This document shows, piece by piece, positions 1-64,000 of a DNA stretch of 64,000 bases. Made by a program: the position numbers and the translations under genes. Source of the stretch: a virus; the IMG/VR virus record IMGVR_UViG_3300043449_000692, positions 1 through 64,000 of that record; one strand, written 5' to 3'. Positions within the stretch are counted from its first letter, which is position 1, and each line of letters starts with the position of its first letter. The notes beneath the pieces were generated by a model. That model saw nothing but the letters and a program-made list of their open reading frames with translations. It was not told the DNA's origin and searched no databases.

Positions 1-194
1 GGACAGCAGTGGTCATTGCCTGGTCGCACCTTGTCCCAAATACTCCGCAATTCCTTCATGTGCTGCGTGTATTTCTTCATGCACCCCTTGCACTCGGGGC
101 GCAGATACCGTGTGCCGCCAAGCACGGAAAATTCGTCCACCGATTTGGTGGTGCCGCATTTAGAGCAGCAGCGGGTGGGTGTGTGTTCGTCCAT
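1..194 (-). CDS. Endonuclease VII/HNH-like zinc protein, N-terminal part (partial)
   Basis: The gene runs off the left edge; the visible 64 residues are the N-terminus, with an ATG at 194. Two cysteine pairs, C10-x2-C13 and C35-x2-C38 (CSKCG, then ECKGC), resemble the zinc-binding start of phage recombination endonuclease VII / HNH nucleases, which cut branched or specific DNA sites. The catalytic half lies outside the window, so the family is inferred from the N-terminus only. No Shine-Dalgarno precedes the ATG; it sits 8 nt after a sigma70-type -10 box, so the mRNA would be nearly leaderless. A simple zinc-ribbon protein is the alternative. Confidence 0.6.
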   Translation of the reverse strand, partial: MDEHTPTRCCSKCGTTKSVDEFSVLGGTRYLRPECKGCMKKYTQHMKELRSIWDKVRPGNDHCC

Positions 195-202
195 TGCTGT
201 GG

Positions 203-230
203 AGTGTATGTGATGGGGTGCAGAAGTCAA
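203..230 (-). promoter_or_regulatory. Sigma70-type promoter for the gene starting at 194
   Basis: On the minus strand TTGACT (225-230), a 16-bp spacer, then TACACT (203-208). The ATG begins 8 nt after the -10, which predicts a leader of about 2 nt. Confidence 0.6.
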
Positions 231-523
231 GAAAAAAAGAAAACGGTTCTTCAGGCACACACTCGGAATATTTGAAAAGTTGTGGGGGCGTGGTATGGGA
301 ACCCAATATTTGAAAACTTGGGTGGGGTGGGAGTCCCACGGCGATTTTTTGAAATGTGTTTTGTGATTTTGGATTCGCGGTGCTAACGCGCCCACTAAAC
401 CCCACCACAGACTGCCGTACACTGTTGTCCGACAGAGAGCCGCAGAGAGCCGCAGTGTGTGGGTGTGGTGGTGCGAACCTGTAACTGGTGCTTACAGGTT
501 GGGCGCGGAGAAAACTGTGGATA

Positions 524-559
524 TAAAAAAACCCCTGCCTGTGCGTAGTCAGGCAGGGG
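524..559 (-). terminator. Rho-independent terminator of the leftmost minus-strand unit
   Basis: Perfect 10-bp stem CCCCTGCCTG/CAGGCAGGGG (532-541 with 550-559) with an 8-nt loop; on the minus strand it is followed by a run of seven to eight T. It closes the unit that descends from the CobS-like gene. Confidence 0.9.
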
Positions 560-563
560 CGTT

Positions 564-613
564 GCAGATGATGGGAGTCGAAACCCCCAAGGCGGCGAAC
601 CGCTTGTCTCTGC
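564..613 (-). other. Folded RNA-like element between the last gene and the terminator
   Basis: On the minus strand GCAGA...TCTGC encloses two hairpins: GCGG-TTCG-CCGC (a UUCG tetraloop, 592-603) and GGGGG-TTTCGA-CTCCC (573-588). The arrangement resembles the variable arm, T arm and acceptor of a class II tRNA, but there is no anticodon arm. It could be a tRNA remnant or a structured 3' UTR. Confidence 0.35.
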
Positions 614-616
614 TTT

Positions 617-931
617 TTATTTAGTCTTCATACCGAGGAAGCCCTGTGCAATCAGCACCCAGCCTCGCGCAGTCAGGTCATTCCATACGGTACGCGCATT
701 GTCAGTGAACAGGGAGATGTGCCAGTCGCGCTGTAGGCGATACGCGCCATCTAGCACTGCGAGTGGTGAGCCGTCCCGCGTGGTGCAGGTGAGCCACACG
801 AATGTGAAGCCACCGTTGGGATCGTAGTGGAAGGTCACAGTGGTGAAGCCTTGACTGGACGGCTCCATGAGGACGCGGTAGTGGGTGCAGTGGTGCTTGT
901 GGGCAGTGGATTGGAATTCTTTAGTGTTCAT
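617..931 (-). CDS. Hypothetical protein, 104 aa
   Basis: I do not recognise this protein. It has a His-rich start (HKHHCTHY near residue 12) and a central stretch rich in aromatic and beta-forming residues, with no membrane segment or signal peptide. It follows tRNA-Leu by 17 nt and is the last gene before the terminator at 524-559. No clear ribosome binding site precedes the ATG, which weakens the start call. Its stop codon is the TAA in ACTAAATAAAAAG, so a late-promoter-like CTAAATA overlaps its last codons. Confidence 0.65.
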   Translation of the reverse strand: MNTKEFQSTAHKHHCTHYRVLMEPSSQGFTTVTFHYDPNGGFTFVWLTCTTRDGSPLAVLDGAYRLQRDWHISLFTDNARTVWNDLTARGWVLIAQGFLGMKTK

Positions 932-948
932 TGGTGGTGTTTCAGAAA

Positions 949-1030
949 TAGGGACACACGGATTCGAACCGTGACACCTTTCGGTACTTCATTTTGAGTG
1001 AAGCGCGGCTGCCAGTTACGCCATGTCCCC
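949..1030 (-). tRNA. tRNA-Leu (anticodon CAA)
   Basis: Full cloverleaf on the minus strand: acceptor GGGGACA/TGTCCCT (first pair G-U), D arm GCG/CGC with a GG-containing loop, anticodon stem CTTCA/TGAAG with loop CTCAAAA giving anticodon CAA (reads UUG), a long variable arm ACC-GAAA-GGT as expected for leucine, and T arm CACGG-TTCGAAT-CCGTG. CCA is not encoded. The first 15 nt overlap the 3' end of the HNH gene. Confidence 0.93.
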
Positions 1031-1387
1031 ATGTTTGTGCAGTATACGGTGGCAGTTAGCACACAGCAATACGCACTTGTTTATTTCTTCGTTTAGAGTT
1101 TTGGTTCCGTAAGAGAACGCGCTTAATTTCGCAACAGTGGTTTTCTTGGTCTTGGGATCAGTGTGATGAAAGTCCAATCCACACGGATCTTCGTTCCACC
1201 CACAACGAGAACATCCCATTTTTGACTTTAGTTCATTTACCGCTTTCCGATTTCGTTCCCGCAATCGTTGATTGGTTTCCCGAAAGCGGTCTTTGTTGTC
1301 CAGATAGTACTGCTGTGTCTGTGCTTTGGTGCGTTCGTAGTACTCGCGGCGATGGGCTTTTCGTTTTTCGGGGTCGGCATAGGGCAT
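1016..1387 (-). CDS. HNH homing-type endonuclease
   Basis: This 123-residue protein has the HNH layout of phage homing nucleases: a basic N-terminal helix rich in Arg, Lys and Glu (residues 5-60), a zinc pair CSRCG, the catalytic segment LDFHHTDP, and a second zinc pair in LLCANCHRILH. Such enzymes make site-specific nicks or breaks and spread their own gene. I chose the ATG at 1387 (MPYADP); an upstream GTG at 1405 is possible, but GGAGG sits 11 nt before the ATG. The start lies inside a perfect 15-bp inverted repeat (1377-1433), and the stop lies inside tRNA-Leu. Both are unusual. Confidence 0.85.
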   Translation of the reverse strand: MPYADPEKRKAHRREYYERTKAQTQQYYLDNKDRFRETNQRLRERNRKAVNELKSKMGCSRCGWNEDPCGLDFHHTDPKTKKTTVAKLSAFSYGTKTLNEEINKCVLLCANCHRILHKHGDMA

Positions 1388-1433
1388 GGGGTCTAAATCC
1401 TCCACATCTATTTAGAATCCCCATGCCCTATGC
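1377..1433 (-). repeat. Perfect 15-bp inverted repeat over the HNH start codon
   Basis: GCATAGGGCATGGGG (1377-1391) and CCCCATGCCCTATGC (1419-1433) are exact complements. In the mRNA they would form a 15-bp stem that buries the HNH start codon, with the GGAGG ribosome site in the 27-nt loop. Confidence 0.85.
1409..1415 (-). promoter_or_regulatory. Late-promoter-like CTAAATA upstream of the HNH gene
   Basis: CTAAATA on the minus strand, inside the loop of the inverted repeat. A transcript starting here would lack one arm and so escape the hairpin. Confidence 0.4.
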
Positions 1434-1444
1434 TGAATATTTAA

Positions 1445-1621
1445 TTAGTCAGGATCTTCGTCATCCCACTGCGGCGCGTCCCACTCGTCTTCCCACTCGT
1501 CCTCGTCTTCGGGGCGGCGGATTTCGCGGGGGTCGGCATCGGAGCGGATCGAATTTGCGAATTCGTCCCAGTCAATGGTGTCGTCACGGAGGTCAGCGTC
1601 AGAGATAAGCAGTCGGGGCAT
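1445..1621 (-). CDS. Small acidic protein, 58 aa
   Basis: Very acidic; the last 25 residues are mostly Asp, Glu and Trp (for example DEWEDEWDAPQWDDEDPD). Start MPRLLISDADL at 1621, 13 nt after the stop of the gene at 1635. The acidic, DNA-mimic-like composition is typical of small phage early proteins that bind host factors, but nothing shows a specific role. The ribosome site is weak. A longer reading frame upstream (to 1873) would run across the gene at 1635-1844 and the tRNA, so I rejected that start. Confidence 0.6.
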   Translation of the reverse strand: MPRLLISDADLRDDTIDWDEFANSIRSDADPREIRRPEDEDEWEDEWDAPQWDDEDPD

Positions 1622-1634
1622 GGTGTGTGGTGGT

Positions 1635-1844
1635 TTAGCGAGTGATGCGGACAGGAAAGGCGTTCGTGCCAGAGCGGGTGATTTCAAAAATGCCTGTTGA
1701 GCCGTTTGTGAACTGCACAATGATTTGATTTCCGCTGATCCAAGCGGTTTGGGCGTTGCGGGCAACGGTTGCGGACGGTGAATTGCTGCCCTGTTGCCAG
1801 AGCAGCACACGATTTTGCGAAACAGTGGTGTAGTGCATGAGCAT
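1635..1844 (-). CDS. Hypothetical protein, 69 aa
   Basis: I do not recognise this protein. It looks like a short beta-rich domain with alternating hydrophobic residues (VQFTNGSTGIFEITRSG) and no cysteine or membrane segment. It starts 6 nt after the 3' end of tRNA-Arg, so it is probably translated from the same processed transcript. Two possible ATG codons (1844 and 1838) lie close together, and neither has a good ribosome site. Confidence 0.55.
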   Translation of the reverse strand: MLMHYTTVSQNRVLLWQQGSNSPSATVARNAQTAWISGNQIIVQFTNGSTGIFEITRSGTNAFPVRITR

Positions 1845-1849
1845 TTGAG

Positions 1850-1923
1850 CGTCCCTGAGTGGATTCGAACCACTGACTTATTGCTTAGAAGGCAATTACT
1901 CTATCCAACTGAGTTACAGGGAC
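1850..1923 (-). tRNA. tRNA-Arg (anticodon UCU)
   Basis: Full cloverleaf on the minus strand: acceptor GTCCCTG/CAGGGAC with discriminator G, D arm with GTTGG, anticodon stem ATTGC/GCAAT with loop CTTCTAA giving anticodon TCT (reads AGA/AGG), and T arm AGTGG-TTCGAAT-CCACT. CCA is not encoded. Rare-arginine tRNAs of this type are common in T4-like phages. Confidence 0.95.
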
Positions 1924-1930
1924 GGATTTT

Positions 1931-2167
1931 TCAGTCTGCGCCTCGCGGATCGTTCCAAGTGTCGATCCCGCTGATGGGATCAACCCACTCCGAGCCGCCC
2001 AAACCGTAGTCGCGCTCCTGCGGCGGCGGTTCAGGGGTCGGTCGGTAGTCGAAAACATCGCAAGCGCGGCGATACTTTTCCAATTCACGGCGCAGACGGC
2101 AGTTTTCTGCCATGAGGTACGCGATTCGTGCGCGCTGAATCTTGATCGTGGTCATTCCGAGTGCCAT
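1931..2167 (-). CDS. Small coiled-coil protein, 78 aa
   Basis: The first half (residues 5-38) is a helix with heptad-like spacing and many Arg and Glu (RIAYLMAENCRLRRELEKYR), a likely short coiled coil. The second half is Pro-rich and acidic with no predicted fold. The ATG at 2167 follows GGAG by 8 nt. It lies between the lipoprotein gene and tRNA-Arg in the same orientation. I can name no function; small dimeric coiled-coil proteins of this kind are frequent in phage early regions. Confidence 0.65.
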   Translation of the reverse strand: MALGMTTIKIQRARIAYLMAENCRLRRELEKYRRACDVFDYRPTPEPPPQERDYGLGGSEWVDPISGIDTWNDPRGAD

Positions 2168-2186
2168 TTTTGTGTCTCCGAGTGGT

Positions 2187-2447
2187 TTACTTGATGTTGT
2201 ACTGACCGAACTGACCCATCTGCGGCGCAAATTCAGCCGAGAACTGCTGATTCGAATTCGTGTTTGCACGAATTTGGTAGTTGTTGTCCCAATGTCCCGT
2301 GAAATTGGGGTTGTAGTTGTAACCGTCCGAGCGATTCTCGTAGGTTTCGACCGATCCATCAGGGTGGCGCACAGTGCGGGTGATGTGGGTCTGCGTGTGG
2401 CAACCGCAAAGCGCGGCAGTGGTGAGGATTGTGGCGATCATTCGCAT
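2187..2447 (-). CDS. Small putative lipoprotein, 86 aa
   Basis: The N-terminus MRMIATILTTAALCGC has a positive start, a hydrophobic stretch and cysteines at 14 and 16 that could serve as the lipidation site; the lipobox (LCGC) is not ideal. The mature part is polar, rich in Asn, Gln and Tyr (RSDGYNYNPNF), with no known domain. It would be anchored in the envelope of the infected cell, where superinfection exclusion is one possible role (inference). AGGA lies about 9 nt before the ATG. A longer frame through 2975 overlaps two other genes and is rejected. Confidence 0.6.
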   Translation of the reverse strand: MRMIATILTTAALCGCHTQTHITRTVRHPDGSVETYENRSDGYNYNPNFTGHWDNNYQIRANTNSNQQFSAEFAPQMGQFGQYNIK

Positions 2448-2461
2448 GGAATTTTTCCTGT

Positions 2462-2863
2462 TCAGGCGTTGCTGGTGACGAATTCGGGCTGTGCAGTGGT
2501 GGTCGGAGCGGTCGGAGGCGTGGTCGGCGGCGCAATTCGTCCCTTCTGATTGGGCGAACCAGGCTTGCGACCGCGCTTGTTCGCGTTCACAGTGAGCGTG
2601 GCGATGTCCGCGTGGATTTCGGGGATCAGATAGTTGCCCCGTCCCGCGCGGCGAGTCTTCGTAGCCGCGATCCACGCGGGAACCGCGATGTACGGCGACT
2701 TCTGAAGCAGTTCCACCAAGTCCTTGCGGCTCACGGTGCAGGTGTCGTACACCGTCAGTGCAGCGCGATTGGTCTGAAGGAACTTGATGAATTCGATCTG
2801 ACCAGGCGTGTAGGAGGCGAGGAGGGGAAGAGCGGCGGTGTTGTTGTTGTTGTTCGTAGTCAT
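2462..2863 (-). CDS. Stand-alone copy of the CobS-like protein's N-terminal domain
   Basis: Of the 133 residues, 59-102 match residues 55-97 of the CobS-like protein encoded just upstream: both carry AVPAW, then R-x-GRG-x-Y, a PE-x-x-AD step and KRGRKPGS. The RGRKPGS piece resembles an AT-hook-like basic patch, which suggests DNA binding or a contact surface (inference). The C-terminal 30 residues are a Thr/Pro-rich tail. The ATG at 2863 follows AAGGA by 9 nt; an in-frame ATG at 2872 is too close to that site. The protein may compete with or regulate the AAA+ protein that carries the same module. Confidence 0.7.
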   Translation of the reverse strand: MTTNNNNNTAALPLLASYTPGQIEFIKFLQTNRAALTVYDTCTVSRKDLVELLQKSPYIAVPAWIAATKTRRAGRGNYLIPEIHADIATLTVNANKRGRKPGSPNQKGRIAPPTTPPTAPTTTAQPEFVTSNA

Positions 2864-2883
2864 TGAAGGCATTTCCTTTTGTG

Positions 2884-3201
2884 TTAGCGGGACGAAACCC
2901 AGTTGAGAATCTGAAACAGTTCGGTGATCGGGACGAATCCCTTGACTTCTTGTCCGTCCTTGAACAGGACGGCATCGTTTTGCGGATTGTGGATTGCGAT
3001 CTCTACAGTGCCAGCGTACTCCATGTCTCCGAGCGGGGCAGTGATACGCTCACCGCGCTCGTTGGTACTGTACGCAAGTGCGCCATAGATCACACTTGCA
3101 GAGTACCCGTTCGGAAACTTGATCCTGAGTTGGTTGTGTTCGTGAAGCGTTTTCCCCTGTTGGGGGGTGTGGACGATTTTGATTCCGCCGAGCGTACTCA
3201 T
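2884..3201 (-). CDS. Hypothetical protein, 105 aa
   Basis: I do not recognise this protein. It looks like a compact alpha/beta domain with the segment LRIKFPNGYSASVIYG and an acidic middle. It has no signal or membrane segment. GGAGG stands 6 nt before the ATG at 3201, so translation should be efficient. It is the second gene after the CobS-like gene with only 12 nt between them, so it very probably shares that transcript and perhaps its function. Confidence 0.7.
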   Translation of the reverse strand: MSTLGGIKIVHTPQQGKTLHEHNQLRIKFPNGYSASVIYGALAYSTNERGERITAPLGDMEYAGTVEIAIHNPQNDAVLFKDGQEVKGFVPITELFQILNWVSSR

Positions 3202-3213
3202 GTGTGCCTCCGA

Positions 3214-4566
3214 TCAGAACGGGCAAGCGTTGGGATCGTTCGCCTTCGCGGTGTTCGCGGCGGCATCGGTCGCGTCAGCGGGCTTCGGCTGCGCGTCCGC
3301 GTCCACCTTCGTGTAGAACTGCACGAACGACTCCTTCGTGGTCGGGTCGAACCGCGACACGCACCGCTCAATCGCGGTCATCTTGTCACCGAACACGGAG
3401 TACGCGAACACGATGTCGCGCAGACGGCGCGTGGTGATGATCTCGCTCACCACCTGCTGCTTGAACGACTTGCGGATGATGTCCGCCCACGAAACGAGAT
3501 TGTCGAGGAACGCATCATCGTTCACGCCAAGCCCGTCCGCGACCTTCTTGAGAATGCGCTTCTCAATCTTCGGGTCAGCGTAGTCCTGCTCGTAGGTGAA
3601 CGCGAAACGGTCAAGGAACGCCTCATTGAGGATGTTCGTGCCAGCGAAACGACCGTCATCGCTGCCCTTGCCCTTCGTGTTCGCAGTGGCGACCACGGTG
3701 AAGCCAGGCGCAGGACGCACATACTTGCCGATCTTCGGGATGAACTTGCCCTTGCCCTCAAGCACCGACTGAAGGCACATGATGAGGTGACCGCCGAGGT
3801 CGATCTCGTCAAGGAGCAGCACCGCACCGCGCTCCATAGCGACAAGCACGGGACCAGGCACGAAACGAGTCTCGCCGCCGATCAGACGGAAGCCACCGAG
3901 CAGTTCGTCCTCATCGGTCGCGGCGGTGAAGTTCACGCGCACACACTCGCGCTTCAGCGAGGCGCACACCTGCTCCACCATCGTGGTCTTGCCGTTGCCG
4001 CTCAGACCCGTGATGAACACGGGGCAGAACCGCTTCGACTTGATGATCGACTTGATCTCGTTGTGGTAGCCCCACGGAATGTAGTTGTCATCCGTGGCGG
4101 GAGTGAACGATTCGCTCTCGCCCTGCGTGATGGTACGGGCGAGTTCAGCCGCGTCCGTGCCAGCGGTCAGAGCGACCGCGCTGCACTCCTCAACGACAGG
4201 AGCGTTCGCAGTCACGACAGGAGCGGGAGCCGCAACAGCCTTCGACTCCGCGCGCTTCGCGGTCTTCATGGACTTGCTGCCAGGCTTGCGACCACGCTTC
4301 ACTTCGGTGATCGTGAACGCGGCATCGTCCGCAAAGAGTTCAGGCAGCGCGTACACGCCGCGACCCACCTTGCGGTCGCTGCTCATGCACCACGCGGGAA
4401 CAGCAGCGTAGCCCGCAGCGTGAGCCGCCTTGAACAGCGGCGAGAACTGCACCGACTGCCCATTGCAGGTGGTCTTCGCAGTGAGTCCGTGCTTCGCAAG
4501 GTGCGAACGCACGGCGGCGATGAAAGAGTGCTGAGTGGACGAAACGGTAAAAGAAGCGGTCTTCAT
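3214..4566 (-). CDS. cobS: CobS/MoxR-like AAA+ ATPase
   Basis: This 450-residue AAA+ protein has Walker A GLSGNGKTT (187-195), Walker B VLLLDEID (249-256) and a sensor region with ATANTKGKGSDDGRF (about 291-305), as in cobaltochelatase CobS and MoxR ATPases, which act on a partner with a VWA domain. That partner is the gene upstream (4691-7051). Residues 55-97 form a module shared with the small gene at 2462. I chose the ATG at 4566 because it lies 7 nt after the -10 box; the ATG at 4575 overlaps that box. No CobN is present, so the target is unknown: chelatase subunit or a phage-specific remodeller. Phage copies are often annotated cobS. Confidence 0.85.
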   Translation of the reverse strand: MKTASFTVSSTQHSFIAAVRSHLAKHGLTAKTTCNGQSVQFSPLFKAAHAAGYAAVPAWCMSSDRKVGRGVYALPELFADDAAFTITEVKRGRKPGSKSMKTAKRAESKAVAAPAPVVTANAPVVEECSAVALTAGTDAAELARTITQGESESFTPATDDNYIPWGYHNEIKSIIKSKRFCPVFITGLSGNGKTTMVEQVCASLKRECVRVNFTAATDEDELLGGFRLIGGETRFVPGPVLVAMERGAVLLLDEIDLGGHLIMCLQSVLEGKGKFIPKIGKYVRPAPGFTVVATANTKGKGSDDGRFAGTNILNEAFLDRFAFTYEQDYADPKIEKRILKKVADGLGVNDDAFLDNLVSWADIIRKSFKQQVVSEIITTRRLRDIVFAYSVFGDKMTAIERCVSRFDPTTKESFVQFYTKVDADAQPKPADATDAAANTAKANDPNACPF

Positions 4567-4573
4567 GTGGTTC

Positions 4574-4602
4574 ATTGTACTGTATTCCTAGGCTTTTTTC
4601 AA
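4574..4602 (-). promoter_or_regulatory. Sigma70-type promoter of the CobS-like gene
   Basis: Minus strand: TTGAAA (4597-4602), 17-bp spacer, TACAAT (4574-4579). The ATG begins 7 nt after the -10, predicting a start at or 1 nt before the ATG, that is a leaderless mRNA. No Shine-Dalgarno is present. Confidence 0.75.
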
Positions 4603-4608
4603 TCGCGG

Positions 4609-4629
4609 CGGGGACAGCGCGTCCGATAA
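4609..4629. repeat. Shared upstream element, copy 1 (CobS-like gene)
   Basis: CGGGGACAGCGCGTCCGATAA. Nearly the same sequence occurs at 7132-7153 upstream of the CobT-like gene, with one extra base in that copy. It lies 6 bp upstream of the -35 box. Candidate operator or activator site. Confidence 0.65.
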
Positions 4630-4690
4630 TATCCGCCGTAACCTCTTGTAACTAAACGATTTACACCATTTGCAGAAAATGGGGAGTTTT

Positions 4691-7051
4691 TCACACCGCG
4701 AGGCATTCACCGATGTGGGTCGCCACCGTGCGGAGCGAACCCTGCGCGATCTGCGTTTCCATGAACGCCTTCGCCAGTGCGCCCTTCGTGGAGGCAGCGT
4801 CCATGCGCTCTTCAGCCTTGTCAAGGAACTGCTGCGCGGTGCGGGACACTTCGCCGTTCGCCTCGCGGAGGAAGCGGTCGGCATCCACCACGATGGCAGA
4901 GTCCCAACCCCAAACATCGCCGCGCAGGAAGCCGTCACGCTTCCAATTGTTGTCCTTGCACACCATGCCGTAGTGCGAGGGGTCAAGGTTCCTACGGTGC
5001 AGCGTCAGACCGATCCAGTGGATCTTCGCGCCAGTGCGGCGGCGGATGATGTCCGCAGCGATCATCGCGTGGGGATACTGCACGGTTTCGGGAATGCCTT
5101 CCGAACCGAACTGGAAGTAACCCGCGAACTTGCGGTAGCCGTACTCGTCCTTCGTGTACTTGCGGAGGCGCGACAGGTCATAGGTCGCACCCGTGCGCGG
5201 ATCAGCGATCACGACAGCCGAACGCTTGGAGTAGTCGCGGCTGTTGGCGGTAGTGCCAGTGACGGCATCCATGTTGAAATCAATGCAGTCGGTCGGCTCA
5301 CCGTCCGTCAGCACGACAGTGTGCGCGATCTGCACACGGGTACGCTTCACGAAAGACTCCACAAGATCAGCAGCAGCAACGAGAGCCGCAGTGGTCGGCG
5401 TACCGTTGAGCGCGTAGCGGTGGTCGCAAGTACCCATCTGACGCCAGTTCCACAGGCAGGTCTTCGCGGCTTCGTACTCCGCACCGTTCATGCGCGAGGA
5501 CAGGAAGTTCAGCATCGTGACATCGCGGGTGACGAGTTGGGCGTTCTTGCGCCGCTTCTGATCGGCATCCCACGCCGCCTCGCGCTCCTGCACAGCGGTC
5601 GCGCTGAGGTAGTCCTTGCCGTTCGTGTACATCTGATCCGAGAAAGCGTACACTTCGAACGGAACGCCGACCTTGCGGCAGAAGTCCGCGAGGATGAACA
5701 ACTGACCAATCGTGGACTGCATGATCGGACTCATGGAGGACGACCAGTCAAGCAGAATCACGATGCCGTGGTTCTTGCCGTCAGCGATGCGCGTGGTGCG
5801 GCGGAAGATGTCCTCGTTCCACTTGTACTGATTCATGCGGAGGGTATCAAGCGAACCCGTCTTCGCCACCGAGGTGCGCCGCCAATTGTCAGCAGCCTTG
5901 CGGCGGTTGAACGCGGTCGCCATCGTGACCGAGGCGGTGGTGTAGTCCGAGATGCGGACAGGCGCACCCATGTAGCGGCTCATGGCAGACGAACGCATAT
6001 CCGAAAGCACGGTCTTGAAGTCCACCACACGCGCCGACTGCGACAGGTTGTCCGCGCTCACGCGCACGATCTCGTCCACGCCGTCACTCGTCTTCGCAAA
6101 CTGCTCAAGAGCCTTCTCAAGGTTCTGATTCGTCTGCGGGGCGATGCTGCTCTGCATCTCGTTGTTCACGACACGCTTACCGTTGTTGCCCTTCGCGGCA
6201 GACTCGCCGTCTTCCTGCGAATCCGAGGGCTTGTCACCCTTCGACTGCGACTGCTCCTGCGAGTCCGACTTCGACTCGTCACCCTTGCCCTTGCCGTTGT
6301 TGGCTTCGGCATCGCTCTCCTGCGGCTCACCAGTCTCGCCTTCGGCATCCACGCCCTCGCCGTCTTCGCCGTCCTCATCGCCCTCGTCCGAGGGAGCAGA
6401 CACGGACTGCTGATCGTCCTGCTGCTGCTGCGCCTTCGCCGCCTGTTCCTGCGCCCACACGATCATGTCCTGCGCGAGGCTCACGACATCCGCCCAAGTA
6501 GCGGTAGTCTCGCCGCGATTCACAAATTCCTGCTCCTCCGCACTGAAGCGGATCACCGTGCCAGCGTGAACGCCACACTTGAAGTGCAGGTTGAAGCGGT
6601 CAGCAAAGATCATGCTGTTCGGCTTTGAAATATCGCCAAAGAACTCGCGCTCCATCAGGGTCTTGTACGCACCGATGAAGTCCGACTTCAGACCACGGAA
6701 CTTCGCCTGAATCATGCGCTCAATACGCGCGTCCTCAACGATGTTGAGGTACTGCTTCGCAGTGTCCTTGTCGCAACCCGTGGCGGCAGCGACCGAATCA
6801 ATCGCGGTGCGCCAACCGTCCGCAGGAGTGAACAGGGCGTGAGCCACTTCGTGACCCACAAGCATATCGTACAGCGCACCGCTGGCGTTCGACCACAGCG
6901 GGAGGTGCAGACTGCGCGTCTTCAGGTCAAAGAACGCGGTCGGGATGTTCTGGTGGACCACCGAAATGTTTTCAGTGGCAAGCAGACGCGCCAGCATGGA
7001 CTTCGCGGCGGTAGGTGCGGTCGGGAGAGCGGTAGTCAGAGTCGGAACCAT
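4691..7051 (-). CDS. cobT: CobT-like protein with HExxH-type N-domain and VWA domain
   Basis: A protein of 786 residues. The N-domain has HEVAH (67-71) followed by NIVEDARIE (103-111), matching the H-x3-H plus E-x-A-R-x-E pattern of CobT and related metallopeptidase-like domains. A low-complexity acidic linker (about 218-290) leads to a C-terminal VWA domain with MIDAS DWSSS (435-439) and LTDGEPTD (about 577-584). This is the CobT/ChlD plan: the VWA part binds an AAA+ ring, here the CobS-like protein next door. The start at 7051 was chosen because it lies 6 nt after a TACAAT box; the longer frame to 7306 runs through the promoter. The HExxH could mean a protease rather than a chelatase. Confidence 0.85.
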   Translation of the reverse strand: MVPTLTTALPTAPTAAKSMLARLLATENISVVHQNIPTAFFDLKTRSLHLPLWSNASGALYDMLVGHEVAHALFTPADGWRTAIDSVAAATGCDKDTAKQYLNIVEDARIERMIQAKFRGLKSDFIGAYKTLMEREFFGDISKPNSMIFADRFNLHFKCGVHAGTVIRFSAEEQEFVNRGETTATWADVVSLAQDMIVWAQEQAAKAQQQQDDQQSVSAPSDEGDEDGEDGEGVDAEGETGEPQESDAEANNGKGKGDESKSDSQEQSQSKGDKPSDSQEDGESAAKGNNGKRVVNNEMQSSIAPQTNQNLEKALEQFAKTSDGVDEIVRVSADNLSQSARVVDFKTVLSDMRSSAMSRYMGAPVRISDYTTASVTMATAFNRRKAADNWRRTSVAKTGSLDTLRMNQYKWNEDIFRRTTRIADGKNHGIVILLDWSSSMSPIMQSTIGQLFILADFCRKVGVPFEVYAFSDQMYTNGKDYLSATAVQEREAAWDADQKRRKNAQLVTRDVTMLNFLSSRMNGAEYEAAKTCLWNWRQMGTCDHRYALNGTPTTAALVAAADLVESFVKRTRVQIAHTVVLTDGEPTDCIDFNMDAVTGTTANSRDYSKRSAVVIADPRTGATYDLSRLRKYTKDEYGYRKFAGYFQFGSEGIPETVQYPHAMIAADIIRRRTGAKIHWIGLTLHRRNLDPSHYGMVCKDNNWKRDGFLRGDVWGWDSAIVVDADRFLREANGEVSRTAQQFLDKAEERMDAASTKGALAKAFMETQIAQGSLRTVATHIGECLAV

Positions 7052-7057
7052 GCCTAA

Positions 7058-7086
7058 ATTGTACTGGAAAATAGGCGTTTCTGCAA
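7058..7086 (-). promoter_or_regulatory. Sigma70-type promoter of the CobT-like gene
   Basis: Minus strand: TTGCAG (7081-7086), 17-bp spacer, TACAAT (7058-7063). The ATG begins 6 nt after the -10, which places +1 on the A of ATG. Confidence 0.75.
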
Positions 7087-7131
7087 GCGTCACCCGCCGA
7101 AAATCGTAAATCCTTGTCAAATAAGGGGTTA

Positions 7132-7153
7132 CGGGGACAGCGAGGTCCGATAA
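7132..7153. repeat. Shared upstream element, copy 2 (CobT-like gene)
   Basis: CGGGGACAGCGAGGTCCGATAA, matching 4609-4629 except for one substitution and one inserted base. Here the core also forms CGAGGT-CCGATA-ACCTCG, a perfect 6-bp inverted repeat. It lies 45 bp upstream of the -35 box. Confidence 0.65.
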
Positions 7154-7282
7154 CCTCGCAGGGGGGCGCGTCTGCCCCGTTCCCGCGCCCCGAATATTCC
7201 AATCGCGCTCACCTGCGCGTGTCCAGGCTGTCGAGAGAGCGGACGGAATGAATCCATTAACACCGCACTTAATGGGTACAGT

Positions 7283-7296
7283 CACGAGTACTCGTG
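7283..7296. repeat. Perfect 14-bp palindrome
   Basis: CACGAGTACTCGTG, exact dyad symmetry, in the middle of the divergent region. This is the expected shape of a dimeric repressor site. Confidence 0.6.
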
Positions 7297-7381
7297 CGCC
7301 CAGCACGCAGGCAGCCCAGCAGCACCAATTTTTGAATGCGAACTAAAGTAGTTCCCGCCCCTATTCTTCGCGGATTTCCCC

Positions 7382-7390
7382 TGCTACAAT
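7382..7390 (+). promoter_or_regulatory. Extended -10 promoter for the gene at 7417
   Basis: TGCTACAAT, an extended -10 element; no good -35 is visible at the proper distance. A leader of about 20 nt with GGAGG precedes the ATG at 7417. Confidence 0.5.
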
Positions 7391-7416
7391 GACAACATAC
7401 AAGTGGAGGATTACCA

Positions 7417-7836
7417 ATGGCTTACCTCAAAAACCCGCGAGTACAGCACTTCCTCAAAACCATCCGATCACAATGCAAGAAGTGTAATGTACGCTTCACC
7501 CTTTCCAGTGGCTACGAAGTAAACGGCGGCGGTGAACGCTGCCAAGGCTATTTCTTGGAACCGTGGCATCAGCGCGGACACCAAGGCGAACTGCGTGTGG
7601 CAATCGGTGGTCGCCGCACCTCTGACTGGCTCTACACCCTTGCCCATGAGTACGCCCACTTTCAGCAGTGGATGCGGGATGACCCCATCTACCGAGAGCG
7701 GGACTACATGACACTAGAAGTACAGACCGAAGCCGAGGCACTAGAACTGTGCAGAAAGTTTAAATTGCCTATTCCACGCCGTGTACTGCTGAAGGAACAC
7801 CGCAAGTACATGAAGAAACTTGCACGGGAGTGCTGA
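7417..7836 (+). CDS. HExxH zinc metallopeptidase-like protein, 139 aa
   Basis: The core LAHEYAHFQQW (about residues 75-85) is a metallopeptidase HExxH helix, and TEAEALELCRKF about 20 residues later can supply the third ligand, as in SprT/ImmA-type small peptidases. The N-terminal pair CKKC may bind another zinc or be structural. There is no signal peptide, so it acts in the cytoplasm. GGAGG lies 7 nt before the ATG. With the FmdB-like gene that follows it opens a short plus-strand unit ending at the terminator at 8901. The substrate is unknown; host repressor or repair-protein cleavage are possibilities. Confidence 0.7.
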   Translation: MAYLKNPRVQHFLKTIRSQCKKCNVRFTLSSGYEVNGGGERCQGYFLEPWHQRGHQGELRVAIGGRRTSDWLYTLAHEYAHFQQWMRDDPIYRERDYMTLEVQTEAEALELCRKFKLPIPRRVLLKEHRKYMKKLAREC

Positions 7837-7871
7837 TTGCGTAGCCATACATAGGTGTAGGAGACTACACT

Positions 7872-8156
7872 ATGCCCACCTATGAGTACCAGTGCCGTGC
7901 GTGTCAACACGCTTTCGAAGACATTCAGAAAATCGCAGACCGTGACCTACCGTGTGCTGCGCCCTGCCCACAGTGCAGGAAGCGCAAAGTGGTGCGCGGT
8001 ATCTCTCTGCCTGTGACAGGTGCGGATGCCACGGTGGGACCAGGCGCAGACTTCAAAGAATTGGCGCGGAAGATGGGGCGTGGTCTACCGAAGAGTGCGC
8101 GGGAAAATATGGAACGCGCTGCCTCTCTGCGTGGTCGCAAGTACGGACCCCAATAA
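7872..8156 (+). CDS. FmdB-type zinc-ribbon protein, 94 aa
   Basis: The N-terminus MPTYEYQCRACQHAF with a second pair CPQCRKRKV is the zinc ribbon of the FmdB family (small putative regulators found in bacteria and many phages). Residues 45-94 are a basic tail with SARENMERAASLRGRKYG. An AGGAGA site lies 7 nt before the ATG. The gene follows the HExxH gene by 35 nt. The family's exact role is unknown; a DNA- or RNA-binding regulator is usually assumed. Confidence 0.8.
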   Translation: MPTYEYQCRACQHAFEDIQKIADRDLPCAAPCPQCRKRKVVRGISLPVTGADATVGPGADFKELARKMGRGLPKSARENMERAASLRGRKYGPQ

Positions 8157-8210
8157 ACGCATTCACACGCACAACCCTATTATTCCACAGCATACGAAAG
8201 GTGGGGCGTA

Positions 8211-8444
8211 GTGTCGCAAAGTGGGGCTACATTCTCAAATATTCTCCCAAATCCTCATTCTGGCTGCACCAGTGCGGGTTTCGGTCTAGGCGATGCAATT
8301 TCATCCATTACACACGCTCTAGGCATTCCCGAGTGTGCCTCATGTGGTAAACGGCGAGCGTTCTTTAATCGTTTGCTACGCATCTCCTCTGCATCTACCC
8401 CTCTGGAAGGCTACATAATTTCACAACAGGAGAAACCCCGATGA
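8211..8444 (+). CDS. Small conserved phage protein with CxxC, 77 aa
   Basis: GTG start at 8211 behind AAAGGTGGGG. The middle segment LGDAISSITHALGIPECASCGKRR is split by a CxxC pair (CASC) and ends in basic residues; similar GLGD...ITH.LGI...C..C.KR segments recur in small phage proteins of unknown role (from memory, not searched). The last codons overlap the next gene by 4 nt (ATGA), a sign of translational coupling. It may bind zinc. No function is assigned. Confidence 0.7.
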   Translation: MSQSGATFSNILPNPHSGCTSAGFGLGDAISSITHALGIPECASCGKRRAFFNRLLRISSASTPLEGYIISQQEKPR

Positions 8445-8896
8445 ACCCATTCCGCGTAGACCCCAATCCCGATCTGACCCGCACCATCTCTGAAATTGTT
8501 GCTCCAAAAGGCAAGAAGACCCCGAAGGGCGAGCCGAAGGCGACCGACCCCAAAGGTGGCAAGTACGGTGGCAAGGTAGCCGTAGCCGAATCCCACACCC
8601 GCGCCCAATTGGAAAAGTTAAGCACCACCCGTCTGCGTGAACTAAAGAAGAAGTACGAGGCGTTGGTACTGAAGGGTGATCGGGATGCCTCCCGTGAACT
8701 GGCAGACATCCGTGGGATTCTGCGGTCGAAGGGTGCAGGACACGCTCTAGAGGAAGCCTCCGCGTGTGAGCGGGCAGCACTGGCACGGCTGAAAGCCGCC
8801 AATGCCGAAGACCTACAGGACAAGCCAGGTGCGGCAGGAGAAGCCGCCCACAAGCGGCTCCATAAGACCATAGGAAAATTCCTCAAAGGGCAGTGA
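8441..8896 (+). CDS. Hypothetical basic helical protein, 151 aa
   Basis: I do not recognise this protein. The first 50 residues are basic and disordered (PKGKKTPKGEPKATDPKGG); the remainder is helical with charged heptads (residues 55-100) and an Ala-rich end. Coupled to the previous gene by ATGA overlap, and the last gene before the terminator at 8901-8923. The composition suggests nucleic-acid binding or a scaffold-like role, but that is inference. Confidence 0.65.
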   Translation: MNPFRVDPNPDLTRTISEIVAPKGKKTPKGEPKATDPKGGKYGGKVAVAESHTRAQLEKLSTTRLRELKKKYEALVLKGDRDASRELADIRGILRSKGAGHALEEASACERAALARLKAANAEDLQDKPGAAGEAAHKRLHKTIGKFLKGQ

Positions 8897-8900
8897 TCCC

Positions 8901-8923
8901 AAACCCCCGCAAGGGGGTTTTTC
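8901..8923 (+). terminator. Rho-independent terminator
   Basis: AAACCCCC-GCAA-GGGGGTTT followed by TTTTC: 8-bp stem, GCAA tetraloop and T run. It separates the small plus-strand unit from the late region that starts 7 bp downstream. Confidence 0.93.
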
Positions 8924-8929
8924 TTCAGG

Positions 8930-8936
8930 CTAAATA
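8930..8936 (+). promoter_or_regulatory. Late promoter CTAAATA, leaderless geometry
   Basis: CTAAATA with only 5 nt (AGGGC) before the ATG at 8942. In T4 late promoters +1 lies about 6 nt after this box, so the mRNA would begin at the ATG. Confidence 0.65.
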
Positions 8937-8941
8937 AGGGC

Positions 8942-9679
8942 ATGAAGGGATTCCGCCAGTACATCTCCGAGCGTCTTGCCATTGAGGACAACCCCAATGC
9001 GTACTTCCCGCCCACCGAGCGGTACACACCGACCGCAGCGGATCGTGCATGGGATCGCCGCCAGGCGCGCAAGTACGGTGCTGTCATGGCTCGCGCCGCT
9101 GCCCTTGCGATGGCAGCAGCACGGCGCAAGAGCGGTCGCAAAGGGTTCCCGTGGATGGGTGGCGGCAACACGCCAGGCTGGTGGCATCCGCAGCGGGGGT
9201 GGTTCACCTTCTCCCACTCCGAAGACCTGCAACCGCAGTTCCATGTGACGCAGATCGTGAAAGACCCGAAGCGGTTCGGCATCTCCACCGCTGAACTGAA
9301 CAGGGCGTTGGCAGCGGAAGCGCAGTACCTGAACTCGCTGAACCGAAAGTACTACGACAGCGAAGGCACGGACTATCCCTACGATGAGGACTTTACCCGC
9401 GCCGCGATTCTGAACGGCAGCATTGATCTTGCCTACGAGGTGCAGCGTCTGGCGTACAGCAAGGGATGGCTGAAGGTGTACAGCGGCGGCAGATTCGGAG
9501 GATCGCCCACCCTTGAGGGCATGAACAACACCTCCATCCGCGCAGCACTCCGCGAGATCAGCCGCGCTCCTGCCACGCTCAACAGCGCGGACGGCATGGT
9601 GGAGGTGATTCGCGTGGGCGGTGCGCGAGGCACCGAGGTGTACAAGTGGACTCGTCCACGGGAATGGCAGACCGCATGA
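8942..9679 (+). CDS. Candidate head-packaged protein with capsid-targeting N-terminus, 245 aa
   Basis: Begins MKGFRQYISER, which fits the T4-type capsid-targeting pattern (M-K-x-F/Y-x-x-x-I/L-x-E) with a possible prohead-protease site after ISE. The remainder is not recognised: basic helices (residues 40-75), then an aromatic stretch GGGNTPGWWHPQRGWF (about 78-93) and an alpha/beta C-terminus. It is the first gene of a tight group (8942-12019) in which each gene overlaps the next by ATGA and each starts with the same kind of N-terminus. Transcription starts from the late promoter 5 nt upstream. Packaging in the head is inferred from the N-terminus only. Confidence 0.7.
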   Translation: MKGFRQYISERLAIEDNPNAYFPPTERYTPTAADRAWDRRQARKYGAVMARAAALAMAAARRKSGRKGFPWMGGGNTPGWWHPQRGWFTFSHSEDLQPQFHVTQIVKDPKRFGISTAELNRALAAEAQYLNSLNRKYYDSEGTDYPYDEDFTRAAILNGSIDLAYEVQRLAYSKGWLKVYSGGRFGGSPTLEGMNNTSIRAALREISRAPATLNSADGMVEVIRVGGARGTEVYKWTRPREWQTA

Positions 9680-10227
9680 GGTCGTTCCGCGACCATCTCC
9701 GCGAAGCCGTGCTTGCACGCAAGCCACTCGTTAAGCGAGCGGGCAAGGTGAAGTCTGATCCTAAAACTGTACAGGCACTGAAAAAAGAGTTTACTCACAA
9801 CGGTGTCACATGGATCAACTACACCGACATTGGACACGACAATCCCATGCCGTGGCTGCTTCAGAAGTGGGGGATGAGTGCCACCGAAACATCACGCGAT
9901 CTCCTGCCGCTGCTGTGGTGGGTGGACAAGAAGGGCAATGTGGTGATTTGGGAGATTCCTCCCGATCAACACGCGGGTGATGTGATCCATGACGAGATTC
10001 CCGAGTACAAGCGCGAGAGCCTGCCCCGCTTCCACGGCATGACGCAGTACCAAGGACGCATTGACCGCATTCGCAAGACCATCACCATGATCTCTGGTGC
10101 AACCGACAGCATACTCGCACAACGCGCACTGCAACGGGGCAAGGGTCGCGTTGCGTCCACGCTGTCACGAATGTTCAAGGGCTACACGATCATTGACCGC
10201 GATGCAGAAGGAGCGATTGAACTATGA
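9676..10227 (+). CDS. Candidate head-packaged protein, 183 aa
   Basis: Start MRSFRDHLREA at 9676, chosen over an in-frame ATG at 9646 because it overlaps the previous stop as ATGA and gives the capsid-targeting N-terminus with a canonical L-R-E/A cleavage site. The body is unknown; residues 60-110 contain WVDKKGNVVIWEIPPDQHAGDV, an acidic-aromatic beta region, and the C-terminus is basic. By analogy with T4 internal proteins it would be cut during head maturation and injected with the DNA. Confidence 0.7.
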   Translation: MRSFRDHLREAVLARKPLVKRAGKVKSDPKTVQALKKEFTHNGVTWINYTDIGHDNPMPWLLQKWGMSATETSRDLLPLLWWVDKKGNVVIWEIPPDQHAGDVIHDEIPEYKRESLPRFHGMTQYQGRIDRIRKTITMISGATDSILAQRALQRGKGRVASTLSRMFKGYTIIDRDAEGAIEL

Positions 10228-10748
10228 AATCGTTCACCGATCACCTCTGCGAGGGCATGGAACACGGCGACCGCCCGAAGCCGAAGCCCGAGTATTTCAA
10301 GCACCCATTCAGCATCAGCGGCAAGATCGTGCAATTGTATCCCATGTACGGTGTGCCAGTGAAGACGAAGAGTTACATCAGAATACGCTCCTCCATCGGT
10401 GATCGGGAGGGATACGCAGCAGGACAGGCTTCTCCTGGTCAGAAAGCGTATGATGCGAAGATGAGCGTGTGGCGATGGCGCGTTCGCATTCAGACAGATG
10501 AAGGCTGGATGCTCATGGGCTACATCGGCAGCACAAAGACGAAGGAATCGCTGCCGCCCATTCGCTTGGGCGATACCGTTGAAGTCACGAATCTCATTCT
10601 GTCTGTTCGCACAGGCGGAAGCCAGATGACATACGCTGATCCGTTCATCAAGGGCGGCTACAGCACAACTTCAGACAAAGAGGTGGACTACCGCTCCGCG
10701 AAGTTCTCGCGTCAACTCCACGGAAAGGTGAAGCGTAAAGCCGTATGA
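10224..10748 (+). CDS. Candidate head-packaged protein, 174 aa
   Basis: N-terminus MKSFTDHLCEG, again with an L-x-E/G site like that used by the T4 prohead protease. The remainder is beta-rich (WMLMGYIGSTKTKE, then RLGDTVEVTNLILSVRTGG), which could be an OB-like nucleic-acid-binding barrel, ending in the basic tail QLHGKVKRKAV. It overlaps both neighbours by 4 nt (ATGA). No enzyme motif is visible. Confidence 0.7.
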   Translation: MKSFTDHLCEGMEHGDRPKPKPEYFKHPFSISGKIVQLYPMYGVPVKTKSYIRIRSSIGDREGYAAGQASPGQKAYDAKMSVWRWRVRIQTDEGWMLMGYIGSTKTKESLPPIRLGDTVEVTNLILSVRTGGSQMTYADPFIKGGYSTTSDKEVDYRSAKFSRQLHGKVKRKAV

Positions 10749-12019
10749 TAGACTTCCGCTCTTATCTGGTCGAACTTTTCGAGCGTCCGTACCCTGTGCG
10801 CGAGTACAAGCGGCTCGGAAGCGGTATTGCCACATTGGAAATCACATACCATGCCCAAGTTGATGGTGGCAAGGACTTGATGATTGACATCACGAACATC
10901 GGCAAGGGATGGGAAATCAACTTCACGCTTGACGGCTCACATGAACTCACTCACGCAGGAAAACCTTATCGCATCTTGGCAACGGTGGTTGCAGCAGTGA
11001 AACTGTTTCTTAAGTGGCATACCGAAGCGTGGGGTGAGTTGCCGAAGCAGTTTGACATGATTTCCAAAACAACCGAAGGCAAGCGCGATGCGGTGTACAC
11101 TGCACTCATGCAACGGTTCGGCAAGGAGTACGGCTACAAGATTGTGAATCGTTCAACCATAAATCGTCAATTCCGTCCCGAAGATCAGCGCACCGTGACC
11201 ACGGCTAAACTGGCAGAGGCTGTTGCTGCTTCCGCCAAGCGCAAGGCTCTCCGTGTATTTGACTTTGATGACACGCTCGTACACACGAACGCGCCTGTGG
11301 GATTGGTGCGTGACGGCAAGCGTGTGCGCGACCTCACCTCTATGCGGTTCCGAGACTACATCTTGCAACCAGGCGAGTCATACGATTTCAGTGCAGCGAA
11401 TGAGGTGATTGATCCGCGACCTATTGGTGCAGTGCTGAAGGTGCTGCGTCAGGTTCTTGCACAGGGCAAGGACACCGTGATCCTCACGGGACGCGCAGAC
11501 GGAGCAGCGGTGCAGCGTTGGTTGAAGACTATCGGTATCACCATTCCCGTGTTCACGGTGGGTCACGCGGATGCCACGCACACATCCATTGCACAGCGAA
11601 AGCGTGACTGGTTGGTTAACGCAATCGAACAGGGCTACAACGACATTGAGTTTTTTGATGACAACGCAAAGAACATTCAGTATGCGAACACACTGAAATC
11701 TGAATTCCCCCACATCAAACTTCGCACCCGATTGGTGAAATACAAGTCCAAGCAGGGAGTGCATGAGGAGCGGGACTACAAAGCCGAATACGCAAAAATG
11801 TACGGTGGCGACAATCCCACTCCAAAGCAACGCCGCGCCATGAAGAAGAAGACTGCGCGAAAGCGTGTGCTTCGGCGCATGGGTCGTGAAGGTCGCTCGA
11901 ATGACGGCAAAGAGATTGACCACAAGAACGGAAACGCACTGGATTCGCGTCCGTCCAACCTGCGATTGGTGGCTCGGCACACCAACAGGTCAAAGGACAA
12001 CAACAAGTGGCGCAAATGA
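10745..12019 (+). CDS. HAD phosphatase-HNH nuclease fusion with targeting N-terminus
   Basis: A three-part protein of 424 residues. Residues 1-12 (MIDFRSYLVELF) fit the capsid-targeting pattern. Residues 168-335 are a HAD phosphatase: FDFDDTL (D173, D175), ILTGR (248), a basic residue near 286 and FFDDN (304-308); phage polynucleotide 3'-phosphatases are of this type. Residues 380-424 are a small HNH-like domain with IDHKNGNALDSRPSNLRLV. A phosphatase joined to a nuclease suggests DNA- or RNA-end processing soon after injection (inference). It is the last of four ATGA-linked genes. Confidence 0.8.
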   Translation: MIDFRSYLVELFERPYPVREYKRLGSGIATLEITYHAQVDGGKDLMIDITNIGKGWEINFTLDGSHELTHAGKPYRILATVVAAVKLFLKWHTEAWGELPKQFDMISKTTEGKRDAVYTALMQRFGKEYGYKIVNRSTINRQFRPEDQRTVTTAKLAEAVAASAKRKALRVFDFDDTLVHTNAPVGLVRDGKRVRDLTSMRFRDYILQPGESYDFSAANEVIDPRPIGAVLKVLRQVLAQGKDTVILTGRADGAAVQRWLKTIGITIPVFTVGHADATHTSIAQRKRDWLVNAIEQGYNDIEFFDDNAKNIQYANTLKSEFPHIKLRTRLVKYKSKQGVHEERDYKAEYAKMYGGDNPTPKQRRAMKKKTARKRVLRRMGREGRSNDGKEIDHKNGNALDSRPSNLRLVARHTNRSKDNNKWRK

Positions 12020-12053
12020 AAAATAGAATGCCAACGGCAACCCGCTGGCGTTA

Positions 12054-12060
12054 CTAAATA
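12054..12060 (+). promoter_or_regulatory. Late promoter CTAAATA
   Basis: CTAAATA 37 nt upstream of the ATG at 12098, with AAGGAG in the leader. Confidence 0.65.
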
Positions 12061-12097
12061 ATGGTACAAGCCAAAACCGCTTACAAGGAGAACTCTT

Positions 12098-12586
12098 ATG
12101 GCATTCACAGCAGGCTCACCCGAACTCGCAAAGGCACTCAAACTGGCATCCATTCTTTCAGCAGTACACCAGACTGGTGCTTCACTGGCAGGATATACGG
12201 GTGCAGTGTTTATCGAAAATCACGCACGGGAACTAGGATTCGGCATCACTGGCATCACTACAGCCGCCGTGTTCCCTGCTTTCGGACAGGCAGGCACCAC
12301 CACGAATGTGGCTGGCGTGCTTGGAGCGGGAAATGGATCGCTCACCGCTGCTTTGCAGAACCCCACTGGTCTGACCCGTGGAATCGGTGGAGTCGTTTTT
12401 GGTCCTCTCGCAGGAACCACAGTGGGAATCTATCTTCACAGATTTGTGCGTGACGGTTCTGATGGCGCGACTGCACAAGCAGGCACCACATTTGAGTCAT
12501 TCCGATCAGGAACCGCTATCAACGGTGGATTCACTGCTTGCGTGTTCTTCGGTGGTGCAATCGGTTCAACTGGAACTGTTTCTTGA
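12098..12586 (+). CDS. Small virion-surface-type protein, 162 aa
   Basis: Gly/Ala/Thr-rich sequence without charged clusters (GQAGTTTNVAGVLGAGNGS, then AGTTVGIYLHRF), the composition of a beta-structured or decoration-type virion protein. It has its own late promoter and a strong AAGGAG site, pointing to high late expression. It precedes the SGNH tail protein by 24 nt. The function is inferred only from composition and context. Confidence 0.6.
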   Translation: MAFTAGSPELAKALKLASILSAVHQTGASLAGYTGAVFIENHARELGFGITGITTAAVFPAFGQAGTTTNVAGVLGAGNGSLTAALQNPTGLTRGIGGVVFGPLAGTTVGIYLHRFVRDGSDGATAQAGTTFESFRSGTAINGGFTACVFFGGAIGSTGTVS

Positions 12587-12610
12587 GATAAAAAACAGGA
12601 GAAAAACAAC

Positions 12611-14479
12611 ATGGCTCTACCCAATGACAAGAAAGCCTTACAAGACAGGCTCTCGCGTGTGGCTACTCGCATGGCGCAAAAGTTTGGCGCAAGCGGGTGG
12701 ACGGGTGGAGGTGGTACTGGCGGAATTCCTGTAAGCGTTCTACAGAATCGAATTGCGGGAAAGAAGATTAATATCGACAATCTAGGCAACGAGAATGCTA
12801 ATGCTTTTAGTTTTAGTCTTGTTGATCTAGGGTTGGGAATCACCGCTACCACGAATGATCAATTGATTGTTCGTAACGATGCTTCTTTGCCAAACGGGTT
12901 GTATGGATCTGCTACTCCACTTGTAATGTTGGCTAGACTGAAAGCAGGGCTTGATAGTGTTGATATTCATGTGATCGGTGACTCTAATGCCATGAGTCCA
13001 GGTGCTTACGGATATTCTAAAGGTTTAGCCCGAGGTTTGGTAAACGGAACATCGGCTGGAATGTATGCTACTTCGTTACACCTTCCAGGAGCATCAAGAG
13101 GAATTTCTGGTTCCCCCAACGCTAGTCTTTTTGCTTCTGCTGGATACAGACAAACAGGATCTTTGGGTATGGTGGGTCGTGCAGACCAAGTTGGTCACAC
13201 GATGGACGAAATATACAACGCTCCCGAACAAATTAGATCCTGGTGGGACACCAGAAACTCTTTCGTTGGATTTGGTTACGATTTCCAAGATGTAAGATTA
13301 GGTGATCAACAGGACTACAAGCCAACTCCGATATGGCTTCCTGGTGAAGGTAGAACTTTTGCATACAACGATATCAACGAGATCGCTGAGTTCCGTCCAG
13401 GAAATTCTTCAAACGGAATGGGCTTCGGACTAGACACTGGTTCCACTCTTTCATATCGCATAGTACACACTTTGCTTCCAGGAAATGGAGCATCCGCAGC
13501 ACAGTTGGTGGCTTGGATTGGTGGTGTGTCTGCTGGATATTGCGGATCTAGTGGTATCGCAAACCTTCCTTTTACAGGATACCCTGTTGCTACACACGGA
13601 GCAACATATTTCCCAGATTGCAGCAGTTCTGTAAATAGAGGTGGAACTCTATCTGCTTTTGCTGGATTGAATGGTGTCACAGGAATAACAGTATCAAAAC
13701 TAGTATGGAGAAGTGATTCTACTCGTTATGGAGTAACAATAGGATACAATTGGAACAACAATCAGAGTGGATTTGCAAGGCGCGCCGCTGGACCATTCGC
13801 AGTTTATCTTGAATCAGTTCATTGCAATAAAAAGGGTTGGGCTATTACCCCCATACATGGAGATGGAGGTGCTACCACTGGTGGACTGGCTGAACGATTT
13901 GCTGCATGGGCAACCGAATCATCAAATGGTAACAGCGGACTAAAGACTGTGTTTGAAGAAACTCGTAATCGCCAGATGGAAGCGGGCGGTTCGGGAAATG
14001 TAATAGTTTTCCTGACTAGTGGTGTAAATGATGTTTCTCAATTAGGAGAAAGCACAGCAGTTTCTGTCTATGGAAATCATCTTTCTAGAATGATACTGAC
14101 CTGCAAACAAGCATGGGACTCTCTTGGATATCCAGAAAACGATCTTGCTTTCGTGATCACTGTTACTCATCCGACACAGGATGGAGATGGAAACCTGGAT
14201 CAAATGCGAGTTTCGGGAGTCACCTATGCGACTACACCATCAGACAACAACACCGTATCGCCCTACTCAAATGTCCTGTTTGTAGACATTACAAAACTAG
14301 GGTTGAATGGTATAACATTTGGTGGTTTGTCTGCTGGAAATTCATTTAGTGGTGGAACAAACATGATTGCGAATGATGGATTGACTGTTCACCTTTTCCC
14401 AGGCGACACTGGTGGTTATGCTTATTTGGGTGAATTGCTTGTTCGCCGTTGTTTGGAATATTCTGATATTGCTTACTAA
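12611..14479 (+). CDS. SGNH/GDSL-type hydrolase, probable tail protein
   Basis: A protein of 622 residues. After a Gly-rich linker, block I is VIGDSNA (about 121-127, nucleophile Ser 125), block III appears as SGVND (about 468-472) and a final D-x-x-x-H (DGLTVH, about 590-595) completes a plausible Ser-Asp-His triad. SGNH domains on phage tails deacetylate or de-esterify host surface polysaccharide. The long insert between blocks I and III is larger than in ordinary esterases. The gene is AT-richer than its neighbours, as exchangeable tail genes often are. CAGGAG lies 9 nt before the ATG. Confidence 0.7.
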   Translation: MALPNDKKALQDRLSRVATRMAQKFGASGWTGGGGTGGIPVSVLQNRIAGKKINIDNLGNENANAFSFSLVDLGLGITATTNDQLIVRNDASLPNGLYGSATPLVMLARLKAGLDSVDIHVIGDSNAMSPGAYGYSKGLARGLVNGTSAGMYATSLHLPGASRGISGSPNASLFASAGYRQTGSLGMVGRADQVGHTMDEIYNAPEQIRSWWDTRNSFVGFGYDFQDVRLGDQQDYKPTPIWLPGEGRTFAYNDINEIAEFRPGNSSNGMGFGLDTGSTLSYRIVHTLLPGNGASAAQLVAWIGGVSAGYCGSSGIANLPFTGYPVATHGATYFPDCSSSVNRGGTLSAFAGLNGVTGITVSKLVWRSDSTRYGVTIGYNWNNNQSGFARRAAGPFAVYLESVHCNKKGWAITPIHGDGGATTGGLAERFAAWATESSNGNSGLKTVFEETRNRQMEAGGSGNVIVFLTSGVNDVSQLGESTAVSVYGNHLSRMILTCKQAWDSLGYPENDLAFVITVTHPTQDGDGNLDQMRVSGVTYATTPSDNNTVSPYSNVLFVDITKLGLNGITFGGLSAGNSFSGGTNMIANDGLTVHLFPGDTGGYAYLGELLVRRCLEYSDIAY

Positions 14480-14490
14480 CAGGAATTAGT

Positions 14491-14973
14491 ATGTCAGAAG
14501 AGTTCGATTTTGGCTTTACAGCGGTAGACGAGGAGGAGTTGGGATTAGCGGCAACGCCCCCAACTCCTCCCGCTCCGTCTGTTTCTCCTGATGCGATTGC
14601 AGCGATCACTGCACAGATTGCTGAACTGAAGGCTGCTGTGATTGCCATGAAGCCAGTGTCACCCACGCAGATGACTCGCGTGGAAGAAAAAATTGACCGT
14701 GTGCTGAACATGGAACTGCACGAACTGAATGCCGCAGTGCAGTCACAAGGCGAAAGCCTGTCCTCGGTGCTGAATGAGGTAGAGGAACGGACGAACGCTA
14801 CGCGGGACGAGTGCAAAGAAAAACTCCAGACCCTTGAGCGGATGATTCTTCCTCTCCTAACTAATCTTATGAAGAATCCCGAGAAGGAATACATTCACTG
14901 GCCCAATCGCAGCGAGAAGATTGCGGCACAGATCGACAAGATCACAGCAATTACACGCAGTTACGGAGTCTGA
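14491..14973 (+). CDS. Conserved T4-superfamily protein with coiled coil, 160 aa
   Basis: Residues 1-35 are acidic and Pro-rich (DFGFTAVDEEELG), 35-125 are helical with regular hydrophobic spacing (a long coiled coil), and the C-terminus carries NPEKEYIHWPNRSEKI, a segment I associate with small proteins of T4-like marine and freshwater myoviruses (from memory). AGGAATTAGT precedes the ATG. Role unknown; probably a late structural or assembly protein given its neighbours. Confidence 0.7.
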   Translation: MSEEFDFGFTAVDEEELGLAATPPTPPAPSVSPDAIAAITAQIAELKAAVIAMKPVSPTQMTRVEEKIDRVLNMELHELNAAVQSQGESLSSVLNEVEERTNATRDECKEKLQTLERMILPLLTNLMKNPEKEYIHWPNRSEKIAAQIDKITAITRSYGV

Positions 14974-14974
14974 C

Positions 14975-17377
14975 ATGGAAGAACTAGAACCATACAAGAG
15001 CCTACGCACCGTGATCTTTGAGGTGCAGACCGCCACCAAGCCCACGAAGCCTGCGGAGAAGAAGCCATCCTCACAACCCGCACACAAGAGCGGAGAGGTC
15101 TGGAAGACTGCCAGTGGTTCTTTCGGCGCAAAGAACAAGGATGGAGTGGTAGACTATTTTGATTCGGAAGAAAACGCCAAGGCATGGGTCGGTGGGCAGT
15201 TCAAGCCTGCTGGTCGTGTCGAAAAGCCAGGCGACACATCTGTTCCCGTTGAATTGGATCGTGACGGTTACGAAGTTCAGCAAACCGCAGGAGGAAAGCC
15301 AGCGAATGCAAAACCCGCAACAGCCGCAGCAGTCAGACCCGCTCCTCAATCCACAGGAGCCGCCTCTAAAGCGCAAACGCCAACCACTGATACGCAGCGT
15401 CAAGCACAACCGCAAAGTAGCGAAACAGGTGCAGCGGAAACCGAAGAACACCCAGAAGTAGGCAAAGCCAATCCAAAGACCGAGTTTGACCCCCATATCA
15501 AACTTGATCCAAAGGCTACAGAGAAAGCCAAGGCGAAGACAGACATCCGCAAGGCGAATGTGGTTGCAAAGGCGGTGAAGGCTGGCGAATTAGACGGACC
15601 GCAGACTGATGCAGAGTCTGTGTTTGGTGATGCCTCTGCGGAGCAGCGGTTCGTGGAGGAAATGAATCACGCCGCTCTTTCTGCCATGCGTGGAGAAGCG
15701 GCATACGACTTTGAGTTGTGTTCGGAAGTGTTTGCCCACCTTGGTCTGTGCTTTGATCCGAAGACAAAGGAAAAGGTCAGCAAAGGCATTCCACGCGATC
15801 AGATGCCGCAGTTCTCGTCACAGGTTGATCCGTCACGCACGGATTCGCCTGCGTTCATTGCGCTCATGCGCGGCAAGGGCTACACCTCTCCTGATCAGGT
15901 CACAACAGAAGACCTGAAGTCCGAGGTGAACATGGAGCGCGAGTTCCGCAAGGCACTCGAAGACGCAGGCTACGAGATCGCGGACGAAGAGGTGAGCGTG
16001 ACCTCGCTGAAGCCCATTCAAGGACAACTGAAGGGCGAGAAGATTGCGGGAATGTACGGTACGCTTGCTGCTGCACAGAGCGATCCGCAGAACTACGGCA
16101 AGGCAGCAGCGCGTCTGCTTGAACCCATCTATGTGAGCGATGGCTATGTGATTGATGGTCACCACCGTTGGGCAGCACAGGTAGCGATGGATATCGCAAA
16201 CGGAGCGGGTGCAAACGCAACCATGAAGACCCGTACCATCACGAAGAGCGGTAAGTCCGTGCCTGTTGAAGAGATCATTAAGTTCTCGAACAAGTTTCAG
16301 AAAGACATCGGGCTGCTGAGTCAGACACGAGGCGGCGAAACAATTCCAGAGAAGAAACCAACACAGAAGGAATGGACTATGAGCAAGTTTGGAAGCGGTC
16401 GTTTCGGTCGTATCGTGCAGTCACTTCACGAATCAGCGCAGACTCGTCTTGACGAAGGCGCAGTCAAGGCAGCAATGGAAGACTGGTACGAATCACTGCC
16501 CAAAGAAGCAGTACAAGAAATCTACAGATACCGAAAGTACGCTGCTTTTGGACGCGCGCTTGAAGGCGAGATACCTCCTGCATATCGTTCTGTTCTAGGC
16601 GGCAACAGTGTAGAACTTATTACTAGCATTCTTAGAAACCACCGTGTAAAGCCTGGCATCTTTGGAACACTGAAGAAGGCAGCGCAGCACATCAAAGACA
16701 TGGGCTACGAAGATTTCATGGTTCCCATGTTCGACCTCAACGAGGCGGCAAAGCGCAAGTTCGACAGAACTCCCGCACTCGGAACCTTCCGCTCGGGAAT
16801 GCAGATCGACACCGATGATCCGCAGTACTACGCTGGCGCACTGAAGTCGAAGCCTCGCAAAACTGATGCGGCAGGAAACCTACTGAAGACCGCAAAACAG
16901 CAGGACAAGGCTAGTGCGGGCTGGCAGAAGACGCAGCAAACCGTTCAGCAGAACATTGCTACCGCTCAAGACCTGATCGACACCGTAGAGATGAAGCCCG
17001 TGGGAACCACATTCGAAATCTACGGCAAGAAGGGCGGCAAGGAAGCCACCATCAAGGTGAAGAAGGTTATGAAGATGGGAGATGTGGTGTTCATGGTCGG
17101 AACCACGGAGGTGGAACTGTATGCCGCAGGCACGGGTCTTCAGGTGCTGAACAAGAAAACGCGCAAAGCCGTGCTTGACGCTGGTAACGACATGATCTGG
17201 GAGAGCGAAGACTTTACCGATGTGGGTCGGATCGTGATCAACGAAATTCGCAAACTCACGAAGGACGAACTGGCGAAGTTTGATGCAGAGCAGCGCAAGA
17301 AAGTCATGGCTGCAAAGGATGCTGCAATCAACAAGCGTGCTGCTCAAGGTAAGGCTGCTTGGTCTAAAATGAAGTGA
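14975..17377 (+). CDS. Large candidate head-packaged protein with ParB-like domain
   Basis: A protein of 800 residues from the ATG at 14975 (GGAG 6 nt upstream). The N-terminus ends in SLRTVIFEV, an I-x-E site that parallels SLQRIIFEE in the gene at 18618. Residues about 25-190 are an Ala/Pro/Lys/Gln-rich linker. Around 340-430 lies a ParB/sulfiredoxin-like domain with the diagnostic DGHHRWAA near residue 393. The rest is helical and ends in QGKAAWSKMK, which matches the beginning of the next protein. ParB-like proteins bind or cut DNA and some hydrolyse CTP; packaging is inferred. Confidence 0.7.
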   Translation: MEELEPYKSLRTVIFEVQTATKPTKPAEKKPSSQPAHKSGEVWKTASGSFGAKNKDGVVDYFDSEENAKAWVGGQFKPAGRVEKPGDTSVPVELDRDGYEVQQTAGGKPANAKPATAAAVRPAPQSTGAASKAQTPTTDTQRQAQPQSSETGAAETEEHPEVGKANPKTEFDPHIKLDPKATEKAKAKTDIRKANVVAKAVKAGELDGPQTDAESVFGDASAEQRFVEEMNHAALSAMRGEAAYDFELCSEVFAHLGLCFDPKTKEKVSKGIPRDQMPQFSSQVDPSRTDSPAFIALMRGKGYTSPDQVTTEDLKSEVNMEREFRKALEDAGYEIADEEVSVTSLKPIQGQLKGEKIAGMYGTLAAAQSDPQNYGKAAARLLEPIYVSDGYVIDGHHRWAAQVAMDIANGAGANATMKTRTITKSGKSVPVEEIIKFSNKFQKDIGLLSQTRGGETIPEKKPTQKEWTMSKFGSGRFGRIVQSLHESAQTRLDEGAVKAAMEDWYESLPKEAVQEIYRYRKYAAFGRALEGEIPPAYRSVLGGNSVELITSILRNHRVKPGIFGTLKKAAQHIKDMGYEDFMVPMFDLNEAAKRKFDRTPALGTFRSGMQIDTDDPQYYAGALKSKPRKTDAAGNLLKTAKQQDKASAGWQKTQQTVQQNIATAQDLIDTVEMKPVGTTFEIYGKKGGKEATIKVKKVMKMGDVVFMVGTTEVELYAAGTGLQVLNKKTRKAVLDAGNDMIWESEDFTDVGRIVINEIRKLTKDELAKFDAEQRKKVMAAKDAAINKRAAQGKAAWSKMK

Positions 17378-17385
17378 GGTGACTC

Positions 17386-18621
17386 TTGGCAACCACAGGC
17401 AAGGCTGCTTGGGCAAAATACTTCAACACGGGCAAGAACATTGAAACCGTTCTGAAGAAGCAGTCCAAGATTTTTGATGTTGAAACCGAAAGGGAAATCG
17501 GTAGCCTTGATGTGGGAACCGAGATCGTGTTCATCACCACGAAGGCTTTTGAGAAAAAACCTACGGTCAAAGTTGTAAAGACTAAAAAAGTTGTCCGTGT
17601 CGAGTTTGACAAGATTGCAAAACCTGGTGTTCGATCAAGCACAGCCGCAAGTCTGAAGCCACAGGCATTTGGTGTAAAGGATCAAGAGTATCCGTTCAAG
17701 AGTTATGCCAAACTCATACGCGAAAACATTGAAGAACGAAAAGACCTCAAAGGCGATGTTCGTGCTTATCTGTCTGCTCTGATTGAATACGCAGATGATC
17801 CGTCTGCAAAAAACAAAGCAGCGGTTCAGAAAACCTACAAGGCTGCTGCATCGGTTCCGACAGCAGACATCGTGAAGGATTTCGGAGAGGTGGCTGGACC
17901 GTTTGGTGTATTGAGCGGCAAACTCATCGGTGGTCTATCCGAAGCAAACACGGCAGTGTACATTCCTGCTCGTCCAAACGAGCCGCTGATGGATTACGCT
18001 GTGATCAACACAGCGAAGAAGCGCAAGTATGTGATCTCTGCAAAGTCGGGAACCACATCTAATGTGGTGAAGCCAGCAGACATCATCAACCTCATCAACA
18101 AAGTTCCTTCAAAGAAAACAAAGTGGAGCAGAACCACACAATACAAGGTTCTTGAGATATTGGGTGCAGCAAGCATACTGCACGGACCAGTCCTTGCCGC
18201 TGCATATCTGAACGGTGAAGGATTCAAAGAGTTCGGCGGCATATCACAAAAGGCTGCTGATGATTTCGTGAAAAAGGTAAAGGGTGGTTCTTCCACCGCA
18301 TACGACAAGGCTTTGTTTGCAAAGTTCATTTCAGGAAATGCGTACTTGAAGACAAAGAAGACGCCCACAGCAAACGAAATAATGTACGAGTGTGAAAAAG
18401 CCATAGGTGCGCTGTCGAAGACACCGAAACTCGATTTTACCAAACTATTCCGTGATGCGGTGGACGAACAGGTTTACTACATCAAGTTCGCCATAGATAA
18501 TACTGGCATTCCAGATTTCGATCTCATTGGAGACACGCCTGAAGAACTGAAGGCAACAGTGTTTCTCCGCAGCAAAAACGGATACACACGCGCATCCGAC
18601 AGGATAGGTGTTCAAATATGA
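17386..18621 (+). CDS. Hypothetical late protein, 411 aa
   Basis: TTG start at 17386 with GAGG 6 nt upstream. It begins ATTGKAAWAKYF, nearly repeating the end of the preceding protein (QGKAAWSKMK), at both DNA and protein level. Residues 190-230 hold PLMDYAV followed by YVISAKSG, which could be a D...x-x-K nuclease-like core with Ser in place of the usual Glu; this is weak. The C-terminus is alpha-helical. I do not recognise the family. Its position between two candidate packaged proteins suggests a role in the head. Confidence 0.6.
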   Translation: MATTGKAAWAKYFNTGKNIETVLKKQSKIFDVETEREIGSLDVGTEIVFITTKAFEKKPTVKVVKTKKVVRVEFDKIAKPGVRSSTAASLKPQAFGVKDQEYPFKSYAKLIRENIEERKDLKGDVRAYLSALIEYADDPSAKNKAAVQKTYKAAASVPTADIVKDFGEVAGPFGVLSGKLIGGLSEANTAVYIPARPNEPLMDYAVINTAKKRKYVISAKSGTTSNVVKPADIINLINKVPSKKTKWSRTTQYKVLEILGAASILHGPVLAAAYLNGEGFKEFGGISQKAADDFVKKVKGGSSTAYDKALFAKFISGNAYLKTKKTPTANEIMYECEKAIGALSKTPKLDFTKLFRDAVDEQVYYIKFAIDNTGIPDFDLIGDTPEELKATVFLRSKNGYTRASDRIGVQI

Positions 18622-19157
18622 AACCATTCAAAGACCTACGCGACCACGCATTCTGCTCCCTGCAAAGAATAATCTTTGAGGAGTTCGATGCCGAACTCAC
18701 CGAAGAGAAGATCGTGCTTGATATGCCCAACTTCTCCCATGAGGATGTCGTGGACTATTTGGAACAGGAAGGCATCGAATGGGAAGAGAAGGACGGCGTG
18801 ATCTACATTCTTGATCCTGTGGAGGAAGCAGAGATCACCGTTGAAGTGGAAGAGAATGAAGAAATTGATGAAGAGTTTGAAGTAGAGAGTCAGATGTTGA
18901 ACGAGGTCGCTGCGAAGCGTAAGATAGTGGTACGCAAAGGCAAGAAGCGAATCATCTTCAAGTGCGCTCCAGGCTTCAAGAAGAAGGGTGCAAGAGTGTG
19001 CGTGAAGCGTCCCGCTTCTCAACTACGCAAGATGAAACTCACGGCAAAGCGCACCGCACGAAAGACCCGTGGTAAGCGGGCGCAAGCCAAGCGCAAGCGT
19101 AAACTGTCCCTGCGAAAGAGACTCACATTCGGATTGCGACCAAGAAAGAAGAAGTAA
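18618..19157 (+). CDS. Acidic-then-basic head core/internal protein candidate
   Basis: A protein of 179 residues, overlapping the previous gene by ATGA. N-terminus MKPFKDLRDHAFCSLQ is followed by RIIFEEF, an I-x-E site. Residues 25-95 are strongly acidic (DPVEEAEITVEVEENEE); residues 100-179 are extremely basic, with runs of Arg and Lys (KAKRKRKLSLRKR type) suited to binding DNA. This split of charges resembles prohead core and internal head proteins of T4-like phages, which are cut and partly retained with the DNA. There is no enzyme motif. Confidence 0.7.
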   Translation: MKPFKDLRDHAFCSLQRIIFEEFDAELTEEKIVLDMPNFSHEDVVDYLEQEGIEWEEKDGVIYILDPVEEAEITVEVEENEEIDEEFEVESQMLNEVAAKRKIVVRKGKKRIIFKCAPGFKKKGARVCVKRPASQLRKMKLTAKRTARKTRGKRAQAKRKRKLSLRKRLTFGLRPRKKK

Positions 19158-19160
19158 AAC

Positions 19161-20003
19161 ATGATTGAGCATGATACAACCGACAGTGGTGGGTCGGTTC
19201 GCGTGAACTGCACAGAGGGCTTTTGTTCGCTCACCTACCAACTGTCTAATCAAATCCGTCCCCTGTCCATGCAGTGCAGCATCGGCAAAGGGTCATCACC
19301 TGATCTAGTATCTGCTGTGGTGGGTTCGCTGTTGGAAAAGCACGAACCCTCGGTGTTGCTGATGAAGTCAAAGGACACAGCCGTTCGTTTTCGTCCAAAG
19401 ATGGGCGACCTGTTTCGATGTTGGACACAGAATGAACAGACAGTATACGCAAAAGCATTCGGCTCACGCAAACTGCTTGAGCGAGTATGCAGTCTTTCAT
19501 ATGCGATGCAGAATGTGGACTTTGTGCGAGTGGAAGGCGAGGAGATACGGCTGTTCGGTTACTACGATGTGGTGAAGCGCATACGCGAAAACACCACGCC
19601 GTTCGAGTTCCTGTCCATCAAAGAAGAGTGCGACTATTCCATGCGAAACTGCTCGGTGGGTTGTCTGCGTACACTTGTGGAATCCGCAACAGCACAAATC
19701 GACAGTCTACCAGAGCGGGATCGTGAGGCGTTTTCTCAAGTGGCAGAAGACTTGATGCGGCAGCAGCAGTGCGAATCGTTTCGATTCGACACGAAATATT
19801 CGTACATACAAGAGGCTGTGGTGGGAATCGTCCTGCCAGCACTGGTGAAATATGGAGCCTCGCATCCGTTCACGGCGGCTGTGTTCACAGAGTTTTCAAA
19901 ACAGGCTTCGGTTTATACCGAAGCATCAGAACAGTTCCTGACTGATTGCTCTGAAATACTAAATGGGAAATTGGAACAGTCCGATGAGGACGATACATAC
20001 TAG
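19161..20003 (+). CDS. Hypothetical protein, 280 aa
   Basis: I do not recognise this protein. Mixed alpha/beta with several cysteines (CTEGFCSL near the start, ECDYSMRNCSVGC near 155-167), a helical second half and an acidic tail ending DEDDTY. No membrane segment. It starts 4 nt after the previous stop without a clear ribosome site, so it is probably coupled. Located among late genes, it may be a virion or assembly protein. Confidence 0.65.
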   Translation: MIEHDTTDSGGSVRVNCTEGFCSLTYQLSNQIRPLSMQCSIGKGSSPDLVSAVVGSLLEKHEPSVLLMKSKDTAVRFRPKMGDLFRCWTQNEQTVYAKAFGSRKLLERVCSLSYAMQNVDFVRVEGEEIRLFGYYDVVKRIRENTTPFEFLSIKEECDYSMRNCSVGCLRTLVESATAQIDSLPERDREAFSQVAEDLMRQQQCESFRFDTKYSYIQEAVVGIVLPALVKYGASHPFTAAVFTEFSKQASVYTEASEQFLTDCSEILNGKLEQSDEDDTY

Positions 20004-20014
20004 AGGAGAACACT

Positions 20015-20194
20015 ATGACAAACATGAGACAGTATCTTGCTTGGATCAAGCAGAACCAACAGAACAACCCCGAGTGGCAAGCCGCCAACCGTTGGCAGAA
20101 TCGCAATCAGACTCCCACGAACACACCGAAGCCCGAAGAGTCCAATGGACTTCCCGAAGGCGCGCAGGAAGTGGAAGAAAAGCCAGAAGAGTGA
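20015..20194 (+). CDS. Small polar protein, 59 aa
   Basis: A short gene with a good GAGGAG site 7 nt before the ATG. It begins MTNMRQYLAWIKQNQQNN and is rich in Gln, Asn, Pro and Glu (KPEESNGLPEGAQEVEEKP at the end), so it is mostly disordered. It sits 12 nt after the previous gene and 1 nt before the nuclease gene at 20196, with which it is probably co-translated. Function unknown. Confidence 0.65.
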   Translation: MTNMRQYLAWIKQNQQNNPEWQAANRWQNRNQTPTNTPKPEESNGLPEGAQEVEEKPEE

Positions 20195-20195
20195 A

Positions 20196-20864
20196 ATGAA
20201 AACATTTGATCATGCGTTCGTGAGCCTGAACGACCAAATTGAAAGCGTTGAAACCCCAAACGGCAGGAGATACCGAACTCCTGACGGCATTCTTCCGTCC
20301 GTGACTACGGTTACAGGATGGAAGAAGCGTGCATTTTTTGCAAAGTGGCGGCGTGAAAATCCTGAAGAATCCAAGCGAGTACTGTCCCGTGGCACCAAAC
20401 TACACGCACTTATTGAAACCTATCTCCGCAACAGTCTTACGCCAACTACGCTCGCTGAAGCGGAGGGAACAAGTGAGGCGGATCTGTTTGCATCCATGCG
20501 GGAAGATATTGACCGCATCGGCAAGATATACGCCATCGAAGTACCGCTATGGTCTAAAAAAGTGGGACTCGCTGGTAGGACGGACTGCATCGGGGAGTTT
20601 GATGGTGTACCGTCAGTCATCGACTTCAAGTCTTCCAATTATCCGAAGTCCGAGGATGCCATTCAGGACTATTTCATGCAAGCCACCGCGTATTCTCTCA
20701 TGTGGCAGGATCGCACGGGTCAAGAACTGCGAAATATTGCCATTCTGATCGGTGTGGAAGACGGTGGTTCACAGGTGTTCACAGCCGATCCCCGCGAGTA
20801 CATTGCTGATTTGGTGGACGCAATTCGCACATACCGCGAGGAACAGGCAGTCCAAATTTCCTAA
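20196..20864 (+). CDS. PD-(D/E)XK exonuclease (RecB/Cas4-like)
   Basis: A protein of 222 residues from MKTFDHAF. The features of a RecB-family nuclease are in order: RGTKLHALIE (about 67-76, the HxxxE-type helix), VGLAGRTDCIGEF (about 125-137, with the first Asp), VIDFKSS (the D-x-K core) and QATAYSLMW (the Q-x-x-x-Y motif). These enzymes degrade or trim DNA ends. A domain of this size is found in phage and mitochondrial (MGME1-like) exonucleases. Its stop codon lies inside the late promoter of the next gene. Confidence 0.85.
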   Translation: MKTFDHAFVSLNDQIESVETPNGRRYRTPDGILPSVTTVTGWKKRAFFAKWRRENPEESKRVLSRGTKLHALIETYLRNSLTPTTLAEAEGTSEADLFASMREDIDRIGKIYAIEVPLWSKKVGLAGRTDCIGEFDGVPSVIDFKSSNYPKSEDAIQDYFMQATAYSLMWQDRTGQELRNIAILIGVEDGGSQVFTADPREYIADLVDAIRTYREEQAVQIS

Positions 20865-20867
20865 ATA
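20861..20867 (+). promoter_or_regulatory. Late promoter CTAAATA overlapping a stop codon
   Basis: CTAAATA contains the TAA stop of the exonuclease gene. It lies 18 nt before the TTG start at 20886, with GGAGG in the leader. Confidence 0.65.
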
Positions 20868-20885
20868 CGGAAGCGGAGGACTGCA

Positions 20886-22094
20886 TTGATCAGATTCACG
20901 GAACATCTCACGGAAGCCTTCAAATCAAAAAGTGGCAAGAATGTCCATTTGGAGCATCTTGAAGACGAAATACTGAATGGTGGCTACGCAGGATTCAGCC
21001 GTGCGGTTTCTGCTATCCGTGGAGTGCTTGATGTATTCGGAGCAAACGAGCCAAGCACATACGACATCACCGTGAAGTGGGACGGCGCACCCGCCATCAT
21101 CTGCGGAATCGACCCAGGCAGCGGTCGATTTTTTGTTGGCACGAAGAGTGTGTTCAATGTGACACCTAAACTGAACTTCACGAACGCCGACATTGATGCG
21201 AACCACCCCGCAGATGGACTGAATGCTAAACTCAAACTTGCACTAAAGCATTTCTCCAAACTAGGAATTCGTGGAGTGCTGCAAGGCGATCTGCTGTTCG
21301 ACAGCGAAACAGTGCAGCGTGAAACGATTGACGGCAATCGGTATCTGACATTCCGCGCAAACACAATCACATACGCGGTTGATCCAAAGAGCGAACTCGG
21401 CAAGCGGATTGCCGCTGCAAAGATCGGAATTGTGTTCCACACAGCATACGAGGGCGACTCGTTGCAGACGATGACTGCAAGATTCAATCCCGACATTTCG
21501 TATCTAAAGAAGACCCGCGATGTGTGGTTCGACAACGCAACTCTGCGTGTGGCAGATGGCAGCGGATTGTTCTCTGCGCGTGATCGTCAAGCGGTAGAGC
21601 GCAGCATCGACACCCTGACACAGCAAGCCGCTGCACTGAAGACCACGATGAACGGTATTGCCAAGAACGAAGGCGTGAAGATCGCCATCAAGACCTACAT
21701 CAACGGACTTGTTCGTGCAAACATGGGCAGCGGTCACGCAGATGTGAATCAGTTGCTGGCAATGATGGCACAGAAAGCACAGACTGCGCGAAAGAAGCCA
21801 AGCACAAAGACCACTCCAAGCATGGATTGGATCAAGCGGAATCGCAACCAGATCAATCAGATTTTCGCCCTACATAATTCGTTGACCGTGCTGAAGATGA
21901 GCATCGTCAGCAAACTGTCTTCACTCAAGAGTGGGATGGGAACATTTGTAAAGGACGGCAAGGGATACCGTGTTACCGCTCCCGAAGGCTATGTGGCAAT
22001 CGACCGCATGAGCAACGCAGCCGTCAAACTAGTAGACCGCCTTGATTTCTCGCGCAGTAACTTCACTGTAGAGAAGACTTGGAAAAAAGAGTAA
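20886..22094 (+). CDS. KxDG nucleotidyltransferase (ligase-like) with targeting N-terminus
   Basis: TTG start at 20886, justified by GCGGAGGA 6 nt upstream. The N-terminus (M)IRFTEHLTEAF has a canonical L-T-E/A prohead-protease site. KWDG at residues 64-67 (VKWDGAPAI) is motif I of covalent nucleotidyltransferases such as ATP-dependent DNA and RNA ligases; GVLQGDLLF and GIVFHTAY may correspond to later motifs. The C-terminal 150 residues are helical and unknown. It is likely to be an end-joining or capping-type enzyme carried in the virion (inference); the acceptor substrate cannot be told from sequence. Confidence 0.75.
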   Translation: MIRFTEHLTEAFKSKSGKNVHLEHLEDEILNGGYAGFSRAVSAIRGVLDVFGANEPSTYDITVKWDGAPAIICGIDPGSGRFFVGTKSVFNVTPKLNFTNADIDANHPADGLNAKLKLALKHFSKLGIRGVLQGDLLFDSETVQRETIDGNRYLTFRANTITYAVDPKSELGKRIAAAKIGIVFHTAYEGDSLQTMTARFNPDISYLKKTRDVWFDNATLRVADGSGLFSARDRQAVERSIDTLTQQAAALKTTMNGIAKNEGVKIAIKTYINGLVRANMGSGHADVNQLLAMMAQKAQTARKKPSTKTTPSMDWIKRNRNQINQIFALHNSLTVLKMSIVSKLSSLKSGMGTFVKDGKGYRVTAPEGYVAIDRMSNAAVKLVDRLDFSRSNFTVEKTWKKE

Positions 22095-22136
22095 CGAGCA
22101 GTTGGTGTCTGAAGTGCAATATCGGAGGTGATCCCC

Positions 22137-23207
22137 GTGGCAAAACAGGTTAGAGGTAAATCTCAGTCTGCGCGACCAGGCAAAACCATCGTGGTTGCAT
22201 TCGGTCGCTTTCAGCCACCTACTTCTGGACACCAACTGCTCGTTGACACAGTGGTGGAGACTGCCAAGAAGCACGGCGCAGAACACGCCATGTTCAGTAG
22301 TCGCACCAATGATCCCAAAAAGAATCCGCTCTCTCCAAAACAGAAGTTCGGATATCTGAAAAAGTTCTTTCCCGAAGGCAACTTCATCGACAACGCAAAG
22401 ATCAAGAATCCCGTGGATATGCTGTTCTGGCTTGCGGACAAGGGATACGATCATGTGCTGTTGGTTGGTGGTCAAGACCGTGAGGGAGCATACGAGGCGT
22501 TCAAGGACATGATGAAGCCCACGGCTACCGAGCCGCTGAAACTGAAGTCGCTGAACATCGTGAGCGCAGGCAAGCGCAACGAGGACGCAAAGGGTGTGCA
22601 GGGCATGAGCGCGTCCAAACTCCGCGCAGCCGTGGCAGCAAACGACATGGCGACATTCAAGAGCGGTATGCCTCGCCGTGCAAACCAACGGGATGTGGTT
22701 GCCCTGTTCAAGGACTTGCAACGAGGCATGGCGGCTGCTCCTGCAAAGCGCAAGAAGACGATGAAGGAAGGCTTTGACTTCCAAGACCTGTACTCGGCTG
22801 CGGCTATACGCCTCATGGAGAGCGACAAGTACAAGCGGCGACCTCCAACGCCTGGTCAGACGGGTGGGTTCTCCAAGCACAACAAAATATTCCCCACACC
22901 GCCTTGTAAAATAGACGAGGACTTGTCGCGGTGGTTCAAGGAGAAATGGGTGAACATTGGTGGGCGGAAAGACCCCAAAACTGGACAGTATCCCCCGTGT
23001 GGTCGCTCTGACACCTCCAAGGGCAAGTACCCAAAGTGCCGTCCCCTCCACAAAGTCAGCAGCGAAACCCCCGAAACGGTGGGTGAGATGACTCCAAAAG
23101 AGAGGAAACGCGCCGTGATTCAAAAAAGGCGGGTGGAACCTGAAACAGATCGCAGCGGAAAAGGCAACGCCCCCCGTATGACGAGCCATCTGAAAAAATC
23201 TAAATAA
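22137..23207 (+). CDS. NMNAT-like nucleotidyltransferase fused to a DUF5872-like domain
   Basis: GTG start at 22137 behind GGAGGTGA. Residues 16-200 are a cytidylyltransferase-type fold: AFGRFQPPTSGH (the H/T-x-G-H motif at 29-32) and GMSASKLRAAV (156-166, the second nucleotide-binding motif), as in NMN adenylyltransferases. Residues 266-330 contain WVNIGG, PPCGRS, YPKCRP and MTPKERKRAV, the pattern of the DUF5872-type domain seen in phages and large eukaryotic viruses (from memory). The fusion suggests nucleotide transfer linked to an unknown small basic domain. Its stop overlaps the next late promoter. Confidence 0.75.
   Translation: MAKQVRGKSQSARPGKTIVVAFGRFQPPTSGHQLLVDTVVETAKKHGAEHAMFSSRTNDPKKNPLSPKQKFGYLKKFFPEGNFIDNAKIKNPVDMLFWLADKGYDHVLLVGGQDREGAYEAFKDMMKPTATEPLKLKSLNIVSAGKRNEDAKGVQGMSASKLRAAVAANDMATFKSGMPRRANQRDVVALFKDLQRGMAAAPAKRKKTMKEGFDFQDLYSAAAIRLMESDKYKRRPPTPGQTGGFSKHNKIFPTPPCKIDEDLSRWFKEKWVNIGGRKDPKTGQYPPCGRSDTSKGKYPKCRPLHKVSSETPETVGEMTPKERKRAVIQKRRVEPETDRSGKGNAPRMTSHLKKSK
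23200..23206 (+). promoter_or_regulatory. Late promoter CTAAATA overlapping a stop codon
   Basis: CTAAATA shares bases with the TAA stop of the preceding gene (23205-23207); 21 nt later comes the ATG at 23228 with CAGGAGA. Confidence 0.65.
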
Positions 23208-23227
23208 AGGGACAACAGGAGACTACT

Positions 23228-24103
23228 ATGGAACCAATGGGCAAAACCCCTGCCATCGCATCTAAACTGAATACCCTGCTCCGCATGGGGTTGGTGTCGA
23301 AGAACAATGTTCGCCGCGCCATGACCCTGTTTGCCGATCCTGATCGTGCAATGAAGAACCCTGCGTACCGTCTGCTTATGCAGGAAATCCTCATGGATGT
23401 TGTAGACCGTGTACTGAACAACAAGACCTTGTACACCGCCATTCGTTCGTCCCTTGCAAAGGAACCCACCACAGTCATCGAAAGCGTTGCTGGTGAGCGC
23501 ACGAAGACTCTCCTCCGCAGCGGACTAGTGAAGAAGAAGGATGTACTCGCTGCTCGCCGCGCATTGGAGTCTCCCGCCAAAGCCAAGAGCATGGGCGCGT
23601 CCAAGGTATACCGAGACATGATGATTACCATGCTCGACTCAATGGTGAGCAAGATCACGGGTTCGCCTGTGCTGTTCAATGCGTTCAAGGCTACGCTCGG
23701 CAAGGAAACCGTTGAAGAGTCGTTTGATGTTCCCACGCAGGAAGGCATGGATCTGTTCTGGTTCTGCGAGGACGCGCAAGCACTCATGGAGAAGAACAAG
23801 CCCACGAAGCCTGAACTGTGGTCACGCGCCAAAGCCAAGGCTCGCGCCAAGTTTGATGTGTATCCGTCTGCCTACGCCAACGGTTGGGCAGTGAAGTGGT
23901 ACAATGAGCAGGGTGGCGGATGGAAGAGTGTCAGCGAAGGCAAGACCTTTTCTGTTTTCTCCAAGGAGATTGCCGAAGGCTCCACACAGATGAACAAGAA
24001 CACCATTCAACAGAATGCAGAAATGCGTAAGAGGGCGAGAGAACTGCGCTACAAACTAGAGAGTGAGCAGGGACAAAAGAAAGATAAAAAGGAAACCACA
24101 TGA
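23228..24103 (+). CDS. Protein with two helical repeats and a KFxVYPSAYAN domain
   Basis: A protein of 291 residues. Residues about 15-79 and 93-160 are tandem copies of one helical unit (LRMGLVSKNNVRRA versus LRSGLVKKKDVLAAR, each ending in a SSLAKE or ATLGKE step). Residues 185-232 hold KPELWSRAKAKARAKFD, then VYPSAYANGWAVKWY and GGGW, a small domain that in my memory often accompanies the DUF5872-type domain found in the gene upstream. The C-terminus is a charged helix. It overlaps the next gene by 4 nt. Function unknown; late expression is indicated by its promoter. Confidence 0.65.
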   Translation: MEPMGKTPAIASKLNTLLRMGLVSKNNVRRAMTLFADPDRAMKNPAYRLLMQEILMDVVDRVLNNKTLYTAIRSSLAKEPTTVIESVAGERTKTLLRSGLVKKKDVLAARRALESPAKAKSMGASKVYRDMMITMLDSMVSKITGSPVLFNAFKATLGKETVEESFDVPTQEGMDLFWFCEDAQALMEKNKPTKPELWSRAKAKARAKFDVYPSAYANGWAVKWYNEQGGGWKSVSEGKTFSVFSKEIAEGSTQMNKNTIQQNAEMRKRARELRYKLESEQGQKKDKKETT

Positions 24104-25995
24104 GCGAACACAAGAGATTCAAGGCATTCCGCAGCGAACTGAACGAGAGCGAGTACAAGGAAACCCTCACGGGCTATCCCAATCGCGGCATTGACACCGA
24201 TGTTGGTGCAGTAAAGCAGGATGCGGACACCATTCAGAAGATCAACGGTGTTCTCGCTGCTCTTGGTCGCTACACCTATCAGCACACTGCTGAAGCCATG
24301 ATCAAGATCCGCACACGCCTCAATCTCTTTATGATCGACTTCCCGTGGACTCCGTGGATGTGGCAGAGCAATCCCACTGGCACATTCACGCTGAACGCCA
24401 CCCTGTACGGTCGCGTAGACGGCGTTGATGGCATGGGCGGAAACATCCGCTTTGACGGCAAGGCTAATCCCAATGCTGGCATGAAGGAGTTTGCGCTTGT
24501 GGTGACCGTGGAGCCTGCCGAAGACGGCTTCTACCGCGTGAACGCCAAACTACAGCCACAGATTGCAGTCATGCCAGAGGGCGTGGAGCATGAAGGCGAC
24601 AGCCTTGACGAAGGAAAGGGTCAGGAAGCCCTTGCACAGCAAGTGGTGAAGCAGGGCAAGAAACTGAAGAAACTGAAGAGCGCGATGAAGGAGGAAGCCG
24701 AACTGGACGAGATGGCACAGACTCCTGCTCGTCAGCGCGACATGGAACACGCGATTCAGCGTGCCGAAGCCAAGGCTCAACGCGGCTACGAAGCCAAGAT
24801 GACCAAGACGGGCAAGGCTGGTGAGCGTGGACGCAAGCAGGAAGCCAAGCACGATGCTGCTTCTCGCCGCCTGATTGCGCGTGACACAAAGGAATACGAT
24901 TCGCCCAAACTGTACGGTCGCGGCGGCAAGGTAGTGAAGGGCAAGCGAAAGCCTGTGAAGGAAGAAGCCGAGCAGATTGACGAATTGAGCAAGAAGACGA
25001 AAGACGCATATGTTGCCAAGCGTGGTTCGCAACTGTCGTCCATGTTGAGCGGACACACCCGTGGCAAGCAACTCACGGGCAAGCAGCAAGCCAATGCCGT
25101 CAAGGGCATCAAGACGGCTATGGGCGGGAACAAAGATAAATCCAAACTCCCCAAACTACTGCCAAGACTGGCTACATTTACATTTGGAGAAGAACTCGTT
25201 GGCGGTCAGAAGCGACTTGATGTCAACAAGAACAAGCGACTTGACGCACAGGACTTCAAGATGCTTCGCTCCAAAAAGAAGCCAGTAGAAGAAGCACTCA
25301 TCGGCGGACAGAAGCGGTTGGATGTGAACAAGAACAAGCGTCTTGACTCACAGGACTTCAAACTGCTCCGTGCGAAGAAGAAGCCAATGCAGGAGCAGGA
25401 GCAGAAGAAGCCGTGGTGGATGACCTCTACCGCAGCAGAACTAGCCGCCGCTGCTCAATCTGCTTCGGACGCTCGTAAGGGTGAAGAAGCGGAGAAGCGC
25501 AAGCGTCATACACAGCAGAACCGCCGCATGAAGTGGACGCTTGCGGACAAAGCGCAGGGAAAGAAGACGGTTAAGGAAGAGACTGTAGAGGAAGCCAAGA
25601 TGAAGCAGTGGACTCCTCGTTTGGACAGACTCTTGAGCAGCAGTCGTGACGCTGTTCGCAGCAAGCCCAAGAAGAAGATCCCTGTGACCAAAATCAAGGA
25701 CGGCAAGAAGGTGTCCACCAAACTCATTTCAGCGTACACGCCAAAGAAGGCTGTGAATGAGTACGCCGAGACTATGGGCGGCATCCCGCTCGCTGTCCCC
25801 GATCCCACCGCTGCGATGGCTGACAAGAGCGGCAAGGGCAAGCGGTTTCACAAGAAGGCTCTCATTTCCGTGAAGGAAGCCGTTGCAAAGGGCAAGAAGA
25901 GCAAGAAGCCAAGCCCACACCAAGGCGCGGCTAATGTGATCGGCAAGCAGAAGGCGATCAAGTCAACCCTGCAAAAGCACGATATGCGTTGGTGA
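24100..25995 (+). CDS. Lys-rich late protein with EF-hand-like tandem repeats, 631 aa
   Basis: Residues 1-165 form a folded domain; the remainder is long, basic and low in complexity. Around 365-435 a 34-residue unit is repeated twice: GGQKRLDVNKNKRLDAQDF and GGQKRLDVNKNKRLDSQDF, each with a 12-residue D-x-N-x-N-x-R-L-D loop like an EF-hand or dockerin calcium loop. It also has EQIDELSKKTKDAYV, a segment seen in many T4-like marine phage proteins (from memory). KRFKAFRSELNESE near the start could be a targeting/cleavage site. It is a candidate prohead core or internal protein. Confidence 0.65.
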   Translation: MSEHKRFKAFRSELNESEYKETLTGYPNRGIDTDVGAVKQDADTIQKINGVLAALGRYTYQHTAEAMIKIRTRLNLFMIDFPWTPWMWQSNPTGTFTLNATLYGRVDGVDGMGGNIRFDGKANPNAGMKEFALVVTVEPAEDGFYRVNAKLQPQIAVMPEGVEHEGDSLDEGKGQEALAQQVVKQGKKLKKLKSAMKEEAELDEMAQTPARQRDMEHAIQRAEAKAQRGYEAKMTKTGKAGERGRKQEAKHDAASRRLIARDTKEYDSPKLYGRGGKVVKGKRKPVKEEAEQIDELSKKTKDAYVAKRGSQLSSMLSGHTRGKQLTGKQQANAVKGIKTAMGGNKDKSKLPKLLPRLATFTFGEELVGGQKRLDVNKNKRLDAQDFKMLRSKKKPVEEALIGGQKRLDVNKNKRLDSQDFKLLRAKKKPMQEQEQKKPWWMTSTAAELAAAAQSASDARKGEEAEKRKRHTQQNRRMKWTLADKAQGKKTVKEETVEEAKMKQWTPRLDRLLSSSRDAVRSKPKKKIPVTKIKDGKKVSTKLISAYTPKKAVNEYAETMGGIPLAVPDPTAAMADKSGKGKRFHKKALISVKEAVAKGKKSKKPSPHQGAANVIGKQKAIKSTLQKHDMRW

Positions 25996-26013
25996 TCCCA
26001 ATGCTTTTTTATC

Positions 26014-26400
26014 ATGGACTTCAAAGTATTGAACCGCGATAATTTCATGTTGTATTGCATGGGGAACTACACGAACCCCGATTGCTTGGGCATGAGCGAA
26101 TTCACAGAAGACTTGGCTCGGATCAAGTATGTGAAACGGCTCCTCAAGCGGTACAAGCGAACGGGAAACCTGCGAACCATACTCCTCCTGAACCACCTGA
26201 TGGTGCTAGGGAATGTGTTTGGCAGGACTCCTGCTGCGCGTATGCTGTTTCATAAATTGGAATGCGACATACACGCACCACTGAAAACAGTGTTGCTGTA
26301 TTTGGACTACATAGATGAGCGGTCTGTTTTTGATGGCGTTTCCGTGGAAGATATTTCAATTGACGAACGGCTTGCACAAATACTCCGAGGACTCACATGA
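26014..26400 (+). CDS. Small conserved T4-like phage protein, 128 aa
   Basis: The segments NFMLYCMGNYTNPDCLG and EFTEDLARIKYVKRLLKRY, then LLLNHLMVLGNVFG, form a mostly helical protein. I associate these segments with a small conserved protein of T4-like cyanomyoviruses encoded near late genes (from memory; not searched). There is no clear ribosome site before the ATG at 26014, so the start is uncertain. It overlaps the next gene by 4 nt (ATGA). Role unknown. Confidence 0.7.
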   Translation: MDFKVLNRDNFMLYCMGNYTNPDCLGMSEFTEDLARIKYVKRLLKRYKRTGNLRTILLLNHLMVLGNVFGRTPAARMLFHKLECDIHAPLKTVLLYLDYIDERSVFDGVSVEDISIDERLAQILRGLT

Positions 26401-26879
26401 GCAGTTCAGCAGCAATACCGATGTTTCAAACCACTCCACGGGCGTGGTGTGTGGTTTCCAATCACGAAACCGCTGCTACACCAACCCGAGCATCTTTTGA
26501 TGAAATGAACTTTGTTGACGGCTACAACCTGTACATCAGTGCAGACTCGCAAACCAGTACGACAGGTACGGCAGGTCAAAATAATAAGACATATCAAGGC
26601 GCAATCAAGTTTTCTTTTGTGACACCCATGCCCAACGACAGGTACAAAGTATTCGTGAACGCATATCGTCAAGCAGGACTGCCGTTCATGTGCCATGCTC
26701 TGAATTCAGCGCAGTATCCAAAGACCCGTGAATCGTTCTGGGTTCGTGTTGGGTATTGGCTGACAGGTAGTGTTGGAGTAAATGAGCCAATAACAGGATC
26801 GGGACGCACGAAGAATCAGATTGGAAACATTCGTCTGTGGAGTAATGGATCAACGGTACTCGGAGTGTATGTGCTATGA
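26397..26879 (+). CDS. Virion surface-type protein, 160 aa
   Basis: Beta-rich, Ser/Thr/Gly/Asn-rich protein with no charged clusters; MSSSAAIPMFQTTPRAW at the start and WVRVGYWLTGSVG in the middle. It is ATGA-coupled to the genes on both sides, and the following protein begins with the same MSSS. This suggests two subunits of one fibre or surface appendage. The assignment rests on composition and context only. Confidence 0.6.
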   Translation: MSSSAAIPMFQTTPRAWCVVSNHETAATPTRASFDEMNFVDGYNLYISADSQTSTTGTAGQNNKTYQGAIKFSFVTPMPNDRYKVFVNAYRQAGLPFMCHALNSAQYPKTRESFWVRVGYWLTGSVGVNEPITGSGRTKNQIGNIRLWSNGSTVLGVYVL

Positions 26880-28381
26880 GCAGTTCTGTATCAAACTTTG
26901 GCTCGTCTGCCACTCCACTCCCTTCCGCTGACGCATGGGGAAATCTAAAACTAGGAACAAGCACTGTTGCTGCATCCGTAGTAAACGGCAGTGGGATATC
27001 CTCTGTTCAAAGAAACTCAACAGGAATACACGGGATCAGTTTCAGTGATCCAACTCGCTTCGGAAGCGGTGCGTATGTGTTTCTTGTCACGCCAGAATAC
27101 GCCTCCAATTCTGTTGGACCGTTTGTGGTTTCTGGTGTGAAGGAAGGTGGAGTCACTGCGCCAGGATTCAGCGCAGGGTTTGCTCTTTCGTGCTACGGTT
27201 TTCAAACTCCTGCTGTTGCAGGTGGTTTTACCATCAGTGGTCCTTTAGACGCTCCCACGAATACAGTTTGGGCTAATGTGGCAGCGTTCTCTTTCAAGAC
27301 CACCCGCGACCTGTACGATCCGTATGTTGCGAATCTTATACAGTACAGCGAAGACTTGACACAGTGGAGTAATATCATATCAGGAACTGGTGTGAATCCG
27401 ATTGTGGAATCAAATGTTGAACCTAATCCTGTAACAGGGGAAATGAACGCAGACAAGATTACCCTGAACATCGGTGCAACATCGGCAAACACGAGTGATT
27501 ATTCTATTCTGGCTAGAAATGTACAATTTAATTCTGATTTCAGGGGAGTGACTGGACCGAACGGATTATTTACTTGGTCGTTTTGGGCAAAGAGTGCAGG
27601 GTTAGGAACCACACTTTCTATTCGTGGACCTGCTGGTGGTGCTTACACTCATATTACCCTTACATCGAACTGGAAGCGGTATAGCGGGACAGAACAGATT
27701 GCAAATTCAGCAGCAACCAGCATGAGTGGAATGAACTTCACTCTTCGCGGTAATTATGATTCAGGTCTGAATCAATCAAAGGTGTCTGCTTATATTTGGG
27801 GAGTTCAGGTAGAGCCAGGCTCTGTGGCTTCTCCTTATGTGAAGACGGAAGGCACATATCCCGTGTTCGGAAACCAAGACGCAAAGAAAAGATTTGTGCC
27901 TGGTGCATCGGGATACGGACTCACTGGCGCAACATACTCGTCAAGCATCACTGCACTGAACTCGACTCGCACACCAACAGCATACGGAACCATCGTGATT
28001 CCTCCGAAGAAGCATGACGGAACCGATGCAAATGTGGTTGCATACATTCAAGACGGCTACAATGTGAGCGGAGTTTCAGCAGGAGACTACTCGGTGTTTG
28101 ATGTCTCGTTCATCAAACCTCTGAACACTGCTAACTACTGCGTGATACTCAGCAGAGAAATCGAACCACAATACGCGGCAGCAGACTACGCACAGACCTA
28201 TGAGTACGCAATCTGCGCGATTGACCGCTCACAGAAGACTGTGAATGGATTCAGGGCTTTCACCCTGAAGCAAATGGAAACCACAAACAACATTCAGAAG
28301 CGCGGAGTGGCTTACGGATTGGGCTTGACGGAAAGAATCCACTTTATGGTTTTCGGAGGAGGCACATATGGACAATCGTAA
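26876..28381 (+). CDS. Probable tail/surface protein with carbohydrate-binding-like domain
   Basis: A protein of 501 residues, Ser/Gly/Thr-rich. In the middle, NLIQYSEDLTQWSN followed by a beta-sandwich-like stretch (TWSFWAKSAGLGTTLSI, VQVEPGSVASPYVKT) is the pattern of the carbohydrate-binding-like modules (CBM/LamG type) common in phage tail proteins. The C-terminal part has VPGASGYGLTGATYSSS and an aromatic beta domain. It overlaps the next small gene by 14 nt. It probably contacts the host surface (inference). Confidence 0.65.
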   Translation: MSSSVSNFGSSATPLPSADAWGNLKLGTSTVAASVVNGSGISSVQRNSTGIHGISFSDPTRFGSGAYVFLVTPEYASNSVGPFVVSGVKEGGVTAPGFSAGFALSCYGFQTPAVAGGFTISGPLDAPTNTVWANVAAFSFKTTRDLYDPYVANLIQYSEDLTQWSNIISGTGVNPIVESNVEPNPVTGEMNADKITLNIGATSANTSDYSILARNVQFNSDFRGVTGPNGLFTWSFWAKSAGLGTTLSIRGPAGGAYTHITLTSNWKRYSGTEQIANSAATSMSGMNFTLRGNYDSGLNQSKVSAYIWGVQVEPGSVASPYVKTEGTYPVFGNQDAKKRFVPGASGYGLTGATYSSSITALNSTRTPTAYGTIVIPPKKHDGTDANVVAYIQDGYNVSGVSAGDYSVFDVSFIKPLNTANYCVILSREIEPQYAAADYAQTYEYAICAIDRSQKTVNGFRAFTLKQMETTNNIQKRGVAYGLGLTERIHFMVFGGGTYGQS

Positions 28382-28556
28382 AATCAAGAAATTCTCTGCA
28401 TTCGTAAGTGAAGAATTTCCACCACCAATTTCTGCTCCCACGAATGTGGCTTCTGGTGAAAATATCGCGGGTTTGCCTCCCGATCTTCCGCCAGTTTCCA
28501 CCGCTGCACAGCGAAAGAAGTCAAAAATTCTAAAGCGGAAACTGCCCAAGACCTAA
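28368..28556 (+). CDS. Small candidate head protein with targeting-like N-terminus, 62 aa
   Basis: Begins MDNRKIKKFSAFVSEEF, close to the T4 targeting pattern F-x-x-F-I/V-x-E, then a Pro-rich stretch (PPPISAPTNVAS, GLPPDLPPVS) and a basic end KILKRKLPKT. Its 14-nt overlap with the tail gene upstream suggests coupling. The stop codon lies within the late promoter CTAAATA that serves the holin-like gene. Related Pro-rich short proteins occur in T4-like cyanophages (from memory). Confidence 0.6.
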   Translation: MDNRKIKKFSAFVSEEFPPPISAPTNVASGENIAGLPPDLPPVSTAAQRKKSKILKRKLPKT

Positions 28557-28559
28557 ATA
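28553..28559 (+). promoter_or_regulatory. Late promoter CTAAATA overlapping a stop codon
   Basis: CTAAATA contains the TAA stop of the preceding gene. A 34-nt stretch with AAAGGAAG separates it from the ATG at 28594. Confidence 0.65.
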
Positions 28560-28593
28560 AAAGGTAAGCCGCTTATAGAAAGGAAGTGACTAC

Positions 28594-29031
28594 ATGATTA
28601 GTCCTGAACTCATTTCGTTGGTTGGTGGGTCTGCAACAGGCTTCCTGTTCCGCTTCATGGCAGAGAAGCGTCAAGACCAAAAAGAGATGTTTGAACGCCT
28701 GATTGCGGCGAACAAGCAGACAACAGAGAACCAAGACAAGGCAGCACAGCGCGTTCCCATTGATGTGGGCAAGGGTATTCGCCAACTCATCGTGCTATCG
28801 GTGCTGTTTGCCACCCTGCTGGCACCATTCATCCTTCCGTTCTTCGGTCTGCCCACATTCGTGGAAGTGGACGCAAAGAATCCCGAGGGGCTGTTTGGAT
28901 TGATCCCCGAGACTACCAAAAAGTATTTCGTTGAGATCAACGGCTTCCTGTTCACATCCGAAACTCGTCAAATCTTGGTGAGCATTGTGGGCTTCTACTT
29001 CGGTAGTGCCGCTGCTTCCAACAAGTCGTAA
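28594..29031 (+). CDS. Holin-like membrane protein, 145 aa
   Basis: Three hydrophobic stretches: weak at residues 5-20 (ISLVGGSATGFLFRF), strong at about 66-86 (IVLSVLFATLLAPFILPFF) and at about 124-140 (ILVSIVGFYFGSAAA). A charged helix lies between the first two. This layout matches small 3-TM phage holins. Late promoter and good ribosome site; directly followed by a spanin candidate, which supports a lysis role. The endolysin candidate is elsewhere (50855-51241). It could instead be an unrelated virion membrane protein. Confidence 0.65.
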   Translation: MISPELISLVGGSATGFLFRFMAEKRQDQKEMFERLIAANKQTTENQDKAAQRVPIDVGKGIRQLIVLSVLFATLLAPFILPFFGLPTFVEVDAKNPEGLFGLIPETTKKYFVEINGFLFTSETRQILVSIVGFYFGSAAASNKS

Positions 29032-29042
29032 AGGAGCCGCAC

Positions 29043-29339
29043 ATGAACAAGATTCTACTTCTACTTGTTGCTGCGTTTGTTGCGGGTTGCGGAACAGCAC
29101 CCGAGATGCTTCCCGACAACACCACCGACAGCGTGATTATGATGAAACTAAAGCACGAGATCACGAACGGTGACAAGATCACTCAGAACTGGGGATGGAT
29201 TCTTTGGTATCTGCCTGTGCTGTTCTTGGTAGTGGCTTGGGCTTGGAAGGAATTCATCGCAAGGCGTTGCGCTGATGAAGAGGAAAAGGCTGAAGTCAAG
29301 GCAGAGCAGCCACAAGACCCGCAGCAGCCTACGCCTTAA
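29043..29339 (+). CDS. Lipoprotein with C-terminal membrane helix; candidate u-spanin
   Basis: A protein of 98 residues. MNKILLLLVAAFVAGC is a clear lipoprotein signal with lipobox VAGC (Cys16). A second hydrophobic helix (WILWYLPVLFLVVAWAW, about 56-72) is followed by a charged Lys/Glu tail. A lipid anchor in the outer membrane plus a helix in the inner membrane in one short protein is the unimolecular spanin plan, which fuses the two membranes in the last step of lysis. The periplasmic part (about 40 residues) is short for that job. It directly follows the holin-like gene. Confidence 0.6.
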   Translation: MNKILLLLVAAFVAGCGTAPEMLPDNTTDSVIMMKLKHEITNGDKITQNWGWILWYLPVLFLVVAWAWKEFIARRCADEEEKAEVKAEQPQDPQQPTP

Positions 29340-29914
29340 TCGTCCGCCACGCGGACATCTTCAGGCAGACTCTCGTACATCTTCTTGCAGATATAGTACG
29401 AGTCAACAATATCTGAAACAGGACTCACGGACTCCTGACGCTTCGGTGTCAGGAGTCCTTTCAGATCCACTCCTGTTTCCTTCAGCCATGAATCGTACAT
29501 GGCGTTCTTGTCTGCGTTGCCCTTGCCTGTGGCGTACTTCTTCACCTCGGTGGGCGGGATGATCGTGACAGGAATGCTCAACTGATACAGTTTGTATTTG
29601 AGAATGCCAGTGTTCTCTGCGATGTGAAACACCTTGCCGCTGGCAGAGTAGGCGTATCCCTCAAGTGCCACATGAGCGCATCCCATCACGATGTCGATTG
29701 CCCAGTCAGCAATCGTTTCGTAGCGGTGCTGATCACTATCCCAATCGCTCAACCGTTCACCGAATATGTTTAGTGTGCGGATCTCGCTCTGCCGCTTGTT
29801 GTCCGTCAGGAAGTAGAACGAGCAGCCGCTGTAAGAGAATTTTCCCGTAGAGTTTGCGCGGAACAGGCACACGGCTGGACCACAGAGAGAATAATCAATT
29901 CCTGCTATCACCAT
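29336..29914 (-). CDS. RuvC-like Holliday junction resolvase
   Basis: A protein of about 192 residues. RNase-H-like acidic motifs are in order: AGIDYSL (first Asp), VALEGYAY (Glu), PPTEVKKYATGKGNADKN (a conserved basic stretch) and SDIVDSYYI (final Asp). This fits RuvC/resolvase proteins of phages, which cut branched DNA before packaging. I prefer the ATG at 29914, which is 5 nt after CTAAATA; the ATG at 29920 overlaps that promoter. It converges on the spanin gene, and the two stop codons overlap. No Shine-Dalgarno, consistent with a leaderless mRNA. Confidence 0.8.
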   Translation of the reverse strand: MVIAGIDYSLCGPAVCLFRANSTGKFSYSGCSFYFLTDNKRQSEIRTLNIFGERLSDWDSDQHRYETIADWAIDIVMGCAHVALEGYAYSASGKVFHIAENTGILKYKLYQLSIPVTIIPPTEVKKYATGKGNADKNAMYDSWLKETGVDLKGLLTPKRQESVSPVSDIVDSYYICKKMYESLPEDVRVADD

Positions 29915-29919
29915 ACCCA

Positions 29920-29926
29920 TATTTAG
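29920..29926 (-). promoter_or_regulatory. Late promoter CTAAATA, leaderless geometry
   Basis: CTAAATA followed by 5 nt (TGGGT) and the ATG at 29914: the same spacing as at 8930 and 40629. Confidence 0.65.
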
Positions 29927-29962
29927 GTCGGATACATAAGGATAGAAAGGAGGAATCCATCC

Positions 29963-30166
29963 ATGATTCCATCAAATGTGCAGACAGAGAATTACAATGA
30001 GACAGTCCTGATCCCCGTTCTTCAGGACAAGGTGACTACGCTGATGAACCAGACCATTCTGCTTGAAGCCAAGTTGCAGATTGCAGAGAAGCAAAAGGCT
30101 GCGATTCAGAAGCAGTTGGACGAGGCTCTACAGTCCAAGCCAACGAGCGAGCAGAACCCCGAATAA
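29963..30166 (+). CDS. Small coiled-coil protein, 67 aa
   Basis: Strong AAAGGAGG before the ATG. After NYNETVLIPVLQDKV the protein is one long helix with leucine heptads (LMNQTILLEAKLQIAEKQ), so a coiled coil, then a polar tail. It is divergent from the RuvC-like gene and converges on the serine protease gene. Small coiled-coil proteins of this type occur in many T4-like phages without known function. Confidence 0.7.
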   Translation: MIPSNVQTENYNETVLIPVLQDKVTTLMNQTILLEAKLQIAEKQKAAIQKQLDEALQSKPTSEQNPE

Positions 30167-30204
30167 AAAACTGCAAGCCGACAACAGGACTTTTTGCGTT
30201 CGGG

Positions 30205-30975
30205 TCAGTTGCATGGGGTAGCCTCCATTGTTTCGTTGATCCAATCACGGAAAAGATCAAGCCTGGTAGCGGAGTTCTCGAATAGGTGTCCCCTCGTAAT
30301 ACCCAATGAGGAGATGATCCCAACGAGAACTCCGCTATTGTCGTAAATTGCCCCACCCGAATCACCAAACCAGATGGTGCCGTCAAGGGGCAGTATTTTG
30401 AATACGGTGGGTTCCTCTACAAGCGTTCCGTAGTACCACAGCACGCCAGGATTGCTTCTGCGGCGTATTCCACCTCCGTAGCCTATTGCCGTCAGATCGT
30501 CCCCACGCCCCAACTGGCAGCCCTCCTGTGGCAGCGTAGCGGGTGTGGCGGGGCAAGGCGCATCCAGGTGGAGCATGGCTAGATCCACGAAAATCACCCC
30601 TGCAATTTTGTAATGTGGATGCACCGTGACGGAGCGGATCTTGAAGAATTCTCCGCCAGAGATGAACCAGTGAGGCGTTATCCCTTCGGTGCAGTGCGCG
30701 GCGGTGAGAACATGGCAATCCCCCACAAGCACACCGCTGCCGTATACCGTGCCGTCCTCCCGTGCCAAAGCACCCACGGCGGTGTCTTCGCATTCAGAAA
30801 TACGCGAGAAGCCCCGCATGAAGGCTGGCTCCACGGGGGCTTCTACTATTTCAATCTCCCCGCTCTTCGGCGGGGATGCGCTCTTCGGCGCAGTGGCGGT
30901 TATGTCCCATGCACAGGCTTGCAGCAAGACGAGTGCAAACGCCAGGAGAAGAGAATGGACTGCACCTCTCTTCAT
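30205..30975 (-). CDS. Trypsin-like serine protease, lipoprotein
   Basis: A protein of 256 residues. N-terminus MKRGAVHSLLLAFALVLLQAC is a lipoprotein signal with Cys21. The chymotrypsin-fold triad is complete: TAAHC (His94), DLAML (Asp131) and GDSGG (Ser206), with paired cysteines near 86/95 and 141/153. A short Ser/Pro/Lys linker (29-45) would hold it off the membrane. The enzyme would be tethered in the envelope, facing the periplasm or the outside. Phage-encoded secreted trypsin-like proteases are unusual; possible targets are host receptors or envelope proteins. No bacterial-type zymogen activation site is obvious. Confidence 0.85.
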   Translation of the reverse strand: MKRGAVHSLLLAFALVLLQACAWDITATAPKSASPPKSGEIEIVEAPVEPAFMRGFSRISECEDTAVGALAREDGTVYGSGVLVGDCHVLTAAHCTEGITPHWFISGGEFFKIRSVTVHPHYKIAGVIFVDLAMLHLDAPCPATPATLPQEGCQLGRGDDLTAIGYGGGIRRRSNPGVLWYYGTLVEEPTVFKILPLDGTIWFGDSGGAIYDNSGVLVGIISSLGITRGHLFENSATRLDLFRDWINETMEATPCN

Positions 30976-31015
30976 GTAAATATCTAGTGGACTTGGCGAC
31001 ACAAAAATTGACAGA

Positions 31016-31054
31016 TTTGTAAAAAGAAACAACCCCCGCCGAAACGGGGGTTGT
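31016..31054 (-). terminator. Rho-independent terminator of nrdJ
   Basis: Minus strand: ACAACCCCCG-TTTCGG-CGGGGGTTGT (31029-31054) followed by TTCTTTTT. Strong 10-bp stem. Confidence 0.9.
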
Positions 31055-31057
31055 CGG

Positions 31058-31113
31058 ACGGGAGATGCGATCTCCCGTGGGGTGTGTTGCTTATCTTAAG
31101 ACAGAGGCAACAC
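31058..31113 (-). other. Two extra hairpins in the nrdJ 3' UTR
   Basis: Perfect 9-bp stem ACGGGAGAT/ATCTCCCGT (31058-31066 with 31070-31078, 3-nt loop) and perfect 7-bp stem GTGTTGC/GCAACAC (31084-31090 with 31107-31113). With the terminator they give three hairpins in 85 nt right after the stop codon. Confidence 0.7.
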
Positions 31114-31114
31114 T

Positions 31115-33034
31115 TTATGTAGTCAGGTCAACCACTTCGCACTTGTCGCCTGAACAAGCAAAGGTCTGCGTTCCCTTCGTGGTGTCAGACTTCTCGTACT
31201 GTGTCAGTTCACTCCAATCAATGGACTTCGGCAGTTTCGCAAGAGCGGCTTCGTACTGCTCTGCTGTGCAGTCCTGATACGGAGCCTGCTGATAGGTGTG
31301 ATCGGAGTGGGGCAGGAACGAGATGCCGCTGATCTCGTCAAAGTGCGCGTACACCCACGCACCAACCTCCATCCACTCACTCTCACGAACGGTGACCGTG
31401 ATGCTTGGCTTGTGTTCACACCAGTGACGCTGATAGGTGAGCCACAACTCAAGGTGTTCAATCGCAGTCATGTCGTTGCGCGTGACCGATCCCACAGCCT
31501 TCTGCGGGAACGAGAACACCATCGTGTGGTCGGGACGCATGACACACGGCTCCGCAGGGAATCCCTTGTCAATCATAAACTGACACATGGGATCTTTGCG
31601 GTCGGCACGAACAGTGCGGATGTAGTACTCGTTGTGACGAGCATGGATGCCGCTTGCCGCATCCGTCAACTGCGACACCGTGCCGCTTGGCTTCACACAA
31701 GTAATAGCCGCTGCGGGGTTGATGCCGATTTTCTTCGCCCACTCCTTGTTCGTAGCCACCGCGTCTGCCTTGAGTAGTTCAAGCAGCACATTGAGATTGT
31801 CGCCCTGTGTTCGCATGAAGTGGTTGTCAAGAATGCCTGTGAGAGAAACGCCAAGCAGACACTCCTCTTCGCAGTTCTTGCGCCACTCGCTGCTGAGGTA
31901 CGGGAAGTAGGTGAGCGAGGCTTGCCAAGTGCCAAGGATGGCAGCAAGACGCACCTTGCGCTTCAGCGTATCGGGAGTGTCCTCGGCACGAACAATCACC
32001 TCGGACAGATTGCAGAACTCCTTGTCGCGGAGAATGATCTCGGAGCAGGGGTTCGTGCCGAACTCGTAGGAGGCATCACGGCGATCCCCAAGTTTTTCCA
32101 CGGTCTTCTGTGCGGCTTGGCGATTGAAGATGCCGCGCTCACCGCTCTTGCTCTTGTAGAGCGACAGCCACTCCTCCATGAATGTGCCGATCTCGGGCTT
32201 CTCCTTGAAGGCTACGGAGTTGTTGGCTAACGCCCTTTGGGGGTTGTCCAACCACCACTGCCCAACCTTTGCATCACGCATCCTCTCGTCCGTGAGATTG
32301 GATAGCGAGATAAGAGCCGATCTACGGACGCCCCCGACAACGACAATCTCTGCAATCTTACAGATAATGTCGTGACATTCGATGGAGGTGAGTTTTCTGC
32401 CAGCACTCTTCTTAAAAGTGCTGACGGTAAATCGGAACAGGTCTTCAAGCGGCTGAGGTCCACTTGCTCGTCCACCGAAAGTCTTGAGGCGCGAACCAGC
32501 AGGACGAATGTTAGACAAGTCCCATCGTGGGATCTGACCTCCAATAAGTAGGGATACCAATTCTCGGTAGGCTTTTGCCCATCCTTCTTTGGAGTCCTTG
32601 ACCACAATGAGAGTATCGCTGTTCGTAAACTCTTCAGCGATTGTAGGAAGTTTTTCAACATACTGGCGCTCCACGCTAAAGCCCACACCAGTCCCGCACA
32701 TGAGAACATACAGGATCTCATCGAATGCACGAACCTTGTTGACCGCGATGTACGAGCAGTTGTAGCCAGCGGTGTTGTCGCGCTTGAGTGCTTCTCCTGC
32801 GGTCATCAGCGACCGCATGGAAGGCATTACCTCAAGGTTGAGAACCGCTTCACGGAGTTCTTCGCGGACTGCCTTATTTATCTTCACGCCCCGCTCGGTG
32901 AAATGCTCGTCAAAGAAGCGGAAGTAACGGTCAACCGTTTCTTCCCAAGACTCGCGGCGTTTCTCGGATTCAATCCAACGGCTGTAACGGGAAAGATGGA
33001 TAAAATCCTGATAGAGGGTAGGCAATCGCTTCAT
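31115..33034 (-). CDS. nrdJ: Class II (adenosylcobalamin-dependent) ribonucleotide reductase
   Basis: Converts ribonucleotides to deoxyribonucleotides using a B12-derived radical. Of 639 residues, early signatures are NTAGYNCSYIAV and CGTGVGFSVERQYV; NPCSEI (about 325-330) carries the catalytic cysteine; TCVKPSGTVSQL is the usual Pro-Ser-Gly-Thr step; and the C-terminus FACSGDKCEVVD carries the cysteine pair that re-reduces the active site. The sequence resembles the monomeric triphosphate-reductase type but is about 100 residues shorter than the Lactobacillus enzyme. The ATG at 33034 follows AGGAG by 7 nt. It feeds DNA replication and needs cobalamin, which may connect it to the CobS/CobT-like genes. 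Confidence 0.92.
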   Translation of the reverse strand: MKRLPTLYQDFIHLSRYSRWIESEKRRESWEETVDRYFRFFDEHFTERGVKINKAVREELREAVLNLEVMPSMRSLMTAGEALKRDNTAGYNCSYIAVNKVRAFDEILYVLMCGTGVGFSVERQYVEKLPTIAEEFTNSDTLIVVKDSKEGWAKAYRELVSLLIGGQIPRWDLSNIRPAGSRLKTFGGRASGPQPLEDLFRFTVSTFKKSAGRKLTSIECHDIICKIAEIVVVGGVRRSALISLSNLTDERMRDAKVGQWWLDNPQRALANNSVAFKEKPEIGTFMEEWLSLYKSKSGERGIFNRQAAQKTVEKLGDRRDASYEFGTNPCSEIILRDKEFCNLSEVIVRAEDTPDTLKRKVRLAAILGTWQASLTYFPYLSSEWRKNCEEECLLGVSLTGILDNHFMRTQGDNLNVLLELLKADAVATNKEWAKKIGINPAAAITCVKPSGTVSQLTDAASGIHARHNEYYIRTVRADRKDPMCQFMIDKGFPAEPCVMRPDHTMVFSFPQKAVGSVTRNDMTAIEHLELWLTYQRHWCEHKPSITVTVRESEWMEVGAWVYAHFDEISGISFLPHSDHTYQQAPYQDCTAEQYEAALAKLPKSIDWSELTQYEKSDTTKGTQTFACSGDKCEVVDLTT

Positions 33035-33088
33035 AGGTTTACTCCTGTTTTGTTGGGTAGAGTATGTAGGGTGCATCATAACAAGAAG

Positions 33089-33108
33089 AGGGGCTTTCGC
33101 CCCTCTAA
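33089..33108 (-). terminator. Hairpin between the gene at 33132 and nrdJ
   Basis: AGAGGGGC-GAAA-GCCCCTCT on the minus strand, perfect 8-bp stem with a GAAA tetraloop, then TTCTTGTTAT. The T run is weak, so this is a partial terminator or an RNA-processing hairpin. Confidence 0.6.
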
Positions 33109-33131
33109 AGTAATCGGATGAGTATTTGGTT

Positions 33132-33347
33132 TTAGAAGTCGTTTGATGCAACTTCTTCGAAAATATCTGGACTGAAATAGGGTAGGCGTTTCCCGCACAG
33201 CAGTCCTTCCACGATGCAGCGACTAGTGTCTTGTGCAATCTCTCCGAAATAAATGAAACGATCCTCCGCCTTCATGTCGTAGTTGATCGCGTCAGCACAG
33301 GCAGGATCTTTGAGTTTTACTATGGATAGTGGTCTTGGGTTAGGCAT
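33132..33347 (-). CDS. Hypothetical protein, 71 aa
   Basis: I do not recognise this protein. Small alpha/beta protein with two cysteines (DPACADAIN, SRCIVEGLLCGKRLPYF) and an acidic C-terminus. AAGGAG lies 6 nt before the ATG at 33347. It sits 10 nt downstream of the tail-fibre gene at 33358 and just before the hairpin that separates it from nrdJ, so it could be read with either. Confidence 0.65.
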   Translation of the reverse strand: MPNPRPLSIVKLKDPACADAINYDMKAEDRFIYFGEIAQDTSRCIVEGLLCGKRLPYFSPDIFEEVASNDF

Positions 33348-33357
33348 GAATTACTCC

Positions 33358-34215
33358 TTAAGAGAACAGTAGAATTTCACGATTGCACTGGCGGCGTATT
33401 CTTGCTCCCGCGTAATCTATCAGCAGAAGCCTCGCATTAACACTTGCGGTTCCTGCCTTGGTTACACCAAGCACAACTCCCATATAGTCTGCTGTTGCGC
33501 TGGGATAGCGAGCCACGGTGGTCGGAGCGGCGGTTCCTTCGGTGCTTGTACTACCTGAACGAATCTTGTATGTTGTGGTATAGGTTCCGTCCTGTGCAAT
33601 CTCAACACAGAGGTACAGGCGATATGTTGTGCTTGCCGAAACCGTCACTCCTGTGTCGATTCTTTCTGCTGATGCGTCTTTGGTAAAGACCACTTTCCAT
33701 GTGGTTTCGTTTGTGGTTCCGTTGACCAAAGAACTAAAGTAAACACCGTCTGCTGGCGTTGCGTTTGTTCCTGAGTTCATAAATCCGAATCGGTACTCAC
33801 CGTGAACAGGAGTGGTGTTCTCGAAAATAGTGGAGTCTGTTCTGACCAGTGCCTCGCACTCCCATTTGTTCATTACTCCTGTGTTCAGGGCAGCAGTAAT
33901 TCCAGGCAATATGGATGTGTTGGTGAGCAGAAGAGAATATCCTGTTGCGTTGTTTGTGGTTCCTGTTGAGACAGAACAAGTTCCATTTGCCGCCGTGACA
34001 CCGAAAGCCGTGAAATGGCTTGTGGTGTTGTTCTGCACCGTTCCGCCGTTTGCGTTTGCAAGATAGAAAACACCTCCTTGAGTAGGAGAGGTGGAAGATG
34101 GACCAGCAGACTGAATCAGATCCGTGAAAAATAGCGTGTCCAACTGATTCGGATTTTCCGAGTTGGATGTGCCTGGCAAGACAAACTGATTCTTTGATGT
34201 TACTCCGTATGCCAT
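33358..34215 (-). CDS. Probable tail-fibre tip/adhesin, 285 aa
   Basis: Thr/Ser/Gly/Asn-rich and almost free of charge clusters. The middle (MNKWECEALVRTD to EYRFGFMNSGT, then YRLYLCVEIAQDGTYTTTYKI) has the alternating pattern of a LamG/jelly-roll beta sandwich, typical of receptor-binding fibre ends. GGAGA precedes the ATG at 34215. It follows the 1034-residue fibre by 9 nt, so it is probably the last subunit of the same fibre. Confidence 0.7.
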   Translation of the reverse strand: MAYGVTSKNQFVLPGTSNSENPNQLDTLFFTDLIQSAGPSSTSPTQGGVFYLANANGGTVQNNTTSHFTAFGVTAANGTCSVSTGTTNNATGYSLLLTNTSILPGITAALNTGVMNKWECEALVRTDSTIFENTTPVHGEYRFGFMNSGTNATPADGVYFSSLVNGTTNETTWKVVFTKDASAERIDTGVTVSASTTYRLYLCVEIAQDGTYTTTYKIRSGSTSTEGTAAPTTVARYPSATADYMGVVLGVTKAGTASVNARLLLIDYAGARIRRQCNREILLFS

Positions 34216-34224
34216 AATGTCTCC

Positions 34225-37200
34225 TTATATGATCATCCAGTTTGTGCCGTTGCTAATGAGATCCACAGCCTGATACTGAGTTGACAGCGGATATGTACTG
34301 TCGCCGTCAATGGTCTGTGAAGCCGTGCATCCAATGGTGACCACTCCTGTTCCGCTGTTCTTGATGGTATAGCGGTTGATGTTTGAAATAGCCGTGGGCA
34401 TCGTGAGAGTGAATGTTCCGCTTGTGGCGTTGTACACATAGTCCGTTCGACTAGATGCAAGTGCGGTTGTAGCACCCGTGATATTGTACACCTCTCTGGC
34501 GTACATCATGGTGTTGCTTGTAAGCGTAGTGAACGATGCGGTATATCCTGTTATCGGTGGTATTATGGCAACACTGTCTGCGAAAACGGCTACAGCCTCC
34601 GTACCGTTTGCCCACAGACGAACTGCCTGTTCATCGTTGTTTACTTCTACCTCGCTGAAACCGCTGTTTCCGAAATAGATTGTTTCTCCAGGAGTGGTGT
34701 ATATTCTGTTTGCTGGATTTAGGAACACACTACCCGTGAATGTGGCTCCTGCTGCACACACACCAGCAGGCGCGTTGAGCAATCCATACACCGTTGCGGA
34801 TGTCTGCGAGGTTGCACCGATCACAGCAGTGTTAGAGCCGCCACCAACAGCGTTGGCTCCGATCACAATTTCATTTATCCGATTCAGAGTTGATCCGCGA
34901 GCGTAGTAACCAATGTAAACACCACCTGTACCAGACAACATCTGATTTGATAGTATTGTTCCTGTTTCACCGTCACCCCAGAATGTTCCCGCAAACGCAC
35001 CAACCGCAGTGTTGTCGTTGCCGCTTACATTATATTGAATTGCACCCGCTCCAACGGCTGTACTGTTGTTTACTGTCGTTGCAGTAAGAGTGTTTGGACC
35101 AATCGCGGTATTGAACACACCCGAAGTGACCGCACCGAGCGCACTTGGACCAATCGCTGTGTTGGATGAGCCAGTGGTGTTCGCAAACAGTGCGCGTCTT
35201 CCCACCGCTGTGTTGGAGCCACCAGTTGTGTTTGCGGTTAGAGCAGAGTTTCCGACTCCTGTGTTGAATGTGCCGCTGTTCAGAGCCAACACATTGACTC
35301 CCAAAGCAGTATTTGATACAGCACCGCTGGTACTTCCGCGACCAACGGTCATGGTGTTCACTCTGATGTCTGCCGCAAATGTGGCTCCGCTGGCAGAAAT
35401 TCCTGCATCAAACGAGTTCAGCGCAGTGAATGTGTTTGCACCGCCAACCGTTACGCCAGTGACCGCACCTGTTAAACCATTGAACGATGTCACTACATTG
35501 GTGGGAGAGGCAGAACCTGCATAGTTGATGGTTAGAGTTTTTCCAGACAGAGATACCGAAATATCTGTCCCACCAGTGATACCAACTGTACCTGTAAGTC
35601 CATTAAGTGACTGAACTCCGATATTGGTGATAGTCACAGATCCTGTAGCACCACTGACAGAAATACCAGTACCAGCCACAGCAGCAGATACGCCTTGCAC
35701 AGCACCAGTGGCTCCGTTGAACGAAGACACCACATTCTTGGTCAGAGCAATAGTTCCTGTGTCATCAGGCACATACAGGAATTGGTCTGCCGTTAAATAT
35801 GTCTGTGCAGTAACGGTGGAAGATCCAGATAGTGTGTCACTATCATCTGTTCTTAATTTGATACCACCAATGAATGGACCAAGAAGATTTTCCTGTCCTT
35901 TCTGTACATCAACAATACCAGTTGCCGAATTCAGAACAAGATTGTCGCTTACTTGTCCAGAAAGAAATATGCTGTTTGATGCAAGAGGAGAAGCATTTGT
36001 AGTGATGCCCTTGAGAAGAATCGAATCACCTTTGTTCGTGATGCTTCGTGTACCGCTCAGGTTGATATTTCCAGTAGCCGTGAGTCCCGTGGCAAAGTTG
36101 TTGCTGCCTGCGAAGTCTGTACGGTTGTTGAAGGTGGTTCCTCCAAACACTGTTAGTGTATCAGTGCTTTGATCACCAACTTGTGTGTTGCCGACAACCT
36201 TGAAGTTTCCAGTGATGTCAATCCGTGAGGCAGTCAATCCGCCGTTGAACCGTGCGGAATCAGTTACATCCACTGTAGATGCAAATGTAACACCGCTGTT
36301 GAATGTCTGCACAGCCGTGAATGTGTTTGCCTGTGCCGCACACACTCCACCAACAGCACCCGTGAGTCCGTTGAATGATGTAACCGCACTGGTCGCTGCT
36401 GTTGAGCCGTTCACTGCGCCCATGAGTTGGGATGTGAGCGCAAGAATTCCCGAAGAGGCAGGAAGCCTATTTGTTATGGTTCCTCCTGCTAAACCAGTAA
36501 GATCATCGCTTGGACGCAGAGTCTGAATGCTGTTGTCACCGCTCGGATCAAAAGCAAACTTCACTGTGTCAGAGGCAACAGTGGTTATTGATTGATATGC
36601 TCCATATCCAGAAACGGTGGAAAATCCTACCGATGATACGGTTGACTCTGCGGTGATTCCAGATCCAGAACACAGACCGCCAATAAAATATTGTGTGGGA
36701 GTAAAGGTGTTTGCCTGTGCAGCACATACGCCCCCGACCGCACCAGTCAAACCATTGAAACTGCTTACATAGTTCACAAACGAAATCGCACCAGTGCTTC
36801 CGTTGAAAGACTGAACACCCGTATTCGTGATAGTAACTATTCCCGTTGCCCCGCTCACGGATATACCAGTGCCTGCAACAGCAGCCGACACACCTTGCAC
36901 CGCGCCTGTCCGTCCGTTGAACGAGGTCACCGCATTGGAAACACTTGAACCAGTATAGTTTACGGTGAGAGTCTGACCAGAAACCACAACGGATATATCA
37001 GTTCCACCTGTAAGTCCAACCGCACCCGTGAGTCCATTCAAAGAACCCACATATTGTGTGATGGATGTTCCTCCAGCAGTGTTTCCGTAGCACAGTCCCC
37101 CGATGTAGTTCTTGACTGCCGCAAGAGTGGGAATCTTGTAGGTGATGCCTGCCGCAATGTCCGCGCTCAAGCCGCTGATGGGTGCGCCAACCCATGCCGC

Positions 37201-37329
37201 AGTGACTCCGTAGCCCAAGCCGATATGGAAAGTATTCAGCGTGGTGTTGAACGCTGGCTCGGCAAGCGTGAGTCCCGACCCTGATGTGGGGTCGTTTTCG
37301 CCTCTGCGGAATATGATCGTGGTTCCCAT
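34225..37329 (-). CDS. Long tail fibre with YadA-like head repeats, 1034 aa
   Basis: The N-terminal third has many copies of a SFNGLTGAV or SFNGRTGAV unit separated by short Gly/Val-rich stretches, some with GVCAAQANTFT. Around residues 690-800 there are successive 14-16-residue units such as NTGVGNSALTANTTGGSN and NTAIGPSALGAVTSGVFN, the left-handed beta-roll repeats of YadA-type trimeric adhesin heads. The C-terminus is a beta domain with NRYTIKNSGTGVVTIG, common in fibre ends. A trimeric receptor-binding fibre is the likely role. A late promoter lies 24 nt upstream of the start, with AGAGGAA in the leader. Confidence 0.85.
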   Translation of the reverse strand: MGTTIIFRRGENDPTSGSGLTLAEPAFNTTLNTFHIGLGYGVTAAWVGAPISGLSADIAAGITYKIPTLAAVKNYIGGLCYGNTAGGTSITQYVGSLNGLTGAVGLTGGTDISVVVSGQTLTVNYTGSSVSNAVTSFNGRTGAVQGVSAAVAGTGISVSGATGIVTITNTGVQSFNGSTGAISFVNYVSSFNGLTGAVGGVCAAQANTFTPTQYFIGGLCSGSGITAESTVSSVGFSTVSGYGAYQSITTVASDTVKFAFDPSGDNSIQTLRPSDDLTGLAGGTITNRLPASSGILALTSQLMGAVNGSTAATSAVTSFNGLTGAVGGVCAAQANTFTAVQTFNSGVTFASTVDVTDSARFNGGLTASRIDITGNFKVVGNTQVGDQSTDTLTVFGGTTFNNRTDFAGSNNFATGLTATGNINLSGTRSITNKGDSILLKGITTNASPLASNSIFLSGQVSDNLVLNSATGIVDVQKGQENLLGPFIGGIKLRTDDSDTLSGSSTVTAQTYLTADQFLYVPDDTGTIALTKNVVSSFNGATGAVQGVSAAVAGTGISVSGATGSVTITNIGVQSLNGLTGTVGITGGTDISVSLSGKTLTINYAGSASPTNVVTSFNGLTGAVTGVTVGGANTFTALNSFDAGISASGATFAADIRVNTMTVGRGSTSGAVSNTALGVNVLALNSGTFNTGVGNSALTANTTGGSNTAVGRRALFANTTGSSNTAIGPSALGAVTSGVFNTAIGPNTLTATTVNNSTAVGAGAIQYNVSGNDNTAVGAFAGTFWGDGETGTILSNQMLSGTGGVYIGYYARGSTLNRINEIVIGANAVGGGSNTAVIGATSQTSATVYGLLNAPAGVCAAGATFTGSVFLNPANRIYTTPGETIYFGNSGFSEVEVNNDEQAVRLWANGTEAVAVFADSVAIIPPITGYTASFTTLTSNTMMYAREVYNITGATTALASSRTDYVYNATSGTFTLTMPTAISNINRYTIKNSGTGVVTIGCTASQTIDGDSTYPLSTQYQAVDLISNGTNWMII

Positions 37330-37353
37330 GTACTCTGTTCCTCTGTATACGGG

Positions 37354-37360
37354 TATTTAG
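37354..37360 (-). promoter_or_regulatory. Late promoter CTAAATA overlapping a stop codon
   Basis: CTAAATA on the minus strand contains the TAA stop of the collagen-like fibre gene (37357-37359) and drives the YadA-like fibre gene starting at 37329. Confidence 0.7.
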
Positions 37361-40300
37361 GCGAATGTTCCGCCGTCTACTGTGGTGAGATTTTGCGAAA
37401 TCACATTCACCTGATCGTAAAAGTCCACGGCTATTGGTGAGGAACCGTCCACTTGCACCATCAGGGGAGCCAATAGTCCTTGCCCCAAAACCCCACTGTA
37501 TTTGGGATACGAGACAAGTGGAGTGAATTGATTGAACATATTGGTGATGTTCATCAGGTACATTTCACCTGAACCACCAGTATTTTTTCTCTGAACAAGC
37601 AGGAAGTCTACACCAGCAGGATTGTCTGATCCTCCCACCGAGTATGCTTTGATGTCTAGGCTTTGACCGCCGTGTTGGAAATCAATTGCAAAAGAAATGC
37701 CGCTGCCAGACACAGCGTATGTAACTCCAGCACCTGTTCTGAATGTAACCGCACCAGTGAGTCCATTCGCGGACGAGACACCCTGAACTGCACCCGTCCG
37801 TCCGTTGAAGGAAGTGACTGCTCCTGACAGTATTTCGTTCGTGGCATTCGTGGAAGTTATGATCTTCTGCGAATTGTCTGCACTGTCGAACAGTAGCAAA
37901 CTTCTGCTAGTAATGGAGGTGACTGTTGCTGGAAGCGATCCTGACTCATAGGGTGTGCTGAGTAGTGTTCCGATTTTGGTGACTCGTAGAGTCCCATCAT
38001 TCTTTTCATATAAAATATTGTCGCCGCTGCTTGGTGCCGCAGCCGCTATGTTTTCTGCACCCTTAACAAAGTCTATCCTGAAGGTATATGTGTTTCCCAC
38101 CAAAGCAAAAGAAATACCCTGTCCAGCAGACAATCCAAAAGCACCTGTCTTGCCTTGGAAGGACGAAACACCTTGAACCGCACCCGTCTGTCCGTTGTAG
38201 GAAGTGACGGAAAGGTGTGAAGCAGGACTATTTGACCACTGCTGCGTGGCAGAGTCATAGATGATCAGATCATTGTCTTGAATGTTGCTGATCGTGACAT
38301 CGGTGAGATCGTCCAGATTGATTGCCACCGACCCACCGCCGCTTGTGGTGGAGCGGAAGGTTCCTGATTGCAGTATGAGTGCATCTGCGGTGTTCTGTAG
38401 ACTGTTTGCGCCTGCCTTGACGATGAGATACCCAAGGAATATGGCATTCGTACGGGTGTTCTCAATCTCAGAGAACTCCTCAATGTTCAGGTTTGCGGCG
38501 GCTTCGGCAATACTCACATAGGTGGCACGACCATAGTACACACCGAGTATGTCTGGTGTCTTTGGGTAGAAGAATATCCTCTGAATGGTGTACTTGCCGT
38601 TGGGAGCGGTTGACAGCGTTCCAGTGCCATCGTCCCATCCCGTGGGATTGATCTCGGTTTTTGTAATATCTGTTACGAATCCGCCGCTGCCGTTCCTATA
38701 GTAGTAGTAGAACGAGCAGTCCGTTTTTGCGCCATCGCTCAACACGCTCGGGTTGTTTGGATCGTATGCGTAGTTGCGACCCAATACAAACGCGGTTCCC
38801 GATGCGCGATTCAGTTTCAGATTCGCGCCGTTAGCCGAAATGGTGTGTCCCGAAATCTTGATCGGACCGAATGTGCGGATGAACTGCTCGTACTGCTTGT
38901 CTGTGGCATACGCAACATTGGGAATACTACGAGCCAGCGAGATCACGGTGTTGGTGGGATGGATCAGCGCACCAATGGTAATGTTGTTCTCAATCTGATC
39001 GTCTGTGTAGAATGTGGGCTGTTGGTGCAGCACACCGTTGCTGTCGTAGTACAGCCATGTGGTGGGGTGTGTAGCCAAGTAGTCAAGAGTGACCCCTGTC
39101 TGTGCGCCCCAATTCACGAAGGTAAGAGTTGGCTGTGGATCGTGTGTGTATCCTGCACCCGCGTAGTGGATCTGTCCGCGCCCTGCGCTGATATTAAACT
39201 TTGCAGCACACACACCGTTGATGTCTAGTGTTCCGCCGTGCAGTAGACCTGTTGCAAGATTGGATGCGTAAATCTCTGCGCTTACGCCGTACACGGTGGG
39301 TGAACTGATGGCGAGCGTCTTGCCGCTCTGCGTGATGACAACATCTGCCCCTGCGCTCAAGCCCACAGGACCAGTGATGCCGTTCAGCGAGTAAACATAG
39401 TCACCAGACACACCACTGCCACCAGTGCTGCTGATGTTCACTGTGACCTTGCCGCCCACCTTCGTGGCGGTCACTCCTGCGCCAGTGAAATCAAGTGTGC
39501 GAACATCAGGCGTGATCTTGGAGCCGTTGATATACACAGCCACCTTGCCGCCGCCGCCAGTGGATGCAAGCCACCCCATGTCTTGAGCGGACACCTTTCC
39601 GCCACCCATGATCTTCTTCAGGATCTTGTCCAACCGCTCTTCGTCAATGGCGATGGACTTCTCCTGCGGATCGTAGACAAGCGGGAACTTGGCGGTTACA
39701 ACTCCAGTCTCGCCAGCATCTCCCTTGTCGCCTTTCTCACCCTTTGCACCCTTTGCGCCAGCCTTGCCCGCCTTGCCTTCAGCACCGCGCTCACCCTTCT
39801 CGCCCCGTTCGCCACGCGGACCAGCAGCACCATCACGACCGTCAGCACCCGCAGCACCATCAGCACCGCGCTCACCACGCGGTCCTTGCGGACCGACTGC
39901 TCCTGCTTCGCCCTGTTCACCTTTCTCGCCGCGCTGTCCCCGTTCTCCCTGTTCACCTCGTTCTCCGCGTTCTCCTTGCGGACCTTGTAGACCGCGTTCG
40001 CCCTGTTCCCCACGATTACCCTGCGGACCAGGTTCGCCACGCTCCCCTTGCGGTCCACGCTCACCCGCATCGCCCTTTTCGCCCCGTTCTCCCTGTTCAC
40101 CGCGTTCACCCCTTTCGCCCTGCGGTCCCTGCGGTCCGACATCGCCCTTGTCGCCCTGAACGCCTGTGTAGCCACGCGGACCCCGTTCACCGCGCTCTCC
40201 ACCAGTGGAGCGAACAGAGGCAATCTCGTTCAGAACGCCAGCAAGACCTTCACGGAAAGTCTTGAACTGCTCGGCTGTGACATGGCGGGGTGGAGCGTCT

Positions 40301-40623
40301 TCGGCTCCAATCTCCTCAACCACTTCTCGCTGCGGTTGATCAACCAACTCAAAAATAGAGTCAATCTGCGTGTCTCCTGCCTCAATCCGCAGGGGCTTGC
40401 CACGGGGATCTATAAAGTAGTTTTCTCCCACCCCACCAAGAATCAGTGTGTTGGGATCGTGGCAGTCTTCACCCTCTACGAGCATGAACTGATCGCCCAC
40501 AGAGTACGCGGAACCACGGATTTCGCGCACTAAACGAAACACGGAACCGTACTCAAACTGACCACTGGAAACAGCAGCAGTTCGGCGTGGCTCTGTGGGC
40601 TTGGAGTTCGTAGGGTCGTTCAT
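37357..40623 (-). CDS. Long tail fibre with collagen-like domain, 1088 aa
   Basis: The start at 40623 ([12 protein letters not shown]) was chosen because CTAAATA lies 5 nt upstream; a longer frame overlaps thyX. A mostly folded N-domain (1-140) is followed by about 170 residues of Gly-x-y triplets ([19 protein letters not shown] type), a collagen-like triple helix. Then come beta domains with [19 protein letters not shown] and several copies of [14 protein letters not shown]-type units that also occur in the fibre encoded downstream. This is a trimeric tail fibre, probably with the collagen part as a stalk. The C-terminus has a short [15 protein letters not shown] beta end. Confidence 0.88.
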
Positions 40624-40628
40624 CCCTG

Positions 40629-40635
40629 TATTTAG
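40629..40635 (-). promoter_or_regulatory. Late promoter CTAAATA, leaderless geometry, overlapping the thyX stop
   Basis: CTAAATA contains the TAA stop of thyX (40632-40634) and is followed by 5 nt (CAGGG) and the ATG at 40623. Confidence 0.65.
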
Positions 40636-41351
40636 GTGGGCTGGCTGTGCGTCAAAGCCGCCCATGAGTGTGGAAACAGTGGCTGAATGATTGCACCGAA
40701 TGCCGCTGCATACTGCTGGCATTCCCATTGTGCATGGGGATCGCTGCGCTGTGCGTACACACGCGCAAACGCTGCCAGAGAACCTGTCCACCACCATTCG
40801 GTGTAGGTTCCCTGTGGCAGCACTGATCGCGCCTGTTCGGGAGCCACGCCCAACTTCAGGAGTTGTTCATAGGAGAACAGTGCTTCCCGCACACACATTT
40901 CGTAGTGGCGGCTCACGGTGTTGTACGCATCATCTATGGGCATGAAGTCTTCCGACCCCTGCTTCGCGCCGTTCGTGGGCTTGCCGCGCCAATGTGGAAA
41001 ATACACGGTTGGCGGATCACTCACATAGCGGCGGGACACTTCGTTCTCGGTAAATCCAACCTTGTGCTTGAAAAGTTGGGTGCGAATGAAGATCGGAGCC
41101 TTGATCCGCAGGGTGATCTGTGGATGCGCGAACGGAGTCCAGTGCTTGTGCTTGGCAAGATACCCGATGAGTTTCTTGTCCTTGTCGGAGAGTGTGCGCG
41201 GATGGTAGCCTCGCCAATCAGGTTCGGATTCCCAATCGCTCTCCTTATTGAATGAAACACGCGCAGAGTTTACCACAGTCAGGTCATTGCCCATGTGGTC
41301 AACATACTGCACGAATCCGTTGTCCAACACCTTTATGTTCTCGTTTTTCAT
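40632..41351 (-). CDS. thyX: Flavin-dependent thymidylate synthase ThyX
   Basis: Makes dTMP from dUMP using FAD and methylene-tetrahydrofolate. Of 239 residues, the signature region reads RTQLFKHKVGFTENEVSRRY; the usual R-H-R-x7-S is here K-H-K-x8-S, a variant form. Further matches are EQARSVLPQGTYTEWWW and WECQQYAAAF. The ATG at 41351 overlaps the primase stop as ATGA and follows GGAG by 6 nt. It belongs to the replication operon; the next gene downstream is a late fibre gene whose promoter includes the thyX stop codon. Confidence 0.9.
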   Translation of the reverse strand: MKNENIKVLDNGFVQYVDHMGNDLTVVNSARVSFNKESDWESEPDWRGYHPRTLSDKDKKLIGYLAKHKHWTPFAHPQITLRIKAPIFIRTQLFKHKVGFTENEVSRRYVSDPPTVYFPHWRGKPTNGAKQGSEDFMPIDDAYNTVSRHYEMCVREALFSYEQLLKLGVAPEQARSVLPQGTYTEWWWTGSLAAFARVYAQRSDPHAQWECQQYAAAFGAIIQPLFPHSWAALTHSQPT

Positions 41352-42340
41352 CGCACTCTCCATTGTGAAAACCTCGCCAGTGCAGTCAGACCGCTGCACG
41401 AACACTCGTCAATGATGGCTTGAACCTCTTCGGGAGATCGTCCCGCAAGCACCATGTCGTTGATGTCCTTCTCTCCGATGCTGCTGTTCCACACACAGAC
41501 GGTATAGCCGCTGCGGATCGCGTCTTCCATCTTGTGTACAATCTCGGGATTGCGTGGTTCGTTGTCATATACAACAACGCAATCGCGGAAAAGTTTAGTG
41601 GCGTGAGCGAGTTCGCTCCCAGCAAGAGCAATAGAGTTACGCAGAAATACAGAGTCAATCGGACCTTCAACGGCGTACACCTTCTTTGAATAATCCAACC
41701 GATCTTCGCCGTAGACCGCTCGTCCGTCCTTGGTGAACTTCACGGTAATGTATCGGATTGAATTTTTGGAACCGCTCAAGCAGCGTCCTTGCGCCGCGAG
41801 GAGTTCCCCTGCTTTGTTCACGAATGGTATGACGATACGCTCGTCATTCGGAACGGTAGTGTATGTAGAGTCGATGGAGCGCACCCAATCACCAAACGCT
41901 TTTGAAAAATAGAACCGATCAAGGTGGGGAACCTTGCGGTTTTCCAAATATTGCCGTGCAGGGTTTGTTTCAGGCAGGGTGGACACGGGAGGAAGCCGTA
42001 TCTGTGCCTTTGGAAGGGCTACAGCAGCCTCCACAGGCTTCACATAGTTGCTCTTACCGTTCTCCCCGTTTCGCCACCGTTCAAGCGCGTATTCCTGTGC
42101 CAGAGCAGGAGCCACGGTTTCCAAAAATCGGTACACCGAATGTCCTGCACCGCAGTTGTGACATTTGAAAAAATAGTCGTTCTTCTTGGGGAAGAAGAAG
42201 CCACGCGCCTTGCTCTTGCTCCGCTGTGAGTCACCACAGAGAGGACAACGGCAATTTGCAAGTGCTTGGGTCTTCCACTTGAATCGCTCAAGTTGGGGAG
42301 ACACCATGTTAATGTATTTCTTGTCGATATAGGTGGACAT
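41348..42340 (-). CDS. DNA primase (T4 gp61/DnaG type)
   Basis: Synthesises RNA primers at the fork with the gp41-type helicase. Of 330 residues, a zinc finger CPLCGD...CHNCGAGHS (about 33-65) is followed by a catalytic core with the Toprim motif VEGPIDSVF (about 225-233) and a metal-binding VVYDNEPRN. It overlaps gmd (TAATG) upstream and thyX (ATGA) downstream, so it is tightly coupled in the replication operon. The length agrees with T4 gp61 (about 340 residues). Confidence 0.9.
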   Translation of the reverse strand: MSTYIDKKYINMVSPQLERFKWKTQALANCRCPLCGDSQRSKSKARGFFFPKKNDYFFKCHNCGAGHSVYRFLETVAPALAQEYALERWRNGENGKSNYVKPVEAAVALPKAQIRLPPVSTLPETNPARQYLENRKVPHLDRFYFSKAFGDWVRSIDSTYTTVPNDERIVIPFVNKAGELLAAQGRCLSGSKNSIRYITVKFTKDGRAVYGEDRLDYSKKVYAVEGPIDSVFLRNSIALAGSELAHATKLFRDCVVVYDNEPRNPEIVHKMEDAIRSGYTVCVWNSSIGEKDINDMVLAGRSPEEVQAIIDECSCSGLTALARFSQWRVR

Positions 42341-43335
42341 TACGGCTTGGATTGCTCTCGCTTGAAGTCAGAATCGTACATCATCTTTGCAAGGGAGATC
42401 ATATCGTGCTTCGGCTCCCACTGCAAGACCCGCTTGGCTTTTTCAGGATTACCAAGCAGATACGGAACTTCGTTAGGGCGGAACAGACGGGGATCAATCT
42501 CCACATACTTGCGATAGTCACCAAGTCCCGCGTGGTCAAATACTACTTCCAAAAACTCACGAACCGAGTGGGTGCGGTTTGTTGCCACCACATAATCATC
42601 ACCATGCGGTTGCTGAAGCATGAGCCACATGGCTTCCACATAATCACCAGCAAAACCCCAATCTCGCTTCGCGTCAATATTGCCCAGAAGAAGTTTTGAC
42701 TGCTTTCCCTGTGCGATTCGTGCAGCAGCCATAGTGATCTTACGGGTCACGAATGTCTCGCCACGGCGTGGGCTTTCGTGGTTGAACAGGATTCCCGAAC
42801 TTGCGTGAATCTTGTATGCCTCACGATACACGCGAGTCATGTGGTGAGCGTGGAGTTTAGCCACGGCGTAGGGCGAAACAGGCATCATGCGGCTGCTTTC
42901 AGTGTATCCTGTGTCTCCGTGGTCTGTTGAGTCACCAAACATCTCTGATGATGACGCTTGATAGAATCGTGTCTGTGGACTGACAGAACGAATTGCTTCA
43001 AGAATCTTCAGAGTTCCTCCAGCAATTCCGTCACTTGTATATTCAGGCACATCAAACGAAACAGCCACATGGGACTGCGCGGCAAGATTATACACTTCGT
43101 CTGGCTTGTACTTCGCCAACAGATTGGTCATGGCTCCACCATCAGAGAGATCGTAGTAGCACATCTTGAATTGGGTGCAATCAATCGGGTGGTTGTAGAT
43201 GTGATCGACTCGCTCAGTATTGATAAGCGAGGTGCGCCGCTTCAAGCCAATGACATAGTACCCCTTTGAGATCAGGAGATCCGCGAGGTAAGATCCGTCT
43301 TGTCCGTTTACGCCAGTAATGATTGCTGTTTTCAT
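42340..43335 (-). CDS. gmd: GDP-mannose 4,6-dehydratase
   Basis: Short-chain dehydrogenase-fold enzyme turning GDP-mannose into GDP-4-keto-6-deoxymannose, the first step to GDP-L-fucose and related sugars. Of 331 residues: nucleotide-binding TGVNGQDGSYLA (about 6-17), YNLAAQSHV, the catalytic SSSEMFG, and PYAVAKLHAHH with the Tyr-x3-Lys pair. The start at 43335 overlaps the helicase stop (TAATG), and the stop overlaps the primase start (TAATG). A sugar gene is thus inserted seamlessly between helicase and primase. The next pathway step (Fcl) is at 57703-58665. Confidence 0.92.
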   Translation of the reverse strand: MKTAIITGVNGQDGSYLADLLISKGYYVIGLKRRTSLINTERVDHIYNHPIDCTQFKMCYYDLSDGGAMTNLLAKYKPDEVYNLAAQSHVAVSFDVPEYTSDGIAGGTLKILEAIRSVSPQTRFYQASSSEMFGDSTDHGDTGYTESSRMMPVSPYAVAKLHAHHMTRVYREAYKIHASSGILFNHESPRRGETFVTRKITMAAARIAQGKQSKLLLGNIDAKRDWGFAGDYVEAMWLMLQQPHGDDYVVATNRTHSVREFLEVVFDHAGLGDYRKYVEIDPRLFRPNEVPYLLGNPEKAKRVLQWEPKHDMISLAKMMYDSDFKREQSKP

Positions 43336-44750
43336 TAGATGTTCCAATCGCTAGTGTCACGCTTCTTGCCGAACTTCGCCGTGAAGTCCTTGGCACCGTA
43401 TCCTGATCCGTATCCGTCCTCTTCACCCTTTTGGATGTTCGCATCCATGAGGTCTTCCGAAACGCTGCTGTCAATATCATAGAACTTCATCTTGGCGTAG
43501 TTCAAGCCCACGATGAACTTCTTGTTTGCAGCCTTGCCGTTGTAGCGGTTCTTCAACTGCTTCACCATGATCTGTCCTGCCTTCTCCAACTCATCGGTGG
43601 TGATGAGGGCAATCATCAGGTCTGCGGTGTGGGGCAAGCCGAATGATTCTGAAGTATCCGTGAGGTCAACATCGGTGGACGAGAACCCTGCGCGGTTCAC
43701 CTGTGTGGCACTCACGATGGGAACATCCCGCTCCATTGCCAGACCACGCAACTCCTCGGCAATAGCCTTGATATAGCCATACGAGTTGATGTTGTTGCCG
43801 TGCTTGAATCGTGCAGACGAGCAGATGTTGATGTAGTCCACGAAAATGATGTCGGGGATGAACTGCTTCTTCAGGCGCAACTCGTCCAACAGGATGCGGA
43901 AGTGGTTCACATTCGCAAAAGAGGTGGGGTATTCCTTCACGATGAGTTTACCGCTCACGCCACGGGTCGCACCCTTCAGTCGTTTCTCGTACATCTCAAG
44001 GGGCAAGTCCTGAAGTTCATCCATCGTGATGTCCATGATGTTTGCGTCAATGCGTTCTGCGATGCGCTCTTCAGCCATTTCAAGAGTGATGTACAGGACA
44101 TTTCGGTTCTGCATGAGACACGCAGCCGCATGGTGGCACATGAACAGCGACTTGCCAACGCCTGTTCCTGCCATAATGATGTTCAGGGTCTTCGGAGAGA
44201 TACCGCCCTTGGTGATGGTGTTGAACATCTCCAAGTCAAACGGAACCTTCCGCTCTACCCTGTGGTAGAACTCATGGCGAGACTCGTAGTCCTCAAGGAA
44301 ATCGTGTCCCACATTCGTGTCAAACGAAACCGCGAGAGCCTTCGACAGAATCTCGGGGAGAGCATGGGGAGTCCGCGCCTTGTCCTTGCCGTCTATGATC
44401 TGAATGGATTCAAGAATGGCATTGTAGATGGCTTTGTCCTTGCAGAACTTCTCGGTGGTGTCACTCAACCACTGCGTGTCCTGCTTCGGGGACTTCCCCA
44501 TGTCTCCTACGAGGCTCTTGCACTTGGAGAACTCGTCCTCCGTCAATCCCTTGTTGTCTTCAAGTGCAATAAGCAGGGCATCTTTTGTGGGAATGCCCTT
44601 GTACTGATTCACGAATTCCTTGATGGATCGGAACACAGCCCGATCCACGCGATCAAGGAAGTACTCCTCCTGCAAGAATGGAATGGTCTTCTTGCAGAAT
44701 TCGCTGTCGTTAAGCAGCCCTGCCAGTATTGTCTTCTCGGTTTGGCTCAT
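43335..44750 (-). CDS. Replicative DNA helicase (DnaB/T4 gp41 type)
   Basis: A protein of 471 residues. The N-terminal helical domain (1-110) is followed by a RecA-like motor with Walker A MAGTGVGKSLF (about 191-201), Walker B IIFVDYINI (about 287-295) and ATQVNR, the DnaB motif H4 region. It unwinds DNA at the fork and loads the primase encoded two genes downstream. Its start overlaps the end of the small gene at 44710 by 41 nt. The C-terminus has an acidic Gly/Tyr stretch (EEDGYGSGYG) that could contact the primase or polymerase (inference). Confidence 0.92.
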   Translation of the reverse strand: MSQTEKTILAGLLNDSEFCKKTIPFLQEEYFLDRVDRAVFRSIKEFVNQYKGIPTKDALLIALEDNKGLTEDEFSKCKSLVGDMGKSPKQDTQWLSDTTEKFCKDKAIYNAILESIQIIDGKDKARTPHALPEILSKALAVSFDTNVGHDFLEDYESRHEFYHRVERKVPFDLEMFNTITKGGISPKTLNIIMAGTGVGKSLFMCHHAAACLMQNRNVLYITLEMAEERIAERIDANIMDITMDELQDLPLEMYEKRLKGATRGVSGKLIVKEYPTSFANVNHFRILLDELRLKKQFIPDIIFVDYINICSSARFKHGNNINSYGYIKAIAEELRGLAMERDVPIVSATQVNRAGFSSTDVDLTDTSESFGLPHTADLMIALITTDELEKAGQIMVKQLKNRYNGKAANKKFIVGLNYAKMKFYDIDSSVSEDLMDANIQKGEEDGYGSGYGAKDFTAKFGKKRDTSDWNI

Positions 44751-45111
44751 TTAGTCCAAGTTCCTCATCAAGTCTAGCCAGACGATCCATTGCTTCCTGA
44801 CGCTCTTTGTACTCGGGGGTTTCCCGCAACTTCTCAAAATACTCTAATGCGTCATCTGTAGTAGGGGTATCGTACATTGCTTCGGATCGGTCGTCAATCT
44901 CTTTCTGCAACTTCTTGCCGTCTTCTGAAGCCTTCCATGCTTCAATCGCGGGATTGTCGCATGAGCAGACAAGAGCCTCATGGGAGTTTGGTCCTACGAG
45001 CATACCGTCCCACTCGTAGCAGAAATGCCATCCTGCTGCAATCTCTTCAGGAGTCAGTTTCTCTTCCCAATTGTCCATCAAGGAGTTGTACCGCTCCTTA
45101 CTCATCTCCAT
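44710..45111 (-). CDS. Hypothetical acidic protein in the replication operon, 133 aa
   Basis: I do not recognise this protein. Helical and acidic (DDALEYFEKLRETPEYKERQEAM), with CSCDN in the middle. The ATG at 45111 has GAGGAG 7 nt upstream; an ATG at 45105 is too close to that site. The gene overlaps UvsX by 14 nt and the helicase by 41 nt. Position between recombinase and helicase suggests a replication accessory, for example a loader-type function, but there is no sequence support. Confidence 0.7.
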   Translation of the reverse strand: MEMSKERYNSLMDNWEEKLTPEEIAAGWHFCYEWDGMLVGPNSHEALVCSCDNPAIEAWKASEDGKKLQKEIDDRSEAMYDTPTTDDALEYFEKLRETPEYKERQEAMDRLARLDEELGLNEPNREDNTGRAA

Positions 45112-46147
45112 CTGCGGACTCCTCTGCTGGCTTCTCGTCTGATCCGTAGCAGAACTCCTTCTTCGCTGCGGCATCAATGGCTGCAAGAATCTCGTCCGTG
45201 TAGTACTTCTCGGGATTCTTGTTGATCTGCGACTCGAAAGCCGTCTTGCCGTTGGGCAGTTCAATCTTCGTGGACACCTTCTTGAAGATACCGTACTTGA
45301 TGGCGACATCAAGCAGACCATAGTACTTGTTCAAGCCTGTCTCAAAGTTCAACTGCACATCCACCATCTTGTCCTGCTTCGTCAGGCGGCTCTTGTACGC
45401 CTTGCAGTGGATGATGTTGCCCACCACCTCGTTGTCCACCTTGTCCTTCTTCTTGGACAGGTAGATGATCGTGGACGCGGCGTACTTCAGACCGCTGCCG
45501 CCGCCCATCTCCTTCGTGGGAACATACGCACCCACCACATCGTAGGTGTGGTTCGTCATCAGCAGGGGAATCCGTGCATGACCCAACTTGATGGTCAGAA
45601 CGCGGAACGCTGCCTTCGTGACCTGTGCGCGAGTCATGTCGCGGGTGTTCTTGCCCTCTGCGGTGTCGTTCATCTCCTTCTCAGTGGACAACATTCCAAG
45701 CGAGTCAAGCACGATCATCATGCGGGGACGGGTGTCCTTGTCTGCCTCAAGGTACTTGTCCACCGACAGCACACACTGGTGGCGGAACTCCTCCACCGTA
45801 GCCACAGGCAGCACAGCCACGCGGTCGGTGTCAATACCACGGGACTTGAGCAGATCCGAAGTGATCGCTTGCTCCGTGTCAAAGTACATGACCATCGCGT
45901 TGGGATCGGAGTTCAGGAACTCACGCACCACATTGAGAGCAAAGTAGGTCTTGCCCGTGGCTTGCTCTCCTGCAAGAGCCACGATCTTGTTGTCAGGGAT
46001 ACCACCGTGAATCGAACCGCTCAACAGTGCGTTGAATGCATACGATCCCGTGGAGATGAATCCCTTTACATCGCTGCCCTCCAAGCCGTCAGAGGCTACG
46101 GTGGCGTACTTGTTTCCTGCTGCCTTCAGAATGTCCTTCAGTTTCAT
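45098..46147 (-). CDS. uvsX: RecA/UvsX-like recombinase
   Basis: Strand-exchange protein for recombination-dependent replication and repair. Of 349 residues, Walker A GEQATGKTYF (about 60-69) and Walker B MIVLDSLG (about 145-152) are followed by LLMTNHTYD and the DNA-binding loop KEMGGGSGLKYAAS. The C-terminus is acidic (KPAEESADGDE), as in RecA and UvsX. The start overlaps the small gene at 46144 by ATGA. Length and order (next to polymerase and helicase) agree with T4-like phages. Confidence 0.92.
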   Translation of the reverse strand: MKLKDILKAAGNKYATVASDGLEGSDVKGFISTGSYAFNALLSGSIHGGIPDNKIVALAGEQATGKTYFALNVVREFLNSDPNAMVMYFDTEQAITSDLLKSRGIDTDRVAVLPVATVEEFRHQCVLSVDKYLEADKDTRPRMMIVLDSLGMLSTEKEMNDTAEGKNTRDMTRAQVTKAAFRVLTIKLGHARIPLLMTNHTYDVVGAYVPTKEMGGGSGLKYAASTIIYLSKKKDKVDNEVVGNIIHCKAYKSRLTKQDKMVDVQLNFETGLNKYYGLLDVAIKYGIFKKVSTKIELPNGKTAFESQINKNPEKYYTDEILAAIDAAAKKEFCYGSDEKPAEESADGDE

Positions 46148-46317
46148 AATCTCTCCAATGCTTTGGTCTGCGTGTCAATGAGAACCATCTCGTTCTCGTT
46201 AGCCCGTATTGTATCCAAGGGCGTGAGTTTGTCAACGATCATCTTCTGCGTTTCACGGCGCAGCAGGTCTTTTCGCGCTGCGAGAAGACCTTTCAAGTAT
46301 TCAACATCTACTTGCAT
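46144..46317 (-). CDS. Small helical protein upstream of uvsX, 57 aa
   Basis: A short gene held by two overlaps: TAATG with the gene at 46317 and ATGA with uvsX. The sequence MQVDVEYLKGLLAARKD, then RRETQKMIVDKLTPLD, is a charged helical hairpin. No motif is recognised. Its tight fit in the operon and clean coding pattern make it real; a role with UvsX is inferred from position only. Confidence 0.7.
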   Translation of the reverse strand: MQVDVEYLKGLLAARKDLLRRETQKMIVDKLTPLDTIRANENEMVLIDTQTKALERL

Positions 46318-46646
46318 TATTGGGTTACGAGTTTGAGTCCTGCTGCGGTCGGAGCAACACTCGGAACCACGATGCCGTTGAAAGCACCATTGAATTCATT
46401 TGCAAGATCGGTTGCAGGCTCGGCGGTGAACATCACATAAGACGCAGGAACAGTCATCTTCTGCTCCTTCACCGATGCCATCCACGGCACGACAGCAATA
46501 TTTGCACCGCCGCCCTTCGTGGGCATGGGAACAACCATGCACGGATTCTTGAGAGTGTACGACACAATCTTGTCACCTTCGAAATTTTCGGTGACCATTG
46601 CAATGAGTTCTTCGCCAGTCTGAACCTTCACGATCTTTGTAGCCAT
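46317..46646 (-). CDS. Conserved phage protein next to the polymerase, 109 aa
   Basis: Starts MATKIVKVQTGEELIAMV, then LKNPCMVVPM, VVPWMASVKEQKMTVP and VMFTAEP, a small all-beta barrel pattern that I associate with a protein family of T4-like cyanomyoviruses (from memory), possibly Sm-like. AAAGGA is 7 nt before the ATG. It lies between DNA polymerase and uvsX, so a replication or RNA-binding role is likely but unproven. Confidence 0.65.
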   Translation of the reverse strand: MATKIVKVQTGEELIAMVTENFEGDKIVSYTLKNPCMVVPMPTKGGGANIAVVPWMASVKEQKMTVPASYVMFTAEPATDLANEFNGAFNGIVVPSVAPTAAGLKLVTQ

Positions 46647-46688
46647 GATGAATCCTTTTGTTAGGGGTTACTGTATGTAGTGAGGCGG

Positions 46689-49241
46689 TCAAGCAAACAA
46701 CGACTCAAGACTATTTCTTTCTTCGGGACTCCATCCAACCGCATCGGTGATGGCGCGTAGAGGCTCAAGGAAAGTCTTTTTGAATTGAGTGTCGTAGTCA
46801 ATGTATTTCTGAAGATCGAACTCCTTCGGCATCGTCACAGGGAATCCGATCACGCCTTCGTGGATGGGATTGGGAGTCTTCAGATAGATGAACTTCATCT
46901 TCTCGCCCTCACCGATGGTGCGGTACTTCTTGCTCAAGCCCATCTTTTTTACAAGCGAGTTGTGGAGCAGGGCAGACTTTACCGCGATGGGCGTACCCTT
47001 CTTGTAGATGGTAAGCGGTGACGAGTATTCCTCCATGCCGTTCACGGATCGGGGAGAGGCGACTTCCTCCACGGGCAAGGACTTGAAGTCTCGTTCAGTC
47101 TTGCGGACAAACTCCTGAAGCGTGGCTTCGTCCTGCATCAGCACCATCTCAATGGCAGTCTTCAGAGACTTGCGGACATAGGCAGGAGTGGATGAACGCG
47201 CTGTTTCCATGCCCATGATCTTGAACTTCGGAGTCTTGTAGCGAACGCCTTCGGCATCCCACACGGACAGCATATACCGCTTCTTTGCCGTCCACACGCC
47301 CTTCTCCGCAATCACTTCGCGTCCCATTGCCATCTTGTTCGCGTAGGCATTGGTGCAGTCCGCAAGGGTGGCGAACTCCTTTTCGATCTGTGGCTGAATC
47401 ACCCGCTCACAGAACTTGTCCAAGAAGTCCACCACCCGTTGCGTATCAGCCTCGCCCTTGAAGGACGACTGCACCACCTTGCCAAGTCTCAAGTAAACAG
47501 AATCGGTGTCGGACGCAATCACATAGTCCTCGCCCTCGGTCTTCAGGACGCGATTGAGAAACTTGTTCAGAGCGTCACCGATCCACTGGATGCTCAACTG
47601 CCCCGACAGCGTGATGGCTTCGGCAAGTGCCACATCAAAGAATCTGAAGTATTGGTTGCCGATTGCGCCGTATGCGGAGTTCAACTGAATCTTTCGCACC
47701 AACTGAAAGTTGTGGTACTTGGAAATCTCGTACTCAATCTTGCGCCGCTCTTCGGCTGGCGCATTCTTGTCCAAGTCCACCAACCGCTTCTGTGCTGCGA
47801 TCATCAGCCCCTTGTAGTGCTTGCGTTCTGCGTACATCTTCTCCATGAGTTCAGGCAGGAAGCCTTGGCGGTCGCGCACGAATGCAACGCCGTTCGCTGC
47901 CACGCTCACGCCTTCCGCCTTCGCGGAGTTCAGATATTCAGCAGGGTCAATGAACTGCTTTACAGTCTCGCCGCGATTCCGTGCCAGCATGGACTCGGGA
48001 GAAATGGCTCCACGCCGCCACACGGGATTAGGATGCTTTGTCTCGGGAGAGATGTTGTACTGCATGATGAGGTGGGGATACAGCGAGTTCAAGTCAAAAC
48101 TCACCACCCAATCGTGCTTGCCTACAAGCGGATCTTTCACATACGCACCCGCGTACTGATCGTCCTTCTTGTGTTCGGTCTTCTGCGGAATCACCATACC
48201 CTTGCTCATCAGGTGGTGGTGGATGATGGCATCCCATGTACGGACTTGCGAGAACACATCCTCAAAGTTCACCCGTGCCGAATACGCCAACGCCACCGCG
48301 AGTTCCATGAGTTTCAGTTTGGATTCAAGGCGATCAACGAGCCGCACATCTTGGAAGTTATACTCCATGAACTTCTGAAAGTTCTGTGTGTAGAACTCCT
48401 GAATGGTTTCGTATTCCGCATACGACAGTTTCTCTTCGCCCAACTCCACCTTGGAAATGTGATTGAGGGAGTAGGACTCCTGCTTCACATAGGTGAAAGT
48501 CTGATACAGTTCAAAGTAGTCAAGCGTGGCAACGCCGCTGATCACATACGCGGTCTGATCGCGTCCCATGCGATTCACCACAGTCTCGCGGAGTTTGCCC
48601 CACGGCGAGAGGGAGTTTCCCCATCCTTCTTCAAGGTAGTTCATCCGCGCCACAAGGTACGGAATATCAAAGAAGCGGATGTTCCAACCTGTCACGATGT
48701 CGGGATCAAGGAACCGCCATAGTTCAATGAACCCTGCAAGCAGTTCTCGCTCGTCATCGTAAGGAATGCAGGAAACTCCCTCGCCGTCAATATGAAAGTC
48801 CCCCAAGCCTAGCACATAGGTCTTGTCGCCCATTGAGATCGTGATTGCAATGACCCGCTCGGTGGGAGCGGATGGCGTGGGAAAACCGCCGTCACACGAT
48901 GTCTCAATGTCCAAGTTGGCTATGCGGAGGCTGCTGAAGTCGTAATCGACTTCATTGGGAAACTCCTTGTAAAGGTACTGGTACACAAAGTTGGTGTTTC
49001 CGTAGATGTCGTAGTTGGAGACATCCTTGAAACGGTCAATGAACTCGCGGGCTTCCCCGATACCGTCAAACTGAATGGGCTGCACGGGCTTGCCGTTGAT
49101 CGTGGTGAACTCTCCCTCGTCCTTGGAGGGGATGTAAAGCGTGGGGCAGAACGGGATGCGGAGATGCTGTCTCTGCCCGTTCTTCCATCCACGATACAGG
49201 ATGTTCTTGCCACGAATATCAACGGAAGTGTAGAAGTCCAC
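46689..49241 (-). CDS. Family B DNA polymerase (T4 gp43 type)
   Basis: Replicative polymerase of 850 residues with proofreading. The exonuclease domain has NLDIETS (about 109-115) and DIVTGWNIRFFDIPYL. The polymerase motifs follow: A, SLYPHLIMQYN (about 385); B, KIQLNSAYGAIGNQY (about 518-532); C, ASDTDSVYLRL (about 575). Order and length fit T4 gp43 (898 residues). It is downstream of the GroES-like gene by 8 nt. No intron or split is seen. Confidence 0.95.
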   Translation of the reverse strand: MDFYTSVDIRGKNILYRGWKNGQRQHLRIPFCPTLYIPSKDEGEFTTINGKPVQPIQFDGIGEAREFIDRFKDVSNYDIYGNTNFVYQYLYKEFPNEVDYDFSSLRIANLDIETSCDGGFPTPSAPTERVIAITISMGDKTYVLGLGDFHIDGEGVSCIPYDDERELLAGFIELWRFLDPDIVTGWNIRFFDIPYLVARMNYLEEGWGNSLSPWGKLRETVVNRMGRDQTAYVISGVATLDYFELYQTFTYVKQESYSLNHISKVELGEEKLSYAEYETIQEFYTQNFQKFMEYNFQDVRLVDRLESKLKLMELAVALAYSARVNFEDVFSQVRTWDAIIHHHLMSKGMVIPQKTEHKKDDQYAGAYVKDPLVGKHDWVVSFDLNSLYPHLIMQYNISPETKHPNPVWRRGAISPESMLARNRGETVKQFIDPAEYLNSAKAEGVSVAANGVAFVRDRQGFLPELMEKMYAERKHYKGLMIAAQKRLVDLDKNAPAEERRKIEYEISKYHNFQLVRKIQLNSAYGAIGNQYFRFFDVALAEAITLSGQLSIQWIGDALNKFLNRVLKTEGEDYVIASDTDSVYLRLGKVVQSSFKGEADTQRVVDFLDKFCERVIQPQIEKEFATLADCTNAYANKMAMGREVIAEKGVWTAKKRYMLSVWDAEGVRYKTPKFKIMGMETARSSTPAYVRKSLKTAIEMVLMQDEATLQEFVRKTERDFKSLPVEEVASPRSVNGMEEYSSPLTIYKKGTPIAVKSALLHNSLVKKMGLSKKYRTIGEGEKMKFIYLKTPNPIHEGVIGFPVTMPKEFDLQKYIDYDTQFKKTFLEPLRAITDAVGWSPEERNSLESLFA

Positions 49242-49249
49242 GATGCTCC

Positions 49250-49513
49250 TTAACGCTCAACTAGTGCAATCCAGTCCTGATGAACCATGTCACCGCCATC
49301 ATGTCCCTGACCTTGGTTCTTGGTGCGATCCCACAGAACCTTGTCTCCAACCTTGATGTCTTCCGTTATCTTATCACCGATTGCGGTAACCGTAGCCCAA
49401 ATGTACTGGGTTTTGACTACTTCATTGTAGATGATGCCTGCTTCGGTTTCCTTCTGTCCGCCAAGGTGCGACTGCACCCAAATCCATTTTCCAATTGGCT
49501 TGAACTTGCTCAT
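49250..49513 (-). CDS. GroES-like co-chaperonin, 87 aa
   Basis: Small beta-barrel protein with the Cpn10 pattern: KPIGKWIWVQSHLGG, the mobile-loop-like QKETEAGIIYN, then VTAIGDKITEDIKVGDKVLW. T4 uses its own co-chaperonin (gp31) with host GroEL to fold the capsid protein; this gene may do the same. It overlaps the methyltransferase by 4 nt. The final segment DMVHQDWIALVER matches the C-terminal strand of GroES. Confidence 0.75.
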   Translation of the reverse strand: MSKFKPIGKWIWVQSHLGGQKETEAGIIYNEVVKTQYIWATVTAIGDKITEDIKVGDKVLWDRTKNQGQGHDGGDMVHQDWIALVER

Positions 49514-50466
49514 TCAAATACTCCTTCTAGGGTTTGTGGAATTGATTCTTTAATACGCTCTTCCGCAATCTTCACATATTCGGGATTGAGTTCAGTCCCG
49601 ATGTAGTGCCGATTATTCTTCATTGCCACCACAGCCGTGGTTCCGCTGCCTGTGAATGGGTCAAAAACCACACCCCACTTCGGGCATCCTGCAAGCACAC
49701 ACGGCTCAATCAGGTTCTCGGGGTACACCGCAAAGTGTGCGCCCTTGTAGCCCTTGGCGTTCACCGTCCACACCGACCGCTTGTTCTTCGTGGGATTCTC
49801 TTCCCACTCCTTGCCCTGTAGCCCGTGGTGCTTTAGTTTGGGATCGGTGGTTCCGTCACGCATCTCGGAGCGGTCGCGGGTTCCCCAGTTACGAGCGGGT
49901 TCCTTGACCGCTTCGTGATCGTAGTAATACTTTGGCTTCTTGGACAGAAGGAAGATGTACTCATGCGACTTGGTGCAGCGATCTTCCACGCTCTCGGGCA
50001 TGGGGTTAGGCTTGCTCCAAATAATGTCCTGCCGCAGATACCACCCGTCCGCTTGCAGCGCAAAGGCTACGCGCCACGGAATACCGATCAAGTCCTTTGT
50101 CTTCAGCCCCTTCTGATCCTTGCGATTGGCAGGAACAAAGTCTGAAGGCATTCCACGCTGACCGCCCTGCGTCTGCGGGGGCGGGGCGCAGTTCTTTGCG
50201 CTCATGTACGAGTCACCAAGGTTCAGCCACAGCGTACCGTCATCACGCAGGATGCGGCGCACCTCGCGGAACACCTCGGTCATCTTCTGCACATAGCCCT
50301 CAACGGTGTCCTCCTGTCCGATCTCGCTGTCCCCGCCACCATAGTCGCGGAGTCCAAAGTACGGTGGGGATGTGATGCAAGTGTGGATAATGCCATCGGG
50401 CAAAGTCTTCATGCCCTCAATGCAGTCACCCGTGATGATGCGGTAGTGTGGTTGGTGGTTGGTCAT
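49510..50466 (-). CDS. DNA methyltransferase (SPPY type)
   Basis: A protein of 318 residues with TSPPYFGLRDYGG (about 33-45; catalytic SPPY, the form typical of N4-cytosine enzymes but also seen in adenine enzymes) and FDPFTGSGTTAV (about 270-281; AdoMet-binding). Motif IV before motif I makes it beta class. The recognition domain lies between. A phage methyltransferase without a partner nuclease usually protects phage DNA from host restriction. It overlaps the speD-like gene by 1 nt and the GroES-like gene by 4 nt. Confidence 0.88.
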   Translation of the reverse strand: MTNHQPHYRIITGDCIEGMKTLPDGIIHTCITSPPYFGLRDYGGGDSEIGQEDTVEGYVQKMTEVFREVRRILRDDGTLWLNLGDSYMSAKNCAPPPQTQGGQRGMPSDFVPANRKDQKGLKTKDLIGIPWRVAFALQADGWYLRQDIIWSKPNPMPESVEDRCTKSHEYIFLLSKKPKYYYDHEAVKEPARNWGTRDRSEMRDGTTDPKLKHHGLQGKEWEENPTKNKRSVWTVNAKGYKGAHFAVYPENLIEPCVLAGCPKWGVVFDPFTGSGTTAVVAMKNNRHYIGTELNPEYVKIAEERIKESIPQTLEGVFE

Positions 50467-50858
50467 TAGATGTCCCCGTATCCCACACCACGCTCAAAGT
50501 ACCGCTCTTCGTGCTGCTCAAATCCAAAGCACTCCCGTGCGTAGTCAAGAATGATCTGCTTGTCAAACTTGTTGCACGAATACACATCAAGCGTGATGAA
50601 GTGGGTGGGTTCAATGGAGTGAATCTGAATGCCGCTCTCAATAAGCGGAACCCAACCACTTACTCCTGCTTTTTCGGGGAACATCTCTACACCGTAAAGA
50701 GTTGGTGCATGGATCACGAAAGGCTGACTCATGCGGGTCATGCCGATCTTGTCCACCACGCGCTCAAGAAAGCGGTAGTGCAGTTCCAAGTCATCCGCTG
50801 CTCCTGCGCGGCAACGGTACATATCAAGGTAATACGAATATCCGAATGGCTTGCTCAC
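50466..50858 (-). CDS. speD: S-adenosylmethionine decarboxylase-like protein
   Basis: A protein of 130 residues, GTG start at 50858 (overlap GTGA with the lysozyme gene; AAGGAG 8 nt upstream). The self-cleaving region reads LIESGIQIHSIEP, corresponding to ESHISIHTWPE in bacterial SpeD: the Glu-Ser cleavage pair and the second His are kept, but the His after Ser is Gly. TLDVYSCNKFD then matches the ALDVFTCG segment. SpeD makes decarboxylated AdoMet for spermidine; some T4-like phages carry it. The Gly substitution leaves activity uncertain. Confidence 0.7.
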   Translation of the reverse strand: MSKPFGYSYYLDMYRCRAGAADDLELHYRFLERVVDKIGMTRMSQPFVIHAPTLYGVEMFPEKAGVSGWVPLIESGIQIHSIEPTHFITLDVYSCNKFDKQIILDYARECFGFEQHEERYFERGVGYGDI

Positions 50859-51241
50859 TTGCTCATCTCCTTTACAATCTTGTTCCAATACTTCACGGTC
50901 GCGCTACGCTTATGACCCCGTGGTCCGCCGTTGTGTATTCTCGCCAACTGCTCAATGGTCGCGTCCTTCGGAGCATACCGCGCCCAATACGCACGAATGA
51001 TCTTTTCGGCATACGCCTTGTCCATGCAGTCTTCATACTTCCCGCCGATGGACTTGTCGTGTTCCACAGCGTCCTGCCAATACTCACGCCAAATCTGATA
51101 CGGACCAATCGCCTTCCCGCCATCACCAACGAGATTCTTACCGCGATTCGACTCCACGGTGTACATGGCATCAAGCAGGGGGCGGGTATCAACGCTAGGA
51201 GGAACGAGGCAGAGAACGGTAGAGAGAATCAAACCAAACAT
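50855..51241 (-). CDS. Lysozyme/lytic transglycosylase-like endolysin
   Basis: A protein of 128 residues. N-terminus MFGLILSTVLCLVPP is a hydrophobic signal (possibly a signal-arrest-release helix). The catalytic region has YTVESNRGKN (Glu in VES) followed by AIGPYQIWREYW and LARIHNGGPRG, the pattern of small lysozyme-like transglycosylases. It would cut peptidoglycan at the end of infection, after the holin-like protein (28594) acts. It lies inside the early-type operon rather than next to the holin, which is unusual. It overlaps UvdE by 13 nt. Confidence 0.8.
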   Translation of the reverse strand: MFGLILSTVLCLVPPSVDTRPLLDAMYTVESNRGKNLVGDGGKAIGPYQIWREYWQDAVEHDKSIGGKYEDCMDKAYAEKIIRAYWARYAPKDATIEQLARIHNGGPRGHKRSATVKYWNKIVKEMSK

Positions 51242-52158
51242 GGTGCGTAAGCCTTTCTGTATTCAAGCAGTGCCAAGTCCTTTGCCTTGGCTTCAATCAT
51301 CACATCGTACTCTACTGTATCCGACAGCAGAGGTATCTCCTCCCGAATGTAGTCCGAGTGGGCTTGTGGTCGCGCTCCCGCCTTGGACTCCGAATAGTGA
51401 ATCTTCGGAACTTCACAGAACCCCTGCCATGTACGGAACGCCATGTCTGTTGCCTCAAGCAGCGACTCCCGATGGCAGAAGCGGTGGTGGTGAACATCCA
51501 ACACCAACTTCACAGGGCAGTGCTTTGCCACTTGAGTGTACAGTTCCGTCATGCTCCACATCGTGGGCTTGTCATCGTTCTCAAGGGTGAGCCGCCGCTT
51601 GATGCTGTCGGGCAGTCGGGAGAACTCACGCAGGAAGCGATCAGCCGTCTTGTGCTTGTCGCCGTACACGCCGCCCATGTGGATGTTGATGGCAAACTCG
51701 TCACCGTAGCCCAAGATGTCGGGAATGAGGGAGTGCATAGCCAAAGACTTGATGCTTTTCTCCACCGTGTGGGGATCAGGCGAGGCAATGCAAGTGTACG
51801 GACCAGGATGGCACGACAGGCGCATCCCGTTTGTTTTGGCAAACCAACCCGCTTGAATCAGCGATGCGCGAATGGAGGCTTCGTGTTCAGGCAGCAGATC
51901 GGTGATCTCGTAGCCAAGCGTGGGGTGATCCATGAACGGAAACATCCCGCTGCCGATACGAAAGAACTTGATGCCGTTGGCTACATTCCATTGGAGAATG
52001 GGGAGCAGATCGGCGGCGTTCCGCGCACCGAGTTCTCCCACACGCTCCAACGAAAAGCCGTCCATCCGCAGAGTGCGGTCGGTGAACAGCCGATCCTTTG
52101 CCTTGCGCCCTTCGCACAGGGACAGGTTCTGACAGGCATAGCCAAGGTGACGAATCAT
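51229..52158 (-). CDS. uvdE: UV damage endonuclease UvdE
   Basis: A protein of 309 residues with a TIM-barrel plan. HLGYACQNLSL (about 3-13), NAADLLPILQWNVANGIKFFRIGS (split over 47-70), RLSCHPGPY, NIHMGGVYGDK, LTLENDD and LVLDVHHHRFCH supply the metal-binding His and Glu residues of the UVDE family. The enzyme nicks DNA 5' of UV photoproducts. In T4 this task is done by DenV, a different fold. I chose the ATG at 52158, 6 nt after a TATACT -10 box. No Shine-Dalgarno. Confidence 0.88.
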   Translation of the reverse strand: MIRHLGYACQNLSLCEGRKAKDRLFTDRTLRMDGFSLERVGELGARNAADLLPILQWNVANGIKFFRIGSGMFPFMDHPTLGYEITDLLPEHEASIRASLIQAGWFAKTNGMRLSCHPGPYTCIASPDPHTVEKSIKSLAMHSLIPDILGYGDEFAINIHMGGVYGDKHKTADRFLREFSRLPDSIKRRLTLENDDKPTMWSMTELYTQVAKHCPVKLVLDVHHHRFCHRESLLEATDMAFRTWQGFCEVPKIHYSESKAGARPQAHSDYIREEIPLLSDTVEYDVMIEAKAKDLALLEYRKAYAPCLV

Positions 52159-52164
52159 GCTGCT

Positions 52165-52192
52165 AGTATACACCACGCAATATTTGTGACAA
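52165..52192 (-). promoter_or_regulatory. Sigma70-type promoter of uvdE, leaderless geometry
   Basis: Minus strand: TTGTCA (52187-52192), 16-bp spacer, TATACT (52165-52170), then 6 nt and the ATG at 52158. Confidence 0.7.
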
Positions 52193-52196
52193 TAGG

Positions 52197-52841
52197 TTAC
52201 TTTGACTTTTCAATATTACAGTTGGCGATTTCATTTTTTAAATCGTAATAATACGAATCATCTTCACCTTCAATGACCCAACGATCACTCGCGGCTTCGC
52301 ATCGGAACACTTTATCGTCAACTTTAAAGTCTGGGTTTGTGGGAAAGGGGTTGGTGACAAAAGACATATGCTTCCAAAATATTCTATTGTTTGGCTGTAG
52401 CGTGTAGCATCCGTTATCCAACCGTATCATGTGCAGGGACTTGTACTGTGTTGGTTCATCACTGTATGGATTGCCGTACCAATCAAAAGACATCATGTAC
52501 TCGCCCCATAGTTCCTGCTTGTCTTTCAGAACTACTTTTGCTCTTGCCGCTTTCAGATACTCGTATACAACTGCTGTACAGTTCACAGAAAAACAGTCCC
52601 ACAACTGCAAGTAGTCCAAAGACATTTGCGGTGCGGTTTGCTTGTGGCACAGCATATGAATAGGAACCCTGCTGCGAACAAGCCCGTCATCTGTTAGAAC
52701 ATGGAACAGCAAAGCCCTGTCTGGATTGGACTGTGCAGCAAACACACTGACCTTCACAAATTCACCAATGTGGCTCTTGTGCTGGTACATATGCTCTTTT
52801 CTCATGTAGCAGTAGAAATGAGGTATGTTTATGTTCAGCAT
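52197..52841 (-). CDS. Conserved phage protein of unknown function, 214 aa
   Basis: The N-terminus MLNINIPHFYCYMRKE, then HIGEFVKVSVFAAQ and ALLFHVLTDDG, resemble a protein I have seen in several T4-like phages next to nucleotide genes (from memory). The middle has WGEYMMSFDWYGNPYSDEP. It is an all-beta-looking protein with no signal. The gene is AT-richer than its neighbours. It lies between Nmad1-like and uvdE in the same direction; the uvdE promoter follows immediately after its stop. Confidence 0.7.
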   Translation of the reverse strand: MLNINIPHFYCYMRKEHMYQHKSHIGEFVKVSVFAAQSNPDRALLFHVLTDDGLVRSRVPIHMLCHKQTAPQMSLDYLQLWDCFSVNCTAVVYEYLKAARAKVVLKDKQELWGEYMMSFDWYGNPYSDEPTQYKSLHMIRLDNGCYTLQPNNRIFWKHMSFVTNPFPTNPDFKVDDKVFRCEAASDRWVIEGEDDSYYYDLKNEIANCNIEKSK

Positions 52842-52849
52842 ATGGATGG

Positions 52850-53176
52850 TTACTTGCTCTGTGATTCCTTGTCCTTCAGATACGCGGCAAGCAGCACCAT
52901 GTAGTTGATAACATCCACACAGGTGTCCATGAATGATTCGTCTTTCACATTCATCTTGCCAGCGCGGACAAACGAGGACAGGCGGCTCATCTTGTCCGTG
53001 AGGCGCACCATGAAGCCCTGCTCGGTTTTACAAATTCCCATTGCCTCAACTCGGGTGAAATTGGCAAAAGGCTCAACTCCTTCATTGCCTGCGTAGTCCC
53101 GATTCTTCAGGCTCATCAGGTCGCGGGCTTCCTTCGTGATCTCTTCGTGAAACTTCAGTAGTTCATCGCGTGTCAT
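52850..53176 (-). CDS. Nmad1/DUF1599-like protein, 108 aa
   Basis: Helical protein with LMSLKNRDYAGNEG (about 20-33), PFANFTRVEAMG, MVRLTDKMSRLSSF and DTCVDVINYMVLLAAYL. These four blocks fit the family called nucleotide modification associated domain 1 (DUF1599), related to all-alpha NTP pyrophosphatases such as MazG. It probably handles a nucleotide. The ATG at 53176 follows AAGGAG by 7 nt, directly after the dUTPase. This supports a nucleotide-pool role. Confidence 0.75.
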   Translation of the reverse strand: MTRDELLKFHEEITKEARDLMSLKNRDYAGNEGVEPFANFTRVEAMGICKTEQGFMVRLTDKMSRLSSFVRAGKMNVKDESFMDTCVDVINYMVLLAAYLKDKESQSK

Positions 53177-53177
53177 A

Positions 53178-53750
53178 TTAGGCTCCTTTGTTAGCGTCCC
53201 ATGAAAACTGTCCCGTGCTGCCAAATCCGCCTTCGCGCTGCGTCTTCCGCTGCGGTGGGTGATTGATCTTCAAGAGGTCAACAGGCTGATTCCGCACCAG
53301 TTCTGCTTGGCAGATCCGCGATCCATTGGGGATGCTCACCAAGCAGTTGCTAGTAGCGGTCACCATCACCTTGAGTTCATCGGTGTAGTCCGAGTCAATC
53401 ACTCCCTCCGCGTTCGCAAGCACCAAGCCTTCCTTCAGCGCGAGTCCGCTACGGGTATGGAGGCGCACAGAGTAGCCTTCGGGGATATCCAAGATGAGTC
53501 CCGTGGGAATCAGGAACCGCCATCCCGCAGGAACATCAAGCACTCCCTGCGTGGGATAGATTTCGGTCTTCACATTCTGCGGACCGTAGGCGATCACTGG
53601 CTTGAACGCATCCCAGTCTGCTTCCGAATTCTCGCGGTCGTGATGGAAACAGGCGCAGATGTCAAAACACGCAGAGCCGTCTGTTGCGAATGCGGGAAGG
53701 GTTGCGCCTGTGTCGGGAATGCAATAGAAGCCGAGTGTGGGCTTGTCCAT
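53178..53750 (-). CDS. dut: Trimeric dUTPase
   Basis: Hydrolyses dUTP to dUMP, which feeds ThyX and keeps uracil out of DNA. Of 190 residues all five motifs are present: TDGSACFDICA, RSGLALKEG, GVIDSDYTDELKV, GSRICQAELV and REGGFGSTGQF. It is about 40 residues longer than most bacterial enzymes because of an insert after motif I (HHDRENSEADWDAFKP). A near-consensus promoter at 53774-53801 and AAGGAG precede the start, so it is probably the first gene of the early operon that runs to thyX. Confidence 0.92.
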   Translation of the reverse strand: MDKPTLGFYCIPDTGATLPAFATDGSACFDICACFHHDRENSEADWDAFKPVIAYGPQNVKTEIYPTQGVLDVPAGWRFLIPTGLILDIPEGYSVRLHTRSGLALKEGLVLANAEGVIDSDYTDELKVMVTATSNCLVSIPNGSRICQAELVRNQPVDLLKINHPPQRKTQREGGFGSTGQFSWDANKGA

Positions 53751-53773
53751 GATGAAGTCTCCTTTACGGAGGA

Positions 53774-53801
53774 GTATAGCGTATCGCTCAAAAGTGTCAA
53801 G
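53774..53801 (-). promoter_or_regulatory. Strong sigma70-type promoter of the dUTPase operon
   Basis: Minus strand: TTGACA (53796-53801, full consensus), 16-bp spacer, TATACT (53774-53779), then a leader with AAGGAG before the ATG at 53750. Confidence 0.8.
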
Positions 53802-53810
53802 CAGTAAACA

Positions 53811-54365
53811 TCAAATGTCGAGATATTCTTTGGTGATGATCCAGTATTGCGGGTATGGATCTGCTGCGCTTAATGCACCATCCACCTCTGTAATTTCAAC
53901 AGTCATTTCATAATCACTTTCACGATCAATTATAACACCCGTCCACCTGACAGCCGCTTGATTGATACTCTCCAAACCGTAAACGGTTGTTCCGATGTTG
54001 TAGTATGTGTCGATCAGAGACTCTTCTATAACGAAGGTTGTGTCCAATCCTACTTGTATAGAGTCTTCCGATCCAACAGGCTGGTCTGCAACATTAGTCC
54101 ATACTTGAGTATTGGAGTGAACTTGCGGAAATCTGTCTATGGGCGGAAAGTACACGGAAGCCTTGCACACCGTTGTTTGCTTTTGTTTTTGAATCACTAC
54201 TCCTGAACGGCGGTCGTGTTTCAGCACATAGGTTACAGGATTTTTTCTGATCTGCACTCCGTCAGGCTTTGGTTTCACCGAGTAGGTCAACGAATCAACT
54301 ACAATCTTGCCCTCGCTTTGCTTGGGCTTGAGTGAATACTCAACAGACTTTATCTTCAGTTTCAT
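53811..54365 (-). CDS. Probable structural protein, 184 aa
   Basis: The first 60 residues contain three loose copies of a short unit (SVEYSLKPKQSEG, SLTYSVKPKPDGV, PVTYVLKHDRRSG). The rest is beta-rich with VYFPPIDRFPQVH and ends in an aromatic acidic tail. Coupled to the next upstream gene by ATGA. It shares the late promoter at 54953 with the two small genes before it. I do not recognise a family; a neck, baseplate or fibre-attachment part is possible. Confidence 0.6.
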   Translation of the reverse strand: MKLKIKSVEYSLKPKQSEGKIVVDSLTYSVKPKPDGVQIRKNPVTYVLKHDRRSGVVIQKQKQTTVCKASVYFPPIDRFPQVHSNTQVWTNVADQPVGSEDSIQVGLDTTFVIEESLIDTYYNIGTTVYGLESINQAAVRWTGVIIDRESDYEMTVEITEVDGALSAADPYPQYWIITKEYLDI

Positions 54366-54784
54366 CGGGTGTTCTTTGGAGCCACCACGAACTGTCCATG
54401 CATGAGTTCTTCCGTGGTTACACCTCGGGTGATATCAAGCGAATATTTCCACGATCCTGCACGAACATAGCCCATCGTGGTGGCATCGGCGGTGATGAGA
54501 ATCCCACCAGTGAAAACTGCACCTGTCTCTCCCTTGTTCAGGAAGATTCCGCCGCTTCCGCTGATGCCAGCAGTTGAGCCAAACTCGCCTGTGGAGCCTC
54601 CGCTAGTGACTCCTGAAGTGGTGATCATCAAGTACAGTTTGCTTGAATCATTGTTTGGACGAACATGGAAACGCGCAGTGTAACCATTAAGGTCAAAAGC
54701 GTTCCCGTTCTCGTCATAGTACTCTGCATGGAAGTTCAGAGTGGAGTACTGCTGTGCGTTGATGTCGTAGTATGCTGATGCCAT
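54362..54784 (-). CDS. Probable structural protein (baseplate/fibre-adaptor type), 140 aa
   Basis: Beta-rich protein: YYDINAQQYSTLNFHAEY, DLNGYTARFHVR, then a Gly/Ser-rich loop and WKYSLDITRGVTTEELM ending HGQFVVAPKNTR. This order (Y-D-L start, L-x-GYTAR strand, YDL-x-I strand, final pro-thr-arg) recurs in small structural proteins of tailed phages. It overlaps both neighbours (TAATG before, ATGA after). Late expression. Confidence 0.65.
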   Translation of the reverse strand: MASAYYDINAQQYSTLNFHAEYYDENGNAFDLNGYTARFHVRPNNDSSKLYLMITTSGVTSGGSTGEFGSTAGISGSGGIFLNKGETGAVFTGGILITADATTMGYVRAGSWKYSLDITRGVTTEELMHGQFVVAPKNTR

Positions 54785-54915
54785 TACTGTGCCTTTGCTG
54801 CTGCATTACGGGCGCGATTTGCGCTCTTGACCAGTGCGGCTTCTTTTCTTGCGCGGCGAGTTTTTGCACTTGCAAATCCGCCTTTGCCTTTTCCTGATTT
54901 GCTGCTTCGTGCCAT
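54784..54915 (-). CDS. Very small basic protein, 43 aa
   Basis: A short gene bounded by TAATG overlaps on both sides, with GAGGAAGT just before the ATG at 54915. The protein is nearly all Lys, Arg, Ala, Ser and Gly (SSKSGKGKGGFASAKTRRAR), suited to nucleic-acid binding or to a disordered linker. It lies directly downstream of the GCTAAATA late promoter. Function unknown. Confidence 0.7.
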   Translation of the reverse strand: MARSSKSGKGKGGFASAKTRRARKEAALVKSANRARNAAAKAQ

Positions 54916-56147
54916 TACTTCCTCCGCTTCTTGAAACTGTGCTGCTTTGGAGTATTTAGCAAAGACGGAGCGGCTGTTACCTGTACAGGCTTCTGCATTT
55001 GCATCTGTGCAGCCATCTGCTGTTGGGCGGCTTCCATCTGCTGTACTTTTTCAATATACGCCCTGTGGTTGTTCTGATTGCGCTCCACCTCGCTCTGTGG
55101 GAGGCGATTCTGCTTCAGGAGTATTTCACAAGCAGCCAATCCAGACTTATAGTCATGCACATAGAACGCTGTGGCAGCGAGTTCATCCAGTGCCATCCAC
55201 TTGTACACATTCGTGTCGATGAACAGGATGTCATGCTGTGGGTACGGGATCTGGGCGGCTTCCTTCGCAAAAAGGTAAGCCGCCCGTGGTCGCCCGTTCA
55301 TCCGAAGAAAACGCGCTATGGCATGGAGAGGTTCGGCACGGCAGGGTCGGTAGTCGTAGGCATCCAAGAACTTCTGCTGAACCACTGGCCAGGCAGACTC
55401 CTTGGAGATTTCGCAGAGCGCGATGCGGAACAGAGAGTAGTAGCACTCCTCTTCCCATCCGCCCATCTCAACCCGCTTGTAGTACGCTGCAATAGCCTTG
55501 TCCCACTGCTGCGAGTCAAAGTATGACTGCGCGAGATAGAACTGATAGCGGGTGTTGTTCGGCTCCTTCTTCAGTTCTTCCTCAAGCAGGATTGCGTCCT
55601 TGGAGTATTTCTCAACTGGAGTAACACCACCGTTTCGCTCCTGACCAAGGGTACGAGCCTCAAGATAGTACTCGCCTTCAATCTTCTCTTGGTGCAGAGG
55701 CTGCTTGTCGCAGTGAGCGTATTCATGGAGAACACCCACATACTTCCAGCCGATGCCTGTCTTGAAGATTTGGTTGCGCCACCACACACAGCCTTCTCGC
55801 CCGCACTTGATGGCATAGGCATCCGCAGTCAGATTCCTGTTGTGTGGGTACTTGAAGTCGCCAACCACCTTGTCGTCTGCGTCAATCATCCAAGCGTAGT
55901 CTGCCTTGCCTGCACACAGATCAAGTGCTTCGCTGCGGTTGTGTCCGAATCCAACCCACGGACGCTCATGCAGTTCACCAGGAATGCCCTTCTCGGCAAA
56001 GTACTGCTTGATGTACTCCTGTGTTCCGTCTGTAGAGCCTGTGTCCACGATAACCCAGTAGTCGATGTTCTTCCAAATAGAATCAAAGCACTCATGCAGA
56101 ATCTTGGTTTCGTTCTTGACGATCATTGAGAGACATACTGTAGCCAT
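54915..56147 (-). CDS. Family 2 glycosyltransferase with TPR-like tail
   Basis: A protein of 410 residues from MATVCLSMIVKNE. The N-domain has a GT-A fold: MIVKNETKILHECFDSI, VDTGSTDGTQEYI, WMIDADDKV (the D-x-D type metal site) and GREGCVWWRNQIFK. Residues about 205-345 are helical repeats (YQFYLAQSYFDSQQWDKAIAAYYKR) of TPR type. The C-terminus is Gln/Met-rich. This combination occurs in bacterial and phage transferases that glycosylate surface or virion molecules. The start has AAGGAG 9 nt upstream and a CATAAATA late-type promoter at 56171-56178. Confidence 0.8.
   Translation of the reverse strand: MATVCLSMIVKNETKILHECFDSIWKNIDYWVIVDTGSTDGTQEYIKQYFAEKGIPGELHERPWVGFGHNRSEALDLCAGKADYAWMIDADDKVVGDFKYPHNRNLTADAYAIKCGREGCVWWRNQIFKTGIGWKYVGVLHEYAHCDKQPLHQEKIEGEYYLEARTLGQERNGGVTPVEKYSKDAILLEEELKKEPNNTRYQFYLAQSYFDSQQWDKAIAAYYKRVEMGGWEEECYYSLFRIALCEISKESAWPVVQQKFLDAYDYRPCRAEPLHAIARFLRMNGRPRAAYLFAKEAAQIPYPQHDILFIDTNVYKWMALDELAATAFYVHDYKSGLAACEILLKQNRLPQSEVERNQNNHRAYIEKVQQMEAAQQQMAAQMQMQKPVQVTAAPSLLNTPKQHSFKKRRK
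54953..54959 (-). promoter_or_regulatory. Late promoter CTAAATA inside the end of the glycosyltransferase gene
   Basis: CTAAATA on the minus strand, 37 nt before the ATG at 54915; it lies within the C-terminal codons of the upstream gene. Confidence 0.6.
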
Positions 56148-56169
56148 GTTCACGGTTCTCCTTGTACGG

Positions 56170-57111
56170 TTATTTATGCGCTGCGATCCAGTCTTCAAGA
56201 CGAACTTTGGGAGTCCATCCAAGATGTTCGCGCGCTTTGCTGGCATTTGCTAGAGTGATACGAGCCTCGCCTTGGCGAGGAGGAATGTTTACTGCTTCCC
56301 CACCCATCATGGATACTATTTCATTCACGGAGTGATTGCGTCCAGTTCCTATGTTGTAAATCTGACCCCACTCCCAATTTGTATAAACTTGGCAACTTCC
56401 AACATCACGAATATTGTATTCTGGAGAGGTGAACGCTGATGCCTTGATATTGGCTTCCACCACATCACTAACATGAGTGAAATCTCTCCGCTGATTGCCG
56501 TCACCCACGATGGTCATGGGTTCTCCTGCGGCTCGTTGACGCAGGAATATACCGATCACTGGAGCGTACTGACCACGGAGCGGCTGACGCTCACCGTACA
56601 CATTGAAATAACGGAATATGATGGTCTGTAGTCCGTACAGTTTAGAGTACATCTTGCACAACTCTTCGCCTCCCACCTTGCTGACTGAATACGGATTCAG
56701 ACAGTCGTTGGGCATGGTTTCAACAAGCGGAGGTGTGTTCTTCAGCCCGTATGCCGATGATGTGGACGAGTAGATTACTCGCTTGACACCGCAGACCCGA
56801 GCGCACTGCAACACGCTAGCCGTGCCAAGCATATTGGCTTCCACCGCCTTGAGTGGATCAACAATACACGGTTGAATTCGCGCTTCAGCAGCAAGGTGAA
56901 AAACCGTGTCCACACCCTCGTACAGTCTACGAACCATAGTGTAGTCATTGATGTCGTACTTGTAGTTCTTGGCAGCAGGATTCCAATAGAACTGATCATG
57001 TGCATCCGATGATTCGTTGTCAATCACCGTGACATCGTGACCGTCTGCAACCAACCGATCTACAAGATTTGATCCAATGAATCCTGCTCCACCAGTTACT
57101 AGTGCTTTCAT
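56170..57111 (-). CDS. NAD-dependent sugar epimerase (UDP-glucose/GlcNAc 4-epimerase-like)
   Basis: Extended short-chain dehydrogenase of 313 residues: ALVTGGAGFIGSNLV at the start, HLAAEARI, STSSAYG and NPYSVSKVGGE with Tyr-x3-Lys, then RYFNVYGERQ and QRRDFTHVSD. These features fit 4-epimerases and related enzymes that interconvert nucleotide sugars. The start at 57111 is preferred (ATGA overlap with the FkbM gene; GGAG at a good distance). The stop codon lies inside the CATAAATA box. The precise sugar cannot be read from sequence. Confidence 0.85.
   Translation of the reverse strand: MKALVTGGAGFIGSNLVDRLVADGHDVTVIDNESSDAHDQFYWNPAAKNYKYDINDYTMVRRLYEGVDTVFHLAAEARIQPCIVDPLKAVEANMLGTASVLQCARVCGVKRVIYSSTSSAYGLKNTPPLVETMPNDCLNPYSVSKVGGEELCKMYSKLYGLQTIIFRYFNVYGERQPLRGQYAPVIGIFLRQRAAGEPMTIVGDGNQRRDFTHVSDVVEANIKASAFTSPEYNIRDVGSCQVYTNWEWGQIYNIGTGRNHSVNEIVSMMGGEAVNIPPRQGEARITLANASKAREHLGWTPKVRLEDWIAAHK
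56171..56178 (-). promoter_or_regulatory. Late-type promoter CATAAATA overlapping a stop codon
   Basis: CATAAATA on the minus strand (T4 consensus TATAAATA) shares the TAA stop of the epimerase gene and lies 23 nt before the glycosyltransferase start at 56147. Confidence 0.5.
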
Positions 57112-57710
57112 TTCCATTCACTCCAATTGATATTGAGTTCTTTGAGCGACCGTCTAATGTATCTTTCTGTTTCAGCATGACCAGGAACAAATTTTGAATG
57201 AAATTCAACGATCAATCGGTCTATAAATCGTATAGTTCCTGTGTTGATCATTTTACAAAGAATAGCGTATTCTGCACCCTCAACATCCAACTTCATAATG
57301 ATTTTTGGAGGATGAGCCTTTCCATTCACATAGGTTTCATACAAATCTCTGATGAAATCTGATGTATCTATCGTAGTTCGCTCAATCAACTCTCCATGAA
57401 TGGGAATAGAAAACTCGTTACTAGGAATTAGAGTGGATGTAGTTCCGTCTTTTTCTCCATATGCATCAGTCTGCATTCTAAAAGTTACTGATTGAACGCG
57501 ATCATATAGAGGAGAATCGGAAAGCGTGATGTCGTAATCACCCCATCGTTTATGTTCTATGCTGTGTTTAAGTTTTGAAAAAGCCACAAAATTTGGTTCG
57601 AACATGAAAACTTTACAAGGCAAGGTAATGAGTCCATTACTACGGATCTCATCAAATCCTTCTCCCCAATGAGATCCCCCATCAATAAAAATGGTAGAGT
57701 ACTCATCCAT
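57108..57710 (-). CDS. FkbM-type methyltransferase
   Basis: AdoMet-dependent enzyme of 200 residues: FIDGGSHWGEGF (motif I with the Gly-rich loop), VFMFEPNFVAF, then IIMKLDVEGAEYAIL, the diagnostic FkbM segment. Family members O-methylate sugars or glycolipids. The gene is distinctly AT-rich compared with the replication genes. It overlaps GDP-fucose synthase by 8 nt and the epimerase by 4 nt. A methylated deoxysugar such as O-methyl fucose is a possible product (inference). Confidence 0.85.
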   Translation of the reverse strand: MDEYSTIFIDGGSHWGEGFDEIRSNGLITLPCKVFMFEPNFVAFSKLKHSIEHKRWGDYDITLSDSPLYDRVQSVTFRMQTDAYGEKDGTTSTLIPSNEFSIPIHGELIERTTIDTSDFIRDLYETYVNGKAHPPKIIMKLDVEGAEYAILCKMINTGTIRFIDRLIVEFHSKFVPGHAETERYIRRSLKELNINWSEWK

Positions 57711-58665
57711 AGTGCTTTGGATTGTTTAGGATAAACTCCATGTTTTCAACATACCACTGATAGGTCATCTTGATACCATCATATAGATTGATCTTGGGAA
57801 ACCATCCCATCTTCTTTATTTTGTTGATGTTCAATGGACGCTTCATGGTTCCATTTGGTTTTGTCGTATCCCAAATGATTTCTCCCTGAAATCCGACTAT
57901 CTCCTTCACCATCTCTGCTACCTCTTTGATTGTGTATTCCACTCCACTGCTGATATTGATGATCTCGTGATGATCGTATTTCTGCATGACTTCAAAACAG
58001 GCTGAAGACAAGTCATCAATATACAGAAACTCTCTCTCTGGGCTGCCATCACCCCAACACTGAATCTTGTCCTTACCTTCAAGTTTGGCAGAGTAGAACT
58101 TCTGTATCAAACCAGATATGACATGACTGTTTTGTGGATGGAAGTTGTCGCCAGGACCGTACAGATTAGACGGCATTACAGACACGGCATTGAATCCATA
58201 CTGCTTGCGATAGAATTCACACATCTTTATGCCGCATATCTTTGCGATTGCATACGCTTCATTGGTTGTCTCTAGAGGACCAGTCATAAGATGGTTCTCT
58301 CGGATGGGCAATTGCGATTCCTTTGGATAAATGCAAACAGATCCCAAAAATAGGAACTTTTTCACACCTGTTTCATAGGAACTTTGAATCAGATTGCTCT
58401 GTATCATTATGTTGTCGTATATGAACTCAGCGGGGTATGTGCTATTGGCAAGTATGCCACCAACCTTTGCAGCAGCATCAAATACAAACTCGGGCTTTTC
58501 TTGGAGGAAAAACTCTCGCACAGCCTGCTGATTGCGAAGATCCAATTCTTTCCTAGAACGAACAACCAAATTCGTAAATCCTTTGCTCTCCAAACAGCGA
58601 AGGATCGAAGAGCCAGCAAGACCGCGATGACCCGCTACAAAAATCTTGGAGTTAGTTTCCATCAT
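57703..58665 (-). CDS. fcl: GDP-L-fucose synthase
   Basis: Epimerase-reductase that completes GDP-L-fucose from the product of Gmd (42340-43335). Of 320 residues: FVAGHRGLAGSSILR (cofactor loop), DAAAKVGGI, FLGSVCIYPK (catalytic Ser and the conserved SxxxYP), NEAYAIAKICGIKMC (Tyr-x3-Lys), SNLYGPGDNF and GDGSPEREFLYIDD. These are the family's standard blocks. Two adjacent ATG codons are possible; I took the first (58665). The gene lies 14 kb away from gmd, in the glycosylation cluster. Confidence 0.92.
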   Translation of the reverse strand: MMETNSKIFVAGHRGLAGSSILRCLESKGFTNLVVRSRKELDLRNQQAVREFFLQEKPEFVFDAAAKVGGILANSTYPAEFIYDNIMIQSNLIQSSYETGVKKFLFLGSVCIYPKESQLPIRENHLMTGPLETTNEAYAIAKICGIKMCEFYRKQYGFNAVSVMPSNLYGPGDNFHPQNSHVISGLIQKFYSAKLEGKDKIQCWGDGSPEREFLYIDDLSSACFEVMQKYDHHEIINISSGVEYTIKEVAEMVKEIVGFQGEIIWDTTKPNGTMKRPLNINKIKKMGWFPKINLYDGIKMTYQWYVENMEFILNNPKHYG

Positions 58666-58667
58666 TA

Positions 58668-59018
58668 TCAGTTACCTTTGTAAATCTTTACGGAATCTTC
58701 AGTCAAAGACCTACCATTCAATATCGCGGCATCCACCATGCGATTGATAGCCTGAATATACTGTGGTCGCTTTTGCTTGAAGCAGGTGTCGATTTTTCTC
58801 TTCAGAGAGGCAACTTCTTCATCTGTTTTTGCAACACCGATCATGTCTTCCAAAAACCATGTTCTGATGTGTAGTATACACAGTTTTTCAATAACTTCTC
58901 CCAAATTATCTGTTGCAACTAGATCGTTTGGTAGATCAGGAATCCCATCAGCGTTCAGTGTTTCTCTAATCTTTTCATTCATAGCGGCTTCAATCACACT
59001 AGCAATATCAATACTCAT
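58668..59018 (-). CDS. DUF4254-like protein, 116 aa
   Basis: All-helical protein with LCILHIRTWFLEDMIGVAKT, then EEVASLKRKIDTCFKQKR and IDAINR-type ending. The pattern L-H-x-R/Q-x-W-x-L-E-D...I-D...Q-x-R fits DUF4254, often found in polysaccharide gene clusters (from memory). AAAGGA lies 7 nt before the ATG. Only 2 nt separate it from fcl. Function unknown. Confidence 0.6.
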   Translation of the reverse strand: MSIDIASVIEAAMNEKIRETLNADGIPDLPNDLVATDNLGEVIEKLCILHIRTWFLEDMIGVAKTDEEVASLKRKIDTCFKQKRPQYIQAINRMVDAAILNGRSLTEDSVKIYKGN

Positions 59019-59036
59019 AACAATCCTTTCGTTAGA

Positions 59037-59795
59037 TTAAATCAAAACAGTCCAGTCTTTACTGGTTGCATTCTTACCATGCCCACAAAACGAAAACATA
59101 TTTTCGGCTTGACGCACATACCAATGGATAAACAGACGAACTCTGTCTGTATTTAGTGTCTCTATGTAAGCCCTGAATGAACTTTCCATCAAATGTACCT
59201 GTGTTGCTCGCTCTAGTATGAGTCCAAAGTTCAAAATAGATTCCGAAACATCGTTCTCTATTACCTTTAGGTTTTCAGAGTTGTACTTGGATACCCTGGA
59301 ATAATCAATCAGTCTTCCTCTAGATGAATCACCATGTACGAATATGTACGGTACATTGTCAGGATTCAATTTTTTGTAGACACGCTCTTCTTCTTCATAG
59401 TCTCTTTCATACTTAAATTGGGTATATCTGACAGAAAAATCATATCCGAGAGCAGCGTAAAATCGTTGGTGACAATCAAACTGTGGAAACGCCTGCTGCA
59501 ATTTCCAGTAGTTTTCGTGACCAACAATAAGGGTGTGACTTGGTGCTAATGTTGATACAAGTCTATCGACCTCTTTTCGCTCACCCTCTCCATCAAACTC
59601 TCCTGCGGTAGAAACAGAAACACATTGTATCTTTGGTTCGTCACGATACATTGTCGATACAGTTTGAAGATGCTGCTTCTTGACAACAAGATACAGTTTT
59701 TCAAAATCGTTGTCGAACAATATCTTTCGAACCAATCCGTTACAGGATATACAGTCTCCAAGACCAAGATGATGATACAGCAGAAGGGTTTTCAT
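59037..59795 (-). CDS. Putative GT-B/ADP-heptose-transferase-like protein, 252 aa
   Basis: Starts LLLYHHLGLGDCISCNGLVRKI, the loop-helix typical of family 9-like transferases (G-x-G-D near the N-terminus). The middle is alpha/beta with VPYIFVHGDSSRGR; the C-terminus has ILERATQVHLMESSFRAYI, which resembles the sugar-nucleotide end of that fold. Family membership is tentative. AT-rich gene in the glycosylation cluster; the next gene starts 2 nt away. Confidence 0.55.
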   Translation of the reverse strand: MKTLLLYHHLGLGDCISCNGLVRKILFDNDFEKLYLVVKKQHLQTVSTMYRDEPKIQCVSVSTAGEFDGEGERKEVDRLVSTLAPSHTLIVGHENYWKLQQAFPQFDCHQRFYAALGYDFSVRYTQFKYERDYEEEERVYKKLNPDNVPYIFVHGDSSRGRLIDYSRVSKYNSENLKVIENDVSESILNFGLILERATQVHLMESSFRAYIETLNTDRVRLFIHWYVRQAENMFSFCGHGKNATSKDWTVLI

Positions 59796-59797
59796 TA

Positions 59798-60562
59798 TCA
59801 GTTCCTATTGTTGTGGAGATCAACAAAAAACCAATCATCAGCAGAACCGTGTTGTCTCCTCCAATTATTCCCCCATTGAGTAAAATCATCAACACAAGTA
59901 ACGGAATGGAGTTTGCACATCACACTCCATATGGATTGATCATGTCTATTTTCGCAAAATCCTTCTACTTCTTTTTGATGCGTACTGGGACTATCATCCA
60001 CCAAATTTTTCATGCAGGCGTACTGCAAGCAGTCTTTTATGAATTTTTTAGCAAACGCAGTTCCTCGCATCAATTTGAATCCAGATTGTATTTGCTGTGT
60101 GTTCTTTATTTTGTTTCTCTTCTCTTCTTCGAGCGAATCAACGCCAAGAACTCTGAACACATCGGATTTTGTCCACTTCCATTCAACATGGTAGTCTGGT
60201 CTATCTGGAGTCAAAAAACAAATCACACCCTTTGGATCATTCATAACCAAATCAAAAAGAGGTTGTGCAGGCTTGATGAAATTGGCATCACAGTCACAAT
60301 ACATCAATATGTCGGTTTCCTTCAGACCAGACAGTATCTTGTCTTGGAAATAATATTTCCACAACCCGTATCCAGCCAGTCTCTTGCAGTCTAGTATGTG
60401 TTTATTAGATTCGTAAAAGTTAGGATCAATATTCTCTCTCTTCATCTGATAAACGATGTTGAACCCCGCAAGCAAAGCGCACTGAGAGTTCTTTGATTGG
60501 GATTGATAGAACCCTCCATCTGCGTAATTCACCAGTATTTTTTTGTTTGATATGTTAGGCAT
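59798..60562 (-). CDS. Glycosyltransferase-like protein, paralogue of the gene at 62152
   Basis: A protein of 254 residues. ILVNYADGGFYQSQSKNSQ, AGFNIVYQM, GYGLWKYYF, ILMYCDCDANFI (likely D-x-D metal site) and HDQSIWSVMCKLH occur in the same order as in the protein encoded at 62152-62862. The GYxLWKxYF step followed by an acidic metal site is common in small GT-A-fold transferases. The donor and acceptor are unknown. AT-rich. It overlaps the next gene by 8 nt. Confidence 0.7.
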   Translation of the reverse strand: MPNISNKKILVNYADGGFYQSQSKNSQCALLAGFNIVYQMKRENIDPNFYESNKHILDCKRLAGYGLWKYYFQDKILSGLKETDILMYCDCDANFIKPAQPLFDLVMNDPKGVICFLTPDRPDYHVEWKWTKSDVFRVLGVDSLEEEKRNKIKNTQQIQSGFKLMRGTAFAKKFIKDCLQYACMKNLVDDSPSTHQKEVEGFCENRHDQSIWSVMCKLHSVTCVDDFTQWGNNWRRQHGSADDWFFVDLHNNRN

Positions 60563-61364
60563 AGTCAGTCATCGTTGATTCTACCAGAGTTTCATGGAGT
60601 CGGAACACTTTGTTGCGACAAGACAGTATTCTACATCCAAGATCAGCCTGACACAAGCCAAAAAATTCATCTGCTGCACTGAATACTGTCTCGTAATCTG
60701 ATATTGATCGTTTGATTTTTTCTAATCCTGATCTGCTTATCATGTATGCAGATGATCCGCTATACCACTGAACAGCGGTTTCGTATACTTCTTCATTGCG
60801 ATACCCATCGGGACTAGCACTATAGTCACGATGGAAGCCTGTTCCCAACAAGAAAAAGTCAAACTCTTCTTTTAAGAATTGTGATAATGCGTTGGTCAAG
60901 AATTGGGATTCTCTGGACACTATATCCACATCGTCTTCAAGAATCAATGCATAATCGCATCCGCTATCATCAAATGCTTTTAAACACTTCATGTGAGATA
61001 TACTACAACCAATGGTTCCAAGATATAGAGCGGTTGTATACGGATTGTATCTGCTGCGAATCATTCCTGGCGGGATATACCTATAAACTTCTACTTGCCC
61101 GTCTGATGGGCGAGTATATTTGATGATGGTTGGTTTGACTACACCAAAAATTCGATCTCCACCCGCCAACACAACTTCATTTAGTTCAATTTCTTTTTCA
61201 GTATGATTGTCCAGCATATGCTTTCGATCTACGCCCTCACAGAAGTTTATTGGGAATCCAACATCCTTCATTTGGGAATCCACGCTCTTTTTTCTCTCTG
61301 GAGAGCGAAGCAAATTAATGCACAGAGGAAGAATAGTCTTTCCTTCGATGGTTGCAATATTCAT
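60555..61364 (-). CDS. Family 25 glycosyltransferase (LPS type)
   Basis: A protein of 269 residues with INLLRSPERKKSVDSQM (donor-binding start), GTIGCSISHMKCLKAF and ALILEDDVDI (E-D-D metal site), then FFLLGTGFH and AYMISRSGLEKI. These are the standard blocks of the family that adds galactose or glucose to lipo-oligosaccharide. It overlaps both neighbours by 4-8 nt. In a phage it may modify host surface sugar or virion proteins. Confidence 0.85.
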   Translation of the reverse strand: MNIATIEGKTILPLCINLLRSPERKKSVDSQMKDVGFPINFCEGVDRKHMLDNHTEKEIELNEVVLAGGDRIFGVVKPTIIKYTRPSDGQVEVYRYIPPGMIRSRYNPYTTALYLGTIGCSISHMKCLKAFDDSGCDYALILEDDVDIVSRESQFLTNALSQFLKEEFDFFLLGTGFHRDYSASPDGYRNEEVYETAVQWYSGSSAYMISRSGLEKIKRSISDYETVFSAADEFFGLCQADLGCRILSCRNKVFRLHETLVESTMTDYA

Positions 61365-62155
61365 AGGGTGACCGTTTTTACTGATGCATCAAACATTCTC
61401 ATACCACTGAAGACGAACCAAGACGCGAGATATCTCTCCATCAACCCACCCTGCTGCCTACAGGTCTTTGCAGGATCAAAGCAGTCAATGTTTTTGTTGT
61501 CTGCAACCCAACGCAGATAGCACACCAAATCCTTGAACTCGTTTCTGCCTATGATGAATGACGAGCAAAGTGGCAACTTGTTTTCATCGTGGAGGAAAAT
61601 ATCGTACTGCGTCTTGCGTGTTCCGTAGTACTCGTTGAAGTGTTCAGCCATGACTGAATAGCAGGACGGCTGACCCTGCAAACGCTGTGGATCGGTATAA
61701 TCCATGCAAGTGCGATTCACTGGTAGTTCATATTCGCGGATAGGAAATGTGCGTAGTGCAAAGTACTCACGATCACTACGGATTCCCTTTGAGCCTTGCA
61801 GTTTCCAGTCAAAGAAATCAAACACAGGCATACCAGAAAAGTCAATCTCCATGCCGTGATCATATTGCGTCATGCCAATCCAATCACCAGTAATAACGGA
61901 ATCAAAGGTTGATGGATCGGAAACAAGATTCAACAGGAATTCAAATTCAGCCCATCGCGGACCATACGGAACAAATCCTGATAGCGTATTTGCATCAAGC
62001 ACAGCAGAACGAATCCAATCTCTTTTTACCGAGTATTCGTGGTTTCCTACTCGGACAAAGGTGAACTTGTGCCGAGACTCCTTGTACGGCTCGTAAATGT
62101 CTTCACGAAGCCCCTTGTGAAAGAGGCAGAACATCTGAATATTTGGAGTGGTCAT
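61361..62155 (-). CDS. Putative glycosyltransferase, DUF4422-like, 264 aa
   Basis: The start at 62155 (MTTPNIQMF) gives an ATGA overlap with the gene at 62152. Blocks include FCLFHKGLREDIY, FVPYGPRWAEFEFLL, DWIGMTQYDHGMEID and PLCSSFIIGRNEF. The Y-D-H-G segment after IGMTQ resembles the active region of capsular polysaccharide transferases of the DUF4422 type, but this is a weak match. It lies between two recognised transferases in the same operon. Confidence 0.55.
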   Translation of the reverse strand: MTTPNIQMFCLFHKGLREDIYEPYKESRHKFTFVRVGNHEYSVKRDWIRSAVLDANTLSGFVPYGPRWAEFEFLLNLVSDPSTFDSVITGDWIGMTQYDHGMEIDFSGMPVFDFFDWKLQGSKGIRSDREYFALRTFPIREYELPVNRTCMDYTDPQRLQGQPSCYSVMAEHFNEYYGTRKTQYDIFLHDENKLPLCSSFIIGRNEFKDLVCYLRWVADNKNIDCFDPAKTCRQQGGLMERYLASWFVFSGMRMFDASVKTVTL

Positions 62156-62862
62156 CGTGGATCTCGGGTGTGAAAAATGTATTGGTGTTCTTCCGTATTC
62201 TCGCCGTGTTGAACACCCCACTGTGTGGGATCAGGCAATATAGTGATCCCGTGCTTCTTTGTCAAGAGGCTCCATATGGATTGATCGTGGCGATGATCTT
62301 TGAAGTCGGGTTCAACCCATCCATCAGAGTTCGGAGAATCCGTGACCAAATGTGGATTGGTAGCCAAAGACAAGTATTCAGTCAACAATCCCCGTGCAAA
62401 ATCAGTCCCTCTGAAGCACATGAAACTAGCCATTCGTTGGGGGCTATCGGTGTATTCTGAAGAATACATTCCCATATGCAGGAACAGATCCCGCTTCGTC
62501 CATAACCTTTCGGAATGCTTTCCTGCTAGAGTAAAACAAAGAACTCCTCGCTTGTCAGCCCGAACAGAATCAAAAACTGGTTCTATTCTACGCACAAAAA
62601 CTGATCCAGAATCAGCATAAAACAAGATATCATCTTCTCTCATGGTCTTCAAAATGCGTTGAATGAAATACGGCTTCCATAGCCAGTATCCAACACCTCT
62701 GCGCTGATTCAGAATATCACTGTGGCGTGTAGAAAAATCAGAGTCAATCTCATTCCGATTCATCTGATATACCACATTAAATCCTGCTGCAAGACCTGTC
62801 TGACTGTTCTTGAACTGAGACTCCAAGAATTTTCCGTCTGCGTAATTTAGAAGAATTTTCAC
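62152..62862 (-). CDS. Glycosyltransferase-like protein, paralogue of the gene at 59798
   Basis: A protein of 236 residues: ILLNYADGKFLESQFKNSQ, AGFNVVYQM, GYWLWKPYF, ILFYADSGSVFV (candidate metal site, with A-D-S in place of D-C-D) and HDQSIWSLLTKKH. The order and spacing match the paralogue 2 kb downstream. The two genes flank two unrelated transferases, as after a duplication followed by insertion. ATGA overlaps link it to both neighbours. Confidence 0.7.
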   Translation of the reverse strand: MKILLNYADGKFLESQFKNSQTGLAAGFNVVYQMNRNEIDSDFSTRHSDILNQRRGVGYWLWKPYFIQRILKTMREDDILFYADSGSVFVRRIEPVFDSVRADKRGVLCFTLAGKHSERLWTKRDLFLHMGMYSSEYTDSPQRMASFMCFRGTDFARGLLTEYLSLATNPHLVTDSPNSDGWVEPDFKDHRHDQSIWSLLTKKHGITILPDPTQWGVQHGENTEEHQYIFHTRDPR

Positions 62863-63500
62863 TGCTGCTCCTGTGGAACAAGCGAAGCAGTGGTCTTTGA
62901 GTTGTAGATGTAGCCGTGCAAAGAATCATCAATGTGATGCTCGGTCTGAATCTTCGGATACAGACGCATGAGCCAGTCAATGTCTTCCGTGGACTGCCCA
63001 TTGGCTCCGTAGACAGGATTGAATGCCTCGGTGATTGCAATGTCGCGCCGCCACAGGCACATATGGTAGGGAGGACGCTTGATGCCACCAAGGAATCCGT
63101 CTTCGTCCCGCCACAGATGACCGTGGGGGTTTCCGATACCGAACTCTACATCCATTGGCTCACCGTCAAGGTTGCACCACTGATTGAAAGTAATGCAGTC
63201 AACCCCTTCGTGTTCATCAATGGCTTGCAGAATCTTGCTCATGTAGTCCTTGCTCACGGCATCATCATCATCCAAGAAGGCGATATACTTGCCACGCGCT
63301 GACATGAGCAGGTCATTACGCTTTTCTGAAATGCTTTTGGAGCGGTTGTCTAGCATGACAAGGATTTCCACCGACTTCGGCTGTCCCGTGGCATCGGCTT
63401 GCTTCTGAAGATGCTCCACAGCAGACTTCATGGATTCGATCCGCTCGGGAATGGACAGGATCAGAACACTGAACTTGATATCACTTGCTGGTACTGGCAT
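62859..63500 (-). CDS. Family 2 glycosyltransferase, 213 aa
   Basis: The start at 63500 (MPVPASDIKF) was chosen; an upstream in-frame extension to 63614 lies within the previous gene. Features: KFSVLILSIPERIESM, MLDNRSKSISEKRNDLL, YIAFLDDDDAVSKDY (D-x-D) and GGIKRPPYHMCLWRR, then STEDIDWLMRLYP. This is a GT-A-fold inverting transferase. It overlaps the upstream transferase by 20 nt. Confidence 0.8.
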   Translation of the reverse strand: MPVPASDIKFSVLILSIPERIESMKSAVEHLQKQADATGQPKSVEILVMLDNRSKSISEKRNDLLMSARGKYIAFLDDDDAVSKDYMSKILQAIDEHEGVDCITFNQWCNLDGEPMDVEFGIGNPHGHLWRDEDGFLGGIKRPPYHMCLWRRDIAITEAFNPVYGANGQSTEDIDWLMRLYPKIQTEHHIDDSLHGYIYNSKTTASLVPQEQQ

Positions 63501-64000
63501 AGAACATAGTCTCCATGTCAAACTTGTTTGCGGCTCGCCGCTTGAAGGTTTCACCATCAACACCATACATTTCTTTGTTCTCATTCCTTGCATGGAGTTC
63601 GTCCCACGGTTCACCGCTCCACTGATGCTGAATGATACACAGGTCGCAGCGGCGCAGTTTACCCAATGCCATGCACACCTGTGTCTGCTCGTTGTCGCAG
63701 TACAGGGACTTGTATTCAGGGTTGTAGATGTAGCCGAAACGCTTGTATAGGGGGAAGCCCATGACCGTCAGAGTCATCAGGGGATCTTCCTTTGGGCGCA
63801 GACCGTCCCAGAACTTGATTGCACCGTCATAGTCGGGGAAAGCCTGCTCGTACACCTTGGCAATGATGTCATCGTAGCCCATCTGCACAGGAACCATGTC
63901 ATCGGACGCAAGCAGCAGCACATCGCCGTCCACGCCCTCTAGGTTAGCGTTGCAGGCTTCGATCTTGCTCTTGGAGTGTCCGTAGAAGCACTCAATGTTT
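63481..64000 (-). CDS. Glycosyltransferase-like protein, C-terminal part (partial)
   Basis: The frame stays open to the right edge: the codons upstream of 63933 read NIECFYGHSKSKIEACN without a stop, so the true start lies outside the window. VLLLASDDMVP is the metal-binding step of GT2-type enzymes (S-D-D-M), followed by MTLTVMGFPLYKRFGYIYN and QHQWSGEPWDELH. It overlaps the next transferase gene by 20 nt. About 172 residues are visible. Confidence 0.75.
   Translation of the reverse strand, partial: NIECFYGHSKSKIEACNANLEGVDGDVLLLASDDMVPVQMGYDDIIAKVYEQAFPDYDGAIKFWDGLRPKEDPLMTLTVMGFPLYKRFGYIYNPEYKSLYCDNEQTQVCMALGKLRRCDLCIIQHQWSGEPWDELHARNENKEMYGVDGETFKRRAANKFDMETMFYASTSK

Follow-up and report, generated by a model that had tools for sequence, protein, structure and literature searches.

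The window analysed here is a 64,000-nt stretch of a 96,211-base viral contig (G000). Near one end of it, a predicted HNH endonuclease gene lies within a run of genes that all read on the minus strand, from 7306 to 617. It follows a 58-aa ORF, whose stop at 1445 is 5' of the hairpin described below, and its own frame ends inside a tRNA-Leu(CAA) gene (Table 1). The HNH ORF matches PHROG HNH families (phrog_3106, E 1.5e-28), while a Pfam search of the protein gave nothing at E 0.001. The protein carries the invariant CxxC pairs (zinc cysteines), the conserved HH and the CxNCHR motif; its nearest protein matches are about 34-48% identical, and none of the matches listed exceeds 48% over most of the length. 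An Rfam scan of 800-2000 returned two tRNAs and no other known RNA family. Elsewhere in the window, an ORF at 10745-12019 (plus strand) combines a polynucleotide-kinase-like region with a C-terminal HNH match.

Table 1. Positions of the features at the HNH locus and of the hairpins at two further genes (window coordinates, except for the last line, which is given on the contig).
Feature	Position	Strand	Remark
Outer stem, upstream (5') arm	1419..1433	minus	non-coding; between the stop of the upstream gene and the promoter
Inner 5' arm, TCTAAAT	1410..1416	minus	overlaps the candidate late promoter
CTAAATA, candidate late promoter of gp55 type	1409..1415	minus	+1 predicted at 1403 from Aeh1 spacing
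GGAGG, Shine-Dalgarno	1399..1403	minus	within the 11-nt loop; at the predicted 5' end of the late RNA
Inner 3' arm, ATTTAGA	1392..1398	minus	
Outer stem, downstream (3') arm	1377..1391	minus	holds the ATG (1387-1385) and the MPYA codons
HNH endonuclease, 123 aa from the ATG	1016..1387	minus	last codons and stop inside the tRNA-Leu gene
tRNA-Leu(CAA)	948..1031	minus	differs in sequence from the tRNA-Leu(CAA) that relatives have at this site; 5' end overlapped by the HNH ORF
Segment without counterpart in the closest relative	952..1430	minus	hairpin, promoter, HNH gene and tRNA
Second promoter-in-hairpin, CTAAATA at 20861-20867, stem GGCAGTCC/GGACTGC	20861..20900	plus	over the SD and start of the phrog_455 gene, 20886-22094
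Hairpin at the neck-protein gene, enclosing CTAAATA	G000 89606-89560	minus	covers the SD and ATG; beyond the window

The start of the HNH gene is embedded in a perfect 15-bp inverted repeat. As an earlier note on this DNA had stated, the arms (GCATAGGGCATGGGG and CCCCATGCCCTATGC) are exact complements, and the 27 nt that separate them contain both a GGAGG and a CTAAATA box. The complementarity can be extended to 18 nt at 94%. Overlooked in that note was an inner 7-bp stem (TCTAAAT paired with ATTTAGA), which is set off from the outer one by a 2-nt bulge and closes on an 11-nt loop, AGATGTGGAGG. The GGAGG lies in this loop, and the CTAAATA box spans the inner stem and the loop. The hairpin folds at -36.6 kcal/mol (z -6.4), a value equalled by 0 of 200 shuffles. 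With loops of up to 60 nt allowed, it is the contig's longest inverted repeat; in 20 contigs shuffled by a first-order Markov model, the maximum was 13 bp. Allowing up to 3 mismatches, no other copy of either arm was found in the contig beyond one 3-mismatch chance match. A pattern search with the inner hairpin matched 32 viral stretches, none of them recognisably 5' of an HNH gene.

The phage is T4-like. Its contig codes for the late sigma factor gp55 (G000:71899-72519; phrog_234, E 8e-59) and also for a sliding clamp (phrog_223), clamp loader subunits, RegA, UvsW, UvsY, the major head protein and the portal. CTAAATA occurs 12 times in the 64,000-nt window against 2.3 expected, and 11 of the 19 copies in the contig lie near predicted gene starts, compared with 16% for permuted heptamers. 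Copies were found 5' of the tail tube, neck, tail-fibre, RegA and UvsW genes. At the level of sequence, CTAAATA thus behaves as a late promoter of the gp55 type, and the gp55 gene, the over-representation of the motif and its clustering at gene starts bear out the earlier note, which had taken the box in the spacer for a late start. In phage Aeh1, late promoters have the sequence CTAAATA, with the motif starting at -12 (PMC1524935). Applied to the box at the HNH gene, this spacing places +1 at 1403, the first G of GGAGG, so that the predicted late RNA would be made without the upstream arm. A GTG at 1405 was considered as an alternative start codon; it is open in frame but lies 5' of the predicted +1 and was rejected.

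A search of the minus strand for terminators across 1-7500 gave one terminator-like site, at 560-531 after the last ORF, and none between 7306 and 560. Because none was found upstream of the HNH gene, upstream RNAs would be expected to read through into it. In such a read-through RNA, the predicted pairing probability of the AUG is about 1.0, in line with the earlier claim that the stem hides the ATG in a long transcript, while the GGAGG is mostly free (predicted pairing 0.08). Strictly, therefore, the stem hides the start codon and not the Shine-Dalgarno sequence. A 30S subunit could, in this model of the fold, dock on the loop GGAGG of the long RNA, which would count against silencing. The late transcript had also been proposed to be open. 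The upstream arms would be absent from it, and in RNAs that begin 3-8 nt past CTAAATA the AUG is less paired than in the read-through RNA (0.18-0.64 against about 1.0); the GGAGG, however, is predicted to be about 0.73-0.77 paired in those late RNAs whose start retains it.

Comparison with related phages indicates that the hairpin arrived with the gene. With the neighbouring MoxR-like ATPase as query, we found 27 related loci, several of them 86-98% identical, in which the gene order is unchanged wherever the region is covered. At the closest loci, a short spacer separates the 58-aa ORF from a tRNA-Leu(CAA), with neither HNH gene nor hairpin, and the HNH gene is absent between the same neighbours in L024, L025, L027-L030 and L033, which thus present the empty site. 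Similarity between the window and L024 ends at 1431 and restarts at 951. A search of 16 related phage records detected no homologue of the HNH protein, and a DNA similarity search with the cassette gave matches limited to the tRNA-Leu and a 55-base stretch of the HNH gene. Since the relatives lack the HNH gene and the tRNA-Leu(CAA) in the inserted segment is dissimilar from theirs, the cassette has replaced the resident tRNA; the hairpin, promoter, HNH gene and replacement tRNA-Leu would then have entered the locus together as one unit, and we infer homing by the HNH enzyme. The upstream arm (TTCAGCATAGGGCATGG; 1419-1436) is weakly similar to the displaced tRNA-Leu at its 5' end, as seen in L024 (CTCGGCACTGTAGCCCAATGG), and could be left over from a tRNA, the resemblance being very short.

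Two other genes of this phage apparently carry the same device. When the duplex between upstream and downstream flanks was computed across the 24 [CA]TAAATA sites in the contig, the strongest was that at the HNH gene (-38.1 kcal/mol), the other 23 being at -22.9 kcal/mol or weaker. The neck gene ranks second (-22.9 kcal/mol; 0 of 200 shuffles) and the phrog_455 gene at 20886 third (-17.9 kcal/mol; reached by 1% of shuffles), and at both the arm 5' of the promoter pairs with the SD and the start codon. The neck-protein gene hairpin looks like a second late-translation switch, although a swap test on four sequences was not significant (P 0.21). The phrog_455 gene has a TTG start, and its hairpin region covers 20841-20900 (plus strand). 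In relatives, it retains in most cases an enclosed promoter whose arms are altered yet still pair, and in a swap test on the window and 11 other loci native arms beat swapped ones with P 0.0006, a value that phylogeny can inflate.

Promoters enclosed in hairpins also precede HNH genes of other T4-like phages. The HNH genes of the type found in S-WAM2 (L188-L205 and the S-WAM2 gene) lie in tRNA clusters and have TATAAATA within a hairpin just 5' of the ATG; of the 83 matches of a DNA pattern search that was blind to protein, 18 were such HNH genes. Across the 8 distinct sequences of these hairpins, 93.8% of cells are paired and 4 pairs are altered on both sides. Their covariation score was reached by 0 of 500 shuffles and was lost when the partner was slid by 1-3 columns, and native arms paired better than swapped ones (P 0.002, in a test which, like the other swap tests, shares phylogenetic structure). 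As a control, late promoters were taken from the first 50 kb of S-WAM2, which gave only two usable sites. In a further type, with proteins beginning MPYKD (L087, L174, L183, L110, L117 and L317), ATAAATA or CTAAATA lies inside hairpins of differing sequence; here no signal emerged from the swap test (P 0.36), in part because the split applied to this group removes some of the 3' arm. The hairpins at these other HNH genes share no arm sequence with the one at the HNH gene of the window. By eye, L176-L181 show a similar hairpin 5' of the HNH gene which holds a TTGACA/TATAAT-like promoter and not a late promoter. In L174, L177 and L183, a sequence similar to a tRNA 5' half, as far as the D-loop, lies just 5' of the HNH cassette, as if a tRNA gene had been interrupted by the insertion. 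A generic scan for GGTTC-CTAAATA-GAACC found an HNH gene downstream in 2 of 80 analysed matches, so this pattern alone is uninformative.

Sequestration of translation initiation by a hairpin that is bypassed from a late promoter is established for the T4 genes e, soc and 49 and for I-TevI (PMC2988022, PMC3014915). In the same papers, the switch is also described for I-TevII, I-TevIII, segB and mobE of Aeh1. The parallel with homing endonucleases and other genes of T4 that the earlier note had drawn therefore has precedents in I-TevI, segB, mobE, e and soc. I-TevI, in the td intron, resembles the window in that a hairpin hides initiation in early and middle RNA and an adjacent upstream late promoter yields RNA without the 5' arm. 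It differs in that the enzyme is of the GIY-YIG type and encoded in an intron, and that the hairpin sequesters the ribosome binding site, whereas the window has a free-standing HNH gene with the AUG and first codons paired, the GGAGG in the loop and the predicted +1 at the GGAGG. Aeh1 mobE is likewise a free-standing HNH gene with a hairpin that sequesters its ribosome binding site, in a phage whose late promoters are CTAAATA; it sits among nrd genes, whereas the HNH gene of the window precedes a tRNA. T4 segB is a free-standing homing endonuclease gene among tRNA genes, with a predicted late promoter and hairpin, and is tied to preferred inheritance of the tRNA region, but it encodes a GIY-YIG enzyme and lies between tRNA genes, whereas the HNH ORF ends within a tRNA which has itself been replaced. 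The T4 genes e and soc are late genes whose long early transcripts are silenced by a 5' arm preceding the late promoter, as is proposed for the HNH gene; they encode lysozyme and a capsid decoration protein, and their counterparts in the present phage are the neck-protein and phrog_455 genes. By mechanism and in every feature testable here, the hairpin of the window is a further member, as judged from its sequence, of the T4-type class of late promoters in hairpins. It departs from the others in that the AUG is buried instead of the SD, that the RNA is predicted to start at the SD, and that the device travels with a replacement tRNA.

Most probably, then, the hairpin is a switch that confines expression of a mobile HNH gene to late infection. 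Long RNA from upstream early or middle promoters would carry both arms, and its fold, with a stem of about 22 bp, would enclose the AUG together with the first codons and thereby keep the nuclease from being made. Late in infection, RNA polymerase with gp55 would initiate at the CTAAATA inside the hairpin; the 5' end of this late RNA would lie at or near the GGAGG, the upstream arms would be missing, and the start codon would be free for translation. We infer read-through transcription, the late start site and translational repression; the mechanism put forward in the earlier note is thus well supported in silico, short of proof.

There are other ways to account for an inverted repeat at this position. 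It encloses a promoter, as would a palindromic operator through which the HNH protein or another repressor acts at the DNA over the late promoter, and autorepression of I-TevI at its own late promoter, through an operator that resembles its homing site, is documented as an extra layer of control. We consider this improbable here: the 27-bp separation of the arms is long for a simple operator, the arms are unlike those of the hairpins at other HNH genes, and the compensatory changes in the S-WAM2 family fit RNA pairing better. Repression at the DNA and an RNA switch are not mutually exclusive.

Two further possibilities deny the repeat a role at the HNH gene, and we regard each as very improbable. 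The repeat starts about 12 nt past the stop of the upstream ORF and is very stable, as might be expected of a terminator or an RNA processing or stability element of that gene, with the overlap of the HNH start being incidental. On the minus strand, however, the stem has no U-run behind it and the scan for terminators gave no site at this position, so the terminator reading was rejected; relatives lack the hairpin behind the same upstream gene, and the repeat sits at the edge of the inserted segment. The position of the insertion junction at the upstream arm would instead suit a by-product of the insertion itself, in which template switching copied the HNH start into the upstream flank with no regulatory role, and a perfect 15 bp is unusual in a purely selected RNA stem; the downstream arm is constrained by the MPYA codons. 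Such an origin leaves unexplained the inner stem across the 2-nt bulge, the late promoter inside the hairpin, and the occurrence of the same layout at unrelated HNH and late genes.

The other end of the HNH gene also shows a recurrent arrangement. Among 82 distinct HNH relatives, 22 have a tRNA on the same strand that starts between -60 and +150 of the HNH stop, and in 20 of these 22 the frame overlaps the tRNA, often by ten bases; in many relatives, the stop codon is a TAG or TAA at conserved tRNA positions 8-10. In the window (1016-1031) and in L092, L086, L183, L193, L195, L196, L198 and L218, the HNH frame enters the following tRNA through its 5' acceptor strand, the stop in the window being slightly deeper in the tRNA than positions 8-10. 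In a literature search of limited reach, we found no description of HNH genes that end inside the next tRNA. It is possible, though we would stop short of calling it probable, that free-standing HNH genes of T4-like phages form a class of tRNA-parasitic cassettes, each with its own late promoter in a hairpin at the 5' end and a frame that continues into the acceptor strand of the tRNA behind it and often stops at conserved tRNA positions 8-10, which home by cutting a resident tRNA gene and substituting their own copy, and that this lineage also uses promoters in hairpins, kept by compensatory change, on several unrelated late genes.

If the switch operates as proposed, the late-translation control of T4 would extend to a high-GC lineage of T4-like phages beyond the coliphage models, where it is seen moving as part of a mobile cassette. 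The natural compensatory variants in related phages make the mechanism testable, and a simple genome-wide screen suggests itself, in which late promoters would be sought by the pairing of their upstream flank with the start site on the downstream side.

Follow-up and report, generated by a model that had tools for sequence, protein, structure and literature searches.

Internal proteins IPI, IPII, and IPIII of bacteriophage T4 combine unrelated bodies with an N-terminal 10-mer of fixed register, a gp21-type protease, and a variable locus content (PMC9026906; PMC12373910). At least ten internal proteins (IPs) have been described in T-even phages (PMC9026906; PMC12373910), where the occurrence of one leader on unrelated internal proteins was already known (Repoila 1994, as cited in PMC12373910). 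IPII and IPIII start with MKTYQEFIAE/A (the slash marks the cleavage site). In IPIII, targeting depends mainly on residues 4 and 7 and processing on residues 8 and 10; no more than the first ten residues are needed (PMC9026906). T4-like phages in general have been suggested to use such a capsid-targeting sequence (CTS) (PMC9026906). A tag-like string, FGSFLTE/A, occupies residues 59-65 of T4 gp23, at the end of the 65-residue propeptide of the capsid protein (PMC9026906). T4 IPs inhibit GmrSD restriction enzymes (PMC12373910), and counter-defence would by analogy be the closest known use for cargo of the kind described below.

Other proteins are also carried in phage heads or virions. T4 Alt is a head-packaged enzyme that gp21 processes and that is later ejected; its propeptide has 7 residues and is not an IP-type 10-mer (PMC9026906), which contradicts the sequence-only reading that preceded this work, where Alt was said to share the IP leader. 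SPN3US and phiKZ are reported to pack many proteins into the head and to cut them with a prohead protease (PMC5694885; PMC10052503). Virions of the cyanophages S-CREM2, S-SZBM1, and S-SCSM1 contain a homologue of one of the proteins discussed here (the partner at 22128), and the corresponding papers describe no targeting tag (PMC10665884; PMC9146016; PMC9602691).

We analyzed a window of 64,000 bases (bases 1-64000, two thirds of a linear IMG/VR record of 96,211 bases) that encodes proteins with a leader of the T4 IP type. Compared to the IPs of T4 and the T-even phages (about 8-20 kDa), the bodies in the window are larger (20-87 kDa), several are enzymes, some occur as fusions, and the tags, found in another lineage, are swapped between partners. 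Compared to Alt, the leader is IP-type, and packing, processing, and ejection would apply to the window proteins by analogy; no ADP-ribosyltransferase was recognized among the window's tagged proteins. SPN3US and phiKZ represent a distant giant-phage head system, whereas the window phage combines a T4-type gp21 with a T4 IP leader. The cargo enzymes of the three cyanophages differ from those of the window, and the 22128 homologue is tagged in S-CREM2 and S-SZBM1, whereas here the partner is untagged and the DUF6267 protein is tagged. We consider it highly likely that the motif is a T4-type CTS and that the proteins bearing it are packed in the head and delivered into the next host with the DNA.

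The phage and its late genes

The record comes from a T4-related freshwater phage with a bacterial host. It contains T4-like replication genes (gp43-type polymerase, gp41 helicase, and gp61 primase), and ORFs elsewhere in the record were read as portal, core, protease, scaffold, capsid, tail, and terminase genes, the protease being confirmed by profile and the others recognized by sequence and order. The closest matches to the record were uncultured phages, and the closest annotated relatives were Kyanoviridae. The gp21-type prohead protease on which the delivery reading depends was found in the same record (Peptidase_S77/gp21, PF03420, E=3.9e-42). The gp23-like capsid protein has an L-x-E site (QQMLTE/G), and the scaffold has L-x-E sites as well.

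No copy of the exact T4 late promoter (TATAAATA) was found; a CTAAATA element is present instead, with 18 copies on the coding strand versus 1 on the opposite strand. Eleven of the 18 are found immediately 5' of gene starts (P=3e-10), and the genes they precede include cargo genes (8942, 20886, and others) and genes for head and tail. The copy at 8930..8936 (+), a presumed late promoter, stands before the tagged operon (8942 onward), whose four genes (8942-12019) overlap by ATGA; its spacing of 12 nt to 8942 is short for a promoter. Another copy (20861..20867, +) precedes the DUF6267 gene with a 25-nt spacing that is kept in relatives. The element looks like the late promoter of this phage, so cargo and virion genes would probably be co-expressed.

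N-terminal tags in the window

Five proteins, at the positions given in the sequence-only reading and all confirmed here, start with M-x-x-F-x-x-[YH]-[IL]-x-E, sharing the register of IPII and IPIII position by position and retaining exactly the T4 key positions 4, 7, 8, and 10. The first is a 245-residue protein of pI 9.8 (8942..9679, +; MKGFRQYISE/R) in the T4 register, whose tag is kept in two relatives (L028 and L030). It is followed by a 183-residue protein (9676..10227, +; MRSFRDHLRE/A) whose tag is kept in five (L015, L016, L018, L028, and L030). The third (10224..10748, +; 174 residues, MKSFTDHLCE/G) has a body that is fused behind other tagged bodies in relatives. Its structural model was too poor for a fold assignment (pLDDT 67), and the Foldseek matches had weak E values and mixed OB-like with unrelated proteins. 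The fourth (10745..12019, +; 424 residues, MIDFRSYLVE/L) combines a HAD phosphatase of the polynucleotide-kinase type with an HNH nuclease, as the earlier reading had it (phrog_415, 2e-10; HNH_3, 4e-7), and its tag is kept in 9 homologues. The fifth is a ligase-like DUF6267 protein of 402 residues (20886..22094, +; MIRFTEHLTE/A; PF19782, 1.8e-100) with a TTG start codon, its tag being read as M-IRFTEHLTEAF.

Three proteins had been credited with a looser form of the motif, and they fared differently. The 62-residue mini-protein with a basic tail (28368..28556, +; KKFSAFVSE/E) carries a good tag that is kept in most homologues, placed five residues further in than in the five tight tags. The basic core-like protein at 18618..19157 (+; QRIIFE/E; phrog_3503, head scaffolding, 1.5e-6) is supported by homologues with canonical tags (MKSFSELLAEA and MKSFLQILTEA; MKSF..[IL]L[TA]EA in L035, L039, and L041). 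In the 800-residue protein at 14975..17377 (+; SLRTVIFE/V; phrog_2859, 3e-13), the divergent N-terminal site is conserved in relatives as YKSLxxxI[FL]EV, and a tag is doubtful; the label 'ParB-like' given to it earlier had no Pfam backing. T4 61.1 has a layout like that of the 28368 mini-protein, and BLASTP gave no alignment between them, so homology was rejected. PADLOC returned no match for a defence-related function.

Two N-termini were overlooked in the first reading. A basic protein of 631 residues (24100..25995, +) has an L-x-E/S site (FRSELNE/SEYKE) conserved as FRxxLxESEYKE and is possibly a cargo or core protein. An ORF truncated by the record end (1-80, minus strand) starts with MKKYTQHMKEL.

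The pattern F..[HYF][ILV].E occurs 9 times in the six frames of the 96-kb record, in five cases exactly three codons past a start codon; the other four are the 28368 protein (offset 8), the gp22-like scaffold (LFEAHINER), and ORFs of 47 and 60 residues. From the internal rate (1.06e-4) and 233 candidate starts, 0.025 tagged starts were expected by chance. The test counted four (P=1.5e-8), 8942 being a fifth that was absent from the crude gene set; the pattern was picked after the tags had been seen, but the positions that define it had been published for T4. With a broader pattern, 2 of 3 internal matches in the record fell in the scaffold. The tagged proteins are basic (pI 8.8-10.0, whereas the other ORFs have a median of 6.3; p=5e-6). 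Their bodies proved as unrelated as first described: all-against-all BLASTP gave chance matches only (best E 0.08), one of which joined residues 1-12 of 9676 and 10224, that is, the tag itself.

Tag and body in relatives

Comparison of N-termini across the genome and in relatives, as proposed with the sequence-only reading, showed that the register is kept, with about 20 unrelated tagged bodies in relatives. In 71 uncultured relatives, the tag was found on 19 body clusters, defined by BLASTP after an earlier k-mer clustering had merged too much; with more loci included, there were roughly 20-25 clusters, of which a few are unlikely to be real genes. The motif is retained across homologue families of 40 to 97% identity. 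The P1' residue, which lies outside the search pattern, is alanine in 52 of 101 distinct tags of relatives. Cargo content differs between close relatives, and in L018 some tagged genes form a tandem series.

The 10224 body occurs either alone with its own tag or fused behind three different partners. Each of these fusions carries a single tag, at its N-terminus, and at the internal junction the aromatic residues have been lost. The fusions and partner swaps show that the tag is a module independent of the body and is retained at the start of a chain.

A DNA-level scan of whole phages, loose and used for case finding only, gave 21 matches versus 6 in the reversed control. In the T4 record, it returned ipII, ipIII, gene 61.1, and one match with Leu at position 7 outside the strict motif.

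DUF6267 and its NMNAT-like neighbor

The 20886 protein matched PF19782 with 337 bits (curated cut-off 27) over residues 19-397, leaving the tag outside the match. In its model, confidence was high from about residue 20 onward, whereas the preceding stretch, where the tag lies, was disordered and scored very low, as expected of a leader appended to an ordered body. The KWDG motif is invariant in 41 DUF6267 sequences. KxDG-type motifs are typical of ligases and capping enzymes. The ligase fold is weakly supported: Foldseek matches to DNA and RNA ligases reached E 0.06 at best in the PDB, and PDB sequence profiles gave no match to solved ligases for DUF6267 and none of relevance for the NMNAT-like family.

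The gene downstream encodes an NMNAT/cytidylyltransferase-like partner (22128..23207, +; phrog_3041, 4e-49), which is untagged in this clade. In most cyanophages the situation is reversed, with the NMNAT-like neighbor tagged. Among non-redundant pairs, which were drawn from few clades and are not independent events, DUF6267 alone was tagged in 31, the neighbor alone in 42, both in 2, and neither in 28. The neither-tagged pairs were mostly of the Pelagibacter-phage type, in which a short L-x-E at the start of DUF6267 directly precedes the body; in L064 and L066, DUF6267 has neither a tag nor a tagged partner. Both domains are fused in one S-PM2 protein and in phrog_455, and it is therefore plausible that DUF6267 and the NMNAT-like protein form a complex sharing one tag. 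Taking these two proteins together with the HAD-HNH protein at 10745, we hypothesize that the cargo acts at entry, its targets being nucleotides, NAD+, or nucleic acids.

Virion proteomes of isolated relatives

Two full virion protein lists were compared with the tags. S-CREM2 virions contain 52 proteins (PMC10665884, Table 3), including all three with strict tags: SAM hydrolase ORF6, kinase ORF14, and cytidylyltransferase ORF154 (p=0.011). With a relaxed pattern, 5/6 tagged proteins were in the virion versus 44/209 untagged ones (p=0.0026). In ORF12, which is likewise a virion protein, RFASFMAEA occurs at a more internal position, and no known tail or replication protein of S-CREM2 carries the tag. 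For S-SZBM1, with 30 virion proteins (PMC9146016, Table 1), tagged cytidylyltransferase 140 (MRFRQFIIEA) was in the virion and its untagged DUF6267 neighbor 141 was absent from the list; tagged proteins 191 and 192 were missing from the 30 detected, giving 1/3. Pooling both phages and allowing a register shift of one gave 6/10 tagged versus 73/423 untagged proteins (p=0.0035); the relaxed pattern and both proteomes were chosen by us, and CsCl preparations may contain contaminants according to the authors of PMC10665884. The S-CRM01 kinase, reported in virions according to a statement in PMC10665884, starts with MISFDQFLSEK.

Discussion

Supported by the protease gene, the virion proteomes of relatives, the fusions, and the swaps, the earlier idea of unrelated enzymes under a common delivery tag held up. 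By sequence and by analogy with T4, the tagged proteins of the window phage are very probably packed in the head, while their cleavage and injection would follow the T4 example.

The tagged proteins could instead be core or scaffold components, the tag and cut serving head assembly and the pieces being degraded or left behind, so that nothing useful is injected. The resemblance of 18618 to a head scaffolding family, the motif in the gp22-like scaffold, and the cleavage of T4 core proteins by gp21 (PMC9026906) speak for this reading. We consider it improbable: there are enzymes among the bodies (the HAD-HNH and KWDG proteins; in S-CREM2, kinase-like and SAM lyase-family proteins), cargo content varies among close relatives, and mature virions contain enzymes in the published proteomes. 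Docking to a different late structure (tail, baseplate, portal, or replisome) instead of the head core is a very unlikely function of the motif. Most tagged proteins are without known function and the cyanophage genes sit between the gp41 and gp61 replication genes, but the motif contains the prohead protease consensus, recurs in the scaffold and T4 gp23, matches the T4 CTS position by position, and marks none of the known S-CREM2 tail or replication proteins. Chance, or common ancestry of duplicated genes, is the least credible source of the similarity: the tandem series in L018 and a tag that may spread by copying would suit it, but five tagged starts where 0.025 were expected, bodies without mutual similarity, and conservation across divergent families rule it out for the tight tags; individual loose cases, 14975 among them, may still have arisen in this way.

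For the preferred reading, head packaging and delivery by a T4-type CTS, we propose that late in infection the N-terminal 10-mer would attach to the scaffold core while the prohead is being assembled and bring the protein in with it. The gp21-type protease would then cut after residue 10 (L/I-x-E), at the stage when it also processes the scaffold and the capsid protein. After maturation, the basic proteins may remain with the packaged DNA and leave the head with it, entering the next host and possibly acting there ahead of phage gene expression. One tag per chain, perhaps per complex, may be enough: the tagged DUF6267 protein may carry its untagged NMNAT-like neighbor along, and in most cyanophages the tagged NMNAT-like protein may carry the untagged DUF6267. 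Attack on the host, as the word 'arsenal' suggests, is one possible use of this cargo among others.

The new elements are the occurrence of the leader in this lineage, cargo that is larger than the known IPs and partly enzymatic, the evidence from fusions and partner swaps, and the link to virion enzymes that were published without an explanation. In the literature searched, with subscription papers outside, no paper other than a T4 review joins cyanophages and capsid targeting. More tentatively, the T4 CTS might be a general mobile delivery code in T4-like aquatic phages, with interchangeable enzymes and one-tag pair complexes acting at entry on host nucleotides, NAD+, or nucleic acids, possibly in counter-defence.

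The motif would provide a readable sequence rule for the proteins that a T4-like phage packs in its head, and under this rule the uncharacterized protein 61.1 of T4, which starts with MKTFKEFIKED, is predicted to be one more internal protein. Some 20 protein families from abundant aquatic phages become candidates for cargo, and the motif may explain the virion enzymes that cyanophage proteomics found puzzling.

On the coding strand across the whole record, CTAAATA was strongly clustered just upstream of the virion genes and of the cargo genes, whose products are inferred to be packed in the phage head, and this element is likely a late promoter of this phage group. At the left end of the record, an ORF truncated by the record end (window 1-80, minus strand) starts with MKKYTQHMKEL and possibly encodes another protein bearing a capsid-targeting sequence (CTS).

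The core-like protein (18618-19157, plus strand) contained a CxPG[FY]K...C motif at window 18963. Related phages have this motif too, in proteins that are tagged or belong to the virion (S-CREM2 ORF15, S-CRM01_131, S-SZBM1_192, and locus L182). The 631-aa basic protein (24100-25995, plus strand) carried two near-identical copies of the EF-hand-like repeat GGQKRLDVNKNKRLDxQDFK.

In locus L018, from a relative, five tagged genes occurred in succession (780-3721), likely a cargo hotspot, and an annotated acetyltransferase of cyanophage S-CRM01 (L271, 3046-3441) had the N-terminus MKTFDEFLTE. In T4 (NC_000866), the product of the uncharacterised gene 61.1 (18966-19130, minus strand) exhibited a perfect CTS-like N-terminus, MKTFKEFIKED, and is a candidate for a further internal protein.
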